Source: Homalodisca vitripennis
Taxonomy: Eukaryota; Arthropoda; Insecta; Hemiptera; Cicadellidae
Reading direction: 5' to 3'
Length of the DNA stretch: 64,000 nt
Assembly (NCBI RefSeq): GCF_021130785.1
Contig: NC_060213.1
Span: forward strand, 71,258,001 to 71,322,000
Position 1 is the first letter of the stretch. Each line of letters starts with the position of its first letter. This document shows positions 1-64,000 of this stretch, piece by piece. The position numbers and the translations under genes are program-made. The notes under the pieces were generated by a model, which worked only from the letters and a program-made list of their open reading frames with translations, was not told the origin of the DNA and did no database searches.

Positions 1-1490
1 CTAATGAAATGCTGGTTTATACCTTCCAATTGAACCCACACTGGGTGCAGCAAAAACTTATGTGTCACGAAAATCTAAACAAACTGGATGTCCAAGAGCG
101 ACACATCACTAACAACGTTAAGACTGAAATTTACAAAATACCTATTTCCAAATACTCAAGAAAGCTCTGAAAAAAATAAAGCTTTTACATTTTAAAATAA
201 ATTCTGTTATAACGAACAAATGGAAGTTATATTAAATCGCTGTAATACCAGTTTAGTGTTGACGCAGTTGCAATAATGTATTGACTGCAAATAAATATAG
301 GAATACCAAATTTTAAAATAACATTCATATTCATTTATTTACAAATTATAATTTTTTTCAAATTATAAACAATTTTTTGCCATAACGAAAAGGAAACTTA
401 AAGAAAATAAGAGACTCATTTGGCTTCTTCGCACCAACCGTAAGATGATGAGTTGTGTTTTTAAGTTATAAAAGTTATAACAAAGCTAATTAACGAGGTA
501 AAGTTTGAACATTGTAGAGTTTCAAGATTTCTTAAATTCTGTAAGATTCACCTCAATGTATTTTGCTACTTCCGAAACTGTGTTGATATAGTTGTATTGT
601 TACAGAAAGGGGTATTATTCTATATTTATCACCTACTACTATTTTAGATAGGTTTCCTGCACAGGTATCATATACTTTCAATTTGTATTGAATGTAATAA
701 ATAATAATCATGGAATTCTACATAGATAAGTAGATTTTATCTTATTTATCTGTTTTGTACTGGTTTATATATACATAATACAGTTTAAAACAGACGTAAA
801 CAATAATGGACGTCTAAGGGATCGTTGAATTTCATACAAATTACATTATTAATTTAATATCCTGACAATTACAAAATAAAACTAAATATGAATATAAATC
901 AACACTTAAGGGCATTCCAAGCGTTACGTAGTCCCATCAGATCTATGAAGGAAACAACCTGTATACTCTGAGAGGAAGTAACCTAGTAACAAACACAGAA
1001 GAGAGGAAGCAAGAAATTAATTTTGTACGAACAGTGCAGTACATCCAAGACATTTTATGTTGTGAAAGAGTAGGATACATGACAGACACGTGTTTCAGGA
1101 CACTTCATCATAGCAAACAAGTTAGGCCAGAAAAGTTTCACATACTCATAAAAACTCCAGATGTTCCTGTAAATCTATTCTGTAACACGTTTTCAATGAA
1201 AATAAACGTTACCTAATAGGAAAATATCTGGTAGTAAAATGTAGTTAAATATATAGTTAAAGAGAATACACAGTATCCTACAAGTTATTAATTTACAATT
1301 ACATACCATATCACCCGTTAACTGTTCGTTTAGGCCAAATGTCACCTAATCGGGTACTCTTGTATGCTGATTGTAGATCCTAAAGTAAATCCAGTATTTT
1401 CTCCACCCCTTGCCATTTTTCTAGGAATATAATGGGAAGCTATGAAGGAGTATTTGATGCTTTGGGCAAAGAGGGGTTGTTGGATTACTT
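1..1490. other. AT-rich spacer, no gene seen
   Basis: No open frame with a recognisable product, no RNA gene and no repeat that I can match elsewhere in the window. Base composition becomes less AT-rich from about 1,430. Confidence 0.5.
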
Positions 1491-1493
1491 GTA

Positions 1494-1540
1494 GTGTGCA
1501 GGACTATGACTACAGGGAATGGATCATGAGTCCTGCACAC
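1494..1540. other. Hairpin, 16 bp with one bulge
   Basis: Positions 1494-1505 (GTGTGCAGGACT) are the exact reverse complement of 1529-1540. The next four bases, ATGA and TCAT, also pair once one G (1528) is bulged, leaving a loop of about 14 nt. It lies in a patch (about 1,430-1,760) that is clearly less AT-rich than its surroundings. Possible origins are a small transposon remnant or a structured transcript. No function is assigned. Confidence 0.5.
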
Positions 1541-3404
1541 TTAATCGACTGTTCTTATGGCGGTCTACCAACTTGCTACGGAGCATAAACCTAGGAGACT
1601 GTCCACAACCTTGAGGATTGCCAGGGTGGTTAGCCTACTCCTACTCCTTCACAGGCATATTTAGGTTATGGCCATGATTACAATCCGTGTCGGTGAACTG
1701 CGTTCTTATTACGTCAGTCACAGCTGTAACTTAAACGCTTAACGGAAGTTATACAATGGCATATCCTTCGTTTTGTTCTATTTTCTGTTGTTAAGCGCGT
1801 GACCTTTTGTATCTTGGAATTACCCAGTCCTTCTTATCTGAAGCGACAATGGCGATTAAAAGTTATATTCTAGTGAAAAATGAAATGATTTAGTCCACTT
1901 ACTTTCCTTCACAGGTGGAAATTCTTCGTAACATCTTATTGTTTTATTATAGGCACGCTACAATTCAAGATTGAACTTGACGACAGCTAACTGCTTTCAT
2001 TCTATTCAGTGAAATACACACAAACACAGCAAGCAATATTTAAGAATCCCAAGCAATACCATACAATACCTCCGAGCAATACAGTAGTAGTTCATATACA
2101 TATCTGTCTAGCTGAACAATCGTGGTGCAATAACAGCATGCCTGTCACTTTACAATGGAAGTTGCAGAATTGTCCAGCCTAGTATTTGTCCAGTTTTTAG
2201 ACGCACCATTGTATTCCTACGGTCAGGAACCGTAGCATCGATTTAAAAATAAACGAGAGCAGAAAGTTTCATTTTCTTTTGCAAAACCACAAGACTATGT
2301 AGACAAATATTAATTATTAATTTTATGTGTCACCCCTTCGTGAAACGTGATGAGGTGAATTGCAATCGCGTTACAATGAAATTTAGCTTAAGCAAATTTT
2401 AGTGAAATCAAGGATCCGTTTGTGAATGTTCACGGTTTTATAAAAAATAACCTTTTGTTCCCTTTAACCGTAACCGTTAGCTCACAGTTAAGTAAAAGAT
2501 TTTCTGTAAAAATACGTGTTCTCTTCAACAGAAGTTGCACTGATTATTGATGTATTCTAACCAATATCTTTTATATGTTAAGGGTAATGTGTTCATGAAA
2601 ACAGTCCGCATTATATATTTATGAAACAATATTTATATCACAACATGTTTTATTTTTTTATTTTAAAATTAAGTGAACATGTTATTGTTGAATTGTTGGC
2701 ACATTAAACTCTACTGTTAGAAAACTATTTTCGCATCCGGACCAAAAATAATATTTTACAAATATTTTTTTATACATCTACCACTAAAATGTTATAAAAT
2801 TTGTTTTTATTTCTTATAATGTTAGAAATTGGAATTTAAATTTCTTTTTACATCCATCATTTATGAATACCGTACAATATTATTGAAGAAATATTTACGT
2901 TGGAAGATAATTTGTGTTAATTAACGTTTGCTTTGCTGGATAAAATCCCAAGAATTAAAAAAAAGTTCGTATGATGTACACTTTTTAGTATTTACTCATT
3001 GTTCCCTACAAATAAATAAATGTCATACCTACACTTCTAAGCTATATGCAGCATAAATGAGGCGAAGAGGTGAAGGAGTGACAATTTAAATAGTTCACTT
3101 CCACAGACTGCAATGTCCTTGCAAGATATCAAGGTAAACTGATGTAATTCGATTACAACGTCACTGTTGTCCCCATTACCACGTTAATTTTTATCAGGAA
3201 AGGTTGTGCATGGACACTACACAATAGGTTGACATACATTAATACATTCCAGGACTGATTATATGTACCCCGTAAAATCTGTACTGAATTTTATACAAAA
3301 ATGGGCAATAAAACCATTTTAAAATATGTACCCTTAAATAATAAACGTGTTTCGGATTTTGGCTATTTAAAGTGCTCATTAACCTCTAATGCAAATAACA
3401 AACT

Positions 3405-3406
<2 letters not shown>
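1541..3406. other. Spacer; less AT-rich up to about 1,760
   Basis: 1,541-1,760 continues the less AT-rich patch without a usable reading frame. The rest is AT-rich. A 7-bp hairpin (2217-2223 with 2229-2235, CTACGGT) is too small to interpret. Nothing else is supportable. Confidence 0.4.

Positions 3407-3450
<44 letters not shown>
3407..3450. repeat. (TA)n microsatellite
   Basis: Uninterrupted TA dinucleotide run of about 44 bases. Confidence 0.95.
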
Positions 3451-3453
<3 letters not shown>

Positions 3454-4807
3454 GTCCCACTTAAACATAAAATGAAATAGTTATAATGAATCCATTGTAA
3501 TTTAGATCAATATTCCGTAATTAATGTTTTATTTTTCGAAACTGGGTTTGTATTATTTTTATAATGCTAATTAGAATAATTTAAGGGTTTGTATTAATAC
3601 ATTATACAATTATGCATGATAAATATGTAATTGTTTTTTGTGTATACTTTTTCTCCTTTCCTTTCTATTTCTTTAATTTCCATGTTCTTTTTAATATTTT
3701 TGTAGTTATAGTCATTTTCAAATGAAAGTCCAGCGAAATTGTATTTCACATCAATTTGACTTTTTTTCGTAAACATGTTATTTATATTTAAAAAAACTTA
3801 TAATTTCTTTATACCTTTTTATGTTTGACCAATATAGTAGCTTTCAGAGTTTTTTTCACATAGCTATTTTATCTTTTTAAGTTTCAAAACTAAAAATAAT
3901 ACATAATTTAAAACTAATTAATGTTTGTTTTTGAAAGAGTTTGTTGAAAAGTCCTGATCATATGAAAATTACTTTGGAGTAAATTATGATGAAAATTTTA
4001 AAATTATTTGAACCTACTAGTACTTCAATACAATAAATAAAAGTTTGGGAAAAAACTTGTATCTCAATGAGACAAAATTTAATAGTTTGTATCATTATTT
4101 TTGTGATTAAGTTCACATATTCTAGAAAATATTTATATATTATTAGAAACCTTTAGAGAGTGTCATGAAAACTTGTTCGATTTTAAATACTGTAAATTGC
4201 ATACTATTTTTAGTATTACTGTTATACTTTTTCAATATTTATAATAACTAGTTTTAACTATTTTATACTAGCAACTTTAAAATCCGTATAGGCCCACAGA
4301 GTACAGTAAGTTCTGTTCGTTATGTTTTTAGCACTGTAAATACTAATGGACTAGGGTATTCCAAGTCAATAGTCCAAATATGATACAACATCTAGTTTAA
4401 AATAGGTATACTAACTACTTTTAACAATTGACACAATAGCTAGTGGAAAGATACTCAAAATACGTGGCAAGGTTCGGTAGTTTAAATTAAGCTGATCAAA
4501 ATAAATATATTCTTCTGTAGTACAAGCAAACGGGTAACGAAACATTCTCCAAGATATGCGCTATGTATTTTATCTTAATGACATAAGCCATTTTTGAGAT
4601 ATTAGGACGATATGTGTCTCCACGTATATACATTACGATATTATGAGATTTAATGTGATATTATAACGAGATCGATAATAATTATCAGCTTTTATTGTTT
4701 CAAAGAATATCAGATTAGAAATGTTTAGAGTGTTTTAACACTAACAATCATAACGAGCGATAGTTTTGTCAGCCCATGGTGATGTACAACAGAACTACAC
4801 TCTATTA
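3451..4807. other. AT-rich spacer, no gene seen
   Basis: The short open frame on the minus strand near 3,594-3,776 is low-complexity Lys/Asn/Tyr-rich translation, as expected by chance in AT-rich DNA. Confidence 0.5.
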
Positions 4808-4925
4808 AATCAACCAAAAGATAATGGGTTGGTAGTAATTAGTTTCAACATTGTTAACTCTGCAAATTGAATTATAATGCTGGGACGGCCTTCCATCATA
4901 GAATATCATCAACAGATAATGTTAG
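4808..4925 (-). repeat. Island E, copy 1 (diverged)
   Basis: This is the most diverged of four copies of module E (others at 15.3, 49.9 and 50.9 kb). The recognisable core is GTTAACTCTGCAAATTGAAT at 4854-4873, followed by TATAATGCTGGGACGG and the TTCCATCATAGAATATCATCAAC segment. Read on the minus strand it keeps the acceptor-like TTTGCAG that all copies share. The minus-strand frame that is open in the 50-kb copies is closed by a stop here, which argues against a protein-coding role. Confidence 0.55.
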
Positions 4926-7699
4926 CACACTACTGTTCCTGTTACTTGCATCATCACTACATAGTATAATTTAAAGTAGCTTTTTGTGTTAGTCTGTTTG
5001 TGCAACCATACTTTCTAAACTACTTGATGTATTTCGATATGGTTTCATTATCGGCTTCGTTATGAACTAGGGCAAGTTTTTAAGTATTATACATGAATAT
5101 TGTAATAATATTATGTAGAGAAAAGTTTGTTTGATGCGAAAACTTTTATTCTTGTGCACTTTCATAGTGAATACTGGCTAAACATTACGACGTATGATAA
5201 AATAATGTACTACGTAACTGTGCATTACAAAAGTTTCGACAAAATAGTTCGCGGTGACACATATCTCCAAAGAATAACAAAAAATAACCATTATTATTTA
5301 AAATGTTTCTATTTTTATTACAATTTAGTAACATTATTTATTACATTAATTTCTTTTCTGCAACCTAAGTTCATCATAGAATAAGGAAAAAAGGAGGCTA
5401 AATAAACTATGGAACAAAGTATGCTAAGAACAGAGTGTTTTAAAATGGCCAAAAATATACACTTTTTTAAAGATTTTTTTGAACGTGGCAACAATGTAAA
5501 CTTACTATTGGCGTTGGAAATATAATTCATTTGAACCAGAGTTCTCAAAAAGTGCCTACGACATTGCGGGCGAAGAAGTAGGTAAAACTTACTTACTTAT
5601 AATATCATCAGCTTCTGTAATAACATCTGGCCAACATATTATCTAGAACAAATTGACAAATTTTATTGCTATATTTATTTGGTTCATTTGGAGGAATTTG
5701 ATTCATGTTTATTTCTTTGCTCATAAATTTGATTCACTAAAATTATTATAATATTTTAAAGTTATTTTCTAATCAAACTTCCCCAACAAGGTGGGTATTA
5801 TCTTTCAATTCATGTATAATGGCAAGTTACCTCCCTTTTTACCGTTCTCTGCACTTTAAGATATTCGTGTAACTCATCCTATGGGGTATGGGCAGAGGTA
5901 TACAAAGTAAAAAACGCGTTATTTTAAAATATGCAGTATGAATTTTCACAAGCAATTTGTACATTCGGCACTAAGTTAGATTAAGATGTCCTTTTTGCAA
6001 ACAGTAAGGTGTTTGCTGTGTATAAATAAACCATGTTTGTCTTATAAGGATTGGCGTGGAACAATTAATTATAGTCTATAGTCTAAAAACATTTCTTTGT
6101 GTGGGCGAAGTAACACTATTAGCATCATGTAGTAATTTAATTTCTACAAAACGTTTTAAAACATTTATGTTTTCACATTGAATTAAATAAAGTTCATTCA
6201 GGACGGTTCTAAAATAGCCACACTTTTAAAATATTGAAAATAAAGAAATTACTTTTATCATTGTAGATAGATATCATGCACAATTAATAGATGCTTTATA
6301 AAAATTTAAATTAAATTTTTTTAATAAAATATGTATAAAAGATCTCAGTCATAAATATTTGAATTACATATTTAACATACAGCCTATGATTTGAATTTAA
6401 GGCACAACCAATCAATTGTATTAAATATTGTTTAAGCGAACACGCGATTCTATCTTAATTCAATAAGAATGAAAGTTATTATTTCACTTTATTTTGTGTA
6501 GTACTTAGACGTTCAGTTTATATTTTTATAAAACTATTTATTTTGCAACGTAATTAAGAAATAATGTATATATTTGTTTAATAATATTCAAAAGTTTGAA
6601 ATCATGTTATCAAAAGAACAAAATTAGTTTTAAATTAGTTATTTACAGTTACATAATTACTAACCCAAGTAAAATCACGAAACTATATTATTTTTATGAA
6701 ATATGTGTAACCAAACAATGTTTGTGTTAGTAATAAAATTATACTTCCTTTAAAAATAGTAAAACTAAGGATTGTTTTAAATATTTTTACAGAAAGAGGT
6801 GTTTATGGAATCTTATATAAAAATAATAAACACGCTACTCTTTTTGGATATTTCAGTAAGTTTTACTTCTTTTCCAGTGATTCTTCTTTATAAGTCTAGA
6901 ATATGTATAAAGTTTTAACATTACTGTTATGACAATTACTTACACAGACACTAAAATGTAAAAATAAAAACAGAACATAGACAGGAAAACAAGCGTTTTA
7001 AAACTTAGATTTTTGGGACGTTTTTCTTTAGTTAAGCTTTTTCATTAAGTATTTTTAACATTGCAACTCTTTTTTTTATTGCCCTTGCATATTCAAGAAT
7101 GATATAATTCAAGCGATTAATAAAGTTTAAGTTTGTAATTAGTATAAAGTTCAGGTTATAAATATTTCGTTTAAAATCTGTTATAATAATTAGGTTAGTT
7201 AAATCCAAGAAAAGGCCTCAAAAAAGCTATTGTGTATAAATAATTTAAAAAGAGGAGGACCTAATTTTACAATCCCTTCATCCTGCTCACATCTGTAAAA
7301 TCTGTTTTGCTATTTTATTGGCAATGTGTTAATAATGAATACCATACGTATTACGTTACACTTTATCAAACTCAGTCTTCATATACGGTGTAGGTTTTTG
7401 TTGTGATACGTACCCATTATTAATATAAGACGATGGCTATCCATAAGTGGGTTACTTATGATAGTCTACTGTCATGAGATTAAGACACTCACAAATGTAA
7501 TAACTTTCTCTGAACAAACTAAAGTCAACTTCTTCAAGCTCTAAGTATTGTAGAAAAGCCACAAAAGAGGCTTTGGAGTACTTAATAGTTACATTTAATG
7601 TAGAATCAATAAAAAACTACAATTTATTGTGACTTTAAAGCTAAAAATTTATATTACCAATATATTGGTTTTATCTATGAAATATAATATAGATATTAT
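4926..7699. other. AT-rich spacer, no gene seen
   Basis: Two overlapping opposite-strand open frames near 5.1-5.55 kb have low-complexity translations and no recognisable domain. No further module copy was found by eye, though diverged D or Q modules may be hidden here. Confidence 0.45.
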
Positions 7700-7782
7700 A
7701 CGTGGACATTTTTTCACATTCATAATTAAAATTTTTGATCATAAGTTGTTCAACGTATGATATTTATGATTATGATTATGAA
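7700..7782. repeat. 83-bp sharp-edged repeat R, copy 1
   Basis: It matches 13,050-13,132 with one mismatch (G at 7,757 within ATTTTTGATC, T in the other copy), while the flanks on both sides are unrelated. It begins with CGTGGACATTTTTTCACATT after a shared A and ends ...GATTATGATTATGAA. It folds well: ATCATA/TATGAT encloses GTTG-TT-CAAC, and the outer TTCATAAT pairs with ATTATGAA. There is no terminal inverted repeat of transposon type and no clear target-site duplication. Confidence 0.85.
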
Positions 7783-10495
7783 TACTATTCAGGATACATT
7801 TAAAGAATATGTTTATTCAAACCTATAAAATATAAATGTAGCTTAATTTCAAAGTATAATTTGGCTCGTAATTTGTACGGTTAACATTTGGTCTCATTAA
7901 TAAAGTTCATACAATTTTACTCGTTACACGTATAGGCTATATCACTTTGATTATGATTCTGATAACGAAGGTGTCCACAGAAAATTTTAATAATTATATC
8001 TTTAAGCGATTGTCAAAATTAAGTCAAGAAAACAGGGATGCAAGGATTTTACTAGGAAGCTACACCTATTGGTTTCTGTTATTTTGATTAATCAATAAAT
8101 GAACTAAAGAAATCTAGAGATTGAAGTAAATCACGAGTATTTGTCTAGTTGTGTATATAATTGGGATATTAAACTCATTTGATTAACGTTCCTTTCAAAA
8201 ATACGTGTACAGTGTGCCAATAACTTCAATTATGTTTTTACATGATTTTACAAATACGATTATGTATATGATTACTAAGTAAACGCGTTCATTTAGTTTT
8301 AAATCAACTAAATGTGGACGTCAACAATAAAATTATATTGTGATTAAGATTGTCTTGCTATATACCAAGCATCATGTAAGTGACAATTTCTTGAATAATT
8401 AACTTTTGCGGAATAAACACCTAATTAAAGATACGCTGTTTTGAAAAACTACGCTGAATTGGATACAATATTAAAACAAATACAAACGTTTTCAACAAAA
8501 AAGTATTATTTAGCCTGTTAAGAGTTATCGTGTTGTTAAAATCGTTAGTTAATCAACAAAATATTTATGGCACCTGTCATTATTTATTGGAAATCTAATA
8601 GTGAATGCCTTCAAATGTTTTGAAATTAAATTCTTGAGAAAGGTTACTCATTAACATAGAATTTTCGATTACAGTAAAGATATTTAAAAATTGCTGGCTA
8701 CAATCTTATTTAAAAGATTCGGTTTAGTAAAATTGTTGTTATCTTGTAGATATTTGAAATAATTTATTCCTATGATATGAGATTTACAAATGCACTTTAA
8801 ACTATACATGGCAACGTAATTTCATTTCCATAGCATAAAATTTCAAAGCAGAATTATTATACATCAAACATAAAAAACCAAACAACGTTTGCTTTTCCAA
8901 CAGTCTTTAATTATATAATATGGTTACAAAATATAAAAACCAAAATAATCGATAACTTACATTACATAATAAAAAAAGAAATAAATTAAGGAAATGAAAC
9001 CATATACTCGTAGACAAATATACTCTCTTTTCTAAATGTAATTACTTTAAAATCCAAAGTGATCCATTTAAACACCTGGGAATGAAAAGTGTGGGTGAAA
9101 CTGCTCTCCACTGACCACAGCTCCGTGTGAAACTTAGCGGAAAGTTACACAAGCAAATTGCAACACAGTGGAGTGTTATATTGCACCCATATTTAGTTAC
9201 TTTAATCCGCCTGAGTGTTTCTACCTACCTCACAGTTACACTTCGGTTCCCTTATAAATTAGCTCATTCTAGGAAAAAAAAAAACTCTCACATACTAGGA
9301 GTTAACTCTTTTTTCATACTTTCAAAAGTACTAGATTTATTGCTTTTATTTCACCTCCAAATTCGTTACAATACCGTCAATATGTGTTACATAAAGAAAA
9401 ATATCAGTTTTAAGATGTGTTGCAATAGAGTTCAAACACCGGAAATAGTTATTAAGAAAAATATTATTTCAATTGAAGTTCCTATGTGCAAGAATTGTAT
9501 TACAAATACAACTTCATATAGGAATACATAATTCATTCCCCATGTTCTATCAAAATTAATATTACCGTATCTCAAAATTAAAAATTGGATGAAGGAATTA
9601 TCAAATATCCTTTCCAATCCATATGGACATACATATTTAGAAATAAGAATCGAACTGAGCTTAATTATTTTACAATAATAGCATCAAGGAAAGAACAGAA
9701 TTTATTTTTCCTTCATTTCGTGTGTCATTAACTTTGAACAGATTAAGAGGTAAAAATGTTAAAATAAATAGATTAGTGTCTGTTTTATAATACTGTTTCA
9801 AAAACGGAGTTTAACTATCTTCGTGCACAATAATTTGGAACATAGTACATGAATTCAATAGGGAGAGATTTTAATGTGTGTCACGTTATGGTTAAAATAA
9901 AATTACGATTATGGTTACCTGGATTTCCTTCTGTTGACATGATTATAAGGTAGAAGATGCCCTCATTAGCTGCGGGAAGTGAACAAAGTTTAATAGTTTA
10001 ATCAAACAGTATGGGATCTCGTAATAAACTCTGTGTAGTGAATACCTAAAACATGTCTATTCTTCCTTTCAACAATGCAATGTATAATATAACGAATATT
10101 CGTTTTTTTCTATATATCACTAATTTATATAGGTAACTAATAGTCCTAACCATCTAAACAGAGAGTTGAATAAAATAAATAAATAAACAATTATCATTAC
10201 TTCAAATATTATAGCGAGTCTGAAGAACAAAATAGTTAAGTCGGTTCCTTATCAGTAGAGTGTTGGCGTGTAAAGTTTTATAATATTCTGGTATTCAAAA
10301 AATTCGAGCTACATTATAAACTGTTATGATTGCTATAACTGACAAGATATATGAATAATAAAAATAAATTATTAATTTATGAAATATGTTGAAATGTTTT
10401 GGTATTATATTATTTGTGTATCTATGAATCAATTTTTTACATTAAGGTTACTTCATTATACATACACATATCTAATATTAACAATTAACAGTGTA
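7783..10495. other. AT-rich spacer, no gene seen
   Basis: The longest open frame of the window (134 codons, 9,127-9,531 plus strand) starts at GTG rather than ATG and has no recognisable domain. I treat it as chance. Nothing else is supportable. Confidence 0.45.
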
Positions 10496-10605
10496 GTCAG
10501 TACAGACAGTCTAATGCTATAACTGTGGCCTCGCAAACTGTAAAGACAAGGATGGAGAGGAATATATCACTTCCAAAGGCTAATTACTATTTTCCCTACT
10601 TGCTT
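10496..10605 (-). repeat. Island M, copy 1 of 5
   Basis: This is a diverged copy of module M. GTCAGTACAGACAGTCTAAT and GGCCTCGCA align to CAGTACAGTAAGGCTACATAAT and GGCCTGGCA of the 37.4-kb copy. GAGAGGAATATATCACTTCC and TATTTTCCCTACTTGCTTA follow in the same order as there. All five M copies have the same orientation. Confidence 0.55.
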
Positions 10606-11539
10606 AAATATTCAAAATATCAATATATCATTGACTATAACTAATGTTTTCTTTCCTTTTGTTCAGTTAAAGGATGCCTAAGTTATTTTTATTTATTTTT
10701 AAAAAGAAGGAAGGTGCAAGATTTTAGTACCGCCCGATAAATTGTTCAGTATGAAATTCGTGTATATTTTACAGCGGAACAGTATGTTGAAAGTAATTTT
10801 TTTTTTATTTACGTATAAAAGATGACCATATGGTTTATGGGATTCGTAACGTAGTTATGTTTAAAGTTTGCAGTTGGTGATGTATAGTTTGAAATGGTAA
10901 CAGGAATTTGGAAATTTTTCGTTGCTATATGTTACAAAAGGTATAACGTAAGTTATAATAGATTTTGTAACATATAACGATGGCAAATGTATGAAATCCT
11001 ATTTCAGTAACACTGCACAACTGGGGTTGTAATAAACTATTTACAGCCAGGACTGGACGTTCTGTGCATATTTCAGCACTATCTATCTCTAGTAAACTGG
11101 CTTTAGTTACTCAATAATCCGATTTCTTCCCCTTTGAATTTCAGCATAGTGTACACTCTACTTCATGTATTCGAACTTGAAGAAAGGGTCTGTGTATTGT
11201 AATAGAGCATATTGAAACCAGATCCAATTAATTTTTGATACAGTACTTTATAAATACTGCGTTTAAGATGAAAACTCAAAATTACCTTTCAGAATAAATA
11301 CACTACAATTTAAACAATTGTAATTTAACATATAATGGTCTCTTAGTTTGTTATTATCTATTTAATTCCAAAGAAATAAAGCGTTTTAGTTCTGAAAAAT
11401 AAAACAGAAGTTCAGGAACTTGTAGAAGAAAAGTACAAATATTGGGTTTTTACTCTTATTACGTAACAGGATAATGATAAGAAGCTGCTGTTATAAACTA
11501 ACTATACTACCCACAGGGACTCATATTTTATAAGAGTAA
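10606..11539. other. AT-rich spacer, no gene seen
   Basis: No reading frame, RNA gene or module copy recognised. Confidence 0.45.
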
Positions 11540-12180
11540 GTGGACAGCGACCACGCGGTTACCCGAGCCAAGTTTGCCATTACTTACATTGGATTTTATT
11601 TTATTTCCTTTTTAAATGAGATTCCACATTTTTACATTAATGGCTACTCTAGGCTAACCTATTTTACTTCGGAGACTGGAAATTCCAGTGCTAGTCGCGC
11701 TTATTTTTTCCATATCTATCTGTTCTGTATATCAACCTCTCTTTTTCTCTTTACATCCCGTCTTTATCCTTTCTTCCGTATCTTCTACTTCGTAAGTGAT
11801 TGTCTGGAGAGTAATCGGCACAGCTGAGGATGGCCAAGGGAGTGCACAACGTCTAGGGGATAACCTCGGACCTCTCATGGTTGGTGTGCTATGTCAATTT
11901 GTTCTGGGGACGGGTCACTTTAGTGGGGATCTGGAGCCAGTTACTCAGGTTCTTCATTAAGTCGTGTGACACGGACCGAGAGGACGGACTCTGCGTTGGC
12001 ACAGGCAAAACGCTCTCTGTCCGGGACGGAAAAAACGAAGACTGGATACACCTGACCTGCACCTTGTCGTACGACGCAGAGTTAAATCTTACGGACACAA
12101 TAAAAACTTCTTAGAAATAGTCTTATCCCTTCAGGAAGACTGGCTTTAATTAATCGCTTCGCTGAAGGTAAGATCACCAA
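11540..12180. other. GC-richer patch, possible old retroelement tail
   Basis: Composition is markedly less AT-rich than on either side. Open frames occur on both strands (11,540-11,827 and 11,881-12,114 plus; 11,889-12,098 minus), but none has a recognisable domain, and two overlap in antisense. A segment GCTGAGGATGGCCAAGG followed by ACAACGTC near 11,823-11,853 recalls the CTGAAGATGGCC...CGAAACGTC tail motif common in arthropod retroelements. That link is inference from memory. A lost host exon is an alternative. Confidence 0.3.
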
Positions 12181-13049
12181 CCCACTATGGATCAAACCGA
12201 TAGTACAGGGGAAGAGCACAGTATATAGGAGTAGATACAAATAAGATGTCAGGATCTATTTTATATTCATAGTACACAATTTGTGCATAGGTAAAATATT
12301 TCCACTAAAATGCTTGTAGCCCAAGTTCCTAAATACAAATGCAGGTTCTAAGATCTTTGAGTCTCTAGACACCGTTAGGATATTAGCGATGGACAGTCCT
12401 ATGTCTTTAAAACTAAATAAATCCAAAATATAATATAACCCCAAAATATAATGTTATAAGAAACTGAAAATTGCAACTTAATATACTGTTTGGCGAGTGC
12501 ATTGATTTACAAAATTGAAGTCCCGAAATTTCAAATTATTGCTTCTAACATATTTGAGGCAATAAGACTATAGTATAGTTTAAATCATAGATATTGCAGG
12601 TCATTTTGTTAAGAGGGAGGTTAGACAGGATGTAGAAAATACACATATATCAAATGATGTCAAACTATTGTAATCTAAGGTGGGGAAGCTACAGCTGGAA
12701 TCTCTAAAAAGAATTCAATTATAAAAAACTACCTAACTCAGGCAATTTCCGCAATCAGTTTCCAGTGATTGAAAGAGGAATTGATGTGAATGGCCAAATT
12801 AACCTACCAAATCAATTCTCCTAATATTTTATTTTCCCATATAGATTAGCCTTAAAGTTGTTTTAAGTTATACGTTATAAAAGATGTTTATTTCTGAGAA
12901 AATATAGCCTAAAATACATTTTTTTGCTAAATTAAATGACAGAATTACTTTTATATTAAAATGCACTATAAAATGTTGGTTTTTACCATCAACAAAGCCA
13001 TGACTCTTAATTATGAACTAGCTTTACATCCGAGATATCAATTTGCGCA
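12181..13049. other. AT-rich spacer, no gene seen
   Basis: The minus-strand 62-codon open frame at 12,256-12,444 has no recognisable product. Confidence 0.45.
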
Positions 13050-13132
13050 ACGTGGACATTTTTTCACATTCATAATTAAAATTTTTTATCATAAGTTGTT
13101 CAACGTATGATATTTATGATTATGATTATGAA
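13050..13132. repeat. 83-bp sharp-edged repeat R, copy 2
   Basis: Same 83 bp as 7,700-7,782 with one substitution, same orientation, unrelated flanks. The stem ATCATA-A-GTTG-TT-CAAC-G-TATGAT is identical in both copies. Confidence 0.85.
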
Positions 13133-15289
13133 CTTAAACTTCAAATACAAATATTGAATGTGGAAAATACAAATAATTATAGAAGGCTCTAGAAAATTGC
13201 TATTCGTTCATAGCATTAATTAATATTGGACAATTATTGCTCAATTTCCGTTCTTTAATTAGTGTTTACTTATTAAACCTATTTTGAAAGAATATAACGC
13301 GTGATTGATACAAAGGCCAACATTTTTAAGTTTAAATTAATTTATAGAAGTAAAGTGAGTAATGCACTACAAAACAAGATAGCTTGCTTCAGTTTCCACC
13401 TGTTTGCACTCTATTTCAATGAATAACACTCCTTGTTTCCTTACCCTGTCGTAAGGTGCACCCTGAAACAATATAGTCATAGCACATTTAGAAATAAAAT
13501 AAAATATTTTTTACTCAATGATCCCATATAGAGGAAAGATTTCATTTATTTTTTGTAAGTTTTTACGTCATTTTAAATATAGTTCAGTTAGATACATAGT
13601 TGATCTTTGTTCTGAATGGAAAAAAAACGTTTGGGAATTACATTATTATTATTATTATTAGCAACTATAATTATTAGAGTTTATACTTTCTAAGATAATG
13701 AATGGGAAAATAAATATCAAATAAGCTTCAATAAAAATAATTTTACTCTCAAAAACTTAAAAAAAGATATTCTATCAAGTATGACTAAATAATGTCTCCA
13801 ACCAAAGGAGAACATTGTACGTATTAAACATATTGTATGGTATTGGTTGGGCTAAATATATGATAATACGCCTAATTATACTCTTAATCATCCTTATCAT
13901 CTGCTCGGTAACTTGCTTAAACTAATTAGCAAGACTCTATGTGTCACAGTCTGATACCGGATAACAAACTTTGTCTAACTAGCTTAGTACATTTACTACA
14001 CTCGTAGGGTTTCTTATATTACAAATCTCTTACTTTTGATTTTTAAAGCACTGAAAAAAATCTTAAAATCCAATGAATTCAAGACTGGACGTCTATAATA
14101 CAAATATTTTAATATTTTTTAGCCAAAATAAATGTTACCCCAACATTTGTGAAAATGAATGAAACTGCGAAGTATTACAGGCCATTGAAAAAGATTTAAC
14201 GTACTATTTAAATAATTAATAATAGTTATATTTTATTCTGAAAACTTTACAAATCCGAGGTTTTTAAACTCATTTCATAAACCGAACTTACTCAAAATCT
14301 CGAACTAAAAGCTGGTGATTATGTATCATTCCTAAATCATACGGTAAAGAAAAATTTTCATTTCTGAAATAAAATGGTATAAAGAAATGGTAATGGTAAT
14401 TATTAGTAAAAATTATTAAAATAGGAAGTTTTAATGATCAAAATAAGTATTATACAATGAACGCCACAACACATAATTACTGAAGCCTTTAACAGTAATA
14501 TTTTAGGAGGATAAAGTCAACTTCCAATATTTGACACCTGGGTTTTCGACGAAGAAATAAAAAAAAAACTTGCTCACAAAGAGGAATTAAGCATCAAAAT
14601 TACTAGCCTTTCGTTGGTTTGAAAGAATGGCGCTGAACGGGTTGAAAAATAACTTAAACCTTTTTATTCTTATAATTATACCTTTTGCCTTCGTACACTT
14701 TTAAAGCCAGCCTTTACATATATTAATAATATCACCGTATACCAACGACATCAAAGAAATTTTCACTTTTAGTCTTTTGACAACAATGGATATTGTTTGT
14801 TTATCCGACGGCTAATTTAAGCGTGTCAAACTAAGATGTATGACTTTAATAAAACATTTATTCTATTTCCGCAAAATCAAATTATTTGCGGCTGAAATTG
14901 ATCACTGCCCATAATAAATATCATTAAAACGGAATATAGAAGTGTATAGCTGACAAGTATAGTTGACTTTCTAGATTATGAACATGAATCTGATTAAATA
15001 ACACCAAGTCTCACATAAAAATACATATACACTAGAAACAAAATATTTTTATGGTAGTAAACTATAACTTTACACTATAATGTCAAAATCACACTTTCAC
15101 AATCACACAATGTACCAAATAAATTGTTGTTTAAGAGAAAACTAGAAATAACATACTTTTGTATTACATATAATTTTTAAGTAAGTAATATATTAAGAGA
15201 CGTTAATCTATTTGGATGGTAATTAACATTAAGATCCATTTTTCCCACGACCTGTTGATATTCAAACAGAAATAACCGATATGCAATGA
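13133..15289. other. AT-rich spacer with an (ATT)n run
   Basis: 13,642-13,660 is a short ATT trinucleotide run. The rest shows no gene, RNA or module that I can support. Confidence 0.45.
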
Positions 15290-15396
15290 AGCAAAAGCAA
15301 TGGAGATTGGTCGACAGTTATCGGTTCCAATAGGGTAATACTGCAAATGGAATTATATTACACGGAACGGGTATCTATACTTGAGTATAAACTGAC
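15290..15396 (-). repeat. Island E, copy 2
   Basis: GCAAAAGCAATGGAGATTGG (15,290-15,309) corresponds to CCAAAGCAATGGAGATGGG of the 50.9-kb copy. TCGACAG...TACTGCAAATGGAATTATATTACACGGAACGGG follows in the same order. The frame open in the 50-kb copies is shifted and stopped here. It lies 1.1 kb before a D copy, matching the E-then-D order of the 50-55 kb region. Confidence 0.6.
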
Positions 15397-16446
15397 AACG
15401 TTCACACGGCAAAATATTATTAAAACCGTTAATTATGACTTATTTAACTATGCCCAACAACGACTGGTCTCTATATTGCAGACCATTAATATGATCACAC
15501 TTAATTAAGGAGATTAATTCGTTCATTTTAAAACGATTGTTTGAAGTGTCCCTTTTTGCTCCAAGTGTTTTTGAGTTCAAATGTTTGTTAATCAATTGTT
15601 ACCATTACGAGTGAAGTATTGGTGTGTAAATTACTTCGTGATGTTATATCGAAAAGTCTTTATGTTTATAGCTACATGTGTTATTATTTTATGTGAAAAT
15701 ACATATCGTACTCATTTCGTATACACGAATACCTATTATATAATTATGTTTTTGTTATTGCAGTTATCTATAAAATCCATATAACTTTTTTAATGCTTAA
15801 CCAAAATCTCATAGATTGACATCAAACTCGCTAATTAAAGGTGGATTTACTTTTCAATAAATAGCAGTTACACTCGAAATTGCAAGTGATTTCCTAATGC
15901 ATTACAGATATATAAAAGGGCTATCTTTTATAATGGCACAACAAATATTTTTAAATATCAATGGAATACACAAATTTTCCAGCAAAATTCCTTATTGTTA
16001 GAAAAGATAGCTCTAACCTCAGTTACACTTATAATATTTACGTTGAGAGATAAGGAACGCTAACTTCGTACTAATTTTTAATTCATAATTTAAAACCCTG
16101 CCACTTCACTTATTTCACTATAAACGCTACTTTAGAAATTAGGTCAATTATAAACCGTATATTTTTGTGTTTAGTTACTACCTCATGGAAGTATCCACGA
16201 AAAATGGTTTTTAAATAATTGATCCGAATCCAAAATTTTGTCAGAAAAATTCAGTAATAATATACCTATTAGTTCTCACTGTGTTTATTAGTTTTACGTA
16301 GCGTACTTAATAAAAATAGATGATCAAACTCATTTGAGCATCTCGTTTTCACCAGCAGAAATAGCTTAAGGGTATAAAAGCATCAAACATTTACTTTACG
16401 TAAAGAAAATATAATGAAATACAGTAACAAAAATAGGGAATTAAAG
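15397..16446. other. AT-rich spacer, no gene seen
   Basis: The plus-strand open frame at 15,581-15,784 is hydrophobic low-complexity translation without a recognised domain. Confidence 0.4.
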
Positions 16447-16650
16447 CGAGGAGATAATGACTTTGAACTGCATAAAGGTGGAGCTGACTGTGAATTGCTA
16501 CACAAAGGGTTCGTATCGGATAAACCGAACGTAACCGAATAGCGTTCCTGGATGATAAACCAAGTCAATAGTGTTTAGGGCAAATGACTTGGTTGGCTCT
16601 GCATCCATCATTATGTTCACCTCGTCGCTGTGGGAGCATCCAGTAATCGG
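16447..16650 (-). repeat. Island D, copy 1 of 3
   Basis: GAGATAATGACTTTGAACTG, GGTGGAGCTGACTGTGAATT, ACACAAAGGGTT and ATCGGATAAACC align in order to the D copies at 30.8 and 55.3 kb, the latter reading GAGATAAATCATATAATGACTTC, GCAGGAGCTGACTGAGAATA, GCACAAAGGTTT and ATCGGATAACC. A weaker match continues through CATCCATCATTATGTTCACC. On the minus strand a short open frame (YPIRTLCVAIHSQL) corresponds to YPITNLCAVILSQL and YPIRNLCAAILSQL in the other copies. The codon changes are not clearly biased to synonymous positions. Confidence 0.65.
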
Positions 16651-16902
16651 TATCAATAAAACGAATTCACTATTTACGTTATTTCATTTAATACGTATAT
16701 TGAACCTGAAACATTTTAAAATTGACGTAGTATACCATACGTAAACAATAAAAACCTCCCTCCACGATATTAGTTACAATATATTTAAAATAGATGGAAA
16801 TATTCAATATGCAAGAGAGAATTAAAATATCATACTCACTTAAAATCTGTTTAAGAAAAAAAATTACGTTCTCCATAACTGTGCCCAGTGGCAACGAGCG
16901 TT

Positions 16903-17340
16903 GATTGTGAATGAAAACAGGATTTTTTCGGACATTTGCCATTTTAGTGATATAGAGAAAATCAGAAACATTACATTTAGAGATTTTCAATCTGATATCT
17001 TCACCATGAAAATAATTAACCTAACATATTTACAAACTAGGTTAAAAATAAACAAATCACACCAAAGCGCTGTGACACACATTAGTCGGAATTCACAACC
17101 ACCACGTTGTGTGTCAACATCACTAACTCTAAAAAAATTAACTTAATAACAAACTAAACACAACACTAATTATTAAAATTGAACTACAGAATACAGGTCA
17201 CAATAGGTCTGCTTATACCGATCAACCTACAGATCTCTAAATGTAATGATATTGATTTTTCGTTCCATCACTAAACGATGAAAAATACCCAGATAAAATC
17301 CTGTTTCCTTCACAATCCTGTCATCGTCAAAAATATTCAA
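16903..17340 (-). mobile_element. Short Penelope-like element scrap with inverted ends
   Basis: The left end (GATTGTGAATGAAAACAGGATTTTTTCGGACATTTGCC, 16,903-16,940) and the right end (CATCACTAAACGATG...AAATCCTGTTTCCTTCACAATCC, about 17,265-17,318) are inverted versions of one sequence. The interior (TTTACAAACTAGGTTAAAAATAAACAAATC; AGTCGGAATTCACAACC; GAACTACAGAATACAGGTCACAATA) matches the element at 61.6-62.5 kb. This copy lacks the GIY-YIG coding part, so it is an internally deleted or heavily 5'-truncated derivative. Orientation follows the larger copy, whose coding strand is minus. Confidence 0.75.
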
Positions 17341-18264
17341 GACATAATATTGTTAAACTAAAAGAATATTGTTATTACATATTTAAATTTGTGACACTAA
17401 TATGTTATGAATAAATATGATATTAAGATAAATATCAAGAAATGATTTTATTTCATTTTAAAATATTGTGGTGGCGTTCATAATTTATACTATGTTTTTT
17501 TATTGTTAGTAGTGTATTTTTAGAAAGCAATTTATGAAAATATTTAAAATAGTTTATACAACAGCTTGTTTATAAATACGGTGTGTCAACATGCAGGAAA
17601 CTGAAACTTAATCACTCTAACAAGATGAGAATAAACAATAATATAGGAAACTTACGATGTTACTGTAAAATATCAACGTACAATTAAATAGACTTTTTAA
17701 ATACATTATTTTTAAAATTGTATTACTCTGGTGTTTAAAATTTTAGGTAGGTTTTGTATTAAAAACGACATGACCCCCGTGCTTTTCAAAACGTTAGCTG
17801 CCCCAAAAAGCCCAATCAGGTCTAAATTTATTACAAATATTATCTTATAAATATCTCCACTCAGTTATTTTGCCAGAATGGTACGTTATTTCATTTCAAT
17901 AATGAGGGATGTAAACTATAAAATAATAACTGTGTCATTTATAAACCTAAAGAAAACATATAAAATGTTCAGAACTATCATGTCATGCGTTTACATGTTT
18001 TAAACTATGTTTTTGTATCTTGAACTGTTGGATAGATATTAACTACATGTAAATCCTAATTAAACTACCTTATTTATATTTTAGTTGCCACAAAATCCAT
18101 AGATTTTTATGATTCATCCGGAAAGACTATTAACACATTTATAAACAGTGTTAACTCCTGACCATAAACGACTATTGTCAATCTGGCCTTTTATTTGTAA
18201 TATATAAATATCCAGCGTTTAACAAAAAACAAGTCCTTTAAAGCAGCAAAACAAACTTTAAGGG
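17341..18264. other. AT-rich spacer, no gene seen
   Basis: No reading frame or repeat that I can match. Confidence 0.4.
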
Positions 18265-18378
18265 GTTTTCAAGCTTTTGTACAAAAGAATTCAAATAGAA
18301 CTCAGAACTTTTCACTGGTATAACTTTCTACCATTAATGAGTTTCGTTAAAAGTTAAAGCAAACCCTGCCTTCTTATG
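18265..18378. repeat. Island Q, copy 1 of 3
   Basis: CAAGCTTTTGTACAAAAGAATTC, CTCAGAACTTTTCACTGGTATAAC, TTAATGAGTTTCGTTAAAAGTT and CTGCCTTCTTATGG occur in the same order and spacing as at 19.83-19.94 kb and 34.53-34.64 kb. The strand is arbitrary because no coding sense is visible. Confidence 0.6.
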
Positions 18379-19829
18379 GATATTGAAAAAAAGAAACAAA
18401 AACTGGTCGAATTTACGTTAAGTGTTAACTGTCAGTAAGATACGCAAGTAATAGTTAGTAACGAAGTAGTCTTTTAAATGTTTATGATTGTGTTTTTATT
18501 CAGTCTTGTATTAAAACTCGATTTTTTATAACTAAAGAAAGAATACTGCCTTTGGTGTTTTAATTTGATGATTCAATATTAATATAATTCATAAATAACT
18601 TGTAATTTTTTTACTACACGTTCAATAGTGCTTGGAAAAGCTGAATATCAATATTTGCAACTTTAAACATGATATATTCTGAATTTATGATAAAAACATT
18701 TGCTTTTTCAAATAAAAAGTAACACAAATTTTGATAACTATGATACGGAAGAGTTGATTGAACTTGCTATTTGGCCCAAGAGGAGTTAAAACTTTGTGAA
18801 TTTTAGGTAGTACACACAAATGTTTTGTCTTTAAATATTGAGAGCTTAATTTTTAAATGAGTGGTTTAACTAGTTCATTTTCATGATTTTTTGTGTGTGT
18901 TTTATTATTTTCTATGAGTGTAATATATTATACTTATTTATACAAGTATTTTCATCACAGTTAATTAATTTATTAATTGGACTATCATACTCTTACTTGT
19001 CTAAGATAACTGTAATTTACCTTTACCAGCAGGGAGAAATACTATGAGTTCACCATTTCTTACCATTTTAAAAGGAATAATCTTTGTAAATGTTAGGTTT
19101 CTTTTGGATCTGTCGGATTAAAGCACGTTTCTATAAGGTTTATTCAAGATAAAATATTTATTTAAAAGCAATAATACAAAAAGTATTCATGTATAAATTA
19201 GTGTTTTAATATTTTGAATAATTATTTGACGTATTAGAGTGTTCTGTAACATTGATAGATTGTATGACTTTCAATTAATTTTATTCGTGTTTCATTAGCT
19301 TGGTGGAGTTGGTCTCAGAAATATTACAATGAACGTAAAACATTTTACTCTTTGAGATAACCATAAATTTTTTATACAGAAAACAAAAAACTTACACATT
19401 TTATTTTATTTAAAAAACGTTATACTGAAAAAGAGAATACTGTCAAGTTGACTTATTAAATACATATGTTACTTAACTGTAATAAAATATAAAAAAATAT
19501 TGTAATACAAAAATCACTTAAATGTGTACCTGTCGATTTTTTAGATGTTTATGATGTATTAGCAAAACATCACTTCCTGAACAAGCTGAATTACATTCAG
19601 TATTGTATTCATAGAAACAAATTAAGTTGCAGAATTGTAAATATGATTACAGTTATTTGAAAAATTCTTTTTATTTTGTGATAACTACTGTAATGAATAA
19701 CTATTGTAGACATCTCCATATACAAGGATATTAGTAATATACTGTTCAATATTTATGCAACTATTCTATTAATTTGTAAAAAAAAACGTTTCTCAAAATG
19801 GAACAATGATAAACTATAGGATGTTTCAC
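18379..19829. other. AT-rich spacer, no gene seen
   Basis: Nothing supportable between the two Q copies. Confidence 0.4.
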
Positions 19830-19940
19830 AGTCAAGCTTTTGTTTGGAAGAATTCAATTCAACTTTTCACTGTAAAACTTTAACTCATTATTGAATGTCG
19901 TTACAAGTTGCTAGAACTTCTCCTTCTTACTGGCTCTGAC
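19830..19940. repeat. Island Q, copy 2 of 3
   Basis: CAAGCTTTTGTTTGGAAGAATTC, CAACTTTTCACTGTAAAACTTTAAC, TCATTATTGAATGTCGTTACAAGTT and CTCCTTCTTACTGG align to the copies at 18.3 and 34.6 kb. It is followed 330 bp later by the insertion of the 3.4-kb DNA transposon. Confidence 0.6.
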
Positions 19941-20267
19941 GACATATACTTTATAATTGAATTACTTATACGCAATGGTATTTTTCTGTTCAATGTGTTT
20001 ACCGCTCGTAATACATAAAAAACTGTAATTGGGTACAAAATATATATAAACATAAAGACTGTATCAAATGAGGGACAAATACTTTATCACAGTTAATTGA
20101 AAACATATTGGCCAATGAAGTTTCATGCATTAAAGTTTCTGACCAATACTAAGAAACTAACTACATAACAATCTATAAACAATAATAGAGAGGTCAAAAA
20201 TCAATTTAAACTCACAGTACAGTTATACAAGTTTTATAACGTGGTATAATTTTAGTGTGGTGAAATT

Positions 20268-20299
20268 GGATGGTCTGATGCCAAACTGAACCAACTCCA
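20268..20299 (+). repeat. Left terminal inverted repeat
   Basis: Starts GGATGGTCTGATGCCAAACT and ends GAACCAACTCCA. The reverse complement of 23,634-23,665 is identical except at two positions (G/A at base 13, C/G at base 19). Confidence 0.9.
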
Positions 20300-20447
20300 A
20301 TTTCAATGTTTTTCCGGTATTGTCATTTCTTACTTTATAAAAATACAATACATTCACATGCCAGAGAGAACCATATTAAACAGCTGAGTTTGTGAGGGAA
20401 ATTTTATTTTTCTGTTTTACCATACGGGGAATTTTGATTTTGTTTGT

Positions 20448-20470
20448 GTGGCAGACTGAACTAACTCCTG
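20448..20470 (+). repeat. Subterminal transposon motif, direct
   Basis: GCAGACTGAACTAACTCC is a copy of the inner terminal-repeat motif (GCCAAACTGAACCAACTCC). It lies just before the transposase start codon at 20,477. Confidence 0.75.
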
Positions 20471-20476
20471 AAAAAC

Positions 20477-20615
20477 ATGGCTGACGCATTAGAGTTGGTT
20501 CATGGTGCATCCTCTTCTTTAATAAATAGTGAGTTAAACTCCAGTTTATCCGACTTATTTGAAGATTCTGGTGACGAGTACATCCCACCTCAACATGCTG
20601 AAGATAGTAGTGAAG
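20477..20615 (+). CDS. Transposase first exon (intact)
   Basis: Begins MADALELVHG and runs 46 codons plus one base to the donor G|GTAATA at 20,616. The second half is acidic (LFEDSGDEYIP), like the N-terminal tails of several arthropod transposases. The ATG at 20,477 is chosen because it is the first in frame after the subterminal repeat, and because the exon joins in phase to the acceptor at 21,151 (G plus AT gives Asp). The segment GAGTTGGTTCATGG inside the exon (20,492-20,505) is itself an inverted copy of the terminal-repeat motif, so binding-site sequence and coding sequence overlap. Confidence 0.65.
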
Positions 20616-21151
20616 GTAATATTTCACATTTACTAATTATCTAAGGTCATTTCAATTATATGCAAATAGGTTAGTGTACATTAGCATTTCATCTTATGCC
20701 AAAGTGAACTAACTATTCCCTCCATAATATCAGCTGTTGTGGTTGTGTTTTTTGTAAAACATATTAATGTTGTAGCCTTTCAATAGTGTTGTTAACAGAT
20801 ATCTGCAATGCACGATATACTATCTGTTGTCATAACTGGGATTTTGGAGTTAGTTCACTCTGGCATACAGTGTTCAGATATTTAAATGATGTTAGTTCAT
20901 TCTGGCAGACGAGAATTGTAAAAATGCTGATTGTTTGTTTGCCCCTGGATTTTTTATAAAGCTTATAGACAATGATAATAGATTAATTAATATTCATTTT
21001 TTAATAAAACAAACCTTATTTTGTTTTTTGTGTGTGTATATATTGGTACATTATTACTACAGTAATCCTTTTACCACCATACTTTAATAAAATAGGACTA
21101 TTTTATATTGTTGGCTTTGTACATGCTTTATATTGGCATTAATGTTTGCAG
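20616..21151 (+). other. Putative intron of the transposase, with three subterminal motifs
   Basis: Bounded by GTAATA and TTTGCAG. It contains three copies of the terminal-repeat motif: direct TGCCAAAGTGAACTAACTATTCC at 20,697-20,719, inverted GGAGTTAGTTCACTCTGGCA at 20,846-20,865, and inverted GTTAGTTCATTCTGGCAGA at 20,891-20,909. If the intron is real, the element keeps likely transposase-binding sites inside it. Splicing is inferred from phase and consensus only. Confidence 0.6.
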
Positions 21152-22169
21152 ATGATGTCCCATGTGGTTCTAAGCAAAAAAGGAAAGGAAGAAGAAGAAG
21201 AAGAAGGATTGGAAAAGATGTTGGGGGCAGATGGATCAGAAATGAGACAGGAAACACTCGTAGCAACAGAAGAAAACCCACCCGAGAAGAAGAGAAGAAA
21301 GAGAAACTACGGAGATCCAGCTAAGTGGAAAAAAAATATTTAGAAAGATAAATCGAAACTCAGGAAAAGCTTATGAGAGTACTAGTGGTAATCCTGTTGC
21401 AAGTAAAAATATTTGAACCGTTTGACTGTAAATGTAGAATGAAATGCGCTGAAAAAGTTAATATTGATGAAAGGAAAAGTTTTTTGATCTCTTTTTGGAA
21501 TTCAGGGGTCATTTGATACACAGACTGCTATTATTGGTAGGTCTGTTAAAGTTCGAAATGCTTTTGAAAAAAAGGGTTCTGATGATTCAAAGAGAGAATT
21601 CTCTCGTTACTATTATTTGCCATGTCAAAATATTGATGTCAGGATTTGTAAAAGTATGTTTATAAAAACACTTAAAATAGATAGCGCGAAGATTCATCGC
21701 TCACTGATGAAAGTTAGTCGTGGTGAGGTTGTAGACAAAAGAGGTAAACATACCGCCTCATAACAAACTATCAGATGAACGAATTAACTCTGTTAAAAAT
21801 CATATATCATCTTTTCCTGCCTACACTAGCCATTACAGTCGCAAAGATAATCCAAACAAAAAAGTATTTAGGGGCTGAATTAAATTTAAGTCTAATGTAT
21901 AGGTTATATGCCCAAAAAAATGGAAGCTGGTAATGTTAAAGATCAGACTGTGTCTCAGTCAATGTATGAAAAAATCTTTTACAAAGACTTCAAATTTAGG
22001 TTTTAAGACACCTCATAAGGACACCTGTAAAGTGTGCGATTCATATAATGTCCAGAAGAAAGCGATTGAGAGTGAACTAGACTCTGCAGAAAAAAAATTG
22101 AAACTCAAATCAAGTGTTGGCCAATACTGAGCTTCACCATAGAGAAAAGTAAATGCAGCAAGAGATGAA

Positions 22170-22655
22170 ATGAAGCGGGACATGCAATTTGCTAAAAACG
22201 GCGAATGCACCGTTTTAACTTTTGATTTACAGAAGACATTCTCATTGCCAAAGGTTCCTACAGGAATAGCATATTATAAGAGGCAATTGTCCGTTTATAA
22301 TTTAGGCGTTCATGACTGTGCCTCGTCAAAAGGAACAATGCACCTTTGGAATGAATGTCAAGGAGGAAGGGGACCAGATGAAATTGGATCCTGCCTTTTG
22401 AAATACATTTCTGACCATCCTACAAAAGAAAAGATTGTGTTGTGGTGCGACTCATGTGGTGGCCAGAATAGGAATTTCAAAATGGTATCCCTACTCATGC
22501 GACTAGTGCAAAACCCTTTAAACAACATTAAAGAAATTGAGCAAAAATTTCCCATACCAGGCCACAGTTTTTTGCCAAACGACACGGATTTTGGTCACAT
22601 AGAAAAAAAGCATGAGAAGACACGAATACATTTATGTCCCACAACAGCTTGCTGA
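22170..22655 (+). pseudogene. Transposase catalytic core fragment (161 codons)
   Basis: Open stretch from MKRDMQFAKNGE. Candidate catalytic acids: D19 in LTFDLQKTF, D94 in LWCDSCGGQNRN, and D140 or E145 in LPNDTDFGHIEKKH. The spacing and surrounding residues are those of an RNase H-fold DDE transposase core, with the conserved YYKRQLSVYNLGVHD and LWNECQGGRGPDEI blocks between the first and second acids. The fragment is open upstream only to a nearby stop; the preceding Cys-Cys segment at 21,933-22,130 lies in another frame. At the 3' end the frame breaks after KKHEK; the continuation EYIYVPQQLAEIIKG is in a different frame at about 22,625-22,710. Active-site residues therefore survive inside a broken gene. 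Confidence 0.8.
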
Positions 22656-22790
22656 AATAATAAAGGGATGTAGGTCAAAGAAGCAAGCATTTGAAGTCAT
22701 TACTATATAAAGGAAACAGATTTGATAACTACTGATCAAGTTTTGCGCAGCTCTTACAAACAGAAAAGAGTGTGACGGAGAGAAAGTTGA

Positions 22791-23159
22791 ATGGTTAAAG
22801 ATCAGAAGTTTATGTGTAAGACAAAGTCATCCTTATGTCATGTATTAATAAGTACACACACAATAGTGATGTTGAGTACCACTCAATCAGTCTCAGTAAA
22901 CGGCTCCAAAAAAAAAAAATCAAAAACCCTTGAAACCAAGAGGTCTGAACCCAGTAAGACTCAAGTTCCTCTTCACCATCTTCCTTTAGTCACAAAGAAT
23001 CCTAACGGCAAACCTCTTTCTTCTGAAAAAAAGGCTGACTTAAAATCAATGTTAGAACTTCTGCCACCGATTCACCATGGATTTTATGAAGACTTGTTCC
23101 AGAAACAGGAAATAACTACCAGTGAAATCAACGATGAAGAATTGGTTGATAATCTATAA
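22791..23159 (+). pseudogene. Transposase C-terminal fragment (122 codons)
   Basis: Open from 22,791 to the TAA ending at 23,159. The N-terminal half is probably partly out of the true frame. The last 60 residues look genuine: a Lys/Pro-rich stretch, then LPLVTKNPNGKPLSSEKKAD, then LLPPIHHGFYEDLF, and an acidic end EINDEELVDNL. I recall the block PNG+.+S..KK.DL......PP..H.FY as typical of the C-terminus of this arthropod transposase family. The stop is followed within 75 bp by a poly(A) signal, consistent with the natural gene end. Confidence 0.7.
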
Positions 23160-23228
23160 GTTTTATTAAATTTGACCTGTTTTTAATTTTGTAATACTGT
23201 GTTTGTTTGGTCTTCTCACTTTTTAAAT

Positions 23229-23234
23229 AATAAA
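23229..23234 (+). promoter_or_regulatory. Poly(A) signal of the transposase
   Basis: AATAAA, 70 bp after the transposase stop and inside the element. Confidence 0.5.
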
Positions 23235-23420
23235 ATCAGAATGAAAAATCAGTAATGAACTTATTATTCCTCCCTAATTTAGAAGTAAAATCCACCTTAG
23301 AACATTTTAGATACAATTCAGTAATTTTAAAGATGAAAGAAAAATATTTTAAGTAACTTATTTTACATATAAAATATTGGTTCACTGAAGCACCCAGGGT
23401 GCAATGGTAAGTTTCATGAA

Positions 23421-23439
23421 CCAGACTGAACCATGTCCA
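23421..23439 (+). repeat. Subterminal transposon motif, direct, 3' side
   Basis: CCAGACTGAACCATGTCCA resembles the inner terminal-repeat motif. It is the only extra copy seen on the 3' side. Confidence 0.55.
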
Positions 23440-23633
23440 GTACAAAAAAATTTTGAAAAAATATTTTCATCCCTTGCTGAGTTTTATATTAATTTTTTTC
23501 AGTAATTATGAAGATACAATTAGTGTAACTTTTCAGATTATCACAAAACAACAATATGTTTTTCAATTTCAAAGTGCTATTTAGCATCAAACATTGAAAA
23601 TCTATTATTGTTCGTACTGAAAAATTAAAAATA

Positions 23634-23665
23634 TGGAGTTGGTTCACTTTGGTATCAGACCATCC
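23634..23665 (-). repeat. Right terminal inverted repeat
   Basis: Plus strand reads TGGAGTTGGTTCACTTTGGT then ATCAGACCATCC. It is the reverse complement of the left repeat with two mismatches, followed by AATT. Confidence 0.9.
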
Positions 23666-25810
23666 AATTATGTTTTAATTATTAAATTTAGTAATAACTA
23701 TTTAATTTTTTTATTTAATCATTTAAACACTATTGAATACATATTATATATTGAAAAAAATGTTTCGTTTATATGAAAATTCTGGAATAATACAGCGGTT
23801 TAGGTTGAGAAAGTTAATGGTGACAGAGCTCTATCAGAGACAGACCACCTAGTGAAAAGCGGAACTGGCAGCTCTTGTTGGCAGGACCAACCTGCGACGA
23901 ACACTTCAAGTGACCGCTGCTGTGAGACGCGGCTATCTGAAGTAATATAAACAGCTCCTGCTCCTTGACAGCTCTATATTGTTGATAAGCTCGCGGGATC
24001 TAATTGGGGTTGAGACTGTATAGTATCGATCGATTCGATCTGTGGTAGAATGATACAGTAACTGATATAAGTAAGTAATATCATCTACTAAATAATAATC
24101 ATAATTAATTAAAAACTTGTCTATTTAATTTCATGAAATATTATCTTATATTTCCCATGAACCAAAATAGGTAAATTAACTAGATCGGTTGATGGTTAGC
24201 TTGATGCGTGTTGGCACTGGTGTAATTTAAGAAAACATTAAATTCGAGTTCATATTATTAAATAAATTAATAAAAAAATCACCTCTGGTTAGATTTAGAA
24301 TATTTTTTAGTGTAAGTTGCAATTATGTTTTATAAATTAATCTCAAACTACTATTGGTTGACTTAAGTTAGAACTGGTGTGACTTAATCATCCATTAAAA
24401 AAAAACTCCTCCCATTCTTGTTGTCGTGTCACAGAAAAAAAAAATTTGGAACTCATACGTCACATACAAAAGAAAAGTTCGAGTATGATATCCACGACAA
24501 AATTCGACGTCTATAGTAACAGAACATAAAAAAAAGATTTACAAACAGCTTTTAATTATTTCTTGTTTTCTGTTTTCATAACTTTCAAGCGTGCTGTGAG
24601 AGGTTGATTATGATCCAAACCTTGACTATTATAATATATCGCGTCTGAGTTTTAACATCACAACTCTACCCCGACCTTGCAGCCGAGGCAGATATTCCTC
24701 CCTTGAAGTATCTGGCAAACATCGGAGTGTACTTCTTCAAATAGAGAACCAAATTGGGTTCTATATCACAAACGTAGTGTTGACGGATTATTGTATCACT
24801 AAACGATGGAAAATATCCAAATACATTACTGTTCTAAATAGATTACTTATTTTTAAATATAAATATATTTTAAAACAAATACTCCCTGTATATGACAATT
24901 TCGCCGTAAAATAATTGTGGATATCTGAAAGTGATTGGAGGCAATTTTATATTTTATATTTTTTATATTATAAATCATTAATTCTTTAGATTTTTAAAAT
25001 AATAATGGTATTTTTTGAAGATTATAGCGGTCATCTACAAAATAATGATATAAAAACAGAGGTCGAAAGTGACCCAGCTTGTCATTTCTACATATTATAT
25101 GTATGTGCAATATTGGGATTTTAAGTAAGTTTGGACCGTTGCGTTTGGCCATCCTCCTGGAAGTTACATCGTGATATACATTTAATATAATAAAATCGAT
25201 TTATTTTAATGCTTTGGTTTGTCTTTATAACAAACTTGGAGCTAAAACTTATGCTTGAATCAATAATGTTTATTGAGTGGTCTCAAATTCAAAAGTTTGA
25301 TGTTTGTTGGTGGCTTTTGGTATTAAATTTAATGGAGACAAACAAAATACTAAGACAGGATTAAGTGTTTAGTTATTATTGTTTGTACTTATTTCTACAG
25401 TATATTTATAGAAACTGCTCCAAGGTCAGGGTATATATAAAGATTAAATTATATTATTGTTATAATTATTTGTAAATCAGTATACATTGGCAAGCTATAT
25501 GGTATTAGCCGTATCTGGTTAGATTTAGAATTGTTTTCAGTCTAAGTTGCTATTATTTTTTATAAATTAACATCGGTTTGAGTTTAGCTTCATAGCAATA
25601 AAGATTTAGATTCCGGAATATTTGATTGAAGTTTCTAATAGAAATCAGTTTCTGAAATTGGTTTAGCGAAGTAAAACTTAAATAATTATATAAATACTAA
25701 ATTGTAGAAATACTTGAACTATGTTTAATTTACATTGCGCACATTTATCGAAAAAAATATGGTAACAAAATATATTCCACATGTATTCTTTACTATATGG
25801 TGATTGTTGT
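23666..25810. other. Spacer with a GC-richer patch at 23.82-24.05 kb
   Basis: 23,820-24,050 is clearly less AT-rich (GTGAAAAGCGGAACTGGCAG, GACCGCTGCTGTGAGACGCG) and may be an old SINE-like or other repeat; no reading frame is convincing. A second small patch is at 24,650-24,760. The rest is AT-rich with no gene. Confidence 0.35.
24794..24835. repeat. Possible Penelope terminal scrap
   Basis: TATCACTAAACGATGGAAAA and the following TATCCAAATAC resemble the right end of the Penelope-like scrap at 17.27 kb (CATCACTAAACGATGAAAAA, TACCCAGATAA). It is short and could be chance. Confidence 0.35.
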
Positions 25811-25935
25811 ATTAAATAGCTAAAGGCTAAATGTTAAACGGAGACACGCTGGCGATGAAGACCTCGGAGGGGAAGGGTTCTGTACAATCCAAGATATTTA
25901 TTTTCCCTACATGCTCTTTAGAGTATGGATATTTA
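25811..25935 (-). repeat. Island M, copy 2 of 5
   Basis: AAAGGCTAAATGTTAAACGGAGACACGCTGGC aligns to AAGGCTACATAATGAAACAGAGGCCTGGC at 37.4 kb. GGAGGGGAAGG, then CCAAGATATTTATTTTCCCTACATGCTC and GAGTATGGATATTT, align to the rest. It precedes island F by 1.2 kb; the fourth M copy precedes the third F copy by about 0.9 kb. Confidence 0.6.
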
Positions 25936-27084
25936 AATAACAATTTTCTATACATAAATTTAGTACATTGTATAATACGTTTATGTGTAACTCTTACTAT
26001 CTTGGTATCATAACGACTTGATAAACGCAATAATATAAAATAAAAAAACAAAAACAAATAAAGAACCATTTTATATTTTACTATTTTTTGCTATTTTCTT
26101 CTATTAATCCACACATGGGAGGGTATTGATGATTTATAGTCAGTACTGAACGTGCGGTAAATCATTGATCTCTTGTACTCGGATCAGGGCTACTGGTCGC
26201 TTGTTTCGTCCTTCCTTTGAAATATGGCAGTTTATTTAGAACAGTTTATACATTTATAAAATCACATATCTCTACTTGTTTGGGTGAAAGGCCTATGTAT
26301 TAGAGTAGTTAAAAAACTTACATTAAAATAAATGATAACCTAATATTACACAAATACTTTAACAGTACTAAACATCAACAATGCTATGCACATAATGACA
26401 TGCAAGTCGATAGCTCTCTTTATCCTGTCTATGTTTTTAGTCCTATAAGTGTCCTAATTTGTTCTATAAGAATATGTCCTGTTGTTTCAAGGCCGGCAAC
26501 AGGCTTAGCTGATGTACCGTTGCCGTAGATTGGTATATAGTGTATTTTTTAGTAACTTCTATCTGATGTTTGCCATACACTGAATGCTTTTTCACTTTTG
26601 TAATAGAAATATTCAGGTTTCAATCGTTCTCTTGTTGAAGGATTTAAATTCTACGAAGTTATAAAGTAGATTTTAATGATTTACAGCTATAATTGTAACA
26701 TTTTGACACAACTGAATATTAGCTAAAGAAGTAAGCTATAATCTCTTTGCTACCTTTGACGACAAAAATTTACTATAATGTGATGGTGAATTATAACTCC
26801 ATATTTTGAAATCATTCAATATTACCCCAATTTTGGCCCCTACAACAAAACATTCGTGGTACTTCAGTATTATTTCTTCCTATAAATCCCTCCTATGCTG
26901 TGTACTAATGCAACCCATATTTGGATATCAACTCATAAAATATTATAGGGTTTGCAATTTTTTGAAACAATAGGGTAAGATTTAAATTTATTTATAACAA
27001 AATTTATTGAAATATTATTACTATTTTATGGTAATGCTAATCAAAAGCATCAGATTAAAAAAACTATATTTTTTTCAGTAAAAA
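25936..27084. other. AT-rich spacer, no gene seen
   Basis: No reading frame, RNA or repeat supportable. Confidence 0.4.
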
Positions 27085-28227
27085 CAGTATTCCGTAATAC
27101 GTCGAGAATAAGAGTAAAGATATTTACTGTAAAGTTTTCTCTCAAAGAAATGAATATTCAACGTGACGTGCTGGATAACACAGATAAGAGATTACGGTAT
27201 TCACGTTCGTTTTGATCCCAGGCAAGATTTATCCGTGTCATTCTCCTGGACATGACGTGGCAAAGTCTCTCCCTGTGTTCGATATGATATGGATCTAGCA
27301 AATTAGTTTTTTTTATTTACAAATAATATGAAAAAAATACCTCATACATTGTAAAAGAACTTTTAACCTGTAAATACTTTTTTTATTACCTAGTGTATTT
27401 TATAAAACGTTATCGAGGTAACAATAAATTGTAACACAACTATATATTGTACAAAATTTTCAAACAGCTTGGTTTGATTGAAAAAAGATCAATTTACACA
27501 TCATATTATAAAATACTAACACGTGAACGACGCCCGTTTTGAGTTTGTTTTTATAATAAGTGTATATTTATGGTAATTTTAATTTACTCCAGTCTTAGTT
27601 TTTGTTGCAATTTTTACCCTTTTATTAGATTCCCTGACTAAAGGGAATATATTTAAATGGACACGTTTGAGAAGCCAGCTAGCGTCAAAATATAACTGAG
27701 ATGGGTTCTATACAGTCTTTAATTTTATAATAAAATTTAGTAACTTTTTCTTTGATATATACATCAAAATACGGATCAAGGCCTGTATACTTAATATTGA
27801 CTAAAAATATACTTTTTCATATCATTAGCATATTTTCTCCATTTGCGCACAACAGTAATTGCAGAAAAGTTTGAAATAAGTTCGTTATTATCATGTTTAC
27901 CCTATCCTTTCAAGACTCATATATTTATGTAAATTAATTAAAAATAGTCGTTACATTCATTAAATATATGGATGTGTTTTCATAAAACAATGTTTTCATG
28001 GAAAGTAGATTGAATACATGATTATTTTTAATTATGGCCTTCATTACTAGTATTATTCATTATTTAATTTAGTTAATGCGTTGTTTTGTTTATACGACTA
28101 TTTAGTAACCCCTAAAAAGTACACGAACATGTAGAACCTCATTAATGTTGCAAAAAAGAACTGTGCAAGTAAGGAGATCTCTCTTTCAAGAAAAACTGAG
28201 GCAGACATGTGTACTTTTTATTCACAG
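27085..28227. repeat. Island F, copy 1 of 3 (27,085-27,270), then AT-rich spacer
   Basis: The island proper is 27,085-27,270: CTGGATAACACAGATAAGAG, ACGGTATTCACG, TTTTGATCCCAGGCAAGATT and TATCCGTGTCATTCTC. The same blocks in the same order occur at 41.13-41.25 kb and 44.06-44.25 kb. The beginning (GTAATACGTCGAGAATAAGAG) matches only the 44-kb copy. 27,271-28,227 is spacer that aligns weakly with 46.5-46.68 kb near its end (ACGAACATGTAGAACCTCA against ACGTACATGTAAACCTCA). Confidence 0.7.
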
Positions 28228-28335
28228 GTACATGAAAGAGAAGAAATATTGTCCTCACACTTCCAAAGGTTGAATAGAGGGTGGAAGGAGGATTCTGTGA
28301 CAATATCAATACTGCGTCCCTAGAAACATTATGGC
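28228..28335. repeat. Island G, copy 1 of 2
   Basis: Matches 46,679-46,784 with about five differences in 106 aligned bases: GAAAGAGAAGAAATATTGTC, AAAGGTTGAATAGAGGGTGG, AAGGAGGATTCTGTGACAAT, CTAGAAACATTATGG. Flanking DNA is far less similar. The plus-strand frame that is open here is stopped in the second copy, so protein coding on that strand is unlikely. Confidence 0.85.
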
Positions 28336-29486
28336 TCCTGTATCTTTCAGGGAGGTTTCTTGAATAATTATCAATGATATCATTATCATTTAAAATCTAA
28401 TACCGTTGTTTACGTGTTTTGTGAGTTCTTTATAGACTGGTTGGTAACTGAGAGTTTATTTATAAATATTAAAACATTAGAGAGTGTGATTCATGGATGC
28501 TTTCAATATACATAAGAAAATGTTTATAGTCGCAAAAGACTATATGCGTTGCGGAATTTATCTATTTTTAAATTAAATAACAACTTCATTAAAGAAATTT
28601 TCTTTTGAAACAAACCAGTTAAGCTCTCGTCAAATATACTGAAATAAACATATTGGAGATTCCGTTTAGTTATAGAATCTTTAGTTATAGTAATCAATTC
28701 AGTGACACAATTGATTATATTGTACATTCCCCTCATGTTTTTGTGTTTGTCACCACTCAAAGACCAGAATGTAAGGTATATAATTTTTAAACAGAAAGAT
28801 GACAGGACAAATGATGGCAAGGTGGGGAAACATCAGCAGCAGTGTCAGACCGAGACTAATGGAGCCAATATGTGGCGTACTACAAGCTCCGCTGACTTTA
28901 CCAACTTTCTTGCTTTTCTCTAAGTAAGTAAGTTAATATCTGCTATCACCCATGTCCGGTTTGATATTTCCGAAAAAAATCCTGTACAATGCAAACTACA
29001 TCTGCTTTTTGTAGCTTGTTATAAATAAAGATTGAGCTGTGATATAAATTATGCTAAAAGTAAATGTTTTTTTAATAATTAAACAAACCAAATATGACTA
29101 ATCATCATACGAGTATTCCCTTTGGAGCAGCAAAGAAATATGGCACAGTTTTGGAGTTTGTTGCAGAGAAAATATATATAATGCAATAGTTAGTATATAA
29201 GTGTAGAAGTAAATAATGGACTAGTAACAATTTAATTTATTTCACGTTTACTCAGACCCAAAAAATCATACAAGACAAAAATGCATTCCTAAACTTTCCA
29301 AGATATATAACGTTTCGTTGGAAGAATGAGTAATGAGGATTCTTGTCTACCAAATAATATATAAAACATATTTCCAAATAGACTGCAATATTACATGTGA
29401 AGTCTATTTTGGTAGGTGGGTTCAAGATATACCATTAAATGTATTATTGTCACTACCAGTAATAAACTAGTTAAGAGACATTTTAC
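28336..29486. other. AT-rich spacer, no gene seen
   Basis: 28,430-28,510 aligns weakly with 46,870-46,950 (GAGAGTTTATTTATAAA against GAGAGTTTATATATAAA). The overlapping opposite open frames at 28.5-28.9 kb have no recognised product. Confidence 0.4.
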
Positions 29487-29632
29487 GGCAAAGAAGCAGA
29501 GCACAACGTGCAATAATAACTTCAATGACCGTATATGGATGTTTTACTGTTATGTGGGGCGATGGAAACTCAACGTGGTGGCATAAAGAGGACATTAAAG
29601 TCGTATATTTAATGTGTATCTCGCACACTTCA
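29487..29632 (-). repeat. Island H, copy 1 of 2
   Basis: Core TATATGGAT(AT)GTTTTACT, CGATGGAAACTCAACGTGGTGG and CATAAAGAGGACATTAAAGT match 52.54-52.69 kb. Minus-strand frames in both copies share SSLCHHV and VKH, but a 2-bp indel in the middle of the alignment shifts them relative to each other. A second matching stretch follows at 29,695-29,840 (GTTTCTAAACATACTGAGTACAATCA; CATACTGTAATACATGCAGG), corresponding to 52,990-53,130. Confidence 0.75.
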
Positions 29633-30139
29633 CAATACCATATATGGATAGAACTCAACCCTGTCAATATGAGTAACTACTGTGAGAAAATTGCGATAAA
29701 GAGGTTTCTAAACATACTGAGTACAATCACACTTCATTTTATCATACTGTAATACATGCAGGTCAATTAAATGAACTATAGGTTTGATATTTTTAAGGCC
29801 AACTCATCGAAGCCTAATACACGACACGTGGCCTGGGTACTCCCACCTCGTATTAACAACTGATTCAAATTATTATGAAAGCATAGGATTTAGTAGATTG
29901 TCACGCAATACATTTCCCATATTGGCGAATTCCTTGGCGAATATGGCGAATATCATTCGATGAGCTGTAAAAATGTACTTCATGTACATATTTTAAATGT
30001 ACATGAGTTTTAATTTTTAAATAAATAATATAGAACCCAATAGCATGTACATCATATTAAAAAATATTTTTTTAATATTCTCAGTTTAACCTTACCGACA
30101 CCGGGAAATCACACAGTCAAGAAACGTGAAATATTACAT

Positions 30140-30174
<35 letters not shown>

Positions 30175-30201
30175 TATATATAATATATATATATATATAT
30201 A
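30140..30201. repeat. (TA)n microsatellite, twice interrupted
   Basis: TA run broken by two extra A bases (AATA). Confidence 0.95.
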
Positions 30202-30800
30202 AAGAAATTCTAATACGTGGTGGATGTTTTTATGAGACTTTTGTTACAGCCTACCAGGTTTTCGTTGACATCATTGCCTATAAGGCAAATGTAAAATGTA
30301 ATGCACATCCAAATACCATGAAGGAACACGCACCATAATCAAACTCAATGTTTCTAATATATCAAAAGAAGATTCATGAATAGTTTTAATTTTTTAGGTT
30401 AGTTCGTTTCTCAAGATACCGTGTTGACTCACAGATAGACTGACATAAATTAAATGTTTTCCATCCGAGTGATAGGTTTCGCTAAAGTTTCGTCAGAATC
30501 AATTATAATAATATGTTCCTTTACTCCAAATTTTATGCGTTACAAATTCAAAATATATATTTATCGTTATATTTATTGAATTAAAATCGTGCTGTCTTAA
30601 ATAAAAATGCCATTAAATACCCGTAGAGGTATTATTATTTGAGATACTTTGAATAAAAATAAGTTTAAATATAATTATTTCGCATATTGTTGTGTGTTTC
30701 ATTACTGTTACAACACTGAAGTAATATCATATAGGTTCCTTCCAAATACTTAAATGAGGGAATTTATTTTCTTTATAAAATGGATGTGTAATTAACATAA
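30202..30800. other. AT-rich spacer, paralogous to 54.9-55.3 kb
   Basis: TATAATTATTTCGCATATTG, CTTCCAAATACTTAAATGAGG and CTTTATAAAATGGATGTGTA align in order with 55,133-55,315. No gene. Confidence 0.5.
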
Positions 30801-30978
30801 AAACCGGGAGATAAAACATATAAAGACTATAAAAAGCAGGAGCTGACTGAGAATAACCGCACAAAGGTTTGTTATTGGATAATCTGAGCCTGCAAATAGC
30901 ATCGTAATATTGTGTCTGGATTCCATCATAAACATCTTCTTTGTGTCCATGAACCTTTCTGGCATAACCGTATAACTA
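30801..30978 (-). repeat. Island D, copy 2 of 3
   Basis: CTATAAAAAGCAGGAGCTGACTGAGAATA, CGCACAAAGGTTTGTTAT, GGATAATCTGAGCCTGCAAA, TCTTTGTGTCCATGAACC and ACCGTATAACTAA match 55,322-55,511 with about 85-90% identity, and 16,447-16,650 more loosely. CTATAAAAAGC has the form of a TATA box, but no transcript start can be shown. Confidence 0.85.
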
Positions 30979-32180
30979 AAAAATCCACGCCAACAGTTGA
31001 TGCGTCGTTGTTAATGTTGAGACAATTGAAGATTTTTTAAGCTCCTAAATGCACTTTTTCCGAATTAATTAATATTGAATTGACACACATTGCATTATAA
31101 CACCTAAATAGGCACATTGGACTTGGGATTAAGAGGTAAATTTGATTAAACGCGGTTTCATTTTATATTACTTTATTACACATACATTGTTATTTTAAGT
31201 AACAGAAGTTATGTAACATAAAATTATTTACTTAAACATTGTCTCACATAATAAACGTGATGTAATAGAGGTATTAAAAGATATTATTAGATGCTATGCA
31301 ATTAGTTTACTTTTTAGTTTTTAATATAAAATTACATTAATATAAGTTTTTAAAAGTAAATTTATAATCCTATTTTTAACTAGTCTAAGGTTCCAGTGGT
31401 TCCATTGAAAACATTTCCATTTTTTATGTGAGACTTTACAGATAAAGTACATAACATCCTACTTGTGACACGTATTACACTCTAAATCATGTATGACACA
31501 AGAAAAAATGTTAGTGAGCTCTCTCTAACAGTGTTTTCCTTAATTATGATTAACAGGTATTAATGTTCAAAAACTAAATTACTTGTCGTGTCTATTAACA
31601 AGGACGTTGTTAGATATTGTAATACCATATGAGTGTTCAGGAAGAGAATTAAAACTGATATAATAATAAATTTGACAGAATGATCTAAGAAAGAAGATTT
31701 AGGAATGAGTTAATGATAGCTATTTCAAGTTCTGTCTTTGGCCGTAGCACTTATCAGTACTATGTACCTTGAAATCGATATTTTGTTATAAGATCTACCG
31801 AAAGGTCAGTGTAAAATGAGGACGCATGTAACAAGGTTTTAAGGGAACCGATTTCACTGCATAACACTGAAAATTCAGTTTCGAGGGAAAAGCAAAAGCT
31901 TAGGTGTCTGGACCCTTGAATATTCATAATTCAGGTTAAAGCTGTTTAACAGTAATTTTATACACACTTCAAATGAATAGCAGGAGTCATTAACCCTAGA
32001 AAACGTTTTCATACGTAAAAAATCCCATTAAAAAAATAAATATCTTTTAAAATGTAAATTTATTTAATTAACATGATTTATGGACAGTTTTCCATCTGCC
32101 AGGAATAACAGAACTACAGTTTTAAATTCGCGTGGCTAAAACGTAGACATAACAATGCACTTACTGTAATTAAATTGTAG
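30979..32180. other. Non-coding spacer alignable to 55.5-56.75 kb
   Basis: CAACAGTTGATGC, ATAGAGGTATTAAAAGATATT and ACATCCTACTTGTGACACGTATTACACTCT correspond in order to 55,530-55,900. No gene. Confidence 0.5.
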
Positions 32181-32355
32181 GCAAGCGTTTTCTCTGACAA
32201 TCCACCCTCTCATTCTCATTCCGAGTTCCTGAAGTTTCCTATTTGACTGAGTGAAAAAGATAACATTGTCAGAGGAAATCAGGCATATCATCTGGTGAGG
32301 TTTAAATTTAAATATATAAAATGTGTAAAAAGTCGAACATGCTACTGTCTACTTC
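32181..32355. repeat. Island L, copy 1 of 2
   Basis: CCCTCTCATTCTCATT, GTCAGAGGAAATCAGGCATA, CATCTGGTGAGGTTTAAAT and CGAACATGCTACTGTCTACTTC match 56,752-56,934. This copy also contains a 10-bp inverted repeat (CTCTGACAAT 32,192-32,201 with ATTGTCAGAG 32,265-32,274) that is not preserved in the second copy. Confidence 0.75.
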
Positions 32356-33153
32356 ATAAAGTATCAACTTTATTTTACGAATCCTACTCTCGTAAAAAGA
32401 TTATTAATGTCTTATCGCATATCATTGAATAAAAAAGCACCAAAATATTAAAATAGCTATAAAGTTTCTAACCGAATATACGTTATTATTGAACTTTCTT
32501 GGACACTTCTTTGCCCGCTTTTCACTATTTACATCATTGACGTAATTTCTATTTATTTTTGTAGTGAATTTATGAAAAACTAAATTGAATTATTAGCACA
32601 ACGTGTACAACAAGTAATTAGCTCGTCCACTGCGACATGAGGCTCCGGTGTCAATACCGACCTTCGTTAAGAACCTTATTAGATTTTTATGGAAAAAAAG
32701 TTATATTTTATGGTAGTAATAGAGTAAAAAGATTATATACTTTTAACAGTTTGTACCTATTAGATGTTGAATTAGCTAACGTTATATTTTATAATTATAA
32801 CAATAAAAATGTTTTATTACGTCACGTGACATATACACAAAATGATCAATTTGCTTATACAATAATCTCTCGAGTGTGCCACTAATCAATCGTGACCCAT
32901 ACGTACCCAGTTGTGTTCTTATTCGCACCGATTCTGCTGCTGTCAGTGTCTGCTACATTATTGCACCAGTCTTTTGCAGGTATATCTTTACGTTTGTAAT
33001 CTTTGGGAGTTTTATTTTATAATTATTTATTGCTATTAGAATATAAAAATGTTGCGACATGAGTTACGGGTGACTTATGATGGTAAAATATTAAAAACCG
33101 TGTACGTTGACGCTACTTGTCAGAGCAAAATCTACTGTCAATTTAAAACGTAT

Positions 33154-33156
<3 letters not shown>
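32356..33156. other. AT-rich spacer, no gene seen
   Basis: Short open frames at 32,637-32,885 and 33,049-33,243 have no recognisable product; the second runs into TA repeats. Confidence 0.45.

Positions 33157-33202
<46 letters not shown>
33157..33202. repeat. (TA)n microsatellite
   Basis: Uninterrupted TA run of about 46 bases. Confidence 0.95.
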
Positions 33203-33204
<2 letters not shown>

Positions 33205-33406
33205 GTTACTTTTATTCTTGGTTGTATGTACTGTACTATATAATGTTACACTACAATTTAAACCAATTATGCCACAACGGACAAATAACATATTGTATTG
33301 TGGTATTTTAAACAGTACAATATAATGTTTATTTTTAGCTACAGAAAATAATTGTAGAAAAATAAGTTAATATTTTATAAGTATTTTTCGTTTAGTATTC
33401 ATTTAA

Positions 33407-33419
33407 GGGGGTTCGGTAT
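33407..33419 (+). repeat. Left terminal inverted repeat and TTAA
   Basis: GGGGGTTCGGTAT, preceded by TTAA at 33,403-33,406. Confidence 0.9.
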
Positions 33420-33842
33420 GCCCTATCCTTCCCATGTTAATTTGGCCAATTTTATGTACCTTCTTCTCAGAAACCTTTAAAGCTATCATCATCAAACTTT
33501 AGGACACTACTATTTAGACCTTTGTTAACATTTAGAGCATTTAATTTGTTGTAAATAAAAAAATTATTAATTTTTTGTAAAATAATTTATAATTATAATT
33601 TTTTTAATAAAAATTTAAAATAGATTTTTATAATGTCTTCCGCTCTAAATGTGTGTACTGGTCTTAATTACATGTGTATTTTTTTAATGTTAATCTGATC
33701 AGTGAATCTTGAGAAAAAGGTACATAAGTGATAAAAAAGTTAATTTTCGGGAAATCGCAGCTAAAGACAACACACATCAAATAAGTGAATTCACTGACCT
33801 TTATTATAATATTAATGACATCCAGCTGCATAACTAGGGTTA

Positions 33843-34238
33843 TCAGGATCCTCCAACTCTTCCCACTGATCTTCCAGCTTCCTCTTGGCACTTGAGCGAG
33901 CTTGCCTTGATTTTTTTTGCGACTTCGGTAGCCATGCGTTGAGCTTTTTGTAAGCGAGCTATGTCCAGCTTTTTCATTGCTTCACAAAAATTATGTCCAA
34001 CAGTCATTCCAAGATGTTGTAAAACCATACATTCTGCCATATTTCCTTTATTGAAGGAACTTATGGCATCATACACTCCTAAGTGCAAGGTGTGTATGCC
34101 AAAAAAGAGAGTTTTTGGCAGGTGAGACCAGATTACTTGGTTTACGGACTCATTTGGGTTTTGTGACTTACCGTGGAGACATTTACGAAGCAAATCAGGT
34201 GCACTTAGGTCTGTAAAAATAGGCTTTATCTTGTTCAT
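33843..34238 (-). pseudogene. C-terminal transposase fragment
   Basis: 131 codons, from a methionine that is probably internal, since the frame is open for about nine more codons upstream (HSCILPAVI) before a stop. Visible family blocks: KPIFTDLS near residues 5-12, LLRKCLHGKSQNPNESVNQV near 16-35, IWSHLPKTLFFG near 36-47 and GVYDAISSFNKGN near 54-66, then a basic end. The CLHGK-TQN-NES-N..IW pattern is common in arthropod transposon proteins and is the only basis for recognition. No catalytic acids can be assigned because the N-terminal and central parts are missing. Confidence 0.75.
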
Positions 34239-34454
34239 GATGACAGCAGGAAGAATACAACTGTGTTACTATAACAAATACTTCAGTTGCAATGGAAACA
34301 CTAAATTGTTGGCATGTAGTATATTTTTCAAAATAAAAATAAAAATAGTTCCCATCATCGGATTTTAATAGTTTTTGCATTAAAATGTCAGGAATTAGTC
34401 ATAGAATAATAAAATATTAAAACACGAAAATTTATAAAAATTTCATTTTTTTGG

Positions 34455-34467
34455 ATACCGAACCCCC
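34455..34467 (-). repeat. Right terminal inverted repeat and TTAA
   Basis: Plus strand ATACCGAACCCCC, followed by TTAA at 34,468-34,471. Confidence 0.9.
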
Positions 34468-34529
34468 TTAAGTTTCAAGGAAAAAGCAGTTTTAAAAACA
34501 GAGAAACCAAAACCTAAAGCCTAGATTAC

Positions 34530-34640
34530 CTTTAACATTTAAAAGAATACAAGTACAACAGCTCGGAACTTTTCACGGTTAAACCACCGTCTCATTATTG
34601 TGTTTTGTTAAAAGTTCAACAACTCTTTCTAATGGTTGGC
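34530..34640. repeat. Island Q, copy 3 of 3
   Basis: AAAGAATACAAGTACAACAG, CTCGGAACTTTTCACGGTTAAAC, TCATTATTGTGTTTTGTTAAAAGTT and CTCTTTCTAATGG align to the Q copies at 18.3 and 19.9 kb. No Q copy was found in the 56.9-57.4 kb gap where the second long block should carry it. Confidence 0.6.
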
Positions 34641-35754
34641 GAGTAGAAGAAATATAAGTGCTCCTCTTGTTTTAACAAGTGAATTATTTCCTCATAGTAA
34701 GGAAGAGGGATACAAGTTTCTTTCCCTTATTTTCTTATACGTAACATGAGCATAGCAAAGTAATATTAAAAGACAGAGTATTGAAACACAGATTATTTTT
34801 ATTACGATATATATCCATAATTATTTTAAAGAACACATGTTATTTTATTACAGAATACATAATTTTAATTTAGAGGTCCATTTTTAAAATATTTTAGCCT
34901 GTACACACAATAGCTTCCGTTAATTCAAAGTCAATTTTGAATATTCCATCCACACAATAAATTTTATCTCATAAAGTGCGCAATGCACAAATATAAAATA
35001 ATATACCTGTAATTCGGTTATTTTCAATAACAGAATATTGATAGAAAAATTAACTTATATATGCAGGTTTTATATTTGATTTTGATAAAACAGAATTTTT
35101 AATGTTGGTCTAAATAGTAATTACCTAATAAAAAGAGTCGCTACCAACTCTCACTGAATAAACTAAATTTTACCTGCCGGCATGTTATCTTTAATACATT
35201 TTATACCACAGTATTCCAATGCAGCATTTTTAATTATGGGGGTTATAATTTTATAAAACACTGTAAAATACTAAACCGCAAGCATAAATGACGGATAAAT
35301 ATACGGAAAATGTTTAAATATTGTTACATTCTCAAGATTTTATATTTATTTTAGCTATTTATAATGTATTCTTTTACACAAATAAAGTACTGTATATTTC
35401 ACGGTTCAAAAAAATTTATGTTTTAATAATTCAGTGCATCTGTAGAGAGCTATCAACAATAAATTAAGAGATTATGAACAGAAATGGACAAAATTATTGA
35501 TGCAGGCAAGTGGAAATGGTGGGAGTTGCAGCTCAAATATTATTTCAAGAAGGTCAACCAATCATTCATTTATATGATTTATTTACCGTGTATAGTCTAA
35601 CTATTGATAATGTAATGATGAATCTTTTGTTTAAAGTATTTTCTGGATTATTTCTAAGATTTTATTTAATATACATTTATAACTAAAAAAACTACAAAGT
35701 GCTTACACTAGTTTAAGGACTGTATTTTGTTTTTTTATTGTGAATTAGTTCTGG
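34641..35754. other. AT-rich spacer, no gene seen
   Basis: Nothing supportable. Confidence 0.45.
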
Positions 35755-36030
35755 TTTGACCGAATTCCTTGCATCTTTGCATTACTGTGAGTTACCTGTT
35801 ACAGTAGTATCGTTTTCCGAAAGTCGACTGAGTGGTTCGTACTGCGAGATTCGTAATTTCAGTTTCGTAACGTTGGTAACAGTTCCAAAAAATCTTTGAT
35901 TGTAGCGGTGACCTTTTACGTTATTTCTGCACATAACTCTGTAACAGGAACGGTGGTCTCTGACCGAGTAAGGGCTTGTTACAATTTAATTAGTCTAAGT
36001 GCATTGCTCTATATCCTGTTTGGCCACGAA
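35755..36030. repeat. Island P, copy 1 of 2
   Basis: TTTTCCGAAAGTCGACT, GGTAACAGTTCCAAAAAATC, CTGTAACAGGAACGGTGGTCTCTGAC and TTTAATTAGTCTAAGTGCATTGCTCTA match 57,410-57,685 (TTTTCCAAAGTCGACT, ATCGGTTCCAAAAATT, GTGGGCTCTGAC, TTTAATTAGTCTAAGTACATTACTTTA). An even more diverged piece may lie at 41.64-41.76 kb. Confidence 0.65.
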
Positions 36031-37420
36031 ACATATTATACACAGTTATGTAAATGCCGTGATGTAACAGATCACATATCATTTTTATAATTAAACTATA
36101 CTGTTTCTATTAATTGAAGTCAACTTATTTTCTATAAGGAGAAAACATAGTTTTTACGTGTTAAAAAATATCAAAATCATAAATACTAAATGCGATTAAT
36201 TTTAAAATACAATAATTTCCACTAGCAATTATTTAATAAAGTTATCAGTAACAGAATTAATCTTCTTATATGCTGTTGTTTGCAATATTGCTGAATTTTA
36301 AACCAAATCAATGAAATAGTTCTAATATAAATATAATTTCCTATGAACCTAATACATTTTACATCAAATATAAAAAAATACTAAATTAACACATACAAAT
36401 ATAATATACAGTCCTTATTTTTATCACGGTATTTGCGTGTAAAACATTTTTGTATAAAAAAACACTATTAGGCCATTATACGATTACTCTCGTTTATTGT
36501 GTTTTATCTCTACTGCAATACAAATACTTAAACTAACTTCTTACTAACATGTTTCATGCAGTTCAATTTAGGATATTCCTTGTTATACCATGCGTATTGT
36601 CTTTTATTTAAGTAATACTTTTCATTTATAGTAGTGTTTAACTGTTCAAATTTCAAATAAGTTATATATTAGTTGTTTAATCCAAATAATGTAACTGTGT
36701 TAGTAAAAATTTTAAAGTTAAAAAAGTGCAAAAGTTATTTAGGTTAAAACTAAAGTTATTTTAAGTTAAACAATTTTACTATGTAAACGCTATTCGGATA
36801 ATTGTACGTATCTCCAGATATAAAGAAATTGCTTAAAAACAAATCAATTAATTTGCGGTGGAGTATAAATAAATAAAATATACTTAGTATTTAAAATTGT
36901 ATTACATTTCAATGTAACCGCAATATTAAACGTTTTTACTTTTAATATAGGTGACTACAAAAAGTAAATATTAGTTGTATAAGGAATACATAAATAAGCC
37001 AATACAACGAAATAACGAATAAACTAACAGAACTTAATACTATTGCTTGATATAAATGTGGTGGAATGAGGAATTCTTACTCTCCACACTTTAAATACAA
37101 AGATACCATTGGATTTTTTCTTTGGTAGTTTACATTTAATTGGTCTTAGGAAGTCAGGTATGCAAAACTATACTACCAAACAAATAATAACTTTATATAT
37201 TTATTATTAAAAAAAGTTTAATAAAGTTTATATAAACTTTTATTTCTAATAAAAAGCTGTCTAAGCGTAAGGTCTCTAAAATTATAAAGTTTTACCACTG
37301 AAATACCCCAAATATTGTATGGTTGCACCAGACGTGATTTATGTAAAAGTCTGTAAAATAACATCGGGCCTATTCCTCAAAACATACAAATTAAACGATA
37401 AGGGCATTGAAAATAATGGA
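36031..37420. other. Non-coding spacer alignable to 57.7-59.44 kb
   Basis: ATTTGCGGTGGAGTATAAAT is specific to this copy, but CCAATACAACGAAATAACGAA, CAGAACTTAATACTATTGCT, AAAGATACCATTGGA and CTGTCTAAGCGTAAGGTCTCTAAAAT all have counterparts in the same order at 58.96-59.30 kb. The block duplication is therefore continuous and not limited to the islands. No gene. Confidence 0.6.
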
Positions 37421-37571
37421 TTCAGTACAGTAAGGCTACATAATGAAACAGAGGCCTGGCAGGGATGCAGTAACAGTGGGGGAGGAATGTACTTCTCTCT
37501 CTGACTCCAATTATTGATTCCTACTACCTGCTCATCGCACTAGAATGTGGATATTTCAGTTGCAATAATTA
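37421..37571 (-). repeat. Island M, copy 3 of 5
   Basis: About 140 of 150 bases match 59,447-59,596. The core 37,437-37,536 has only a few differences (CATAATGAAACAGAGGCCTG, GTGGGGGAGGAATGTACTTC, TCTCTCTGACTCCAATTATT). The reverse strand aligns without gaps for about 50 bases to the LINE-derived stretch next to the 43.1-kb copy, so this module may descend from a LINE tail. Confidence 0.85.
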
Positions 37572-38056
37572 AATCTGTATTTCACATTATAATGATAAGG
37601 TACGTTTATTTTGCATACTTTACGATCTACACAACCATTTTAATAATTTAATAAACTAAAGATTTTACAATAACCTTGGTACAACTTGAACGAAGGTGAT
37701 GCTATTAGCTGCAAGTCAGGTGTAACTTCTGGAAGACAACAATATTGGCTAAATCAATTAGGCTCATGTTTTATTCTTAATCTCGAGAATCTCTTATCTC
37801 TAACGATGATACACAGCCAGCAAGTGACATAAAACATTCACTTACACATGAATGATTTGTACAGGAAGAGCCTTTTTCATTTCTCCGTTGTATCTTCGAA
37901 TATTCTATGTTTCATAAAATACCTCACGGAAGAAGATTGCAAATACGTTTGTTTTTCGTAGTTATGTTTTAGGATTTTCAAAAGGTTCCAAAAGAAACAA
38001 AACACAATATTAAGTTAATAGTTATACTTTGACTTCAGTTCTCTAAGCAAAACCAG
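37572..38056. other. Non-coding spacer alignable to 59.6-60.04 kb
   Basis: GAACGAAGGTGATGCTATTA and CAGCCAGCAAGTGACATAAAACATTCA match GAACGAGGGTGATGCTATTA and CAGCCAGCACGAGATAAAACATTCA. No gene. Confidence 0.55.
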
Positions 38057-38200
38057 CAGTCACCCTCGAAAAACTAAACACAGAAGATAACAGACTGTTT
38101 GTACTCTGCCTGAATCATCAATCTCCTTGATAAATTAAACTTTGCTACTTTGTCTTCCTTAACTTAGAAACTGTCAATTACACTTTATAATTATCTGCAA
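38057..38200 (-). repeat. Island N, copy 1 of 2
   Basis: GAAGATAACAGACTGTTTGT, ATCATCAATCTC, TTGATAAATTAAACTTTGCT and ACTTTGTCTTCCTTAACTT match 60,041-60,187 at about 90%. On the minus strand both copies keep a frame of about 30 codons (VKEDKVAKFNLS[RK]RLMIQ...EYKQSVIF), with three codon differences: Arg/Lys, a silent Ile codon, and Ala/Ser. This is the best coding candidate among the islands, but it is too short to settle. Confidence 0.8.
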
Positions 38201-38590
38201 CTTTTGCTTTTATAGAAACACGACGTTTGGTTCTTTAACCGTTAAACATATTAATTTGAAATAAATGGAGATAAGATTTATGCATTTGATAAACTGTACT
38301 TAAAATATCATTTACAACCGAGATAAAAAGCCTGATAAAATAAAAACTACTTTCATTATCGTTTCTTTAAATTTAAATTATTTTTTAATGTGTGAAAAGT
38401 GTCAAGATTTGATTAATTTAGATTATTTCTTGTGCAGTATTTTTAACCATTTACTTTGCATGTATCCATTTGAGCGAGCTTAACAATATGTTTTCATTTA
38501 AGTGACCGATTTCTTCTCAATTTGAATATTTACATTGCACTTACACGTTCCCTTAATAGGTTATACGGAAAATCATGCATATAAAATTAA
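38201..38590. other. AT-rich spacer, no gene seen
   Basis: The match to the second block ends near 38,200. Confidence 0.4.
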
Positions 38591-38846
38591 TCATATTGTA
38601 AGACAAACGTAATTACTAGTAAAATAAAATTCATAGAATCGATGTACAGATGATTGCTGGAAAGGAAGTCTTGTATTACAATTCGAGACAAACATCCTCC
38701 CGGATGTAAGTGGATACGCACATCCGCCCAGACACCGATGTTGAACAAACAGGAAATGCTTGTTTAAGCAGCGGAATTGCTTATTTCTAAAAAACCGTGC
38801 GAAGATGTAAGGGACAGCCACGATGATATGAAAAATTGGTACTCAC

Positions 38847-39036
38847 CAATTATGATGCAGAGATTTGGCATAGACGTGGTCATAATGAGCTGGCGGGAGA
38901 ACAACATCAAAACTAAAGAACAGGGAGGAGAGGAGGAAGTCGAGGACGGGAATTCGAAAAGCGACGTTCGGGAGTGCCAGTGCTTGTGTTCGTGTGCGGG
39001 AAAAATATCTTTAGGCGTAATAAGTGTCAAGTGCAA
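38847..39036 (-). other. Possible exon with consensus 5' splice site
   Basis: A GC-richer stretch on the minus strand ends at G|GTGAGT (donor at 38,846-38,841), a full consensus. Two frames are open up to the donor. One starts at a non-ATG codon near 39,036 and is rich in Ser, Pro and Leu; the other runs about 55 codons and ends DHVYAKSLHHN. Neither is a family I recognise, so this could equally be an untranslated first exon. Low-complexity TA repeats begin only 30 bp upstream on this strand, which argues against a distant acceptor close by. Confidence 0.3.
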
Positions 39037-39063
39037 TAAAATGTAAGTAATTTTAGGATCTTA

Positions 39064-39064
<1 letters not shown>

Positions 39065-39139
<75 letters not shown>
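39065..39139. repeat. (TA)n microsatellite
   Basis: TA run of about 75 bases, broken once by TTTA. Confidence 0.95.
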
Positions 39140-39140
<1 letters not shown>

Positions 39141-40708
39141 AGGGTTCATTAATCTTTTACAATTTCAAGGTACCTGTACCTAATATAATGAAAAGAAATG
39201 TTCACAATTTCGAAAATGTAAATTTATGTAAATGTTTAGATATTTTAAAGAAAGTTTCTCACGTTAGTCCATGAACTCATATTTATTGCAAAACTACAAA
39301 ATTACTAGAAAATGTTATAGTGAATTAAATTAAAATAATTGTAATGAATAATTTAATATTAAACATTATTAATATCAAAGTATTAAGGTATTAAAATTTG
39401 TCCTAAATATGTCGGTTGACGTTATCAATTGTTAAATAAAATTTTTAATCAATTTAATGAGATGTTGTCACAAATAAAATATGTGTTGTTTCATTTGAGG
39501 GTGTTGTACTGCCAATGTAACCTATTATTAAATCCTCTCACAGCAACCCTTGCTCATAATATATTATAATATTTCACAACCTTAATCTAAACTAAACCAA
39601 ACTTACAAAACCTTACAATATTGAAAGAGTAACACCACTCTTTACTTATATTAGACAAATAATTAATTTGATCATATCTTATACATTATTAAACATAAGT
39701 TGCCTGCAGTACATTATTTGACCTTTTGCTACACAATTTTGTTGCGTGTAAAAAGGAAACGTAAACGTAAAAGTAACATACTGTGATAAACTGTAAGTAT
39801 ACGAGTACTCGTCCTCTTGGGATTGAAACACTGTACTAAATTGGAGATTAATATTCACAAGTTCTCCATTTATTATCCAATTTTAGTCTCATTTTGAATT
39901 TCAACTACTTTATCTTAATAATATTTATTAATGCAAAATTGTGTAAGCAGTTTGGTGCTTTTTTACTCTTAAGCAGACTATGGCACTTGAAGTGTTTGTA
40001 ATTATTTCTATATTCCTCAATAGTACAGCAGAATATGAAGAATTTTAACGCAGTTCTCAATATGATCACCTCCTACTCTATGTCTGTCAGTAAAATAAAC
40101 ATATCCTATAATTTGCCTAAACATTTCACCCACAATTTCTCCTTTATTATATAGGTGAAACGATTTAAAAAAACGATAAATGTATATTAATAGTTAAAAA
40201 CCTGTGACTTGTGTTGAGCCAGACTTCACTTGTTTGAGTTAATTTATTTAATCAATAAATGCATTTCACATAATGAGGAAATGAAGCAAAAATCATTATC
40301 CTGTCAGCGTACTGTATTAAAACCTAAATAGTTGTGTGTGAGCGATAAAGACTAAATGCTAGTAAAGTTAACTTTGAACAAATTGTATATAGGCTTTTTT
40401 TAACATAGTCTTTGTTTTCAGTACCTATGGTGTATTTTGTTTGTCTCTGCTTTTCAAGTTCTGCACTGACGAAAGAAGCGTCAAATTAGTGTTGTTATAG
40501 TGAAGTTGAAAGACGGTGTTAAAAATAATTCAGCATGTTCTTCCAAGCAAAGAATGAAAACGCCACATCGTGTGTCGCGTAACAGTCTTGCCTAATGTTG
40601 CTTGTAATATTTCAAGTCTTAAGCTCATTTCATTGGGATAGATGTTACTTTCTCTTGTGATAAGACATCAAATGATTGTAAAAAATTGATACTTGCTTAA
40701 TAAATAAT
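39140..40708. other. AT-rich spacer, no gene seen
   Basis: This and the preceding segment make the M-to-F distance 3.6 kb here, against about 1 kb in the other units, so extra DNA was probably inserted. No reading frame of note. Confidence 0.4.
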
Positions 40709-40756
40709 TGTTAAGAGTGACTATGGTGTTATTCACCACCATAGTCACTCTTAACA
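40709..40756. other. Perfect 20-bp hairpin
   Basis: TGTTAAGAGTGACTATGGTG (40,709-40,728) and its exact reverse complement (40,737-40,756) flank an 8-nt loop TTATTCAC. A perfect stem with a tiny loop is unusual in such AT-rich DNA. It could be a recent inversion-duplication, a miniature element, a small-RNA precursor or an assembly artefact. Confidence 0.8.
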
Positions 40757-41129
40757 CAAACAGTTTGTATATTGTGTCGACATACATACAGGTACACATA
40801 CAGAGATGGACATAAATGAAGTTTTTCCAAGCCCTTAAGTGATACGCTTCGCTGGCGCTCAGCTAAATAGGTAGTGTAGATCCCATTTATATAGGATATT
40901 ACCATAGAAAAGTACAAAATATTAAACACTATTTTCTAATTAGAATACCTTAGTCACTAATACAAAATATTACTTGTGAATGTAACCATATGTATCGATG
41001 TTATTAAAATGTTATTCGGAACCATGCGAGCTTTCTCAGAGGAAAATATGCTTTTCGAATATGTATGTCCTCTCTGATACAAAATAAAAGAAGAAAAGTA
41101 TTTATATTTTGAATTTTATTATATAAAAA

Positions 41130-41250
41130 TGAACAGCCAACGTAGCGTTCTGGATAACACAGAGAAGAGATCACGGTATTCAGGTACATTTTGATTCCAG
41201 ACAAGATTTATCCGTGTCATTCTCTTGGATTTAACGTGATGCGGCAGTCT
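41130..41250. repeat. Island F, copy 2 of 3
   Basis: CGTTCTGGATAACACAGAGA, AGAGATCACGGTATTCAGG, TTTTGATTCCAGACAAGATT, TATCCGTGTCATTCTC and GGATTTAACGTGATGCGGCA follow the order of the copies at 27.1 and 44.1 kb. Confidence 0.75.
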
Positions 41251-43095
41251 TCTCCTACTTTTCGATAACCATTGTTGATGTAACTGTATTTTCATAGTAA
41301 AAATAATATAAATGTACGTTTCCTTTCACATTTAAAAATATATTTTACGTGTGTTTAATGAAATAATTAAGTTTATACGTCTATATAAATTCTTTTTATA
41401 AAGTTTCCTTACTACACAATACCAATTATAAATAGTTATTATCAATTTATTTAAACAATTTACTATTCGAAATAGTATAATTTTAAATTTTGAATAATAT
41501 TAATCCCCATAAATCCCCATTTCGTAGTAAAATACATTTACAACTTGATATATACTAATTCATATGTTAACAAACACATAATTTCTGTATTTATTTCTGT
41601 ACGTCTGTCTATCTGTCAGTTCGTTAAATTACTGTGTTAAATTTAACTTTAAAGTTTTGCATGAAGTTTTATTAGAACATGTCAGTCTCCATCAGACGGA
41701 TGATTTTTACGACTAATTTTTACGGTGGTTTTATGGGCAATGTATAGTATTTACAATTACATTCGGATACAGTCAAGTTTAGGTGCGTTACTTCGATTTA
41801 GGTTAAATTGTATGATTTATAATATTTCGGTGCAGTCTTCTTTAAATTAATTAATGAACTGGTATGACTTAGACTTTACCCCTAAGCCCAAATCAGGAGA
41901 TCGCTTCCTATTGTCCTGTTCATATGACGTGAAATGTTTAAAAAATCCAAAGTGGGCGCCACGAGATAAAATAAAGATCTAGACGCTATTACGTGGTCTG
42001 CTAAAAACATCTTGTGTTAACCATATAAAAATCTTTAATAAAATAAACGTTACCTGTTGTTTAGCCACAAATTTCGTTTGTTTAGTGTTGGAAGATATAA
42101 TAACTTCAAATACATTAGTTTTGGTTTAAGGATTAATTAATTAATTTTTATTGTCCTCCTACTAACTAATTTAAAGGCATGTTTCATAAAATTATAAAAT
42201 TAATCATACTCTAAGGTAATAAATTATATAAGTGAATACATACGTTAATGGAAAATGTTATATATAAAGGTAAACATATAACTGTTTCAAAAAGGATTCT
42301 AAATTAATATGATATCAATCATAAAAAAGTATGTAATGTTATAAAAAGTGCCATAGTAAGTAAAAAGTTATATTGCACGCTTCATTGTTGAAATTAAATT
42401 AAAAATTAAATTCTTATGGAAATGTATTACCCTTACTAAGATACATGATACTAATATTAAGAAATATATCTAACATAAACGCGTTGTTTGTAGTAAAAAA
42501 CAAATTGCGTTTTAAACTTTGTCTAGTGAAGCTGGTGTAGTGCTATGGAATTTAAAGCATTGAATTCATTCGGTGTTTTTACCAATAAATGTAGGATGAG
42601 TTAAGGGAAATTTAAAAACAGAATTAGGAGTAGTATTCATAATATAGTGTTTTTGTTACTGCAGCGGAATGGTTATCAACTATTCCTATTCTACTATCCA
42701 TACTGGGGTTAAATGACGTTATTACTTTCCATAATTTATAATGTGACATGCATTGTTAATTAATCCACATGGCGATAATCATACGCGGTACTATTTTGTA
42801 TTAAAAATTTGTTTGTATTAATTACGTTTAGTTTGAATTTTATTTCATCACGATGGTGAGTTAGCTCTTTTAATAGTTTATGATTGACTTCATCGTTGAA
42901 ATAATGTACTCAAATTTCACTAACAATGAAAAACTGTAAGTTAATAAATGAATCTAAACTTAGGAAATAACTTCACAATGTATAACTTGAATTGAGTATA
43001 TGTATATCAGGATCTAATTTCTCAAACTATAGTCTACGTGTTTTATTTTTACCTTAAATAAACCTACGATATAGACATTGAGTAACGTAATGGCA
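41251..43095. other. AT-rich spacer with a possible P fragment
   Basis: 41,640-41,760 may be a diverged island P (TTTTTACGGTGGTTTTATGGGCAA against TTTTTTACGGTGGTTTTGTAGATAA at 57.56 kb). No gene otherwise. Confidence 0.35.
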
Positions 43096-43200
43096 AAAGG
43101 TTATCGGCTAAACAGAGATCCGTCGGAGATGTAGTCCCAGGAAGAGAAGGAATATAACTCTCTTAACAAATTCAATCTTTGATTTCCATTGCCGCTCGCC
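43096..43200 (-). repeat. Island M, copy 4 of 5, abutting a LINE fragment
   Basis: CGGCTAAACAGAGATCCGTCGG, GGAAGAGAAGGAATATAACTCTCT and AAATTCAATCTTTGATTTCCATTGCCGCTCG align to M at 37.4 kb. On the minus strand it is entered directly from LINE-like coding sequence (RNVINRKRRAAMEIKD). Confidence 0.55.
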
Positions 43201-43440
43201 TCTTTCGATTGATGACATTTCTACACCTATTATATATAGACTTATCCAGACTACCAAAGATGGTGTAGCGCTCCCTCGCTATTGAACGACATTAAAATAG
43301 CATGTGTTCTCTTCCTGCTCGTCACACATTCTACAAAGCGGATCATCCCGAATAATCCCGACTCTGTGAAGATCTTCCTCAGGTAATTAGACCCATAACT
43401 CGAGAAGACACCGATAAACTGATTGAAAAAGGTCAGACTA
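43180..43440 (-). pseudogene. Non-LTR retrotransposon (LINE) C-terminal fragment
   Basis: Minus-strand translation gives EEDLHRVGIIRDDPLCRMCD, then, after a frameshift near 43,295, CRSIARERYTIFGSLDKS. The CxxC...C pattern with a following ARER and FG motif is typical of the region after the reverse transcriptase in R1/Jockey-type LINEs of insects, as I know that family. Only this tail survives; stops and at least one frameshift break it. The frame runs on through RNVINRKRRAAMEIKD to a stop at about 43,182. Confidence 0.65.
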
Positions 43441-43939
43441 CACCACGGGAGAATGCGATTGTAGGACCATTCTGCTCTCTCACACCCGGATGCAGTGTTC
43501 TCTTTTGAGGAATAATATGATGATTAGATTTACCATAATGATTATAAAGGCATGTAATGTTCTGGCATATTAGAATATGAAAGGTTATTACAGTTCCTGC
43601 AATAAGGCATATTGTTTGTACGATTGTAGACTATATGAAGGATACTAATTGGTTGAAACGTTAAGTAACATGTACGGGTTTATAGGCTATTATTATTTTA
43701 AGGATATTATTGGTTAAGATTACAACTTTTAATATATTTCTCCCTTTTGAGGACGGTGATGTGCTTTATTTACATGTGTGACGGATCGTTTTAGGCTTTT
43801 AATCATAATAATGTATAGTTTGATGGTAAATTATAGATTTATATATTAACCCATCTGTACCAGCCTGTTTCAACAACAACACAAAAGTAGTGGTCTATCG
43901 GGTTTCTTTCTTCAAAGAAACTCTTTTTATTCATAAAGA

Positions 43940-43941
<2 letters not shown>
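43441..43941. other. Spacer; possible LINE continuation to about 43,500
   Basis: 43,441-43,500 remains less AT-rich and may extend the LINE fragment. The rest is AT-rich without features. Confidence 0.4.

Positions 43942-44028
<87 letters not shown>
43942..44028. repeat. (GT)n microsatellite
   Basis: Uninterrupted TG/GT run of about 87 bases. The poly(His-Thr) open frame on the other strand is its shadow. Confidence 0.97.
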
Positions 44029-44031
<3 letters not shown>

Positions 44032-44054
44032 CAATGCAAATTAGTGAAGTGAAA

Positions 44055-44245
44055 ACATCATTTTGTAATACGACGAGAAAGAAGAATAAATATGTATTTA
44101 CCGTCAAATTTTATTTCAAATAAATAAATATTCAACGTAGGGTCCTGGACAAGTCGGGATAGAGATTGTAGTATTCAGATCCGTTTTGAATCCGCACAAG
44201 TTTATCCGTGTCGTTCTGGATTTGACATGAAACGGCAAATTTGCC
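44055..44245. repeat. Island F, copy 3 of 3
   Basis: TTTTGTAATACGACGAGAAAG, TATTCAACGTAGGGTCCTGG, TTTATCCGTGTCGTTCTGG and GACATGAAACGGCAAA match the 27.1-kb copy in order. This marks the start of the second long block. Confidence 0.7.
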
Positions 44246-44796
44246 TTTTGTATTTCATTTAATACTAGTCTTACAAGTTTTTTTTTGTTAGTTTTAAGGT
44301 AAATCTAATAACGTTTTAACAGTGGTTTTCTTGTAAGTATTTATTTTAAATTCTGTCTTAATTTATTCAAACTTATTTAAAAAAGCAGTGAACCCCAAAT
44401 AGATCAAAAATAGGAAAATCAGATTGTGTTTGTAAACATAGATACATTTGCACATAATATAATCCATGATTGTATCATTTTGATCATATTTAACTTGTTC
44501 GTCCATTGCCACATTCATATGTATAATTACGGTTTCTAACTACAACCAATTACTGGATAAACATGAATATTCTGTTAAAATACAAAATAAGTAATCCTGT
44601 ACCTCCGTATTCAGTTTTGTTGTGGATTATTATTTAAAAATATATACCGCATACACATAAAGAAATTATTAAACAAATGGTGTAATATTCACCAGAACAA
44701 AACTCTCATATTGCAATATTTAATCTCCTATTCTTTAGATGTTTGAGTGAAGTTATTGTCTAGAGCAATACATTTTATGTGCCAACATCAGTAATT
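44246..44796. other. AT-rich spacer, no gene seen
   Basis: Nothing supportable. Confidence 0.4.
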
Positions 44797-44856
44797 GTGT
44801 TCTAATAATATTTATGTTTTACACATTTAGATCGAACATAAATATTATTAGAACAC
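44797..44856. other. Perfect 22-bp hairpin
   Basis: 44,797-44,818 (GTGTTCTAATAATATTTATG and TT) is the exact reverse complement of 44,835-44,856, with a 16-nt loop. Arm length and loop size are compatible with a small-RNA precursor or a miniature element. Confidence 0.8.
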
Positions 44857-44980
44857 TTTTAAGTTTTAGTTAGAACTATTTATCTTATTTTAGTAAAAAA
44901 AATATACAAAATATAATGGTCAAAGCTGTGCCATAGTGACAAAATGAAATACATAGTCACATACACATATATACAAACAT

Positions 44981-44991
44981 GCATGCATATA

Positions 44992-45025
<34 letters not shown>

Positions 45026-45036
45026 CATATATACAT
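44981..45036. repeat. Mixed (CA/TG)(TA)n microsatellite
   Basis: CATGCATGCATATATG, then (TG)n, then (TA)n, then CATATATAC. Confidence 0.9.
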
Positions 45037-46678
45037 TGTACATTTCCAACATAAAATATAAATATAATCGTTAAAATCAAATGACATAATTTAAAATTAT
45101 AATAACCAATGCATAATCTAAAAGTGGAATAATAATAATTTACTTAATACTTATAACAATTTACTTCAGATCTACCCTAACTAAAAATCCATAGTCTACG
45201 TTAAAACACGTTTTTCACAGATTACATAAGAAGATTTAAATGCGGTTTTAAAATAAAAACTGTGTTACTGATCAAATCATAATTTTTATAATAACATGTA
45301 TTTTACCTTCAAAGTGTTCTAATTTTGTTTCTAGTATTTGAACATATGCATACTTAGCAATTGTACTATAATTTTGGTTAAAATAAATATTCAGATAATA
45401 CTTTATACAATCTTTTTCATGTTCAACTCAAAAATATATTATAATGCTACTAGTAATGTTGTATAAGAAATTTCCTTCATCATTTTAAAACGTTGGTGAA
45501 GTTAAGGTGATTGAATAATATAGAATCTAACAACACAAATCTAACACAAATTTTACACTCCGTATTTTTCTGTCATTAGGTTTTATACTGATTACTTATT
45601 TTCTACTATCAGGGAACAGATGTTAGAGTAAAGTTAAGCGGAACAAATTGGAAAAGTTTCAGTTGTGGTTAAGGATATAGTTGGCTACGATCCCTCTTTA
45701 TCGCCACATTTCCTTTAATGATAGCGTTTGTGAAAACATTATATTATAAATAAATCCATAGTGCAGCCAGCCTCATTTTGTCCAAAATGGCAGTTTTAAT
45801 TTCAGACTCGTCGTGTTCAATTTATTATCTGCTATATTGGTAATACACACACTTATTGGAATTATTGGTAAATTTATTGGTTATTTATTTATTATTGGTT
45901 AATTTATTGGTAAATCTATAATTACAGTAAGTGTAACTTTATAAATTTTGATGTGCTTGAATCTTGTTTAATACACCATATTAATGGTTATACTGGTTGA
46001 ATAAAATGAATTCAAAAGATTATTATACAAAAATAAAACTTAAAAAAAAAAAACGAATTAATAACTTCCATAACTTTCGATCAAAACAGGTATTTATATT
46101 CTTAGTATTCAATTATGTATTTATTGTATTATTGACACAATAGTATTATAGTAACATAAAATGAGATAAAAAATTTAAATTATTTCCTGGATGCAAAATA
46201 GTTTTAAAACAGTCAATATATCCATAAACTTTACAAGAAAGGTTTGATTGTTAATACTCCAGCTCGTTAAAACATTCACTTAGGGTTATTATTTCTCTCA
46301 TCACAGAACTCTTTTAATGGTCTTGAGAATATCTTTCTATTTATAATGGGTTTTACGTTTATGACCTATTTAAAGGATAAGATCCAACAAATGCATCTGA
46401 ACAGTATAGTTTTTGGACTGCAGTAAAAATAACATTTTTAATATTTTATATTAACAGACATATTTTGTTACGTAGGAGTTAGATATGCTTAATAAAATGT
46501 ACGGGATTGATTCCTTAATGCTTAAATTATGCTTTATTTTATTCAAACTAGTATTTGAAAACCCTCCGAGAGTGCACGTACATGTAAACCTCAATGTATA
46601 TTCCAAATAATATGTGTAAGTAAGAATATTGTTATTATAAGAATACTTAGGCAGACTTGAGTCCTTTTAAATCACAGG
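45037..46678. other. AT-rich spacer with TTATTGG repeats
   Basis: 45,853-45,917 repeats ATTATTGGTTAATTTATTGG-like units several times. 46,540-46,678 aligns with 28.08-28.23 kb. No gene. Confidence 0.45.
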
Positions 46679-46784
46679 CGTGAAAGAGAAGAAATATTGT
46701 CCTCACGCTTCTAAAGGTTGAATAGAGGGTGGAAGGAGGATTCTGTGACAATATCAATACTGCGCCCCTAGAAACATTATGGCG
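46679..46784. repeat. Island G, copy 2 of 2
   Basis: See the copy at 28,228-28,335. Differences include CACGCTTCT for CACACTTCC and GCGCCCC for GCGTCCC. The match drops sharply after ATTATGGC. Confidence 0.85.
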
Positions 46785-49700
46785 CATGTTGCTTTCATGG
46801 ACGCTTCTTGAGTAGTTAATAATTATATCATAATAAGTTTAAATAGAATACTATACGCTTGTTTTTTTTGTGTGTTCTTAAGAGACTAATTGACAAGTGA
46901 GAGTTTATATATAAAGACTTACAGGTAGGTAAGGGTGATTAATGCATGTTTACTATATACAGCTGAAAAAGGAAATAATCGCGTAGTAATAATTTCATTT
47001 ACAGATTGTGTAATATTTATGTGCAATACGAATTGTTACAATTTTTATCATATACTAACAGTTTTTTTTTTTTTGTTAATTTTAGACTCGTTAAATACAC
47101 TTTTAGAATGCGAAATTGTGGATTTTTCAGTTATAGATTATATTTATTGTGAGGTAACTTTAAATTAGACATAGGGCTCATTTTTATGTGTTTGTCAACG
47201 AGGTAAATATTTAATTACATACGACCATATACTTTTCTCATTTTGGAAGCTTGTTCTGTATTTTTACTGAATATAACAATTATTTCGAATACATTTTCTT
47301 TAACACTTGGGTCGGATTTAAAACTTAAAAGTTACCTATAACAATATTTAGTAAAAGAGCATTATAAATGTTTTATTTATGAAAACTGATGTGTGATGGG
47401 TTCTAAGAAAGATGACCCTATTTTTTGTTAAAGAGATTGACTTTGCAATTGAGAATTAGTAGCCATAATCCGTTTATGCAACACTCCACTAACTCGCCGC
47501 AATGAAGATACTGTGGAACCATTAGTAGGATAAGATATACGTAATAAAACCCTTCTGTAAGCTGATAGAGCATATATATTTTACTAAATGAAGTGATCAT
47601 CGGTTTCAAAAGTTGTGTAAGGTAATTTGTTGCTGGTGAAGTTCCTATAACTCCGAGTTTGGTTTATAACGAACAATCCTCTCCAAAAGAAGTCCTGTTC
47701 GTAATAAACTGTTTCAGGAAAGTAACAATCCTAAGGATCTTTTAACAAAAGTATACCACTACACTGTAAATGTTTTCTTGATTCAGAATGAACCAGTTAG
47801 GAACTGTTCTCATAGTAATTCATATGGGCATACACTCAGACTTTGCAAGATTTTGTTGAAAAGTTTATCACTGCTATAGAATAAGACAGTAACAGAATAA
47901 GTAGTTAAATTAACTAGAACATACAATGAATTTCTTGATATTATTGTGACCCACCGTCATTTTGCTTTTATAGTACACTTTTGTTTAAAGACATATTATC
48001 ACAGTTATGTCTCACTTATTCAACAATTTATACATAGTCAATGAGGATGGAGAGTGATTTCACACTCAGAACTGAGCAAGCTTCTTGGAGTGTGATTATT
48101 GATGAGAGAACCTAGAGAACATCCTCGTGGACTTTGAGAATTTCTATAATTTTGGCACCGAACCACAATCATTCACTCTCGCCTTTATCTTGTCACGAAA
48201 AAAAATAATCCGCGACATAGTGGAAGAGATGGACATTTGTTCAGTAACTAACTTCAAACTAATTTTGGTAAATAACAAAACACTCTTATATGTACCATCA
48301 GTTGAGACAGCACTCATAGTAACCACATGTGATTTGGAGAGTCCCGATGTTACAGCAGTGTTTTGCAATGAATCCAGTATATATACATAAAGATTTAAGC
48401 AATTATCAATATTACCAATGAATCCAACATTCAACCCGATTCAACCTAACCTTTAACATTACTTGGCTTATACAGTTGTGTGTTTGGTTGTGTTCTAATT
48501 TATATTCAACATGTTTTGTAATGTCAAAGACTCATACAAACTAAGTTTCCCAAAGTCGGGCAACACATGTTCGCCGTAACCGCTGCAAGAACAAATTTGG
48601 GAAGTTTCATTTTGTATTTAGGGCAATATTAGCTACGAGCTTTCTTTATAAAATCTTTTATCCTTTCCCTGAATTTATAAAACAAAATACTAAAAACTAA
48701 TTATTTTTATCTGAAAAGAATGATTGATGCAAAATCTCACAGTAAATTAAATAAAAAATGTAGCTCCTGTAATCTACTAAAAGATTAAACTTGAGTTTAT
48801 ACGACTATAAATTTGGAAATGGTGATGAATGGATACATTTATGGAAAACACAAAATTGTAGAAAAATATTTAATATGAATTCTAGGGTTTAGGTGTATTT
48901 TATGTCTTTTAACTATATTTTGCATTAATTTTAACTTTCCTTAACTCCTAACTTCATTTTTACATTTAAATATGGCCATGTTTCAAAAATTTAGATGCTA
49001 GACGTAACGTAAGAATTGTCAAAACTTTAGTATTTCTAATATTGTGAAAGGACTCCGGAGATCCACCAAAATCCGAGAGCATACGACAGCAATAGATAAA
49101 TAAAGATATATAGGTCTTAAAAGAGTCTATTCCGTAAAGTGGCTAAAACATATGCCATTCATTTATCCATCTATATATCTATGAATGTAACACATGATAA
49201 TAATGTGAACTAATGTATTGTTCGAAATATAATTTAAAATAAGTGATTCGGTATTTGTTTTTGTGACTGAAGAGTGTTAAATTCAAATTCAGTGTTTAAA
49301 TAAAAATTAAGTTTATACTCCGCGTTGATAGAATCTATGCTGTTTTTAGAAATATCCTATGATTAAATCTGTGCAACACAGTAGATGTCCATTTCAGGTG
49401 TAATTTTAACCGCACATTTCGAGATATTAAAGTAAAAAGGTCTGGTGGATTGTTCTTGTTTAGAACGGAATTTGAGATGGCGTTGGAGGTATTTTTCAAT
49501 TGTAAAGGCGTTTTAAAGCGAGGTATTTTCCCCCTCGCTTTCCCTAGATGAAGCTTGAACAGAGCTAGCCTAGCCCTCTCAAAAGATGTCATGATCAAGA
49601 TAGTCCCCGCTACCCCTTCTCAATGGCTCCATCCCTAAAATGAATATCATGGTACAATCAGAGCAGTGCAAAGGTCGATCAATGACAATGTTAAATTCTA

Positions 49701-49858
49701 TCACTTGACGACGAGGTATAAATAACTAATCTAGCAGGCAGTAACACTCATAAGATTCTATTGTACTGTACAACCCGAAATTATATTTATTACAATAATA
49801 TAAAAATGTAATTTTTAAACCTATAGTTTATGATTTGTACGACGAACCGATTTGGTCG
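46785..49858. other. AT-rich spacer, no gene seen
   Basis: Overlapping opposite-strand open frames at 48,127-48,434 (the plus one begins with GTG) and one at 49,335-49,598 have no recognisable product. This segment, with the E array after it, makes the G-to-H distance 5.8 kb here against 1.2 kb in the first block. Confidence 0.45.
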
Positions 49859-50098
49859 TTTGGTTTTGTTGATTACTGACCGACAATTTTATTCCATGAA
49901 TAGTAACATTTAACACAGAGGGACACAAAATCCAATCAACCACAAGCGATGGAGATGGGTCTGAAGTAATTGGATTCAACAGCGTTAACCCTGCAAATTG
50001 AGTTATAATACTCGAAACGGGCTTCAATAATGGAATATCAACTGGCCATGTTTACGCAGAAGGTACTCTCATTACTACCATAACTTACACGAGTTTTA
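49859..50098 (-). repeat. Island E, copy 3
   Basis: GGAGATGGGTCTGAAGTAAT, AACAGCGTTAACCCTGCAAA, TTGAGTTATAATACTCGAAA and AATGGAATATCAACTGGCCA match the copy 1 kb further on. On the minus strand there is a GTAAGT at the start, TTTGCAG about 100 bases later, and then an open frame (LTLLNPITSDPSPSL...NVTIHGIKL). The two neighbouring copies are about 75% alike in DNA but only about half alike in that protein frame, so the frame is probably not under coding selection. Confidence 0.75.
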
Positions 50099-50164
50099 GG
50101 GCCAGTAAAAACGTTAGGGTTACTTAGCTGGGAATTTCATTATGATTTCATTTTACATGCAGAC

Positions 50165-51345
50165 ATATTTGGTTTATCTTCATCAGGATAATTTCTAGTT
50201 AAAATTCTACTCAGAGTTCTTATGTTTCCTTCTTTGTGTTTTCTTTTATTACAGTTTATTTCAGTTAAGCAGTTCTTATTTTTTTACTAAAATAAACAAT
50301 ATACCCGTTACTAAATGTTTCGCAAAGACATTTGAATGAGTAACACAAACAAAGAAATATAATATATATATATATATATAATTTTGTGGGACAATGGCGC
50401 ATCTGGCCATTGTATACTTTTGTCCATACATGTCTTTACATCTTCAACTTAAAGACTTACATTTCATCAAGTATTTTTTCTATATAATACCCGTACATTT
50501 ATGACATAAACAATACAAAAGACGTACATATTATTGTAAAAACACTGTAAGAATAAGTTCGAGAATCATAATTTTTTATTTTGTTTGAGATTTAAATACT
50601 TAGTTATGACTTTGCCAAAATGTATTGCTGTACACTTAGGATATGTATGTTTAACACATGTAATAATTACTAAAAACTGGAAAAAAATTAGATTGTCCAT
50701 CAGAAAAATTTCTGGTTAAAATTAAACTCAGTTTTCTTTTTTCCCACTGCCTGAGATTTAATTTTAATTTTAGTTAATAAGTTATTACTGTGAGACTTAC
50801 ATAAACAATATAAAAATTACTAAATATTTCTGAAAAGACAGTTAATAAGAACTAAATGAGTCATTGGGTTTGGTTGATCACTAACCAATTTTCTTCCACT
50901 AATGGTAACATTAAACTCATGAAGACACAAAATCTCAGCAAGCCAAAGCAATGGAGATGGGTCGGTAGAAGTAGGTTTAAACAGCATTAACCCTGCAAAT
51001 TGAGATAAAATACTCGAAAGGAGCTTCAATAATGGAAAATCAACTGGCTATATTTACGCAAGAGGTACTTGTTACTTCCATTACTTACATGAGTTTCGGC
51101 TCCTGTAATATCGTCTTGCCTTCTTATCTGGGCGTTTCATGATGACTTCATTTTTCTTGCAGACATATTTGCCTTTTCCTTCATCAGTGTACTTTCCAGT
51201 TAACAATATATTCAGGATTCTTCTGTTTCCTTATTTGTGTATTCTTTATGTTACCGTTTATTTCAGTAAAGCAGTTCATATATTTCACTAAAATAAACAA
51301 TATAACTGTTACTTAATATTGCGTAAAGACAGTTTAAATGAGTGA
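50165..51345. repeat. Tandem array of half-kilobase units
   Basis: A segment with CATCAGGATAATTTCTAGTT, then TTTATTTCAGTTAAGCAGTT and AAATAAACAATATA, recurs at about 50,165-50,340, 50,690-50,850 and 51,165-51,340, so the spacing is about 0.5 kb. Island E sits before the first and before the third. 50,362-50,381 is a TA run. The array appears once in the window and seems to be a local expansion within the second block. Confidence 0.65.
50866..51100 (-). repeat. Island E, copy 4
   Basis: AAAGCAATGGAGATGGGTCG, AAACAGCATTAACCCTGCAA, ATTGAGATAAAATACTCGAAA and AATGGAAAATCAACTGGC. The minus strand again has GTAAGT (from ACTTAC at 51,084-51,089) and TTTGCAG (50,992-50,998), about 95 bases apart. Confidence 0.75.
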
Positions 51346-52540
51346 CATATACAATGCGATACAAAAATTTATAACTTTGCGATACAATGGACGCATCTGT
51401 TCAGTGTGTACATTTGTGCATGCATATATCTATGTATTTAATTATAGACGTATATATACATATTACGACGTCATATTTGATTCAGTAACCCGTAAATTTC
51501 ATGGAAAATTACGTACATAGTATTGTAGAAACACTGTACATGTTGGTTCACGAATAATATTGTTCTGAATTTGTTTGTGATTTAAAAAAACTTTTATCAC
51601 ATTGCCAAAGTAAATAGCTGTACACTTAATCATTGTATTATTGATTCTGGAAATATACTTTCGCTAGAGTCATTTTCCTATTGAATCGACTCATCCCTTA
51701 AAGAATTTATACTTGTTAATAAATTCTTGGTTGGATTTATAACATGAACAGGAAAAACGAAGAAAATAAAAAGTGAAAAAGGCTTACCTTTTCGTTTTAA
51801 CAACTATTAATTACTGAAATTTTATTCCCATTATTCCTTTTTTGATAAATTGAAATAAAATATTTCAATATATTAGATATTATAAAAAGCGGTCATGACA
51901 CAATAAGCAGGTTTTTAATATTCTTTTCTCGTAATTTTGAGCTGCACTTAATTGTACTTTGTTAGTAGTATAGAAAATAAAATTTTACGAAATTGTATGT
52001 TATATTATTCCCAAATAATGGTCTTCCTAAAGCCAAGCTATTTTTTTCTCATTGTCCACAACATACAGGTAGATATTCGTAAACAAGCCAATAAGACTGA
52101 ACATTAAAAATTACGTAACAAAATAACCTAGTTCCGAAAACGCCACAATAAAAAAGATAAAACTAACTAAAAAAATACGCTTCTGGGAGTTTGCCGTTTC
52201 TGTCGCATCTCTATTTTTAGGGCTCTGAGAACTCTCTGCCTCTATTACCCTGGTCACTGGCACATGACGTCTTTAGGATCTCTCATAGTCAATGTCCTCC
52301 CTCCCCAGGAAAAACTCGAACATCGGAAGCCCATAATCTCTGACACCACCCACTTTTCGCAGTTCCAGATCTTTGATGGACATTAGCGTATACATTAAAA
52401 GTAACTTATCGTAATCGTAATAATCCAATTGATATTTGTATTGTTTTGTAAAATGTAAGTTTATAAGTGGATTAAATAGATCCATCACATACCATATAAT
52501 ATCACCACCAATAATAAAATAGCTTATAACAGACATCAAA
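51346..52540. other. AT-rich spacer, no gene seen
   Basis: 52,190-52,340 is slightly GC-richer (CTGGGAGTTTGCCGTTTCTG, CTCCCTCCCCAGG). The minus-strand 122-codon open frame at 52,273-52,641 crosses it into island H and has no recognised domain. Confidence 0.4.
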
Positions 52541-52690
52541 TGGCAAAGAATCAGAGAATAACGTTCAACAATACATTCCATATCCCTATATGGATATGTT
52601 TTACTATCGTGTGTGACGATGGATACTGAACGTGGTGGCATAAAGAGGACAATAAAGTAAGATATATAGTGTTTATCTCGTTTACTTCAA
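52541..52690 (-). repeat. Island H, copy 2 of 2
   Basis: CTATATGGATATGTTTTACT, CGATGGATACTGAACGTGGTGG and CATAAAGAGGACAATAAAGT. The 2-bp difference from copy 1 (GGATATG against GGATG) shifts any frame. The following 52,990-53,130 also matches 29,695-29,840. Confidence 0.75.
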
Positions 52691-55321
52691 GAAATCCATT
52701 AAGGGATGAGAAACGTGCAATAAATTTTATTTTGCACTGAGTCACTAGTGAGTACATTAATGTACATAACTCTTATTCAAACTTAGAATTACCATTTATG
52801 TCTGGCTGTAATCTATCTTGTGAATGAAATGGCGGATAGGCTTGAATCTTTGCAGGAAGATTAGTCTCTAAGTAAAAGAAATCGAGTTCGATAGTCGTGC
52901 ATTTTACTCCATGGTATTTGACTGACCGTTAGCTAACATTTTTACCATGGTCATATTATTAACTATTGTTACAAAGAGGAAATGGCGCGATGAATAAGTT
53001 TCTAAACATGATGAAAACAATCATATGGCATTTTACTATTCTGTAATAAATGTAGTCAATTAAATAAAGTACAGGCTTAAAATGAGTAGGCAAACTGAGC
53101 GAAGCCTGTTACGCGAAACGTGGTGTGGCGTACTTTTAATTTGCGGTAAAAAACTTGAACTAGTTCCAAACTATAATGAATTGATATGGATTTATTAGTT
53201 TGTTACTCCAATAAAATACAAATATTGGCCGATCGTTAGCCAATCCCAACACTCATCGAGGTGGAAAAATTAAATTTATTTCTCTCATTCTATCCGTCCA
53301 TTTTTTGCAAGAGACTTAAAGTTTCACTGAATATTCATTTATATAAATAGAATACTAAACATTGTATGTATTCCACTTAGTGTTGCAGAAAATTGTTCTA
53401 TATTAACTATAATAGCAACATAAAATCACAAGAAAAGAATGTGTAAACTGACTGATTACAAACATGTAATATTTTAATAATTGGTGGAACGGTTGGTATG
53501 ACTTTCGTTAGATTCTTTATAGTCTATCGATTATAAATTGAGTCAGTTTTTTTATATAAAGAAGATCGTGTTCTATTATGGTATATATTCCACCATAGGG
53601 CTTAGGCGTCAGTTAGCAAAGCCTATAGCATATGGTAACATTTTAAAGGTAAATTCATCAATACACAACATTGTGTATAATTTATGTATATATCTCTAAA
53701 TAAGGGTTCTGTAAAACTTCGATTTACGTGTGTAATACTGAATATGTAAATAATAAATTAAAAATTGTAGGGCTACATTAGTTTTAATTTTAAAATTTTG
53801 TGGATTTAATAAAAAAATAAAGGGGTTTGCGTATTAAGAAGAATTGTCAGTCGGTAGGTTATGATATCGAAATGTACTACTTTGGCTACTCTGCTCCTGT
53901 TACTTAGTAAGATAGTAGTTCGATGATGAGTTAAACCTTTGTTGTACTGGATCTTCTATCCCAATGTTTCTGGGTTTTGGTTGTTCCAGATCAGGAAAGC
54001 TGTAGGCTAATTTGTTGGTACGGCTGGGCCATAGCTCGGTGATGTCATCATTTCCGATTTACTTTAGTTTTCTTAGTCTGTACCTAATTTTAAAGTAAAA
54101 AGTTTTGCATAGAAAATTTTAAACTCGTAGTTGCGCAAGACTAGATTGCAACTTTATTAAAGTAATGTAGTAAAAATGCAATCAGTTAGAAGAAATAACA
54201 GTTTCTTGTATAATACTTGTTATTTTCGATTTTACTAAATAAATGATAAATTTCAAATTAAAATTTGAATTATTTTTGGCTGATTTGTGTAATTTTGGAT
54301 TTTAATAAACATTCACTTCGCAGCAAATTGTATTTGAATTTCAAAAATTAACTGATTCACCAAGATCTGGATCAAATCCCACAGTTTAATTTTAGCACGA
54401 GGTGCACAATAGAACTTTGAAAAATATTTTTATTTAGGTGTGATTGATTTTTTATTTTAAGGTGAGAGGAAGCTTAAAATTAATTTGATTTCAATTTTTT
54501 TAAATTAAGGAGCTGATTTTCTTTTTACTAAAACAAATCATTTTATTTTAGGTTTGAATATTAATATTCATGCGAAAAGATTCTTTGAATTACAAATTAT
54601 GAAAAACTGTTCTAATTTTTATGGTAATATAATGATTTAAAATTCAATAGCAAAGAGTTTTAATACATAATATTCCAACTGAAATTAGTTCTTTTTTTAT
54701 TGACTTTTAAATCTGAGTTTAACGTTAAAACACCCCGATAAATGTTCCATTGTCGGTGTTCACCGGTTAAGCACTTCCAAGCATTATTAATACAAAATAT
54801 TTTTATACTGACTTAAAGGGTTGATTATAGTTTAACCCTTGTGACCGATAACCCAAATTACTATAACTACTTATTATAATATCCCATGTACGCTTTACAT
54901 AGTCAACGACTTCTGTAAAATCATGTAATGTTACTGTTTAGGCAATGCTAGTATATTTTATAGTAAATAATTTTTCAGTCTTGATGTTACTGTGTTAGTA
55001 TAAATCTAAATTTAAAATTATTACTACGTTTATATGAGGCTAAAAGTATCAAGCTGCTCTAAATATAAATTTCATTTATACCCAAATTGTACTGTTATTC
55101 GTAATAATTTGATTAAAACTAAGTAGGTACTATTATAATTATTTCGCCTATTGCTGTGTCAATATGTTATTGAAAGTAATGCCATTACAATCTCTTCCAA
55201 ATACTTAAAGGAGGTGATATTGAGGTTAATAACATAACTCGTACATTTAGTAAGACATCACGTAAGAAAATATAGTAGTGAGGAAATTAATTTTCTTGAT
55301 AAAATGGATGTTTAAGTAACA
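52691..55321. other. AT-rich spacer, partly alignable to 29.7-30.8 kb
   Basis: No gene. Paralogy to the first block is visible at 52,990-53,130 and again from about 55,130. Confidence 0.45.
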
Positions 55322-55511
55322 GAAAAAAACTGGGAGATAAATCATATAATGACTTCAAACTATAAAAAGCAGGAGCTGACTGAGAATAGCCGCACAAAGG
55401 TTTCTTATCGGATAACCTGAGCCTGCAAATAGCACCGTAATATTGTTTCCAGATTACTTCATAAACAGCTTCTTTGTGTCCAAGTACCTTTCTGGTATCA
55501 TCGTATAACTA
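55322..55511 (-). repeat. Island D, copy 3 of 3
   Basis: AACTATAAAAAGCAGGAGCTGACTGAGAATA, CCGCACAAAGGTTTCTTATCGG, ATAACCTGAGCCTGCAAATAGC and TTCTTTGTGTCCAAGTACCTTTCTGG. See copies at 16.45 and 30.8 kb. Confidence 0.85.
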
Positions 55512-56751
55512 ACAAAGCTATGTCAACAGTTGGTGCTGTATTCTTAATGTTATGAGCATTTAGGTGTATTATTTAAAAACCTTGTTAATCGTAAATAGAA
55601 GCAGAAGTAATGGAATGTATTTAAGTGTGTTAAAATAGAGATATTAAAAACGTTGTTACATGCGACGAAATTATTGCACTCTTTTAAGTAAAAATAAAAC
55701 GTACAACTACTTACTTTTTTGTGTATAAAATAGTAATGTACAGTATTTAAAAAATGTTTTAAAAAGTTACTTTTTTATCCCTATTAACAGTGATTTGTTA
55801 CAAAATTTTTGATAATTCGTGTAAAAATTTCAATATTGTATAAGAAAATTTTTAGATAATGTATGTAACATCCTATTTAAATACGTATTACACTCTGATT
55901 TGTGTATAAAATAAGTGCAAACTTTACTAGGCTATAACGCTATTGAAGATAGTTTTGTTAATTCATCAGCATTTAGAATAAGTTATTAAAATTATTTTAC
56001 TTATTGTGTCTAATACCAAAGGTGCAATAAAATATTCTAATACGATATAATTTTTTTGAATGGGTATCAGCAACTTCAGATATTGCAATTTAAAAAACGT
56101 TTTAGGATACAGTAACAATAATATGATCAATAACCCATAATAACTATTATATTAATAACAATACAAATTTAATGTACCATTTGATAAAAACATTGAACAT
56201 ACAATTTTAAACTAGTGGAAGATATATGGCAGCACGATGTAAGAATCAAGACTTTGGATGTGAGTTTGAGAAATCGTACGTTCAAACCTTGTCTATAAAC
56301 GTTGTATTTTGTATCAGCCTGTAACGACTCCCCTCCATATTTTGTTTGATAATACCTGTATACTCTCACAAGTCAGTGGACATAAAAACATGCATAGTAA
56401 GAATTGCAAGGGCATCGGACTTTCTCTAAAATATAACTCTATGAATTTAGCTGTTATGGACAAACTAAGCTCAGGTCTATAGGTATTCACCTGTACATGT
56501 TTCAGGTTTACATTTTTTAATGTTACATTATGGCTGCTTAAAAAAAGCAGTAGTTATAAACCGTAGACAATCATAAGCTAATACACGATTTTATTACCTA
56601 AATAAAATAACATTAATTATAAATATGAAGTTAATTACATAAATGATGTATGAAGATTGCTCCATACACCACGATTACTGTAAATAAAAATTTAAATTTA
56701 TGTAGGCAATCTAGTTTTATAAACACTGCACTTGGTCCAATTTTATTGTAT
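55512..56751. other. Non-coding spacer alignable to 31.0-32.2 kb
   Basis: AACATCCTATTTAAATACGTATTACACTCTG and related blocks match. No gene. Confidence 0.5.
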
Positions 56752-56934
56752 GCAAACATTTGCTCCTACACTCTACCCCCTCATTCTGATCTCTAGTTTC
56801 TGAATATCCCTGGTTTACGCAGTAAATAAGAGAACATCATAAGTGGAAGTCAGGTATAGTCATCTGGTGAGGTTTAGATCTAAATATAACAAGCAATCAA
56901 ATTCTATAATATCGAACATGCTGCTGTCTACTTC
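56752..56934. repeat. Island L, copy 2 of 2
   Basis: CCCCCTCATTCTGAT, GTGGAAGTCAGGTATAG, TCATCTGGTGAGGTTTAGAT and TCGAACATGCTGCTGTCTACTTC match 32,181-32,355. Confidence 0.75.
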
Positions 56935-57409
56935 TTTCCTTATTTAATGTTAGATATTATTTTCAACTATTTATAATATGCTCTGACCACATATACTGTA
57001 TATATAAGCTACATTCTGCGGCACATTATTTATAAAATTGTGCTAAAGGAATACATATTTTTTTATATATTTTGTCTAGCTGTGAAAAGCAATCAAAAGA
57101 TTTTAAACCGAAACTGACAGAGCCAGCGATGCATGTATGTTGAAATGTGGGGTGATGGTTGAGGTCAACCATAACTGAATGTAAGATTTACCAATCACTG
57201 ATCATTAAAATTTATTTACCTTATGCAGTTCAATTACGGTATTGCGAATGTAATGCTGAATTCTTGATTTAAGGTATTTCCTAAATTATGATTAAGGTTA
57301 TTTTTATTATCCATTGATAAATTACAATTTCAAAGAGCTTAGAATACTGTAAAGACCCTATGTTGCATTTTACTTGTAAATTTCTTCTGGTAAAACAAAT
57401 CCTTTACAC

Positions 57410-57685
57410 CTTTGTGTTCCTGCGCATTAACTGTTGAACTGGTGTACATATTAGTTTAGTTTTCCAAAGTCGACTACGCAATTATTATAGCAAGTATCAT
57501 AATTTAAAAAAATAGAATCATGTCTTTATCGGTTCCAAAAATTATTAGATATTTTCGCGTTTTTTACGGTGGTTTTGTAGATAACTCTGATCAGAAACAG
57601 TGGGCTCTGACGGAATAAGAAATTGCCTAAATTTCTTACTTTAATTAGTCTAAGTACATTACTTTACCTTGAGTATAGCCATGAC
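57410..57685. repeat. Island P, copy 2 of 2
   Basis: TTTTCCAAAGTCGACTACG, TACGGTGGTTTTGTAGATAAC, GTGGGCTCTGACGGAATAAG and TTAATTAGTCTAAGTACATT correspond to 35,755-36,030. Confidence 0.65.
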
Positions 57686-58320
57686 GATGTATTCTTCTTT
57701 TATTGAGGGATATTTTCCTTTTTTAACTTAGCATAAAGAATTATAATGCAAGTGTTACGGAACATATCCAAATTCTAAATACTAAAGCCGTCTAATTTTA
57801 CGGTACAATAATTGAGTTATGACTCATTTAATACAAAGTAAGTATTAGTGATCAGTAACAAATTATCATAAAAACAGTCGTCTGTAGTATTTAGTTAGTT
57901 TTAACTTAAACCAATTGAATATTTATACTTAAAATAGAATATTCCTGAATTCTTTTGAGTTATAGAATTAATTTTTAACAAAAACTTTACTTTTGACTTA
58001 TAAACTATATCTAATTTTTAAAATTAAATACACACGCCTTATTTATGTCAACGGACTTAGGACAACGAATGTTTAAAGTAAAATGTTGTATTATAAATAA
58101 TATTAGAAAAATTTACGATTATATTAATGAGTTTGATTTATTTCTAAAACAATGTAACTACTTAAAATAACTTTATACAGACGGATTTCATAAAGTTCTA
58201 TTTCAGATCCTCCATATTATGAAACGTTTTTAATTTTTTTAAGTAATATTTATCTTTATTAATTGTTTTCAAATTTTAAATAAACACTTCATTAAAATTA
58301 TACAATATTTTAATCACAGA
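57686..58320. other. AT-rich spacer alignable to 36.1-36.7 kb
   Basis: No gene. Confidence 0.45.
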
Positions 58321-58735
58321 TCACAATTATGCTTCGTTCCTGTACAGATAACAAGGAAAGCGGCATTCAGATATCACGTGTATCGTACATGTCGTACTCC
58401 CCATACTCGCCACAGACCGCAAGCTACGTCATAACGCTGGATCTGACACGCTAGTTGTGGCTGTGTCCAATGCTGGGTGAACTGTAGCTAGACACAAAAA
58501 AGGAAACGCTAATTATGATATAGTGTGCAAATGAGGCGTGGTTTCTCGGTTACTATGCGTTGTTGTAATGACATTGTATGTAGGTCATATTTGGTTGGAT
58601 TGCACCCCTATAAAGGTTTCCAGATGTCTAGGTAATTTTTATTTAGACTGGCTAGGCTTACAAATCCCGGGCTTAGTTTTCAATTTGCGCGAAATATTTT
58701 CATGGGTTATTTATCATTATAGTTAATATGTTTAA
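58321..58735. other. GC-richer insertion absent from the first block
   Basis: About 400 bases (ATCACGTGTATCGTACATGT, CGCCACAGACCGCAAGCTAC, CACGCTAGTTGTGGCTGTGT) have no counterpart at 36.7 kb, although the sequence on both sides aligns. A short plus-strand frame at 58,538-58,726 has a hydrophobic start and a GTAATT after CTAG, but no ATG start and no recognised product. It may be an inserted repeat or a lost exon. Confidence 0.35.
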
Positions 58736-59446
58736 TATGTGAACTTCGCTATTTGGATAAATAGATGGTAGATAATTAACAAAACTGGGGAAAAAGCTTA
58801 AAATCGAACTTATTAATTTGTGAAGAAATTCAACACAGCAAATACATTCAATATGTTTTATTTTACGTCACTTCGATACAACCATTGTATTCAACGTTTT
58901 ACTTATGGTCTAGGTAATTACAAAACTTAACGTATCTATATAACGAACAAGTAAATAAACCGATACAACGGAGTATTAAAAAATTTAAAAGAACTTAATA
59001 ATGTTACTGAATAAGAAAGGAAATGAAAGGAGATCTTCTTACAATCACAATTACTCTGAAATGAAAGATACCATTGAAAATTTAATTAAAAGTTTTTTTA
59101 TTGGTAGTAGTAAAATAGTTATATTGATATAATACCAACAACCAACTTTTCAACATTTATAACATTTAACAATATAACATTTAAGTAAACTTCTATGTTA
59201 AAAAAATGAAATTTGAGTTAATTAACTACAGTGTATTTGTGATAGGACATTTTAAGAAATTTGGAGTATAACAATCTGTCTAAGCCTACGGTCTCTAAAA
59301 TCGTAGATTGAATAAATTTTAAATACCTAAAAGATTGTATGGTTTTATCATACTTGTTATGATTCATCCAAAATTCAATCTAAATAACACTGTATCTGTT
59401 TCGTAAAATACAAATATAACGTTGTTGGGGCAGCGGAAATAATGTA
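58736..59446. other. Spacer alignable to 36.8-37.4 kb
   Basis: AACCGATACAACGGAGTA, AGAACTTAATAATGTTACTG and CTGTCTAAGCCTACGGTCTCTAAAAT match the first block. No gene. Confidence 0.55.
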
Positions 59447-59596
59447 TCCAGTACAGTAATACTACATAATGAAACAGAGGCCTGGCAGGGATGCAGTATC
59501 AGTGGGGGAGGAATGTACTTCTCTCTCTGACTCCAATTATTGATTCTCAATACCTGCTCATCTCACTAGAATGTGGATATTTCCGTTGCAATAATT
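59447..59596 (-). repeat. Island M, copy 5 of 5
   Basis: Near-identical to 37,421-37,571 in its core. See that entry. Confidence 0.85.
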
Positions 59597-60040
59597 ACTC
59601 TATTTTCTGGTACTGTGTTCAGGTACGTTTTATTTGCTGATGTTGAAAATAACATTTTAAAGAATGTAATAAAATAAAGTTTTAACAACTTAGGTACAAC
59701 GTGAACGAGGGTGATGCTATTATTCATGCAAGGTAGTTGAAACTTTTGTTTCAGACATAATATACAATAAGGTTGATATCACTTGGGCTCATAGTTTTTT
59801 CTTATCTTTCTTCTCTGATATGGATGATCAACAGCCAGCACGAGATAAAACATTCATGTATATTTGTTTGATTTGTACAGATAGAAATTTTTCTTTTTTA
59901 TTGTATAATATTTTTACCCTTATGACATAATCTAATTTTTGAAGTACAAAAGATGTACAAAAATATGTAACAAAATTTTTCAAAAGATGTAATAGATCAA
60001 AAATAACCTAAAGTTCAACATCAATTTTGTAATCATTCCT

Positions 60041-60187
60041 AACAGCCACCCTCACAAACTAAACGCCCTCTCGGAAGATAACAGACTGTTTGTACTCACT
60101 CTGGATCATCAATCTCTTTGATAAATTAAACTTTGCTACTTTGTCTTCCTTAACTTGGAACTGTCAATTACAATTTATAATTATTTG
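60041..60187 (-). repeat. Island N, copy 2 of 2
   Basis: See 38,057-38,200. The minus-strand frame VKEDKVAKFNLSKRLMIQ is preserved here. Confidence 0.8.
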
Positions 60188-61578
60188 TACATAGTTATTA
60201 CGCACAATGCCGATAGAGATCAATTTCTTCATACAAATTTAAATTTTAATTAAGAATTACACTACTATGGATAACCTTTCCACATATTTTTTCATTAATT
60301 GTGTTTATGTAATGCTCAACATTTCGATAAAGGTAAAATATACATTTTCCATTTTGGTACTTATAATAAAGATATGCGTATATACACAATACTTTTACTC
60401 TGATAGGTATCTAAATAGGTACAAGAATAAAATAACTAGAGCATCACTTTGCACTATATTAAAATAAACGAGCGTATGTTATTTGTTTTTTTCCTTATGA
60501 AATACTCAGCCAGGTCATATAATGCAGGACGATGGCCAACGAACATATAAAGTGGTCAATAAAGCGGACAGTGAACTCAGTCATATAATACACTTTATTA
60601 TATCCACTAGGCGATAAATAATACAGTAAAGGCGATGATTTGAAAACATCTTATGTGAGTACACGAAAAGAACATTTCTATTTTCAGAAAGACTATAAAT
60701 GTGTTTGCAATATACAATATGCAATATACTTGAATCTGTTTCTAATTTACCTGACTAATAAAAAATGTAAAATTTAAATAACCTGGCATGGAATATTAAT
60801 AACAAATTACAGAAGTTCTAATAATACCATCATAGGATTAGGACTGACGCTGTTCGACGCTGCGAGACCACGGAAAGTACCTGGTACATGTATAAGCATA
60901 TATATACATATATACATATATATATGTATATATATTTATCGTTAACTGTGAATCCTTTTTCAAAAATTATATCATATACTTTTTCAAAGTTAGATTGAAA
61001 TAGTCTAATCGTCATTCAGTAAATAATAAGGGGTGTAGTTGTTTATGTTGTTTAAGATATTTTCCTTCTTTAAAGAAGAGTTTTTAAAAACGGCTGAAGG
61101 TGAAACCATTTTCCAGATTTTTTTCACAATGAGAACTTTATTTACTGATAAAATTAGTTCTAAATGCCGCTAATCAAATTTTAATAAGTGCTGTAAAATT
61201 TTTATTCGTAATAGATGTGTAAAATAATACATTAATAAATAAAACAATGGGGAAACAAATAAAAAAATTACTTCGGAATGTATTGCACAGGAATTGATCG
61301 TGGAATTCAGTACATATGAGATGTGTCGGATAACCTATCGTAAACCGACATCCCTCGAACATTTTTTCCTGGAACCAGGAAAAACAGGTTTGACAAGACT
61401 GCACGATAATCTTTTGTTCAGTTTACACGTGAAATAGTAAAAGTAACAGTTAGTCCATTAATGTTGATGAATGTTAATCGTGACTTTTCAAGTCTTAGAA
61501 TGGTAGATTTATCTATAGATAAAGTTTAAAATATTTCACCCTAAATTAATAATTGTGGACTAGGAACATGTTATAAAT
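60188..61578. other. AT-rich spacer with a (TA)n-rich patch
   Basis: 60,897-60,940 is a TA/CATA microsatellite. Short open frames at 60,267-60,467 and 61,174-61,404 have no recognised product. The long block ends near 60,190. Confidence 0.45.
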
Positions 61579-61643
61579 GAAGGTAACAGGATTTTTCCGG
61601 ACATTTGCCATCGTTAAGTGAAACAAGAAAACAGTAACACTAC

Positions 61644-61676
61644 GTTTCGAGATCTGCAATCTGATCTCTTCTTCAG
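61644..61676 (-). ncRNA. Hammerhead-like motif in the Penelope tail (degenerate)
   Basis: Minus strand: CTGAAGA, one extra A, stem GAGATC/GATCTC around AGATTGCA-type loop bases, then GAAAC. CUGANGA-stem-GAAA is the hammerhead core, and Penelope-like elements are known to carry such ribozymes. Stem I cannot be drawn from the flanks, stem III is weak, and the extra A breaks the usual junction. It is probably a decayed or merely similar motif. Confidence 0.3.
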
Positions 61677-62000
61677 GTAAAGAACTAACCTAATACATAA
61701 TTACAAACTAGGTTAAAATAAACAAATCTTACTAAAGCGTTGTGGCACGCCTGAGTCAGGAATCACAACCTACATGTTGTATGTCAACTTCACTAACACT
61801 AAAGACATGCACTTAATAAAAAAACTATACAAAACACCAATCATTAAACTGAACTACGGAATACAGGTCACAATATGTCTTCACTCGTCTACTAACCATT
61901 TACGACTGACCAGAGGGTAGCCAATGGTAATCGTGACGGCCGGCTAAAACAAGATGGCGGAAATACAAGGGAAGGGGAACAGGAATGGGCCCTTTCGTTA

Positions 62001-62423
62001 TTATTGGTTCATGCGAGATGAACTTCTTAAAACCATATTGTGACTCCGCATTGGTTTATTGCAAATATCCGATCCGTTTGATACTTTTGGTATTCTCTTT
62101 AGTTCATTTTTTAGAATTGGCAACCAAAGCGGCCTAATCTCGACTGATGGTTGACTGATTGGTTGGTCTGCCAATTTAATGTATGTTGCCTCAATTAATT
62201 TCCTTTTGAAGAAATGTGGTTCCCGATGTATTATGTGGGCTTCATCCCAATTCATATGATGGTCTTCGGACCAACAATGGTGTGCAATTTTTGACTTTTC
62301 TGTGAAACCCTTTCTCGTGTTTTCTTTGTGTTCTTTTATCCTTATGTTTAGTGGTCTTTTTGTCTCGCCTATGTATTCCCTATTGCAGCTACATTTTATA
62401 CTGTAAACACAGTTTTTGGAACA
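62001..62423 (-). pseudogene. GIY-YIG endonuclease fragment of a Penelope-like element
   Basis: A single open frame of about 140 codons ending at the TGA/TAA at 62,001. It opens right at the inner edge of the inverted end, so the upstream part is cut off. Key blocks: CSKNCVYSIKCSCNREYIGE, with VYSI and YIG forming the GIY-YIG pair; then RPLNIRIKEHKEN with the likely catalytic Arg; HHCWSEDHHMNWDEAHIIHR; and FFKRKLIEATYI with the likely metal-binding Glu. The domain itself looks intact. Without a reverse transcriptase and with no promoter evident, the copy is dead as an autonomous element. Confidence 0.85.
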
Positions 62424-62474
62424 CTTGTTTCACTTAACGATGGCAAAATGTCCGGAAAAAATCCTGTTTCCTTC

Positions 62475-62690
62475 ACAATCCTTCCATCGTCAAAAATAAC
62501 CTTCAAACAAAGAAATGTTATAAATAATATTAATATTAATATTTACGCTATGAGTTGTTTGTCCTTGTGTTTTTAATGATACACAAAATAGTATTATCTA
62601 ATAATACGAGTATTCTGTGTGTTATAATAAAGTCTAATAATTTTAATTTTAACATAGTTCTTTTCAATGTAATAGTAAAAATGTACATAT
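62475..62690. other. AT-rich spacer
   Basis: 62,475-62,515 still matches the outer end of the 17.3-kb Penelope scrap (CAATCCTTCCATCGTCAAAAAT against CAATCCTGTCATCGTCAAAAAT). Nothing else. Confidence 0.5.
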
Positions 62691-62731
62691 ACATGTGTGT
62701 GTGTTTGTGTATATATATATATGTGAGTATA

Positions 62732-62762
<31 letters not shown>
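62691..62762. repeat. (TG)n/(TA)n microsatellite
   Basis: Alternating TG and TA runs. Confidence 0.9.
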
Positions 62763-62763
<1 letters not shown>

Positions 62764-62895
62764 CTGTCCCGAGTTAGCGAAAATGGACAGGAGGTCTCGG
62801 AAGCGCGCCCCTCCCAAACTCGGAGCAAAGCATAAAAAAACAACCACGTGCCACTAGTTGGAAGAGAGACAAAGAGACACAACAATTTCCAGTAC
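62763..62895. other. GC-richer patch after a TA run
   Basis: CTGTCCCGAGTTAGCG, GGACAGGAGGTCTCGGAAGC and CGCCCCTCCCAAACTCGGAG. Open frames on both strands overlap in antisense, and neither is recognised. It looks like a dispersed repeat but has no second copy in the window. Confidence 0.3.
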
Positions 62896-63016
62896 ATGAT
62901 TTATAATTAATTAGATGGCAAACATTTTTATACAACATACAATTAACTGCAGCACCACGTAACTTACAAACTAAATAACAACAATAGATAAAATTCCAAT
63001 ATTGACAATAAAATCA

Positions 63017-63178
63017 TAAATAGAAATTTTACAAATAAATAACATAATAAAATATAGAAATTTGATATATAAATAACTTAATAAATAGAAATTTAACATA
63101 AATAACATAATAGAATATAGAAATTTGACATATAAATAACATAATAAATAGCAATTTGGTATATAAATAACACAATTT
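63017..63178. repeat. Minisatellite, about 31-34 bp unit
   Basis: Four to five imperfect copies of a unit ATAGAAATTT-ACATATAAATAACATAATAA. The minus-strand 79-codon open frame here is a shadow of the repeat. Confidence 0.75.
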
Positions 63179-64000
63179 CAGGTACGGCAGTAGTAAATAT
63201 AAAATTTTTAACTGGTAATTTTTTAAGAACTGAGGGGAGGGAAAAGGTTGTAGAATTTCTAGGCCCACTATTTTTAAAAAGTAATTTTGTTTAAAGCTTG
63301 TAGCCGAAAATTTAAAAAAAATATTTAAAACCGATTTTCGAAGGAGACGTTGCCTCCACGATTCCGAATTAACGGTGAAATCCTCCCCTACAGATCATGT
63401 CCCTAAACTAAATAAATACTAGGTAGCTTAACACTGGCCCTCCTCCAGATATAATATCTGGCAGCGCTCCATACAACCCAATCCTCTCAAGTTCAGTACA
63501 AGAAGAAGGAAAAACATTTTGGATCCAACCTTGTTCAAGACGAATAGGAGCACAGACACTCCAGTTGGATGCCGGTACAGTAGCGCTGGCAGGGCGCGTG
63601 CATTCAATTTTGGTATACCACTGTTGTTATATATATAAAATATTTAAATTTAACAATTAAAAATAACCATCTGTAACTAACAGTACCTTTTAAGTATCAT
63701 TAGACTATTTCCCAAAAATAACTCAAGACACCAAGTATTATAAGATACACTACTAGGTGACAATATTAAATATTACATACAAAACAAATTTTCAAATATT
63801 TAAACAATTACTTATAGGCTAGAGCAGCCATACTAAATTATTCTGCTTGGTAACATTTACTTGTAACAATAAGTCACAGTATCTTAATCATTCTAGAATG
63901 TTAATTGTAAGGTAGGCCTAATAATAATTATGTAATTTACAAATAATAACAATACATTATTTCCCAAATAACAATAATTAAATTATAATCCGTTCACGCT
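63179..64000. other. Spacer with a GC-richer patch at 63.34-63.61 kb
   Basis: 63,340-63,610 (GAGACGTTGCCTCCACG, ACACTGGCCCTCCTCC, CAGTTGGATGCCGGTACAGT) is clearly less AT-rich and might be an exon or an old repeat. I find no convincing frame or splice pair. The rest is AT-rich. Confidence 0.35.

Follow-up and report, generated by a model that had tools for sequence, protein, structure and literature searches.

The stretch of Homalodisca vitripennis DNA considered here raises the question of why a series of short conserved blocks should recur in one order and on one strand, and what such blocks might do. In the window (the whole stretch analysed, 64,000 nucleotides), the preliminary description placed eight islands, F, G, H, D, L, P, M and N, in each of two blocks (27.1-38.2 and 44.1-60.2 kb), and read them as one diverged tandem segmental duplication and not as scattered repeats. 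Self-blastn of the window bears this out, with order and strand kept and with matches at or very near every proposed island position: F at 27077-27264/44048-44239 (E = 5e-23), G at 28055-28533/46506-46982 (5e-87), H at 29450-29632/52502-52689 (6e-35), D at 30755-31018/55279-55551 (2e-78), L at 32151-32355/56722-56934 (5e-30), P at 35462-36011/57091-57666 (7e-28), and M with N at 37249-38197/59268-60187 (3e-127). The spacer is patchily alike, and both examples offered for this were recovered, at 30598-30759/55060-55214 (2e-10) and 36825-37111/58790-59076 (1e-11). The islands and copies mapped inside the window are given below with the evidence for each.

4824-4930, +, E-type island of a partial unit (HMM of E copies, E = 1.3e-24)
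15293-15407, +, E-type island of a partial unit (HMM, E = 2e-17)
16449-16553, +, D-type island of a partial unit, GGAGCTGACTG core kept (HMM, E = 5e-13; alignment)
27122-27296, +, island F, unit 1 (self-blastn, HMM)
28107-28419, +, island G, unit 1 (self-blastn, genome-wide query, HMM)
28790-28922, +, island Q, unit 1 (HMM, genome-wide query)
29445-29648, +, island H, unit 1 (self-blastn, HMM)
30801-31038, +, island D, unit 1, TATA-like core (self-blastn, genome-wide query, HMM)
32166-32316, +, island L, unit 1 (self-blastn, HMM)
35770-36012, +, island P, unit 1 (self-blastn, HMM)
37391-37570, +, island M, unit 1 (self-blastn, genome-wide query, HMM)
38081-38191, +, island N, unit 1 (genome-wide query, HMM, global alignment)
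41105-41277, +, extra copy of island F between units 1 and 2 (HMM, E = 1e-48)
43080-43222, +, decayed M copy (HMM, E = 2e-8)
44096-44271, +, island F, unit 2 (self-blastn, HMM)
45603-45755, +, decayed X copy, unit 2 (HMM, E = 3e-11)
46560-46854, +, island G, unit 2 (self-blastn, genome-wide query, HMM)
48470-48722, +, island X, unit 2 (HMM)
49943-50060, +, island E, unit 2 (genome-wide query, HMM)
50943-51061, +, second copy of island E, unit 2, within a local tandem duplication (self-blastn, HMM)
52498-52705, +, island H, unit 2 (self-blastn, HMM)
55326-55574, +, island D, unit 2 (self-blastn, genome-wide query, HMM)
56737-56888, +, island L, unit 2 (self-blastn, HMM)
57407-57669, +, island P, unit 2 (self-blastn, HMM)
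59418-59596, +, island M, unit 2 (self-blastn, genome-wide query, HMM)
60072-60181, +, island N, unit 2 (self-blastn, genome-wide query, HMM)

Island Q is common to units 1 and 3 and to two of the B units, its unit 1 copy being 94% identical to that at 117.9 kb; island X is present in units 2 and 3, and no match to it was found in unit 1. When 26.5-40.5 kb was compared with 43.5-61.5 kb, all 12 plus-strand blastn matches (E<=1e-5) fell into one chain and none lay on the minus strand. Across three unit pairs the plus-strand matches in one chain were 12/12, 14/18 and 16/32, again with no minus-strand matches, and reversed-sequence controls for the three pairs gave 1, 0 and 0 matches. A further control, 26 kb of sequence upstream (-40 to -14 kb), had no match to block 1; against blocks 2 and 3 it had none on the plus strand, and one and three respectively on the minus strand. 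The island HMMs indicate that inter-island spacing differs several-fold, a point against the cis-regulatory reading given below. The copies are adjacent and share order and strand, as in a tandem segmental duplication, supporting the view that the locus is a diverged example of one.

The duplication itself thus stood, but the count of two blocks was incomplete: besides several partial units, the locus holds three that are full and three that are related to them. The extension beyond the window that had been proposed for counting units showed that the array ends outside it, with at least one further full unit; the span is about -13 to +166 kb in window coordinates, or about 180 kb. HMMs built from island copies located the third full unit, at 73.6-103.1 kb, and the partial units. 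Beyond unit 3 lie partial copies and the three related units, two of which, the last two of the array, are 92-97% alike as assembled; these B copies fall within 117-166 kb. The unit map omits several HMM matches. Those to B1 that lie outside Q are at -63.5, 49.5, 79.4 and 90.7 kb, at -2.6 kb on the minus strand (E = 1e-21) and, weakly, at 177.1 kb; one to P falls within L on the minus strand (E = 5e-5).

Conservation within the units is concentrated in the islands. In three long matches between units 1 and 2, 12 of 116 60-column steps reach an identity of at least 0.75, compared with 0/213 in unrelated sequence pairs under blastn-like scoring (maximum 0.68), and 73 of the 116 lie within the control range. 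Step-identity peaks of 0.92-0.98 are located on G, D, M and N, and G holds 0.92 between units 1 and 2 over two successive steps; the M-N block of roughly 950 bp is 71% identical by self-blastn. In global alignments, N is 93-95% alike across the three units and the other seven of the eight islands only 70-91%, with no unit pair closest throughout. Unrelated 200-mers average 0.68 identity in such alignments, making them uninformative as a null, and chance was therefore judged by the reversed-control blastn chains and the null with blastn-like scoring; for the lower islands, such as F (70%), which come near that mean, only local E-values count. G+C is above flank level in 22 of 24 island copies, and all five copies of D, including two from partial units, carry an identical GGAGCTGACTG core. 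The islands are better conserved than their flanks, as expected of a cis-regulatory cluster, in a comparison of paralogues only.

These observations are consistent with a history in which an ancestral segment, guessed from the present units at 10-30 kb and bearing short noncoding elements in a set order, underwent several rounds of head-to-tail copying, probably via unequal crossing-over. Most of the spacer would then have drifted until no more alike than unrelated sequence and gained transposable elements, and the islands of the full copies would have been held by purifying selection. We put at about 0.45 the probability that the locus is such an ancient tandem duplication, with islands under selection that are probably cis-regulatory DNA. 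What the data establish directly is the tandem duplication, how far it reaches, the restriction of the queried islands to this locus, and the absence from the islands of a coding signal and of matches to known RNA families; selection as the cause, regulatory action, the target gene, the age and the way of copying are inferred.

Other explanations account for parts of this pattern. Gene conversion between units, acting in patches, could keep islands alike without any function, and the likeness of N, the raised island G+C (which biased conversion would also give) and the confinement of the comparison to paralogues are all compatible with it. It is nevertheless unlikely, since the range of the other seven islands and the lack of a consistently closest unit pair are unlike recent conversion, and the D copies in partial units retain the same core. 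That the array is the remnant of a large mobile element, or a dispersed repeat, is suggested by transposable-element-like open frames around and within it but is very improbable. Hundreds of unlinked copies, named in the preliminary description as an outcome that would speak against duplication, are absent for the islands queried: D, M+N, G, E and Q match solely within C7:71.26-71.42 Mb in a genome-wide search whose lack of further matches is not proof that an island is rare. The sixth query (B) has 36 of 40 matches elsewhere among those listed, all in its first 384 bases, which hold a dispersed repeat; the search was thus able to detect scattered copies. With five of six queries matching one locus, a dispersed-repeat reading of the queried islands is not supported. 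Exact patterns from island N had no matches in viral and prokaryote collections, as expected for animal DNA.

Two further alternatives concern what the islands might encode. That the units are tandemly clustered protein-coding genes, each split into numerous very short exons, is disfavoured and very unlikely, even though open frames of at least 62 codons overlap many islands, one M frame stops at the same aligned place in three units as we read the alignment (TGA, TGA, TAA), M core changes by phase number 7, 10 and 1, and uncorrected phase p values fall to 0.02, 0.05 and 0.06 in the best single 60-base step of X, M and F respectively. Overall, no codon signal is present in the islands: the third-position share of mismatches is 0.335 over 1085 segments, phase chi-square tests of ten island families give p 0.08-0.90, 73 of 95 internal gap rows have lengths that 3 does not divide, and a Pfam search of 65 open frames at 26-61 kb returned a single match (E = 0.009). 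Mismatch phase, gap lengths and Pfam weigh against coding exons on either strand, and agree with the noncoding nature of a cis-regulatory cluster. The suggestive M frame was set aside, as were long frames lying over D and E on the minus strand, because substitutions lack phase bias and several E copies carry stops or frame-breaking gaps. The main rival is a noncoding-RNA gene family, a possible but doubtful reading in which a full unit would be a lncRNA gene of 11-30 kb, the islands its exons and M-N a long last exon. Such genes would account for islands of constant order and strand at variable, intron-like distances, for the identity across M-N, the TATA-like core in D, and plus-strand sites kept in three units, acceptor-like at 28227 (scores 10.4, 8.0, 11.5) and donor-like at 32295 (11.8, 11.8, 5.9) and 37600 (10.2, 11.5, 4.0). 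The minus strand, however, is equally rich in splice-like sites, such as an acceptor at 37456 (10.9, 9.6, 11.1), and island-edge splice scores, at edges that left out the island G acceptor, were equalled or exceeded by a fraction of 0.37 of 60 column-shuffled controls on the plus strand and 0.60 on the minus strand. Splice signals thus give no excess over shuffles in favour of a multi-exon lncRNA; strong single sites are few and occur on both strands. A structured-RNA or miRNA cluster is not supported by folds or Rfam: most windows of seven of the eight unit 1 islands fold near z=0 (exceptions being H on the minus strand at -3.6, G at -2.6 and F at -2.2), and nothing in the window reached the gathering cut-off of an Rfam family. 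Fourteen weak Rfam matches all lie outside islands.

Returning to the reading of the islands as selected DNA, the conserved order and likeness of noncoding islands in the full copies suggest a useful function, and the islands would most likely act as DNA, either as cis-regulatory modules or as alternative promoters. Conserved k-mers shared among island families were compared with column-shuffled means (2 vs 5.5, 1 vs 2.1 and 0 vs 0.1, and in a further comparison 11 vs 7.4, reached by 22% of shuffles). Sharing is not above the shuffled controls, so no common binding-site grammar is seen; this counts against the regulatory reading, for which such a grammar is not strictly required. As candidates, shared regulatory motifs were rejected for want of a k-mer excess.

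Like tandem segmental duplications in general, the array has head-to-tail copies with order and strand kept and high-identity islands in diverged spacer; unlike them, no protein-coding host gene was found in its units, and what these retain looks noncoding. Conserved noncoding elements duplicated at paralogous developmental genes are similar in that short noncoding blocks are far better kept than their flanks, but those elements accompany duplicated genes, whereas the copied unit here yielded no duplicated gene. Families of tandem lncRNA genes might share a multi-exon layout with the array, which differs in having no excess of conserved splice signals. Among the papers listed by literature searches, titles and abstract openings revealed no locus of this form. 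Tandem duplication is usually studied via coding genes; at this locus the copied and retained content appears noncoding, and units that differ in age lie together. The array is therefore a natural series on how noncoding elements persist after duplication, and raises the question of whether selection acts on the number of copies of regulatory DNA or noncoding RNA as such. A wider reading, which we hold only tentatively, is an undescribed noncoding gene family or regulatory array, its three full and three related units covering about 180 kb, kept, at a guess, for perhaps tens of millions of years, still being copied, to judge by the likeness of the last two units, and perhaps controlling a serotonin-receptor-like gene. 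Of the host genes recognised, a serotonin-receptor-like GPCR lies closest and is perhaps the target of the array, a link by proximity only. As the array ends 24-32 kb before this gene, the link is directly testable. The GPCR lies downstream on the same strand, with exons at 198.3 and 200.6 kb and a doubtful one at 190.4 kb.

The preliminary description had read 27085..60187 as a diverged tandem segmental duplication in which eight short conserved islands (F, G, H, D, L, P, M and N) recur in unit 1 (27.1-38.2 kb) and unit 2 (44.1-60.2 kb), and self-blastn of the window recovered these islands together with both examples of aligning spacer that it named. Comparison of 26.5-40.5 kb with 43.5-61.5 kb gives 12 plus-strand matches at E<=1e-5, all 12 of which enter a single collinear chain, and no minus-strand matches at that threshold. 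Reversing the second block left 1 match, and an upstream 26-kb stretch gave 0 plus-strand matches to the blocks holding full units 1, 2 and 3, and 0, 1 and 3 minus-strand matches, respectively. The core of the feature is a tandem segmental duplication, ordinary in kind. It exceeds what was first described, with a third full unit and three related units (the B units) lying outside the window.

The third full unit, downstream of the window, was found by self-comparison and island HMMs over the interval -100 to +204 kb (numbered from the window start), as were scattered further copies. These include three additional islands: Q, in units 1 and 3 and two B units, and X and E, in units 2 and 3.

Island copies in unit 3 and elsewhere in the array (window coordinates)
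73.6, 76.2, 76.8, 77.9, 79.95 kb: main islands F, G, Q, X, E of unit 3 (self-comparison and HMMs)
82.3 kb (F), 89.2 kb (X), 84.0, 90.9 and 92.5 kb (E): extra copies in unit 3 (self-comparison and HMMs)
94.0, 96.3, 97.8, 100.5, 102.3, 103.0 kb: remaining islands H, D, L, P, M, N of unit 3 (self-comparison and HMMs)
-12.9 kb: partial or decayed H (HMM, E=9e-7)
-7.9 and 16.45 kb: partial or decayed D (HMM)
-4.8 kb, minus strand: partial or decayed X (HMM)
4.8 and 15.3 kb: partial or decayed E (HMM)
41.1 and 105.0 kb: partial or decayed F (HMM)
43.1 kb: partial or decayed M (HMM)
45.6 and 105.9 kb: partial or decayed X (HMM)
10.5, 25.8 and 66.8 kb: doubtful, weak M (HMM, E 0.0005-0.0013)
60.5 kb: doubtful H (HMM, E=0.0024)
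109.2 kb: doubtful G (HMM, E=0.0008)

In unit 2, a local tandem duplication (49855-51628, 74% over 798 columns) accounts for the presence of two E islands, and a (TG)43 microsatellite (43942-44028) lies directly 5' of island F.

The B units start at 117.0, 134.5 and 150.8 kb and have E and the elements B2-B5 in common. The second and third agree with each other at 92-97% along three long matches; the first is about 68-82% like the other two. Q is kept in the first two, and B6 is present in the last two and recurs at 67.4 kb, between units 2 and 3; this order would fit descent from a single ancestral unit with Q, then E, then B6. Two B units hold a 126-base tandem repeat (136065-137188 and 151357-152571), and open frames that we take to be LINE-like lie in both young B units (142282-146558 and 158821-161711), indicating that the insertion probably predates their duplication. 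With a query of B1 and B2, 36 of the 40 matches listed (259 candidates, 40 scored) were outside the array, and all 36 fell within the first 384 bases of the query, which are a dispersed repeat, so that B1 as a whole is no evidence of kinship. HMM matches to B1 outside Q are omitted from the copies listed above, as is a minus-strand P match within L. Q, the inner island of B1, is found at this locus only. Genome-wide queries of the assembly (2.30 Gb, 14901 contigs; window at C7:71258001-71322000) with D (801 b), M+N (901 b), G (491 b), E (671 b) and Q (142 b) matched this array only (4, 3, 3, 9 and 4 rows, each including the query's own place), although absence of a match is not proof of rarity.

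Global identities between units are 70-80% for F, 73-82% for G, 78-81% for H, 79-84% for D, 74-76% for L, 75-78% for P, 85-91% for M and 93-95% for N; unrelated 200-mers average 68% (sd 4) in such free-gapped alignment, and the low values therefore mean little alone, the weight being carried by local E-values. By these identities the closest pair of units differs by island, none being closest throughout. In 60-column steps along the three long unit-1/2 matches, identity peaks at 0.92 in G, 0.93 in D, 0.98 in M and 0.92 in N, compared with a mean of 0.538, a 95th percentile of 0.61 and a maximum of 0.68 for identically scored unrelated sequence (213 steps). As 73/116 real steps do not exceed that 95th percentile and 12/116 reach at least 0.75, the greater part of the spacer cannot be told apart from unrelated sequence, while some of it can. 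G+C is higher in the island than in its flank in 22/24 copies, the exceptions being H in units 2 and 3. Island D contains GGAGCTGACTG, identical in 5/5 copies and presumably TATA-like, preceded by ATAAAG in three copies and by TATAAAAAG in two.

The islands appear to be neither coding nor structured. Across 258 self-matches and 1085 shared open segments (with overlaps, both strands and transposons included), the third-position share of mismatches averages 0.335, with single segments up to 0.70. Across ten island families (9/11 E copies used), mismatch phase gave chi-square p from 0.08 (M) to 0.90, and 22/95 internal gap rows were divisible by 3, 16 of them in E. Pfam matched one of 65 open frames of at least 62 codons at 26-61 kb (E=0.009); the long open frames listed at 0-26 and 61-164 kb were judged by reading, outside this screen. 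In unit 1 (islands F, G, H, D, L, M and N tabulated), fold z-scores were below -3 in 18/834 windows, 17 of them outside islands, and the islands gave -3.6 (H, minus strand), -2.6 (G, one window) and -2.2 (F, one window). Rfam had no matches at gathering level in the whole window, and the 14 weak hits that it gave within 26.5-61 kb fall outside islands, at 40.7, 45.0 and 60.9 kb; weak miRNA-family matches at 40700-40771, on both strands, are all below cut-off. What is unusual about the array is that three full and three related units have kept content that appears noncoding; a function for it is something we infer.

The islands could belong to an RNA gene or be regulatory DNA. Three units share a small number of splice-like sites, on both strands, but splice scores at the island edges of nine families show no excess over 60 column-shuffled controls (20.8 vs 18.0 on plus, 16.0 vs 18.7 on minus). 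Conserved k-mers common to island families show no excess over 100 shuffles. Both readings stay tentative; regulatory DNA is preferred, since no feature peculiar to transcription or splicing came to light.

No host genes other than a GPCR were recognised in the regions screened. Its exons, which we assume to be insect 5-HT1-like, are:

190.4 kb, plus strand: doubtful first exon (E=0.39)
198.3 kb, plus strand: exon, 87% to the typed query (E=1e-42)
200.6 kb, plus strand: exon

With the final island ending at about 166.3 kb, the gap to this gene is 24 kb (doubtful exon) or 32 kb (sure exon). Among 73 flanking open frames, Pfam found 7tm_1 in 2 (best E 2.2e-26), a hAT transposase domain in one (3e-9) and four more families in one frame each (E 6e-5 to 0.008), one being another GPCR family.

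In unit 1, an insert of ~1.06 kb (33405-34470) separates islands L and P; it has TTAAGGGGGTTCGGTA as inverted ends, holds a 140-codon minus-strand open frame and looks like a DNA transposon. Open frames at 62004-62429 (minus strand) and 22143-22652 (170 codons) resemble the end of a Penelope-type element and a transposable-element protein, respectively. The two copies of an 83-base direct repeat (7700-7782 and 13050-13132) are 98.8% alike and lie 5.3 kb apart. Upstream of the window, at -91.9 to -43.9 kb, is another group of long repeats, distinct from the array and for the most part some 80-92% alike, with open frames that we take to be mariner-like.
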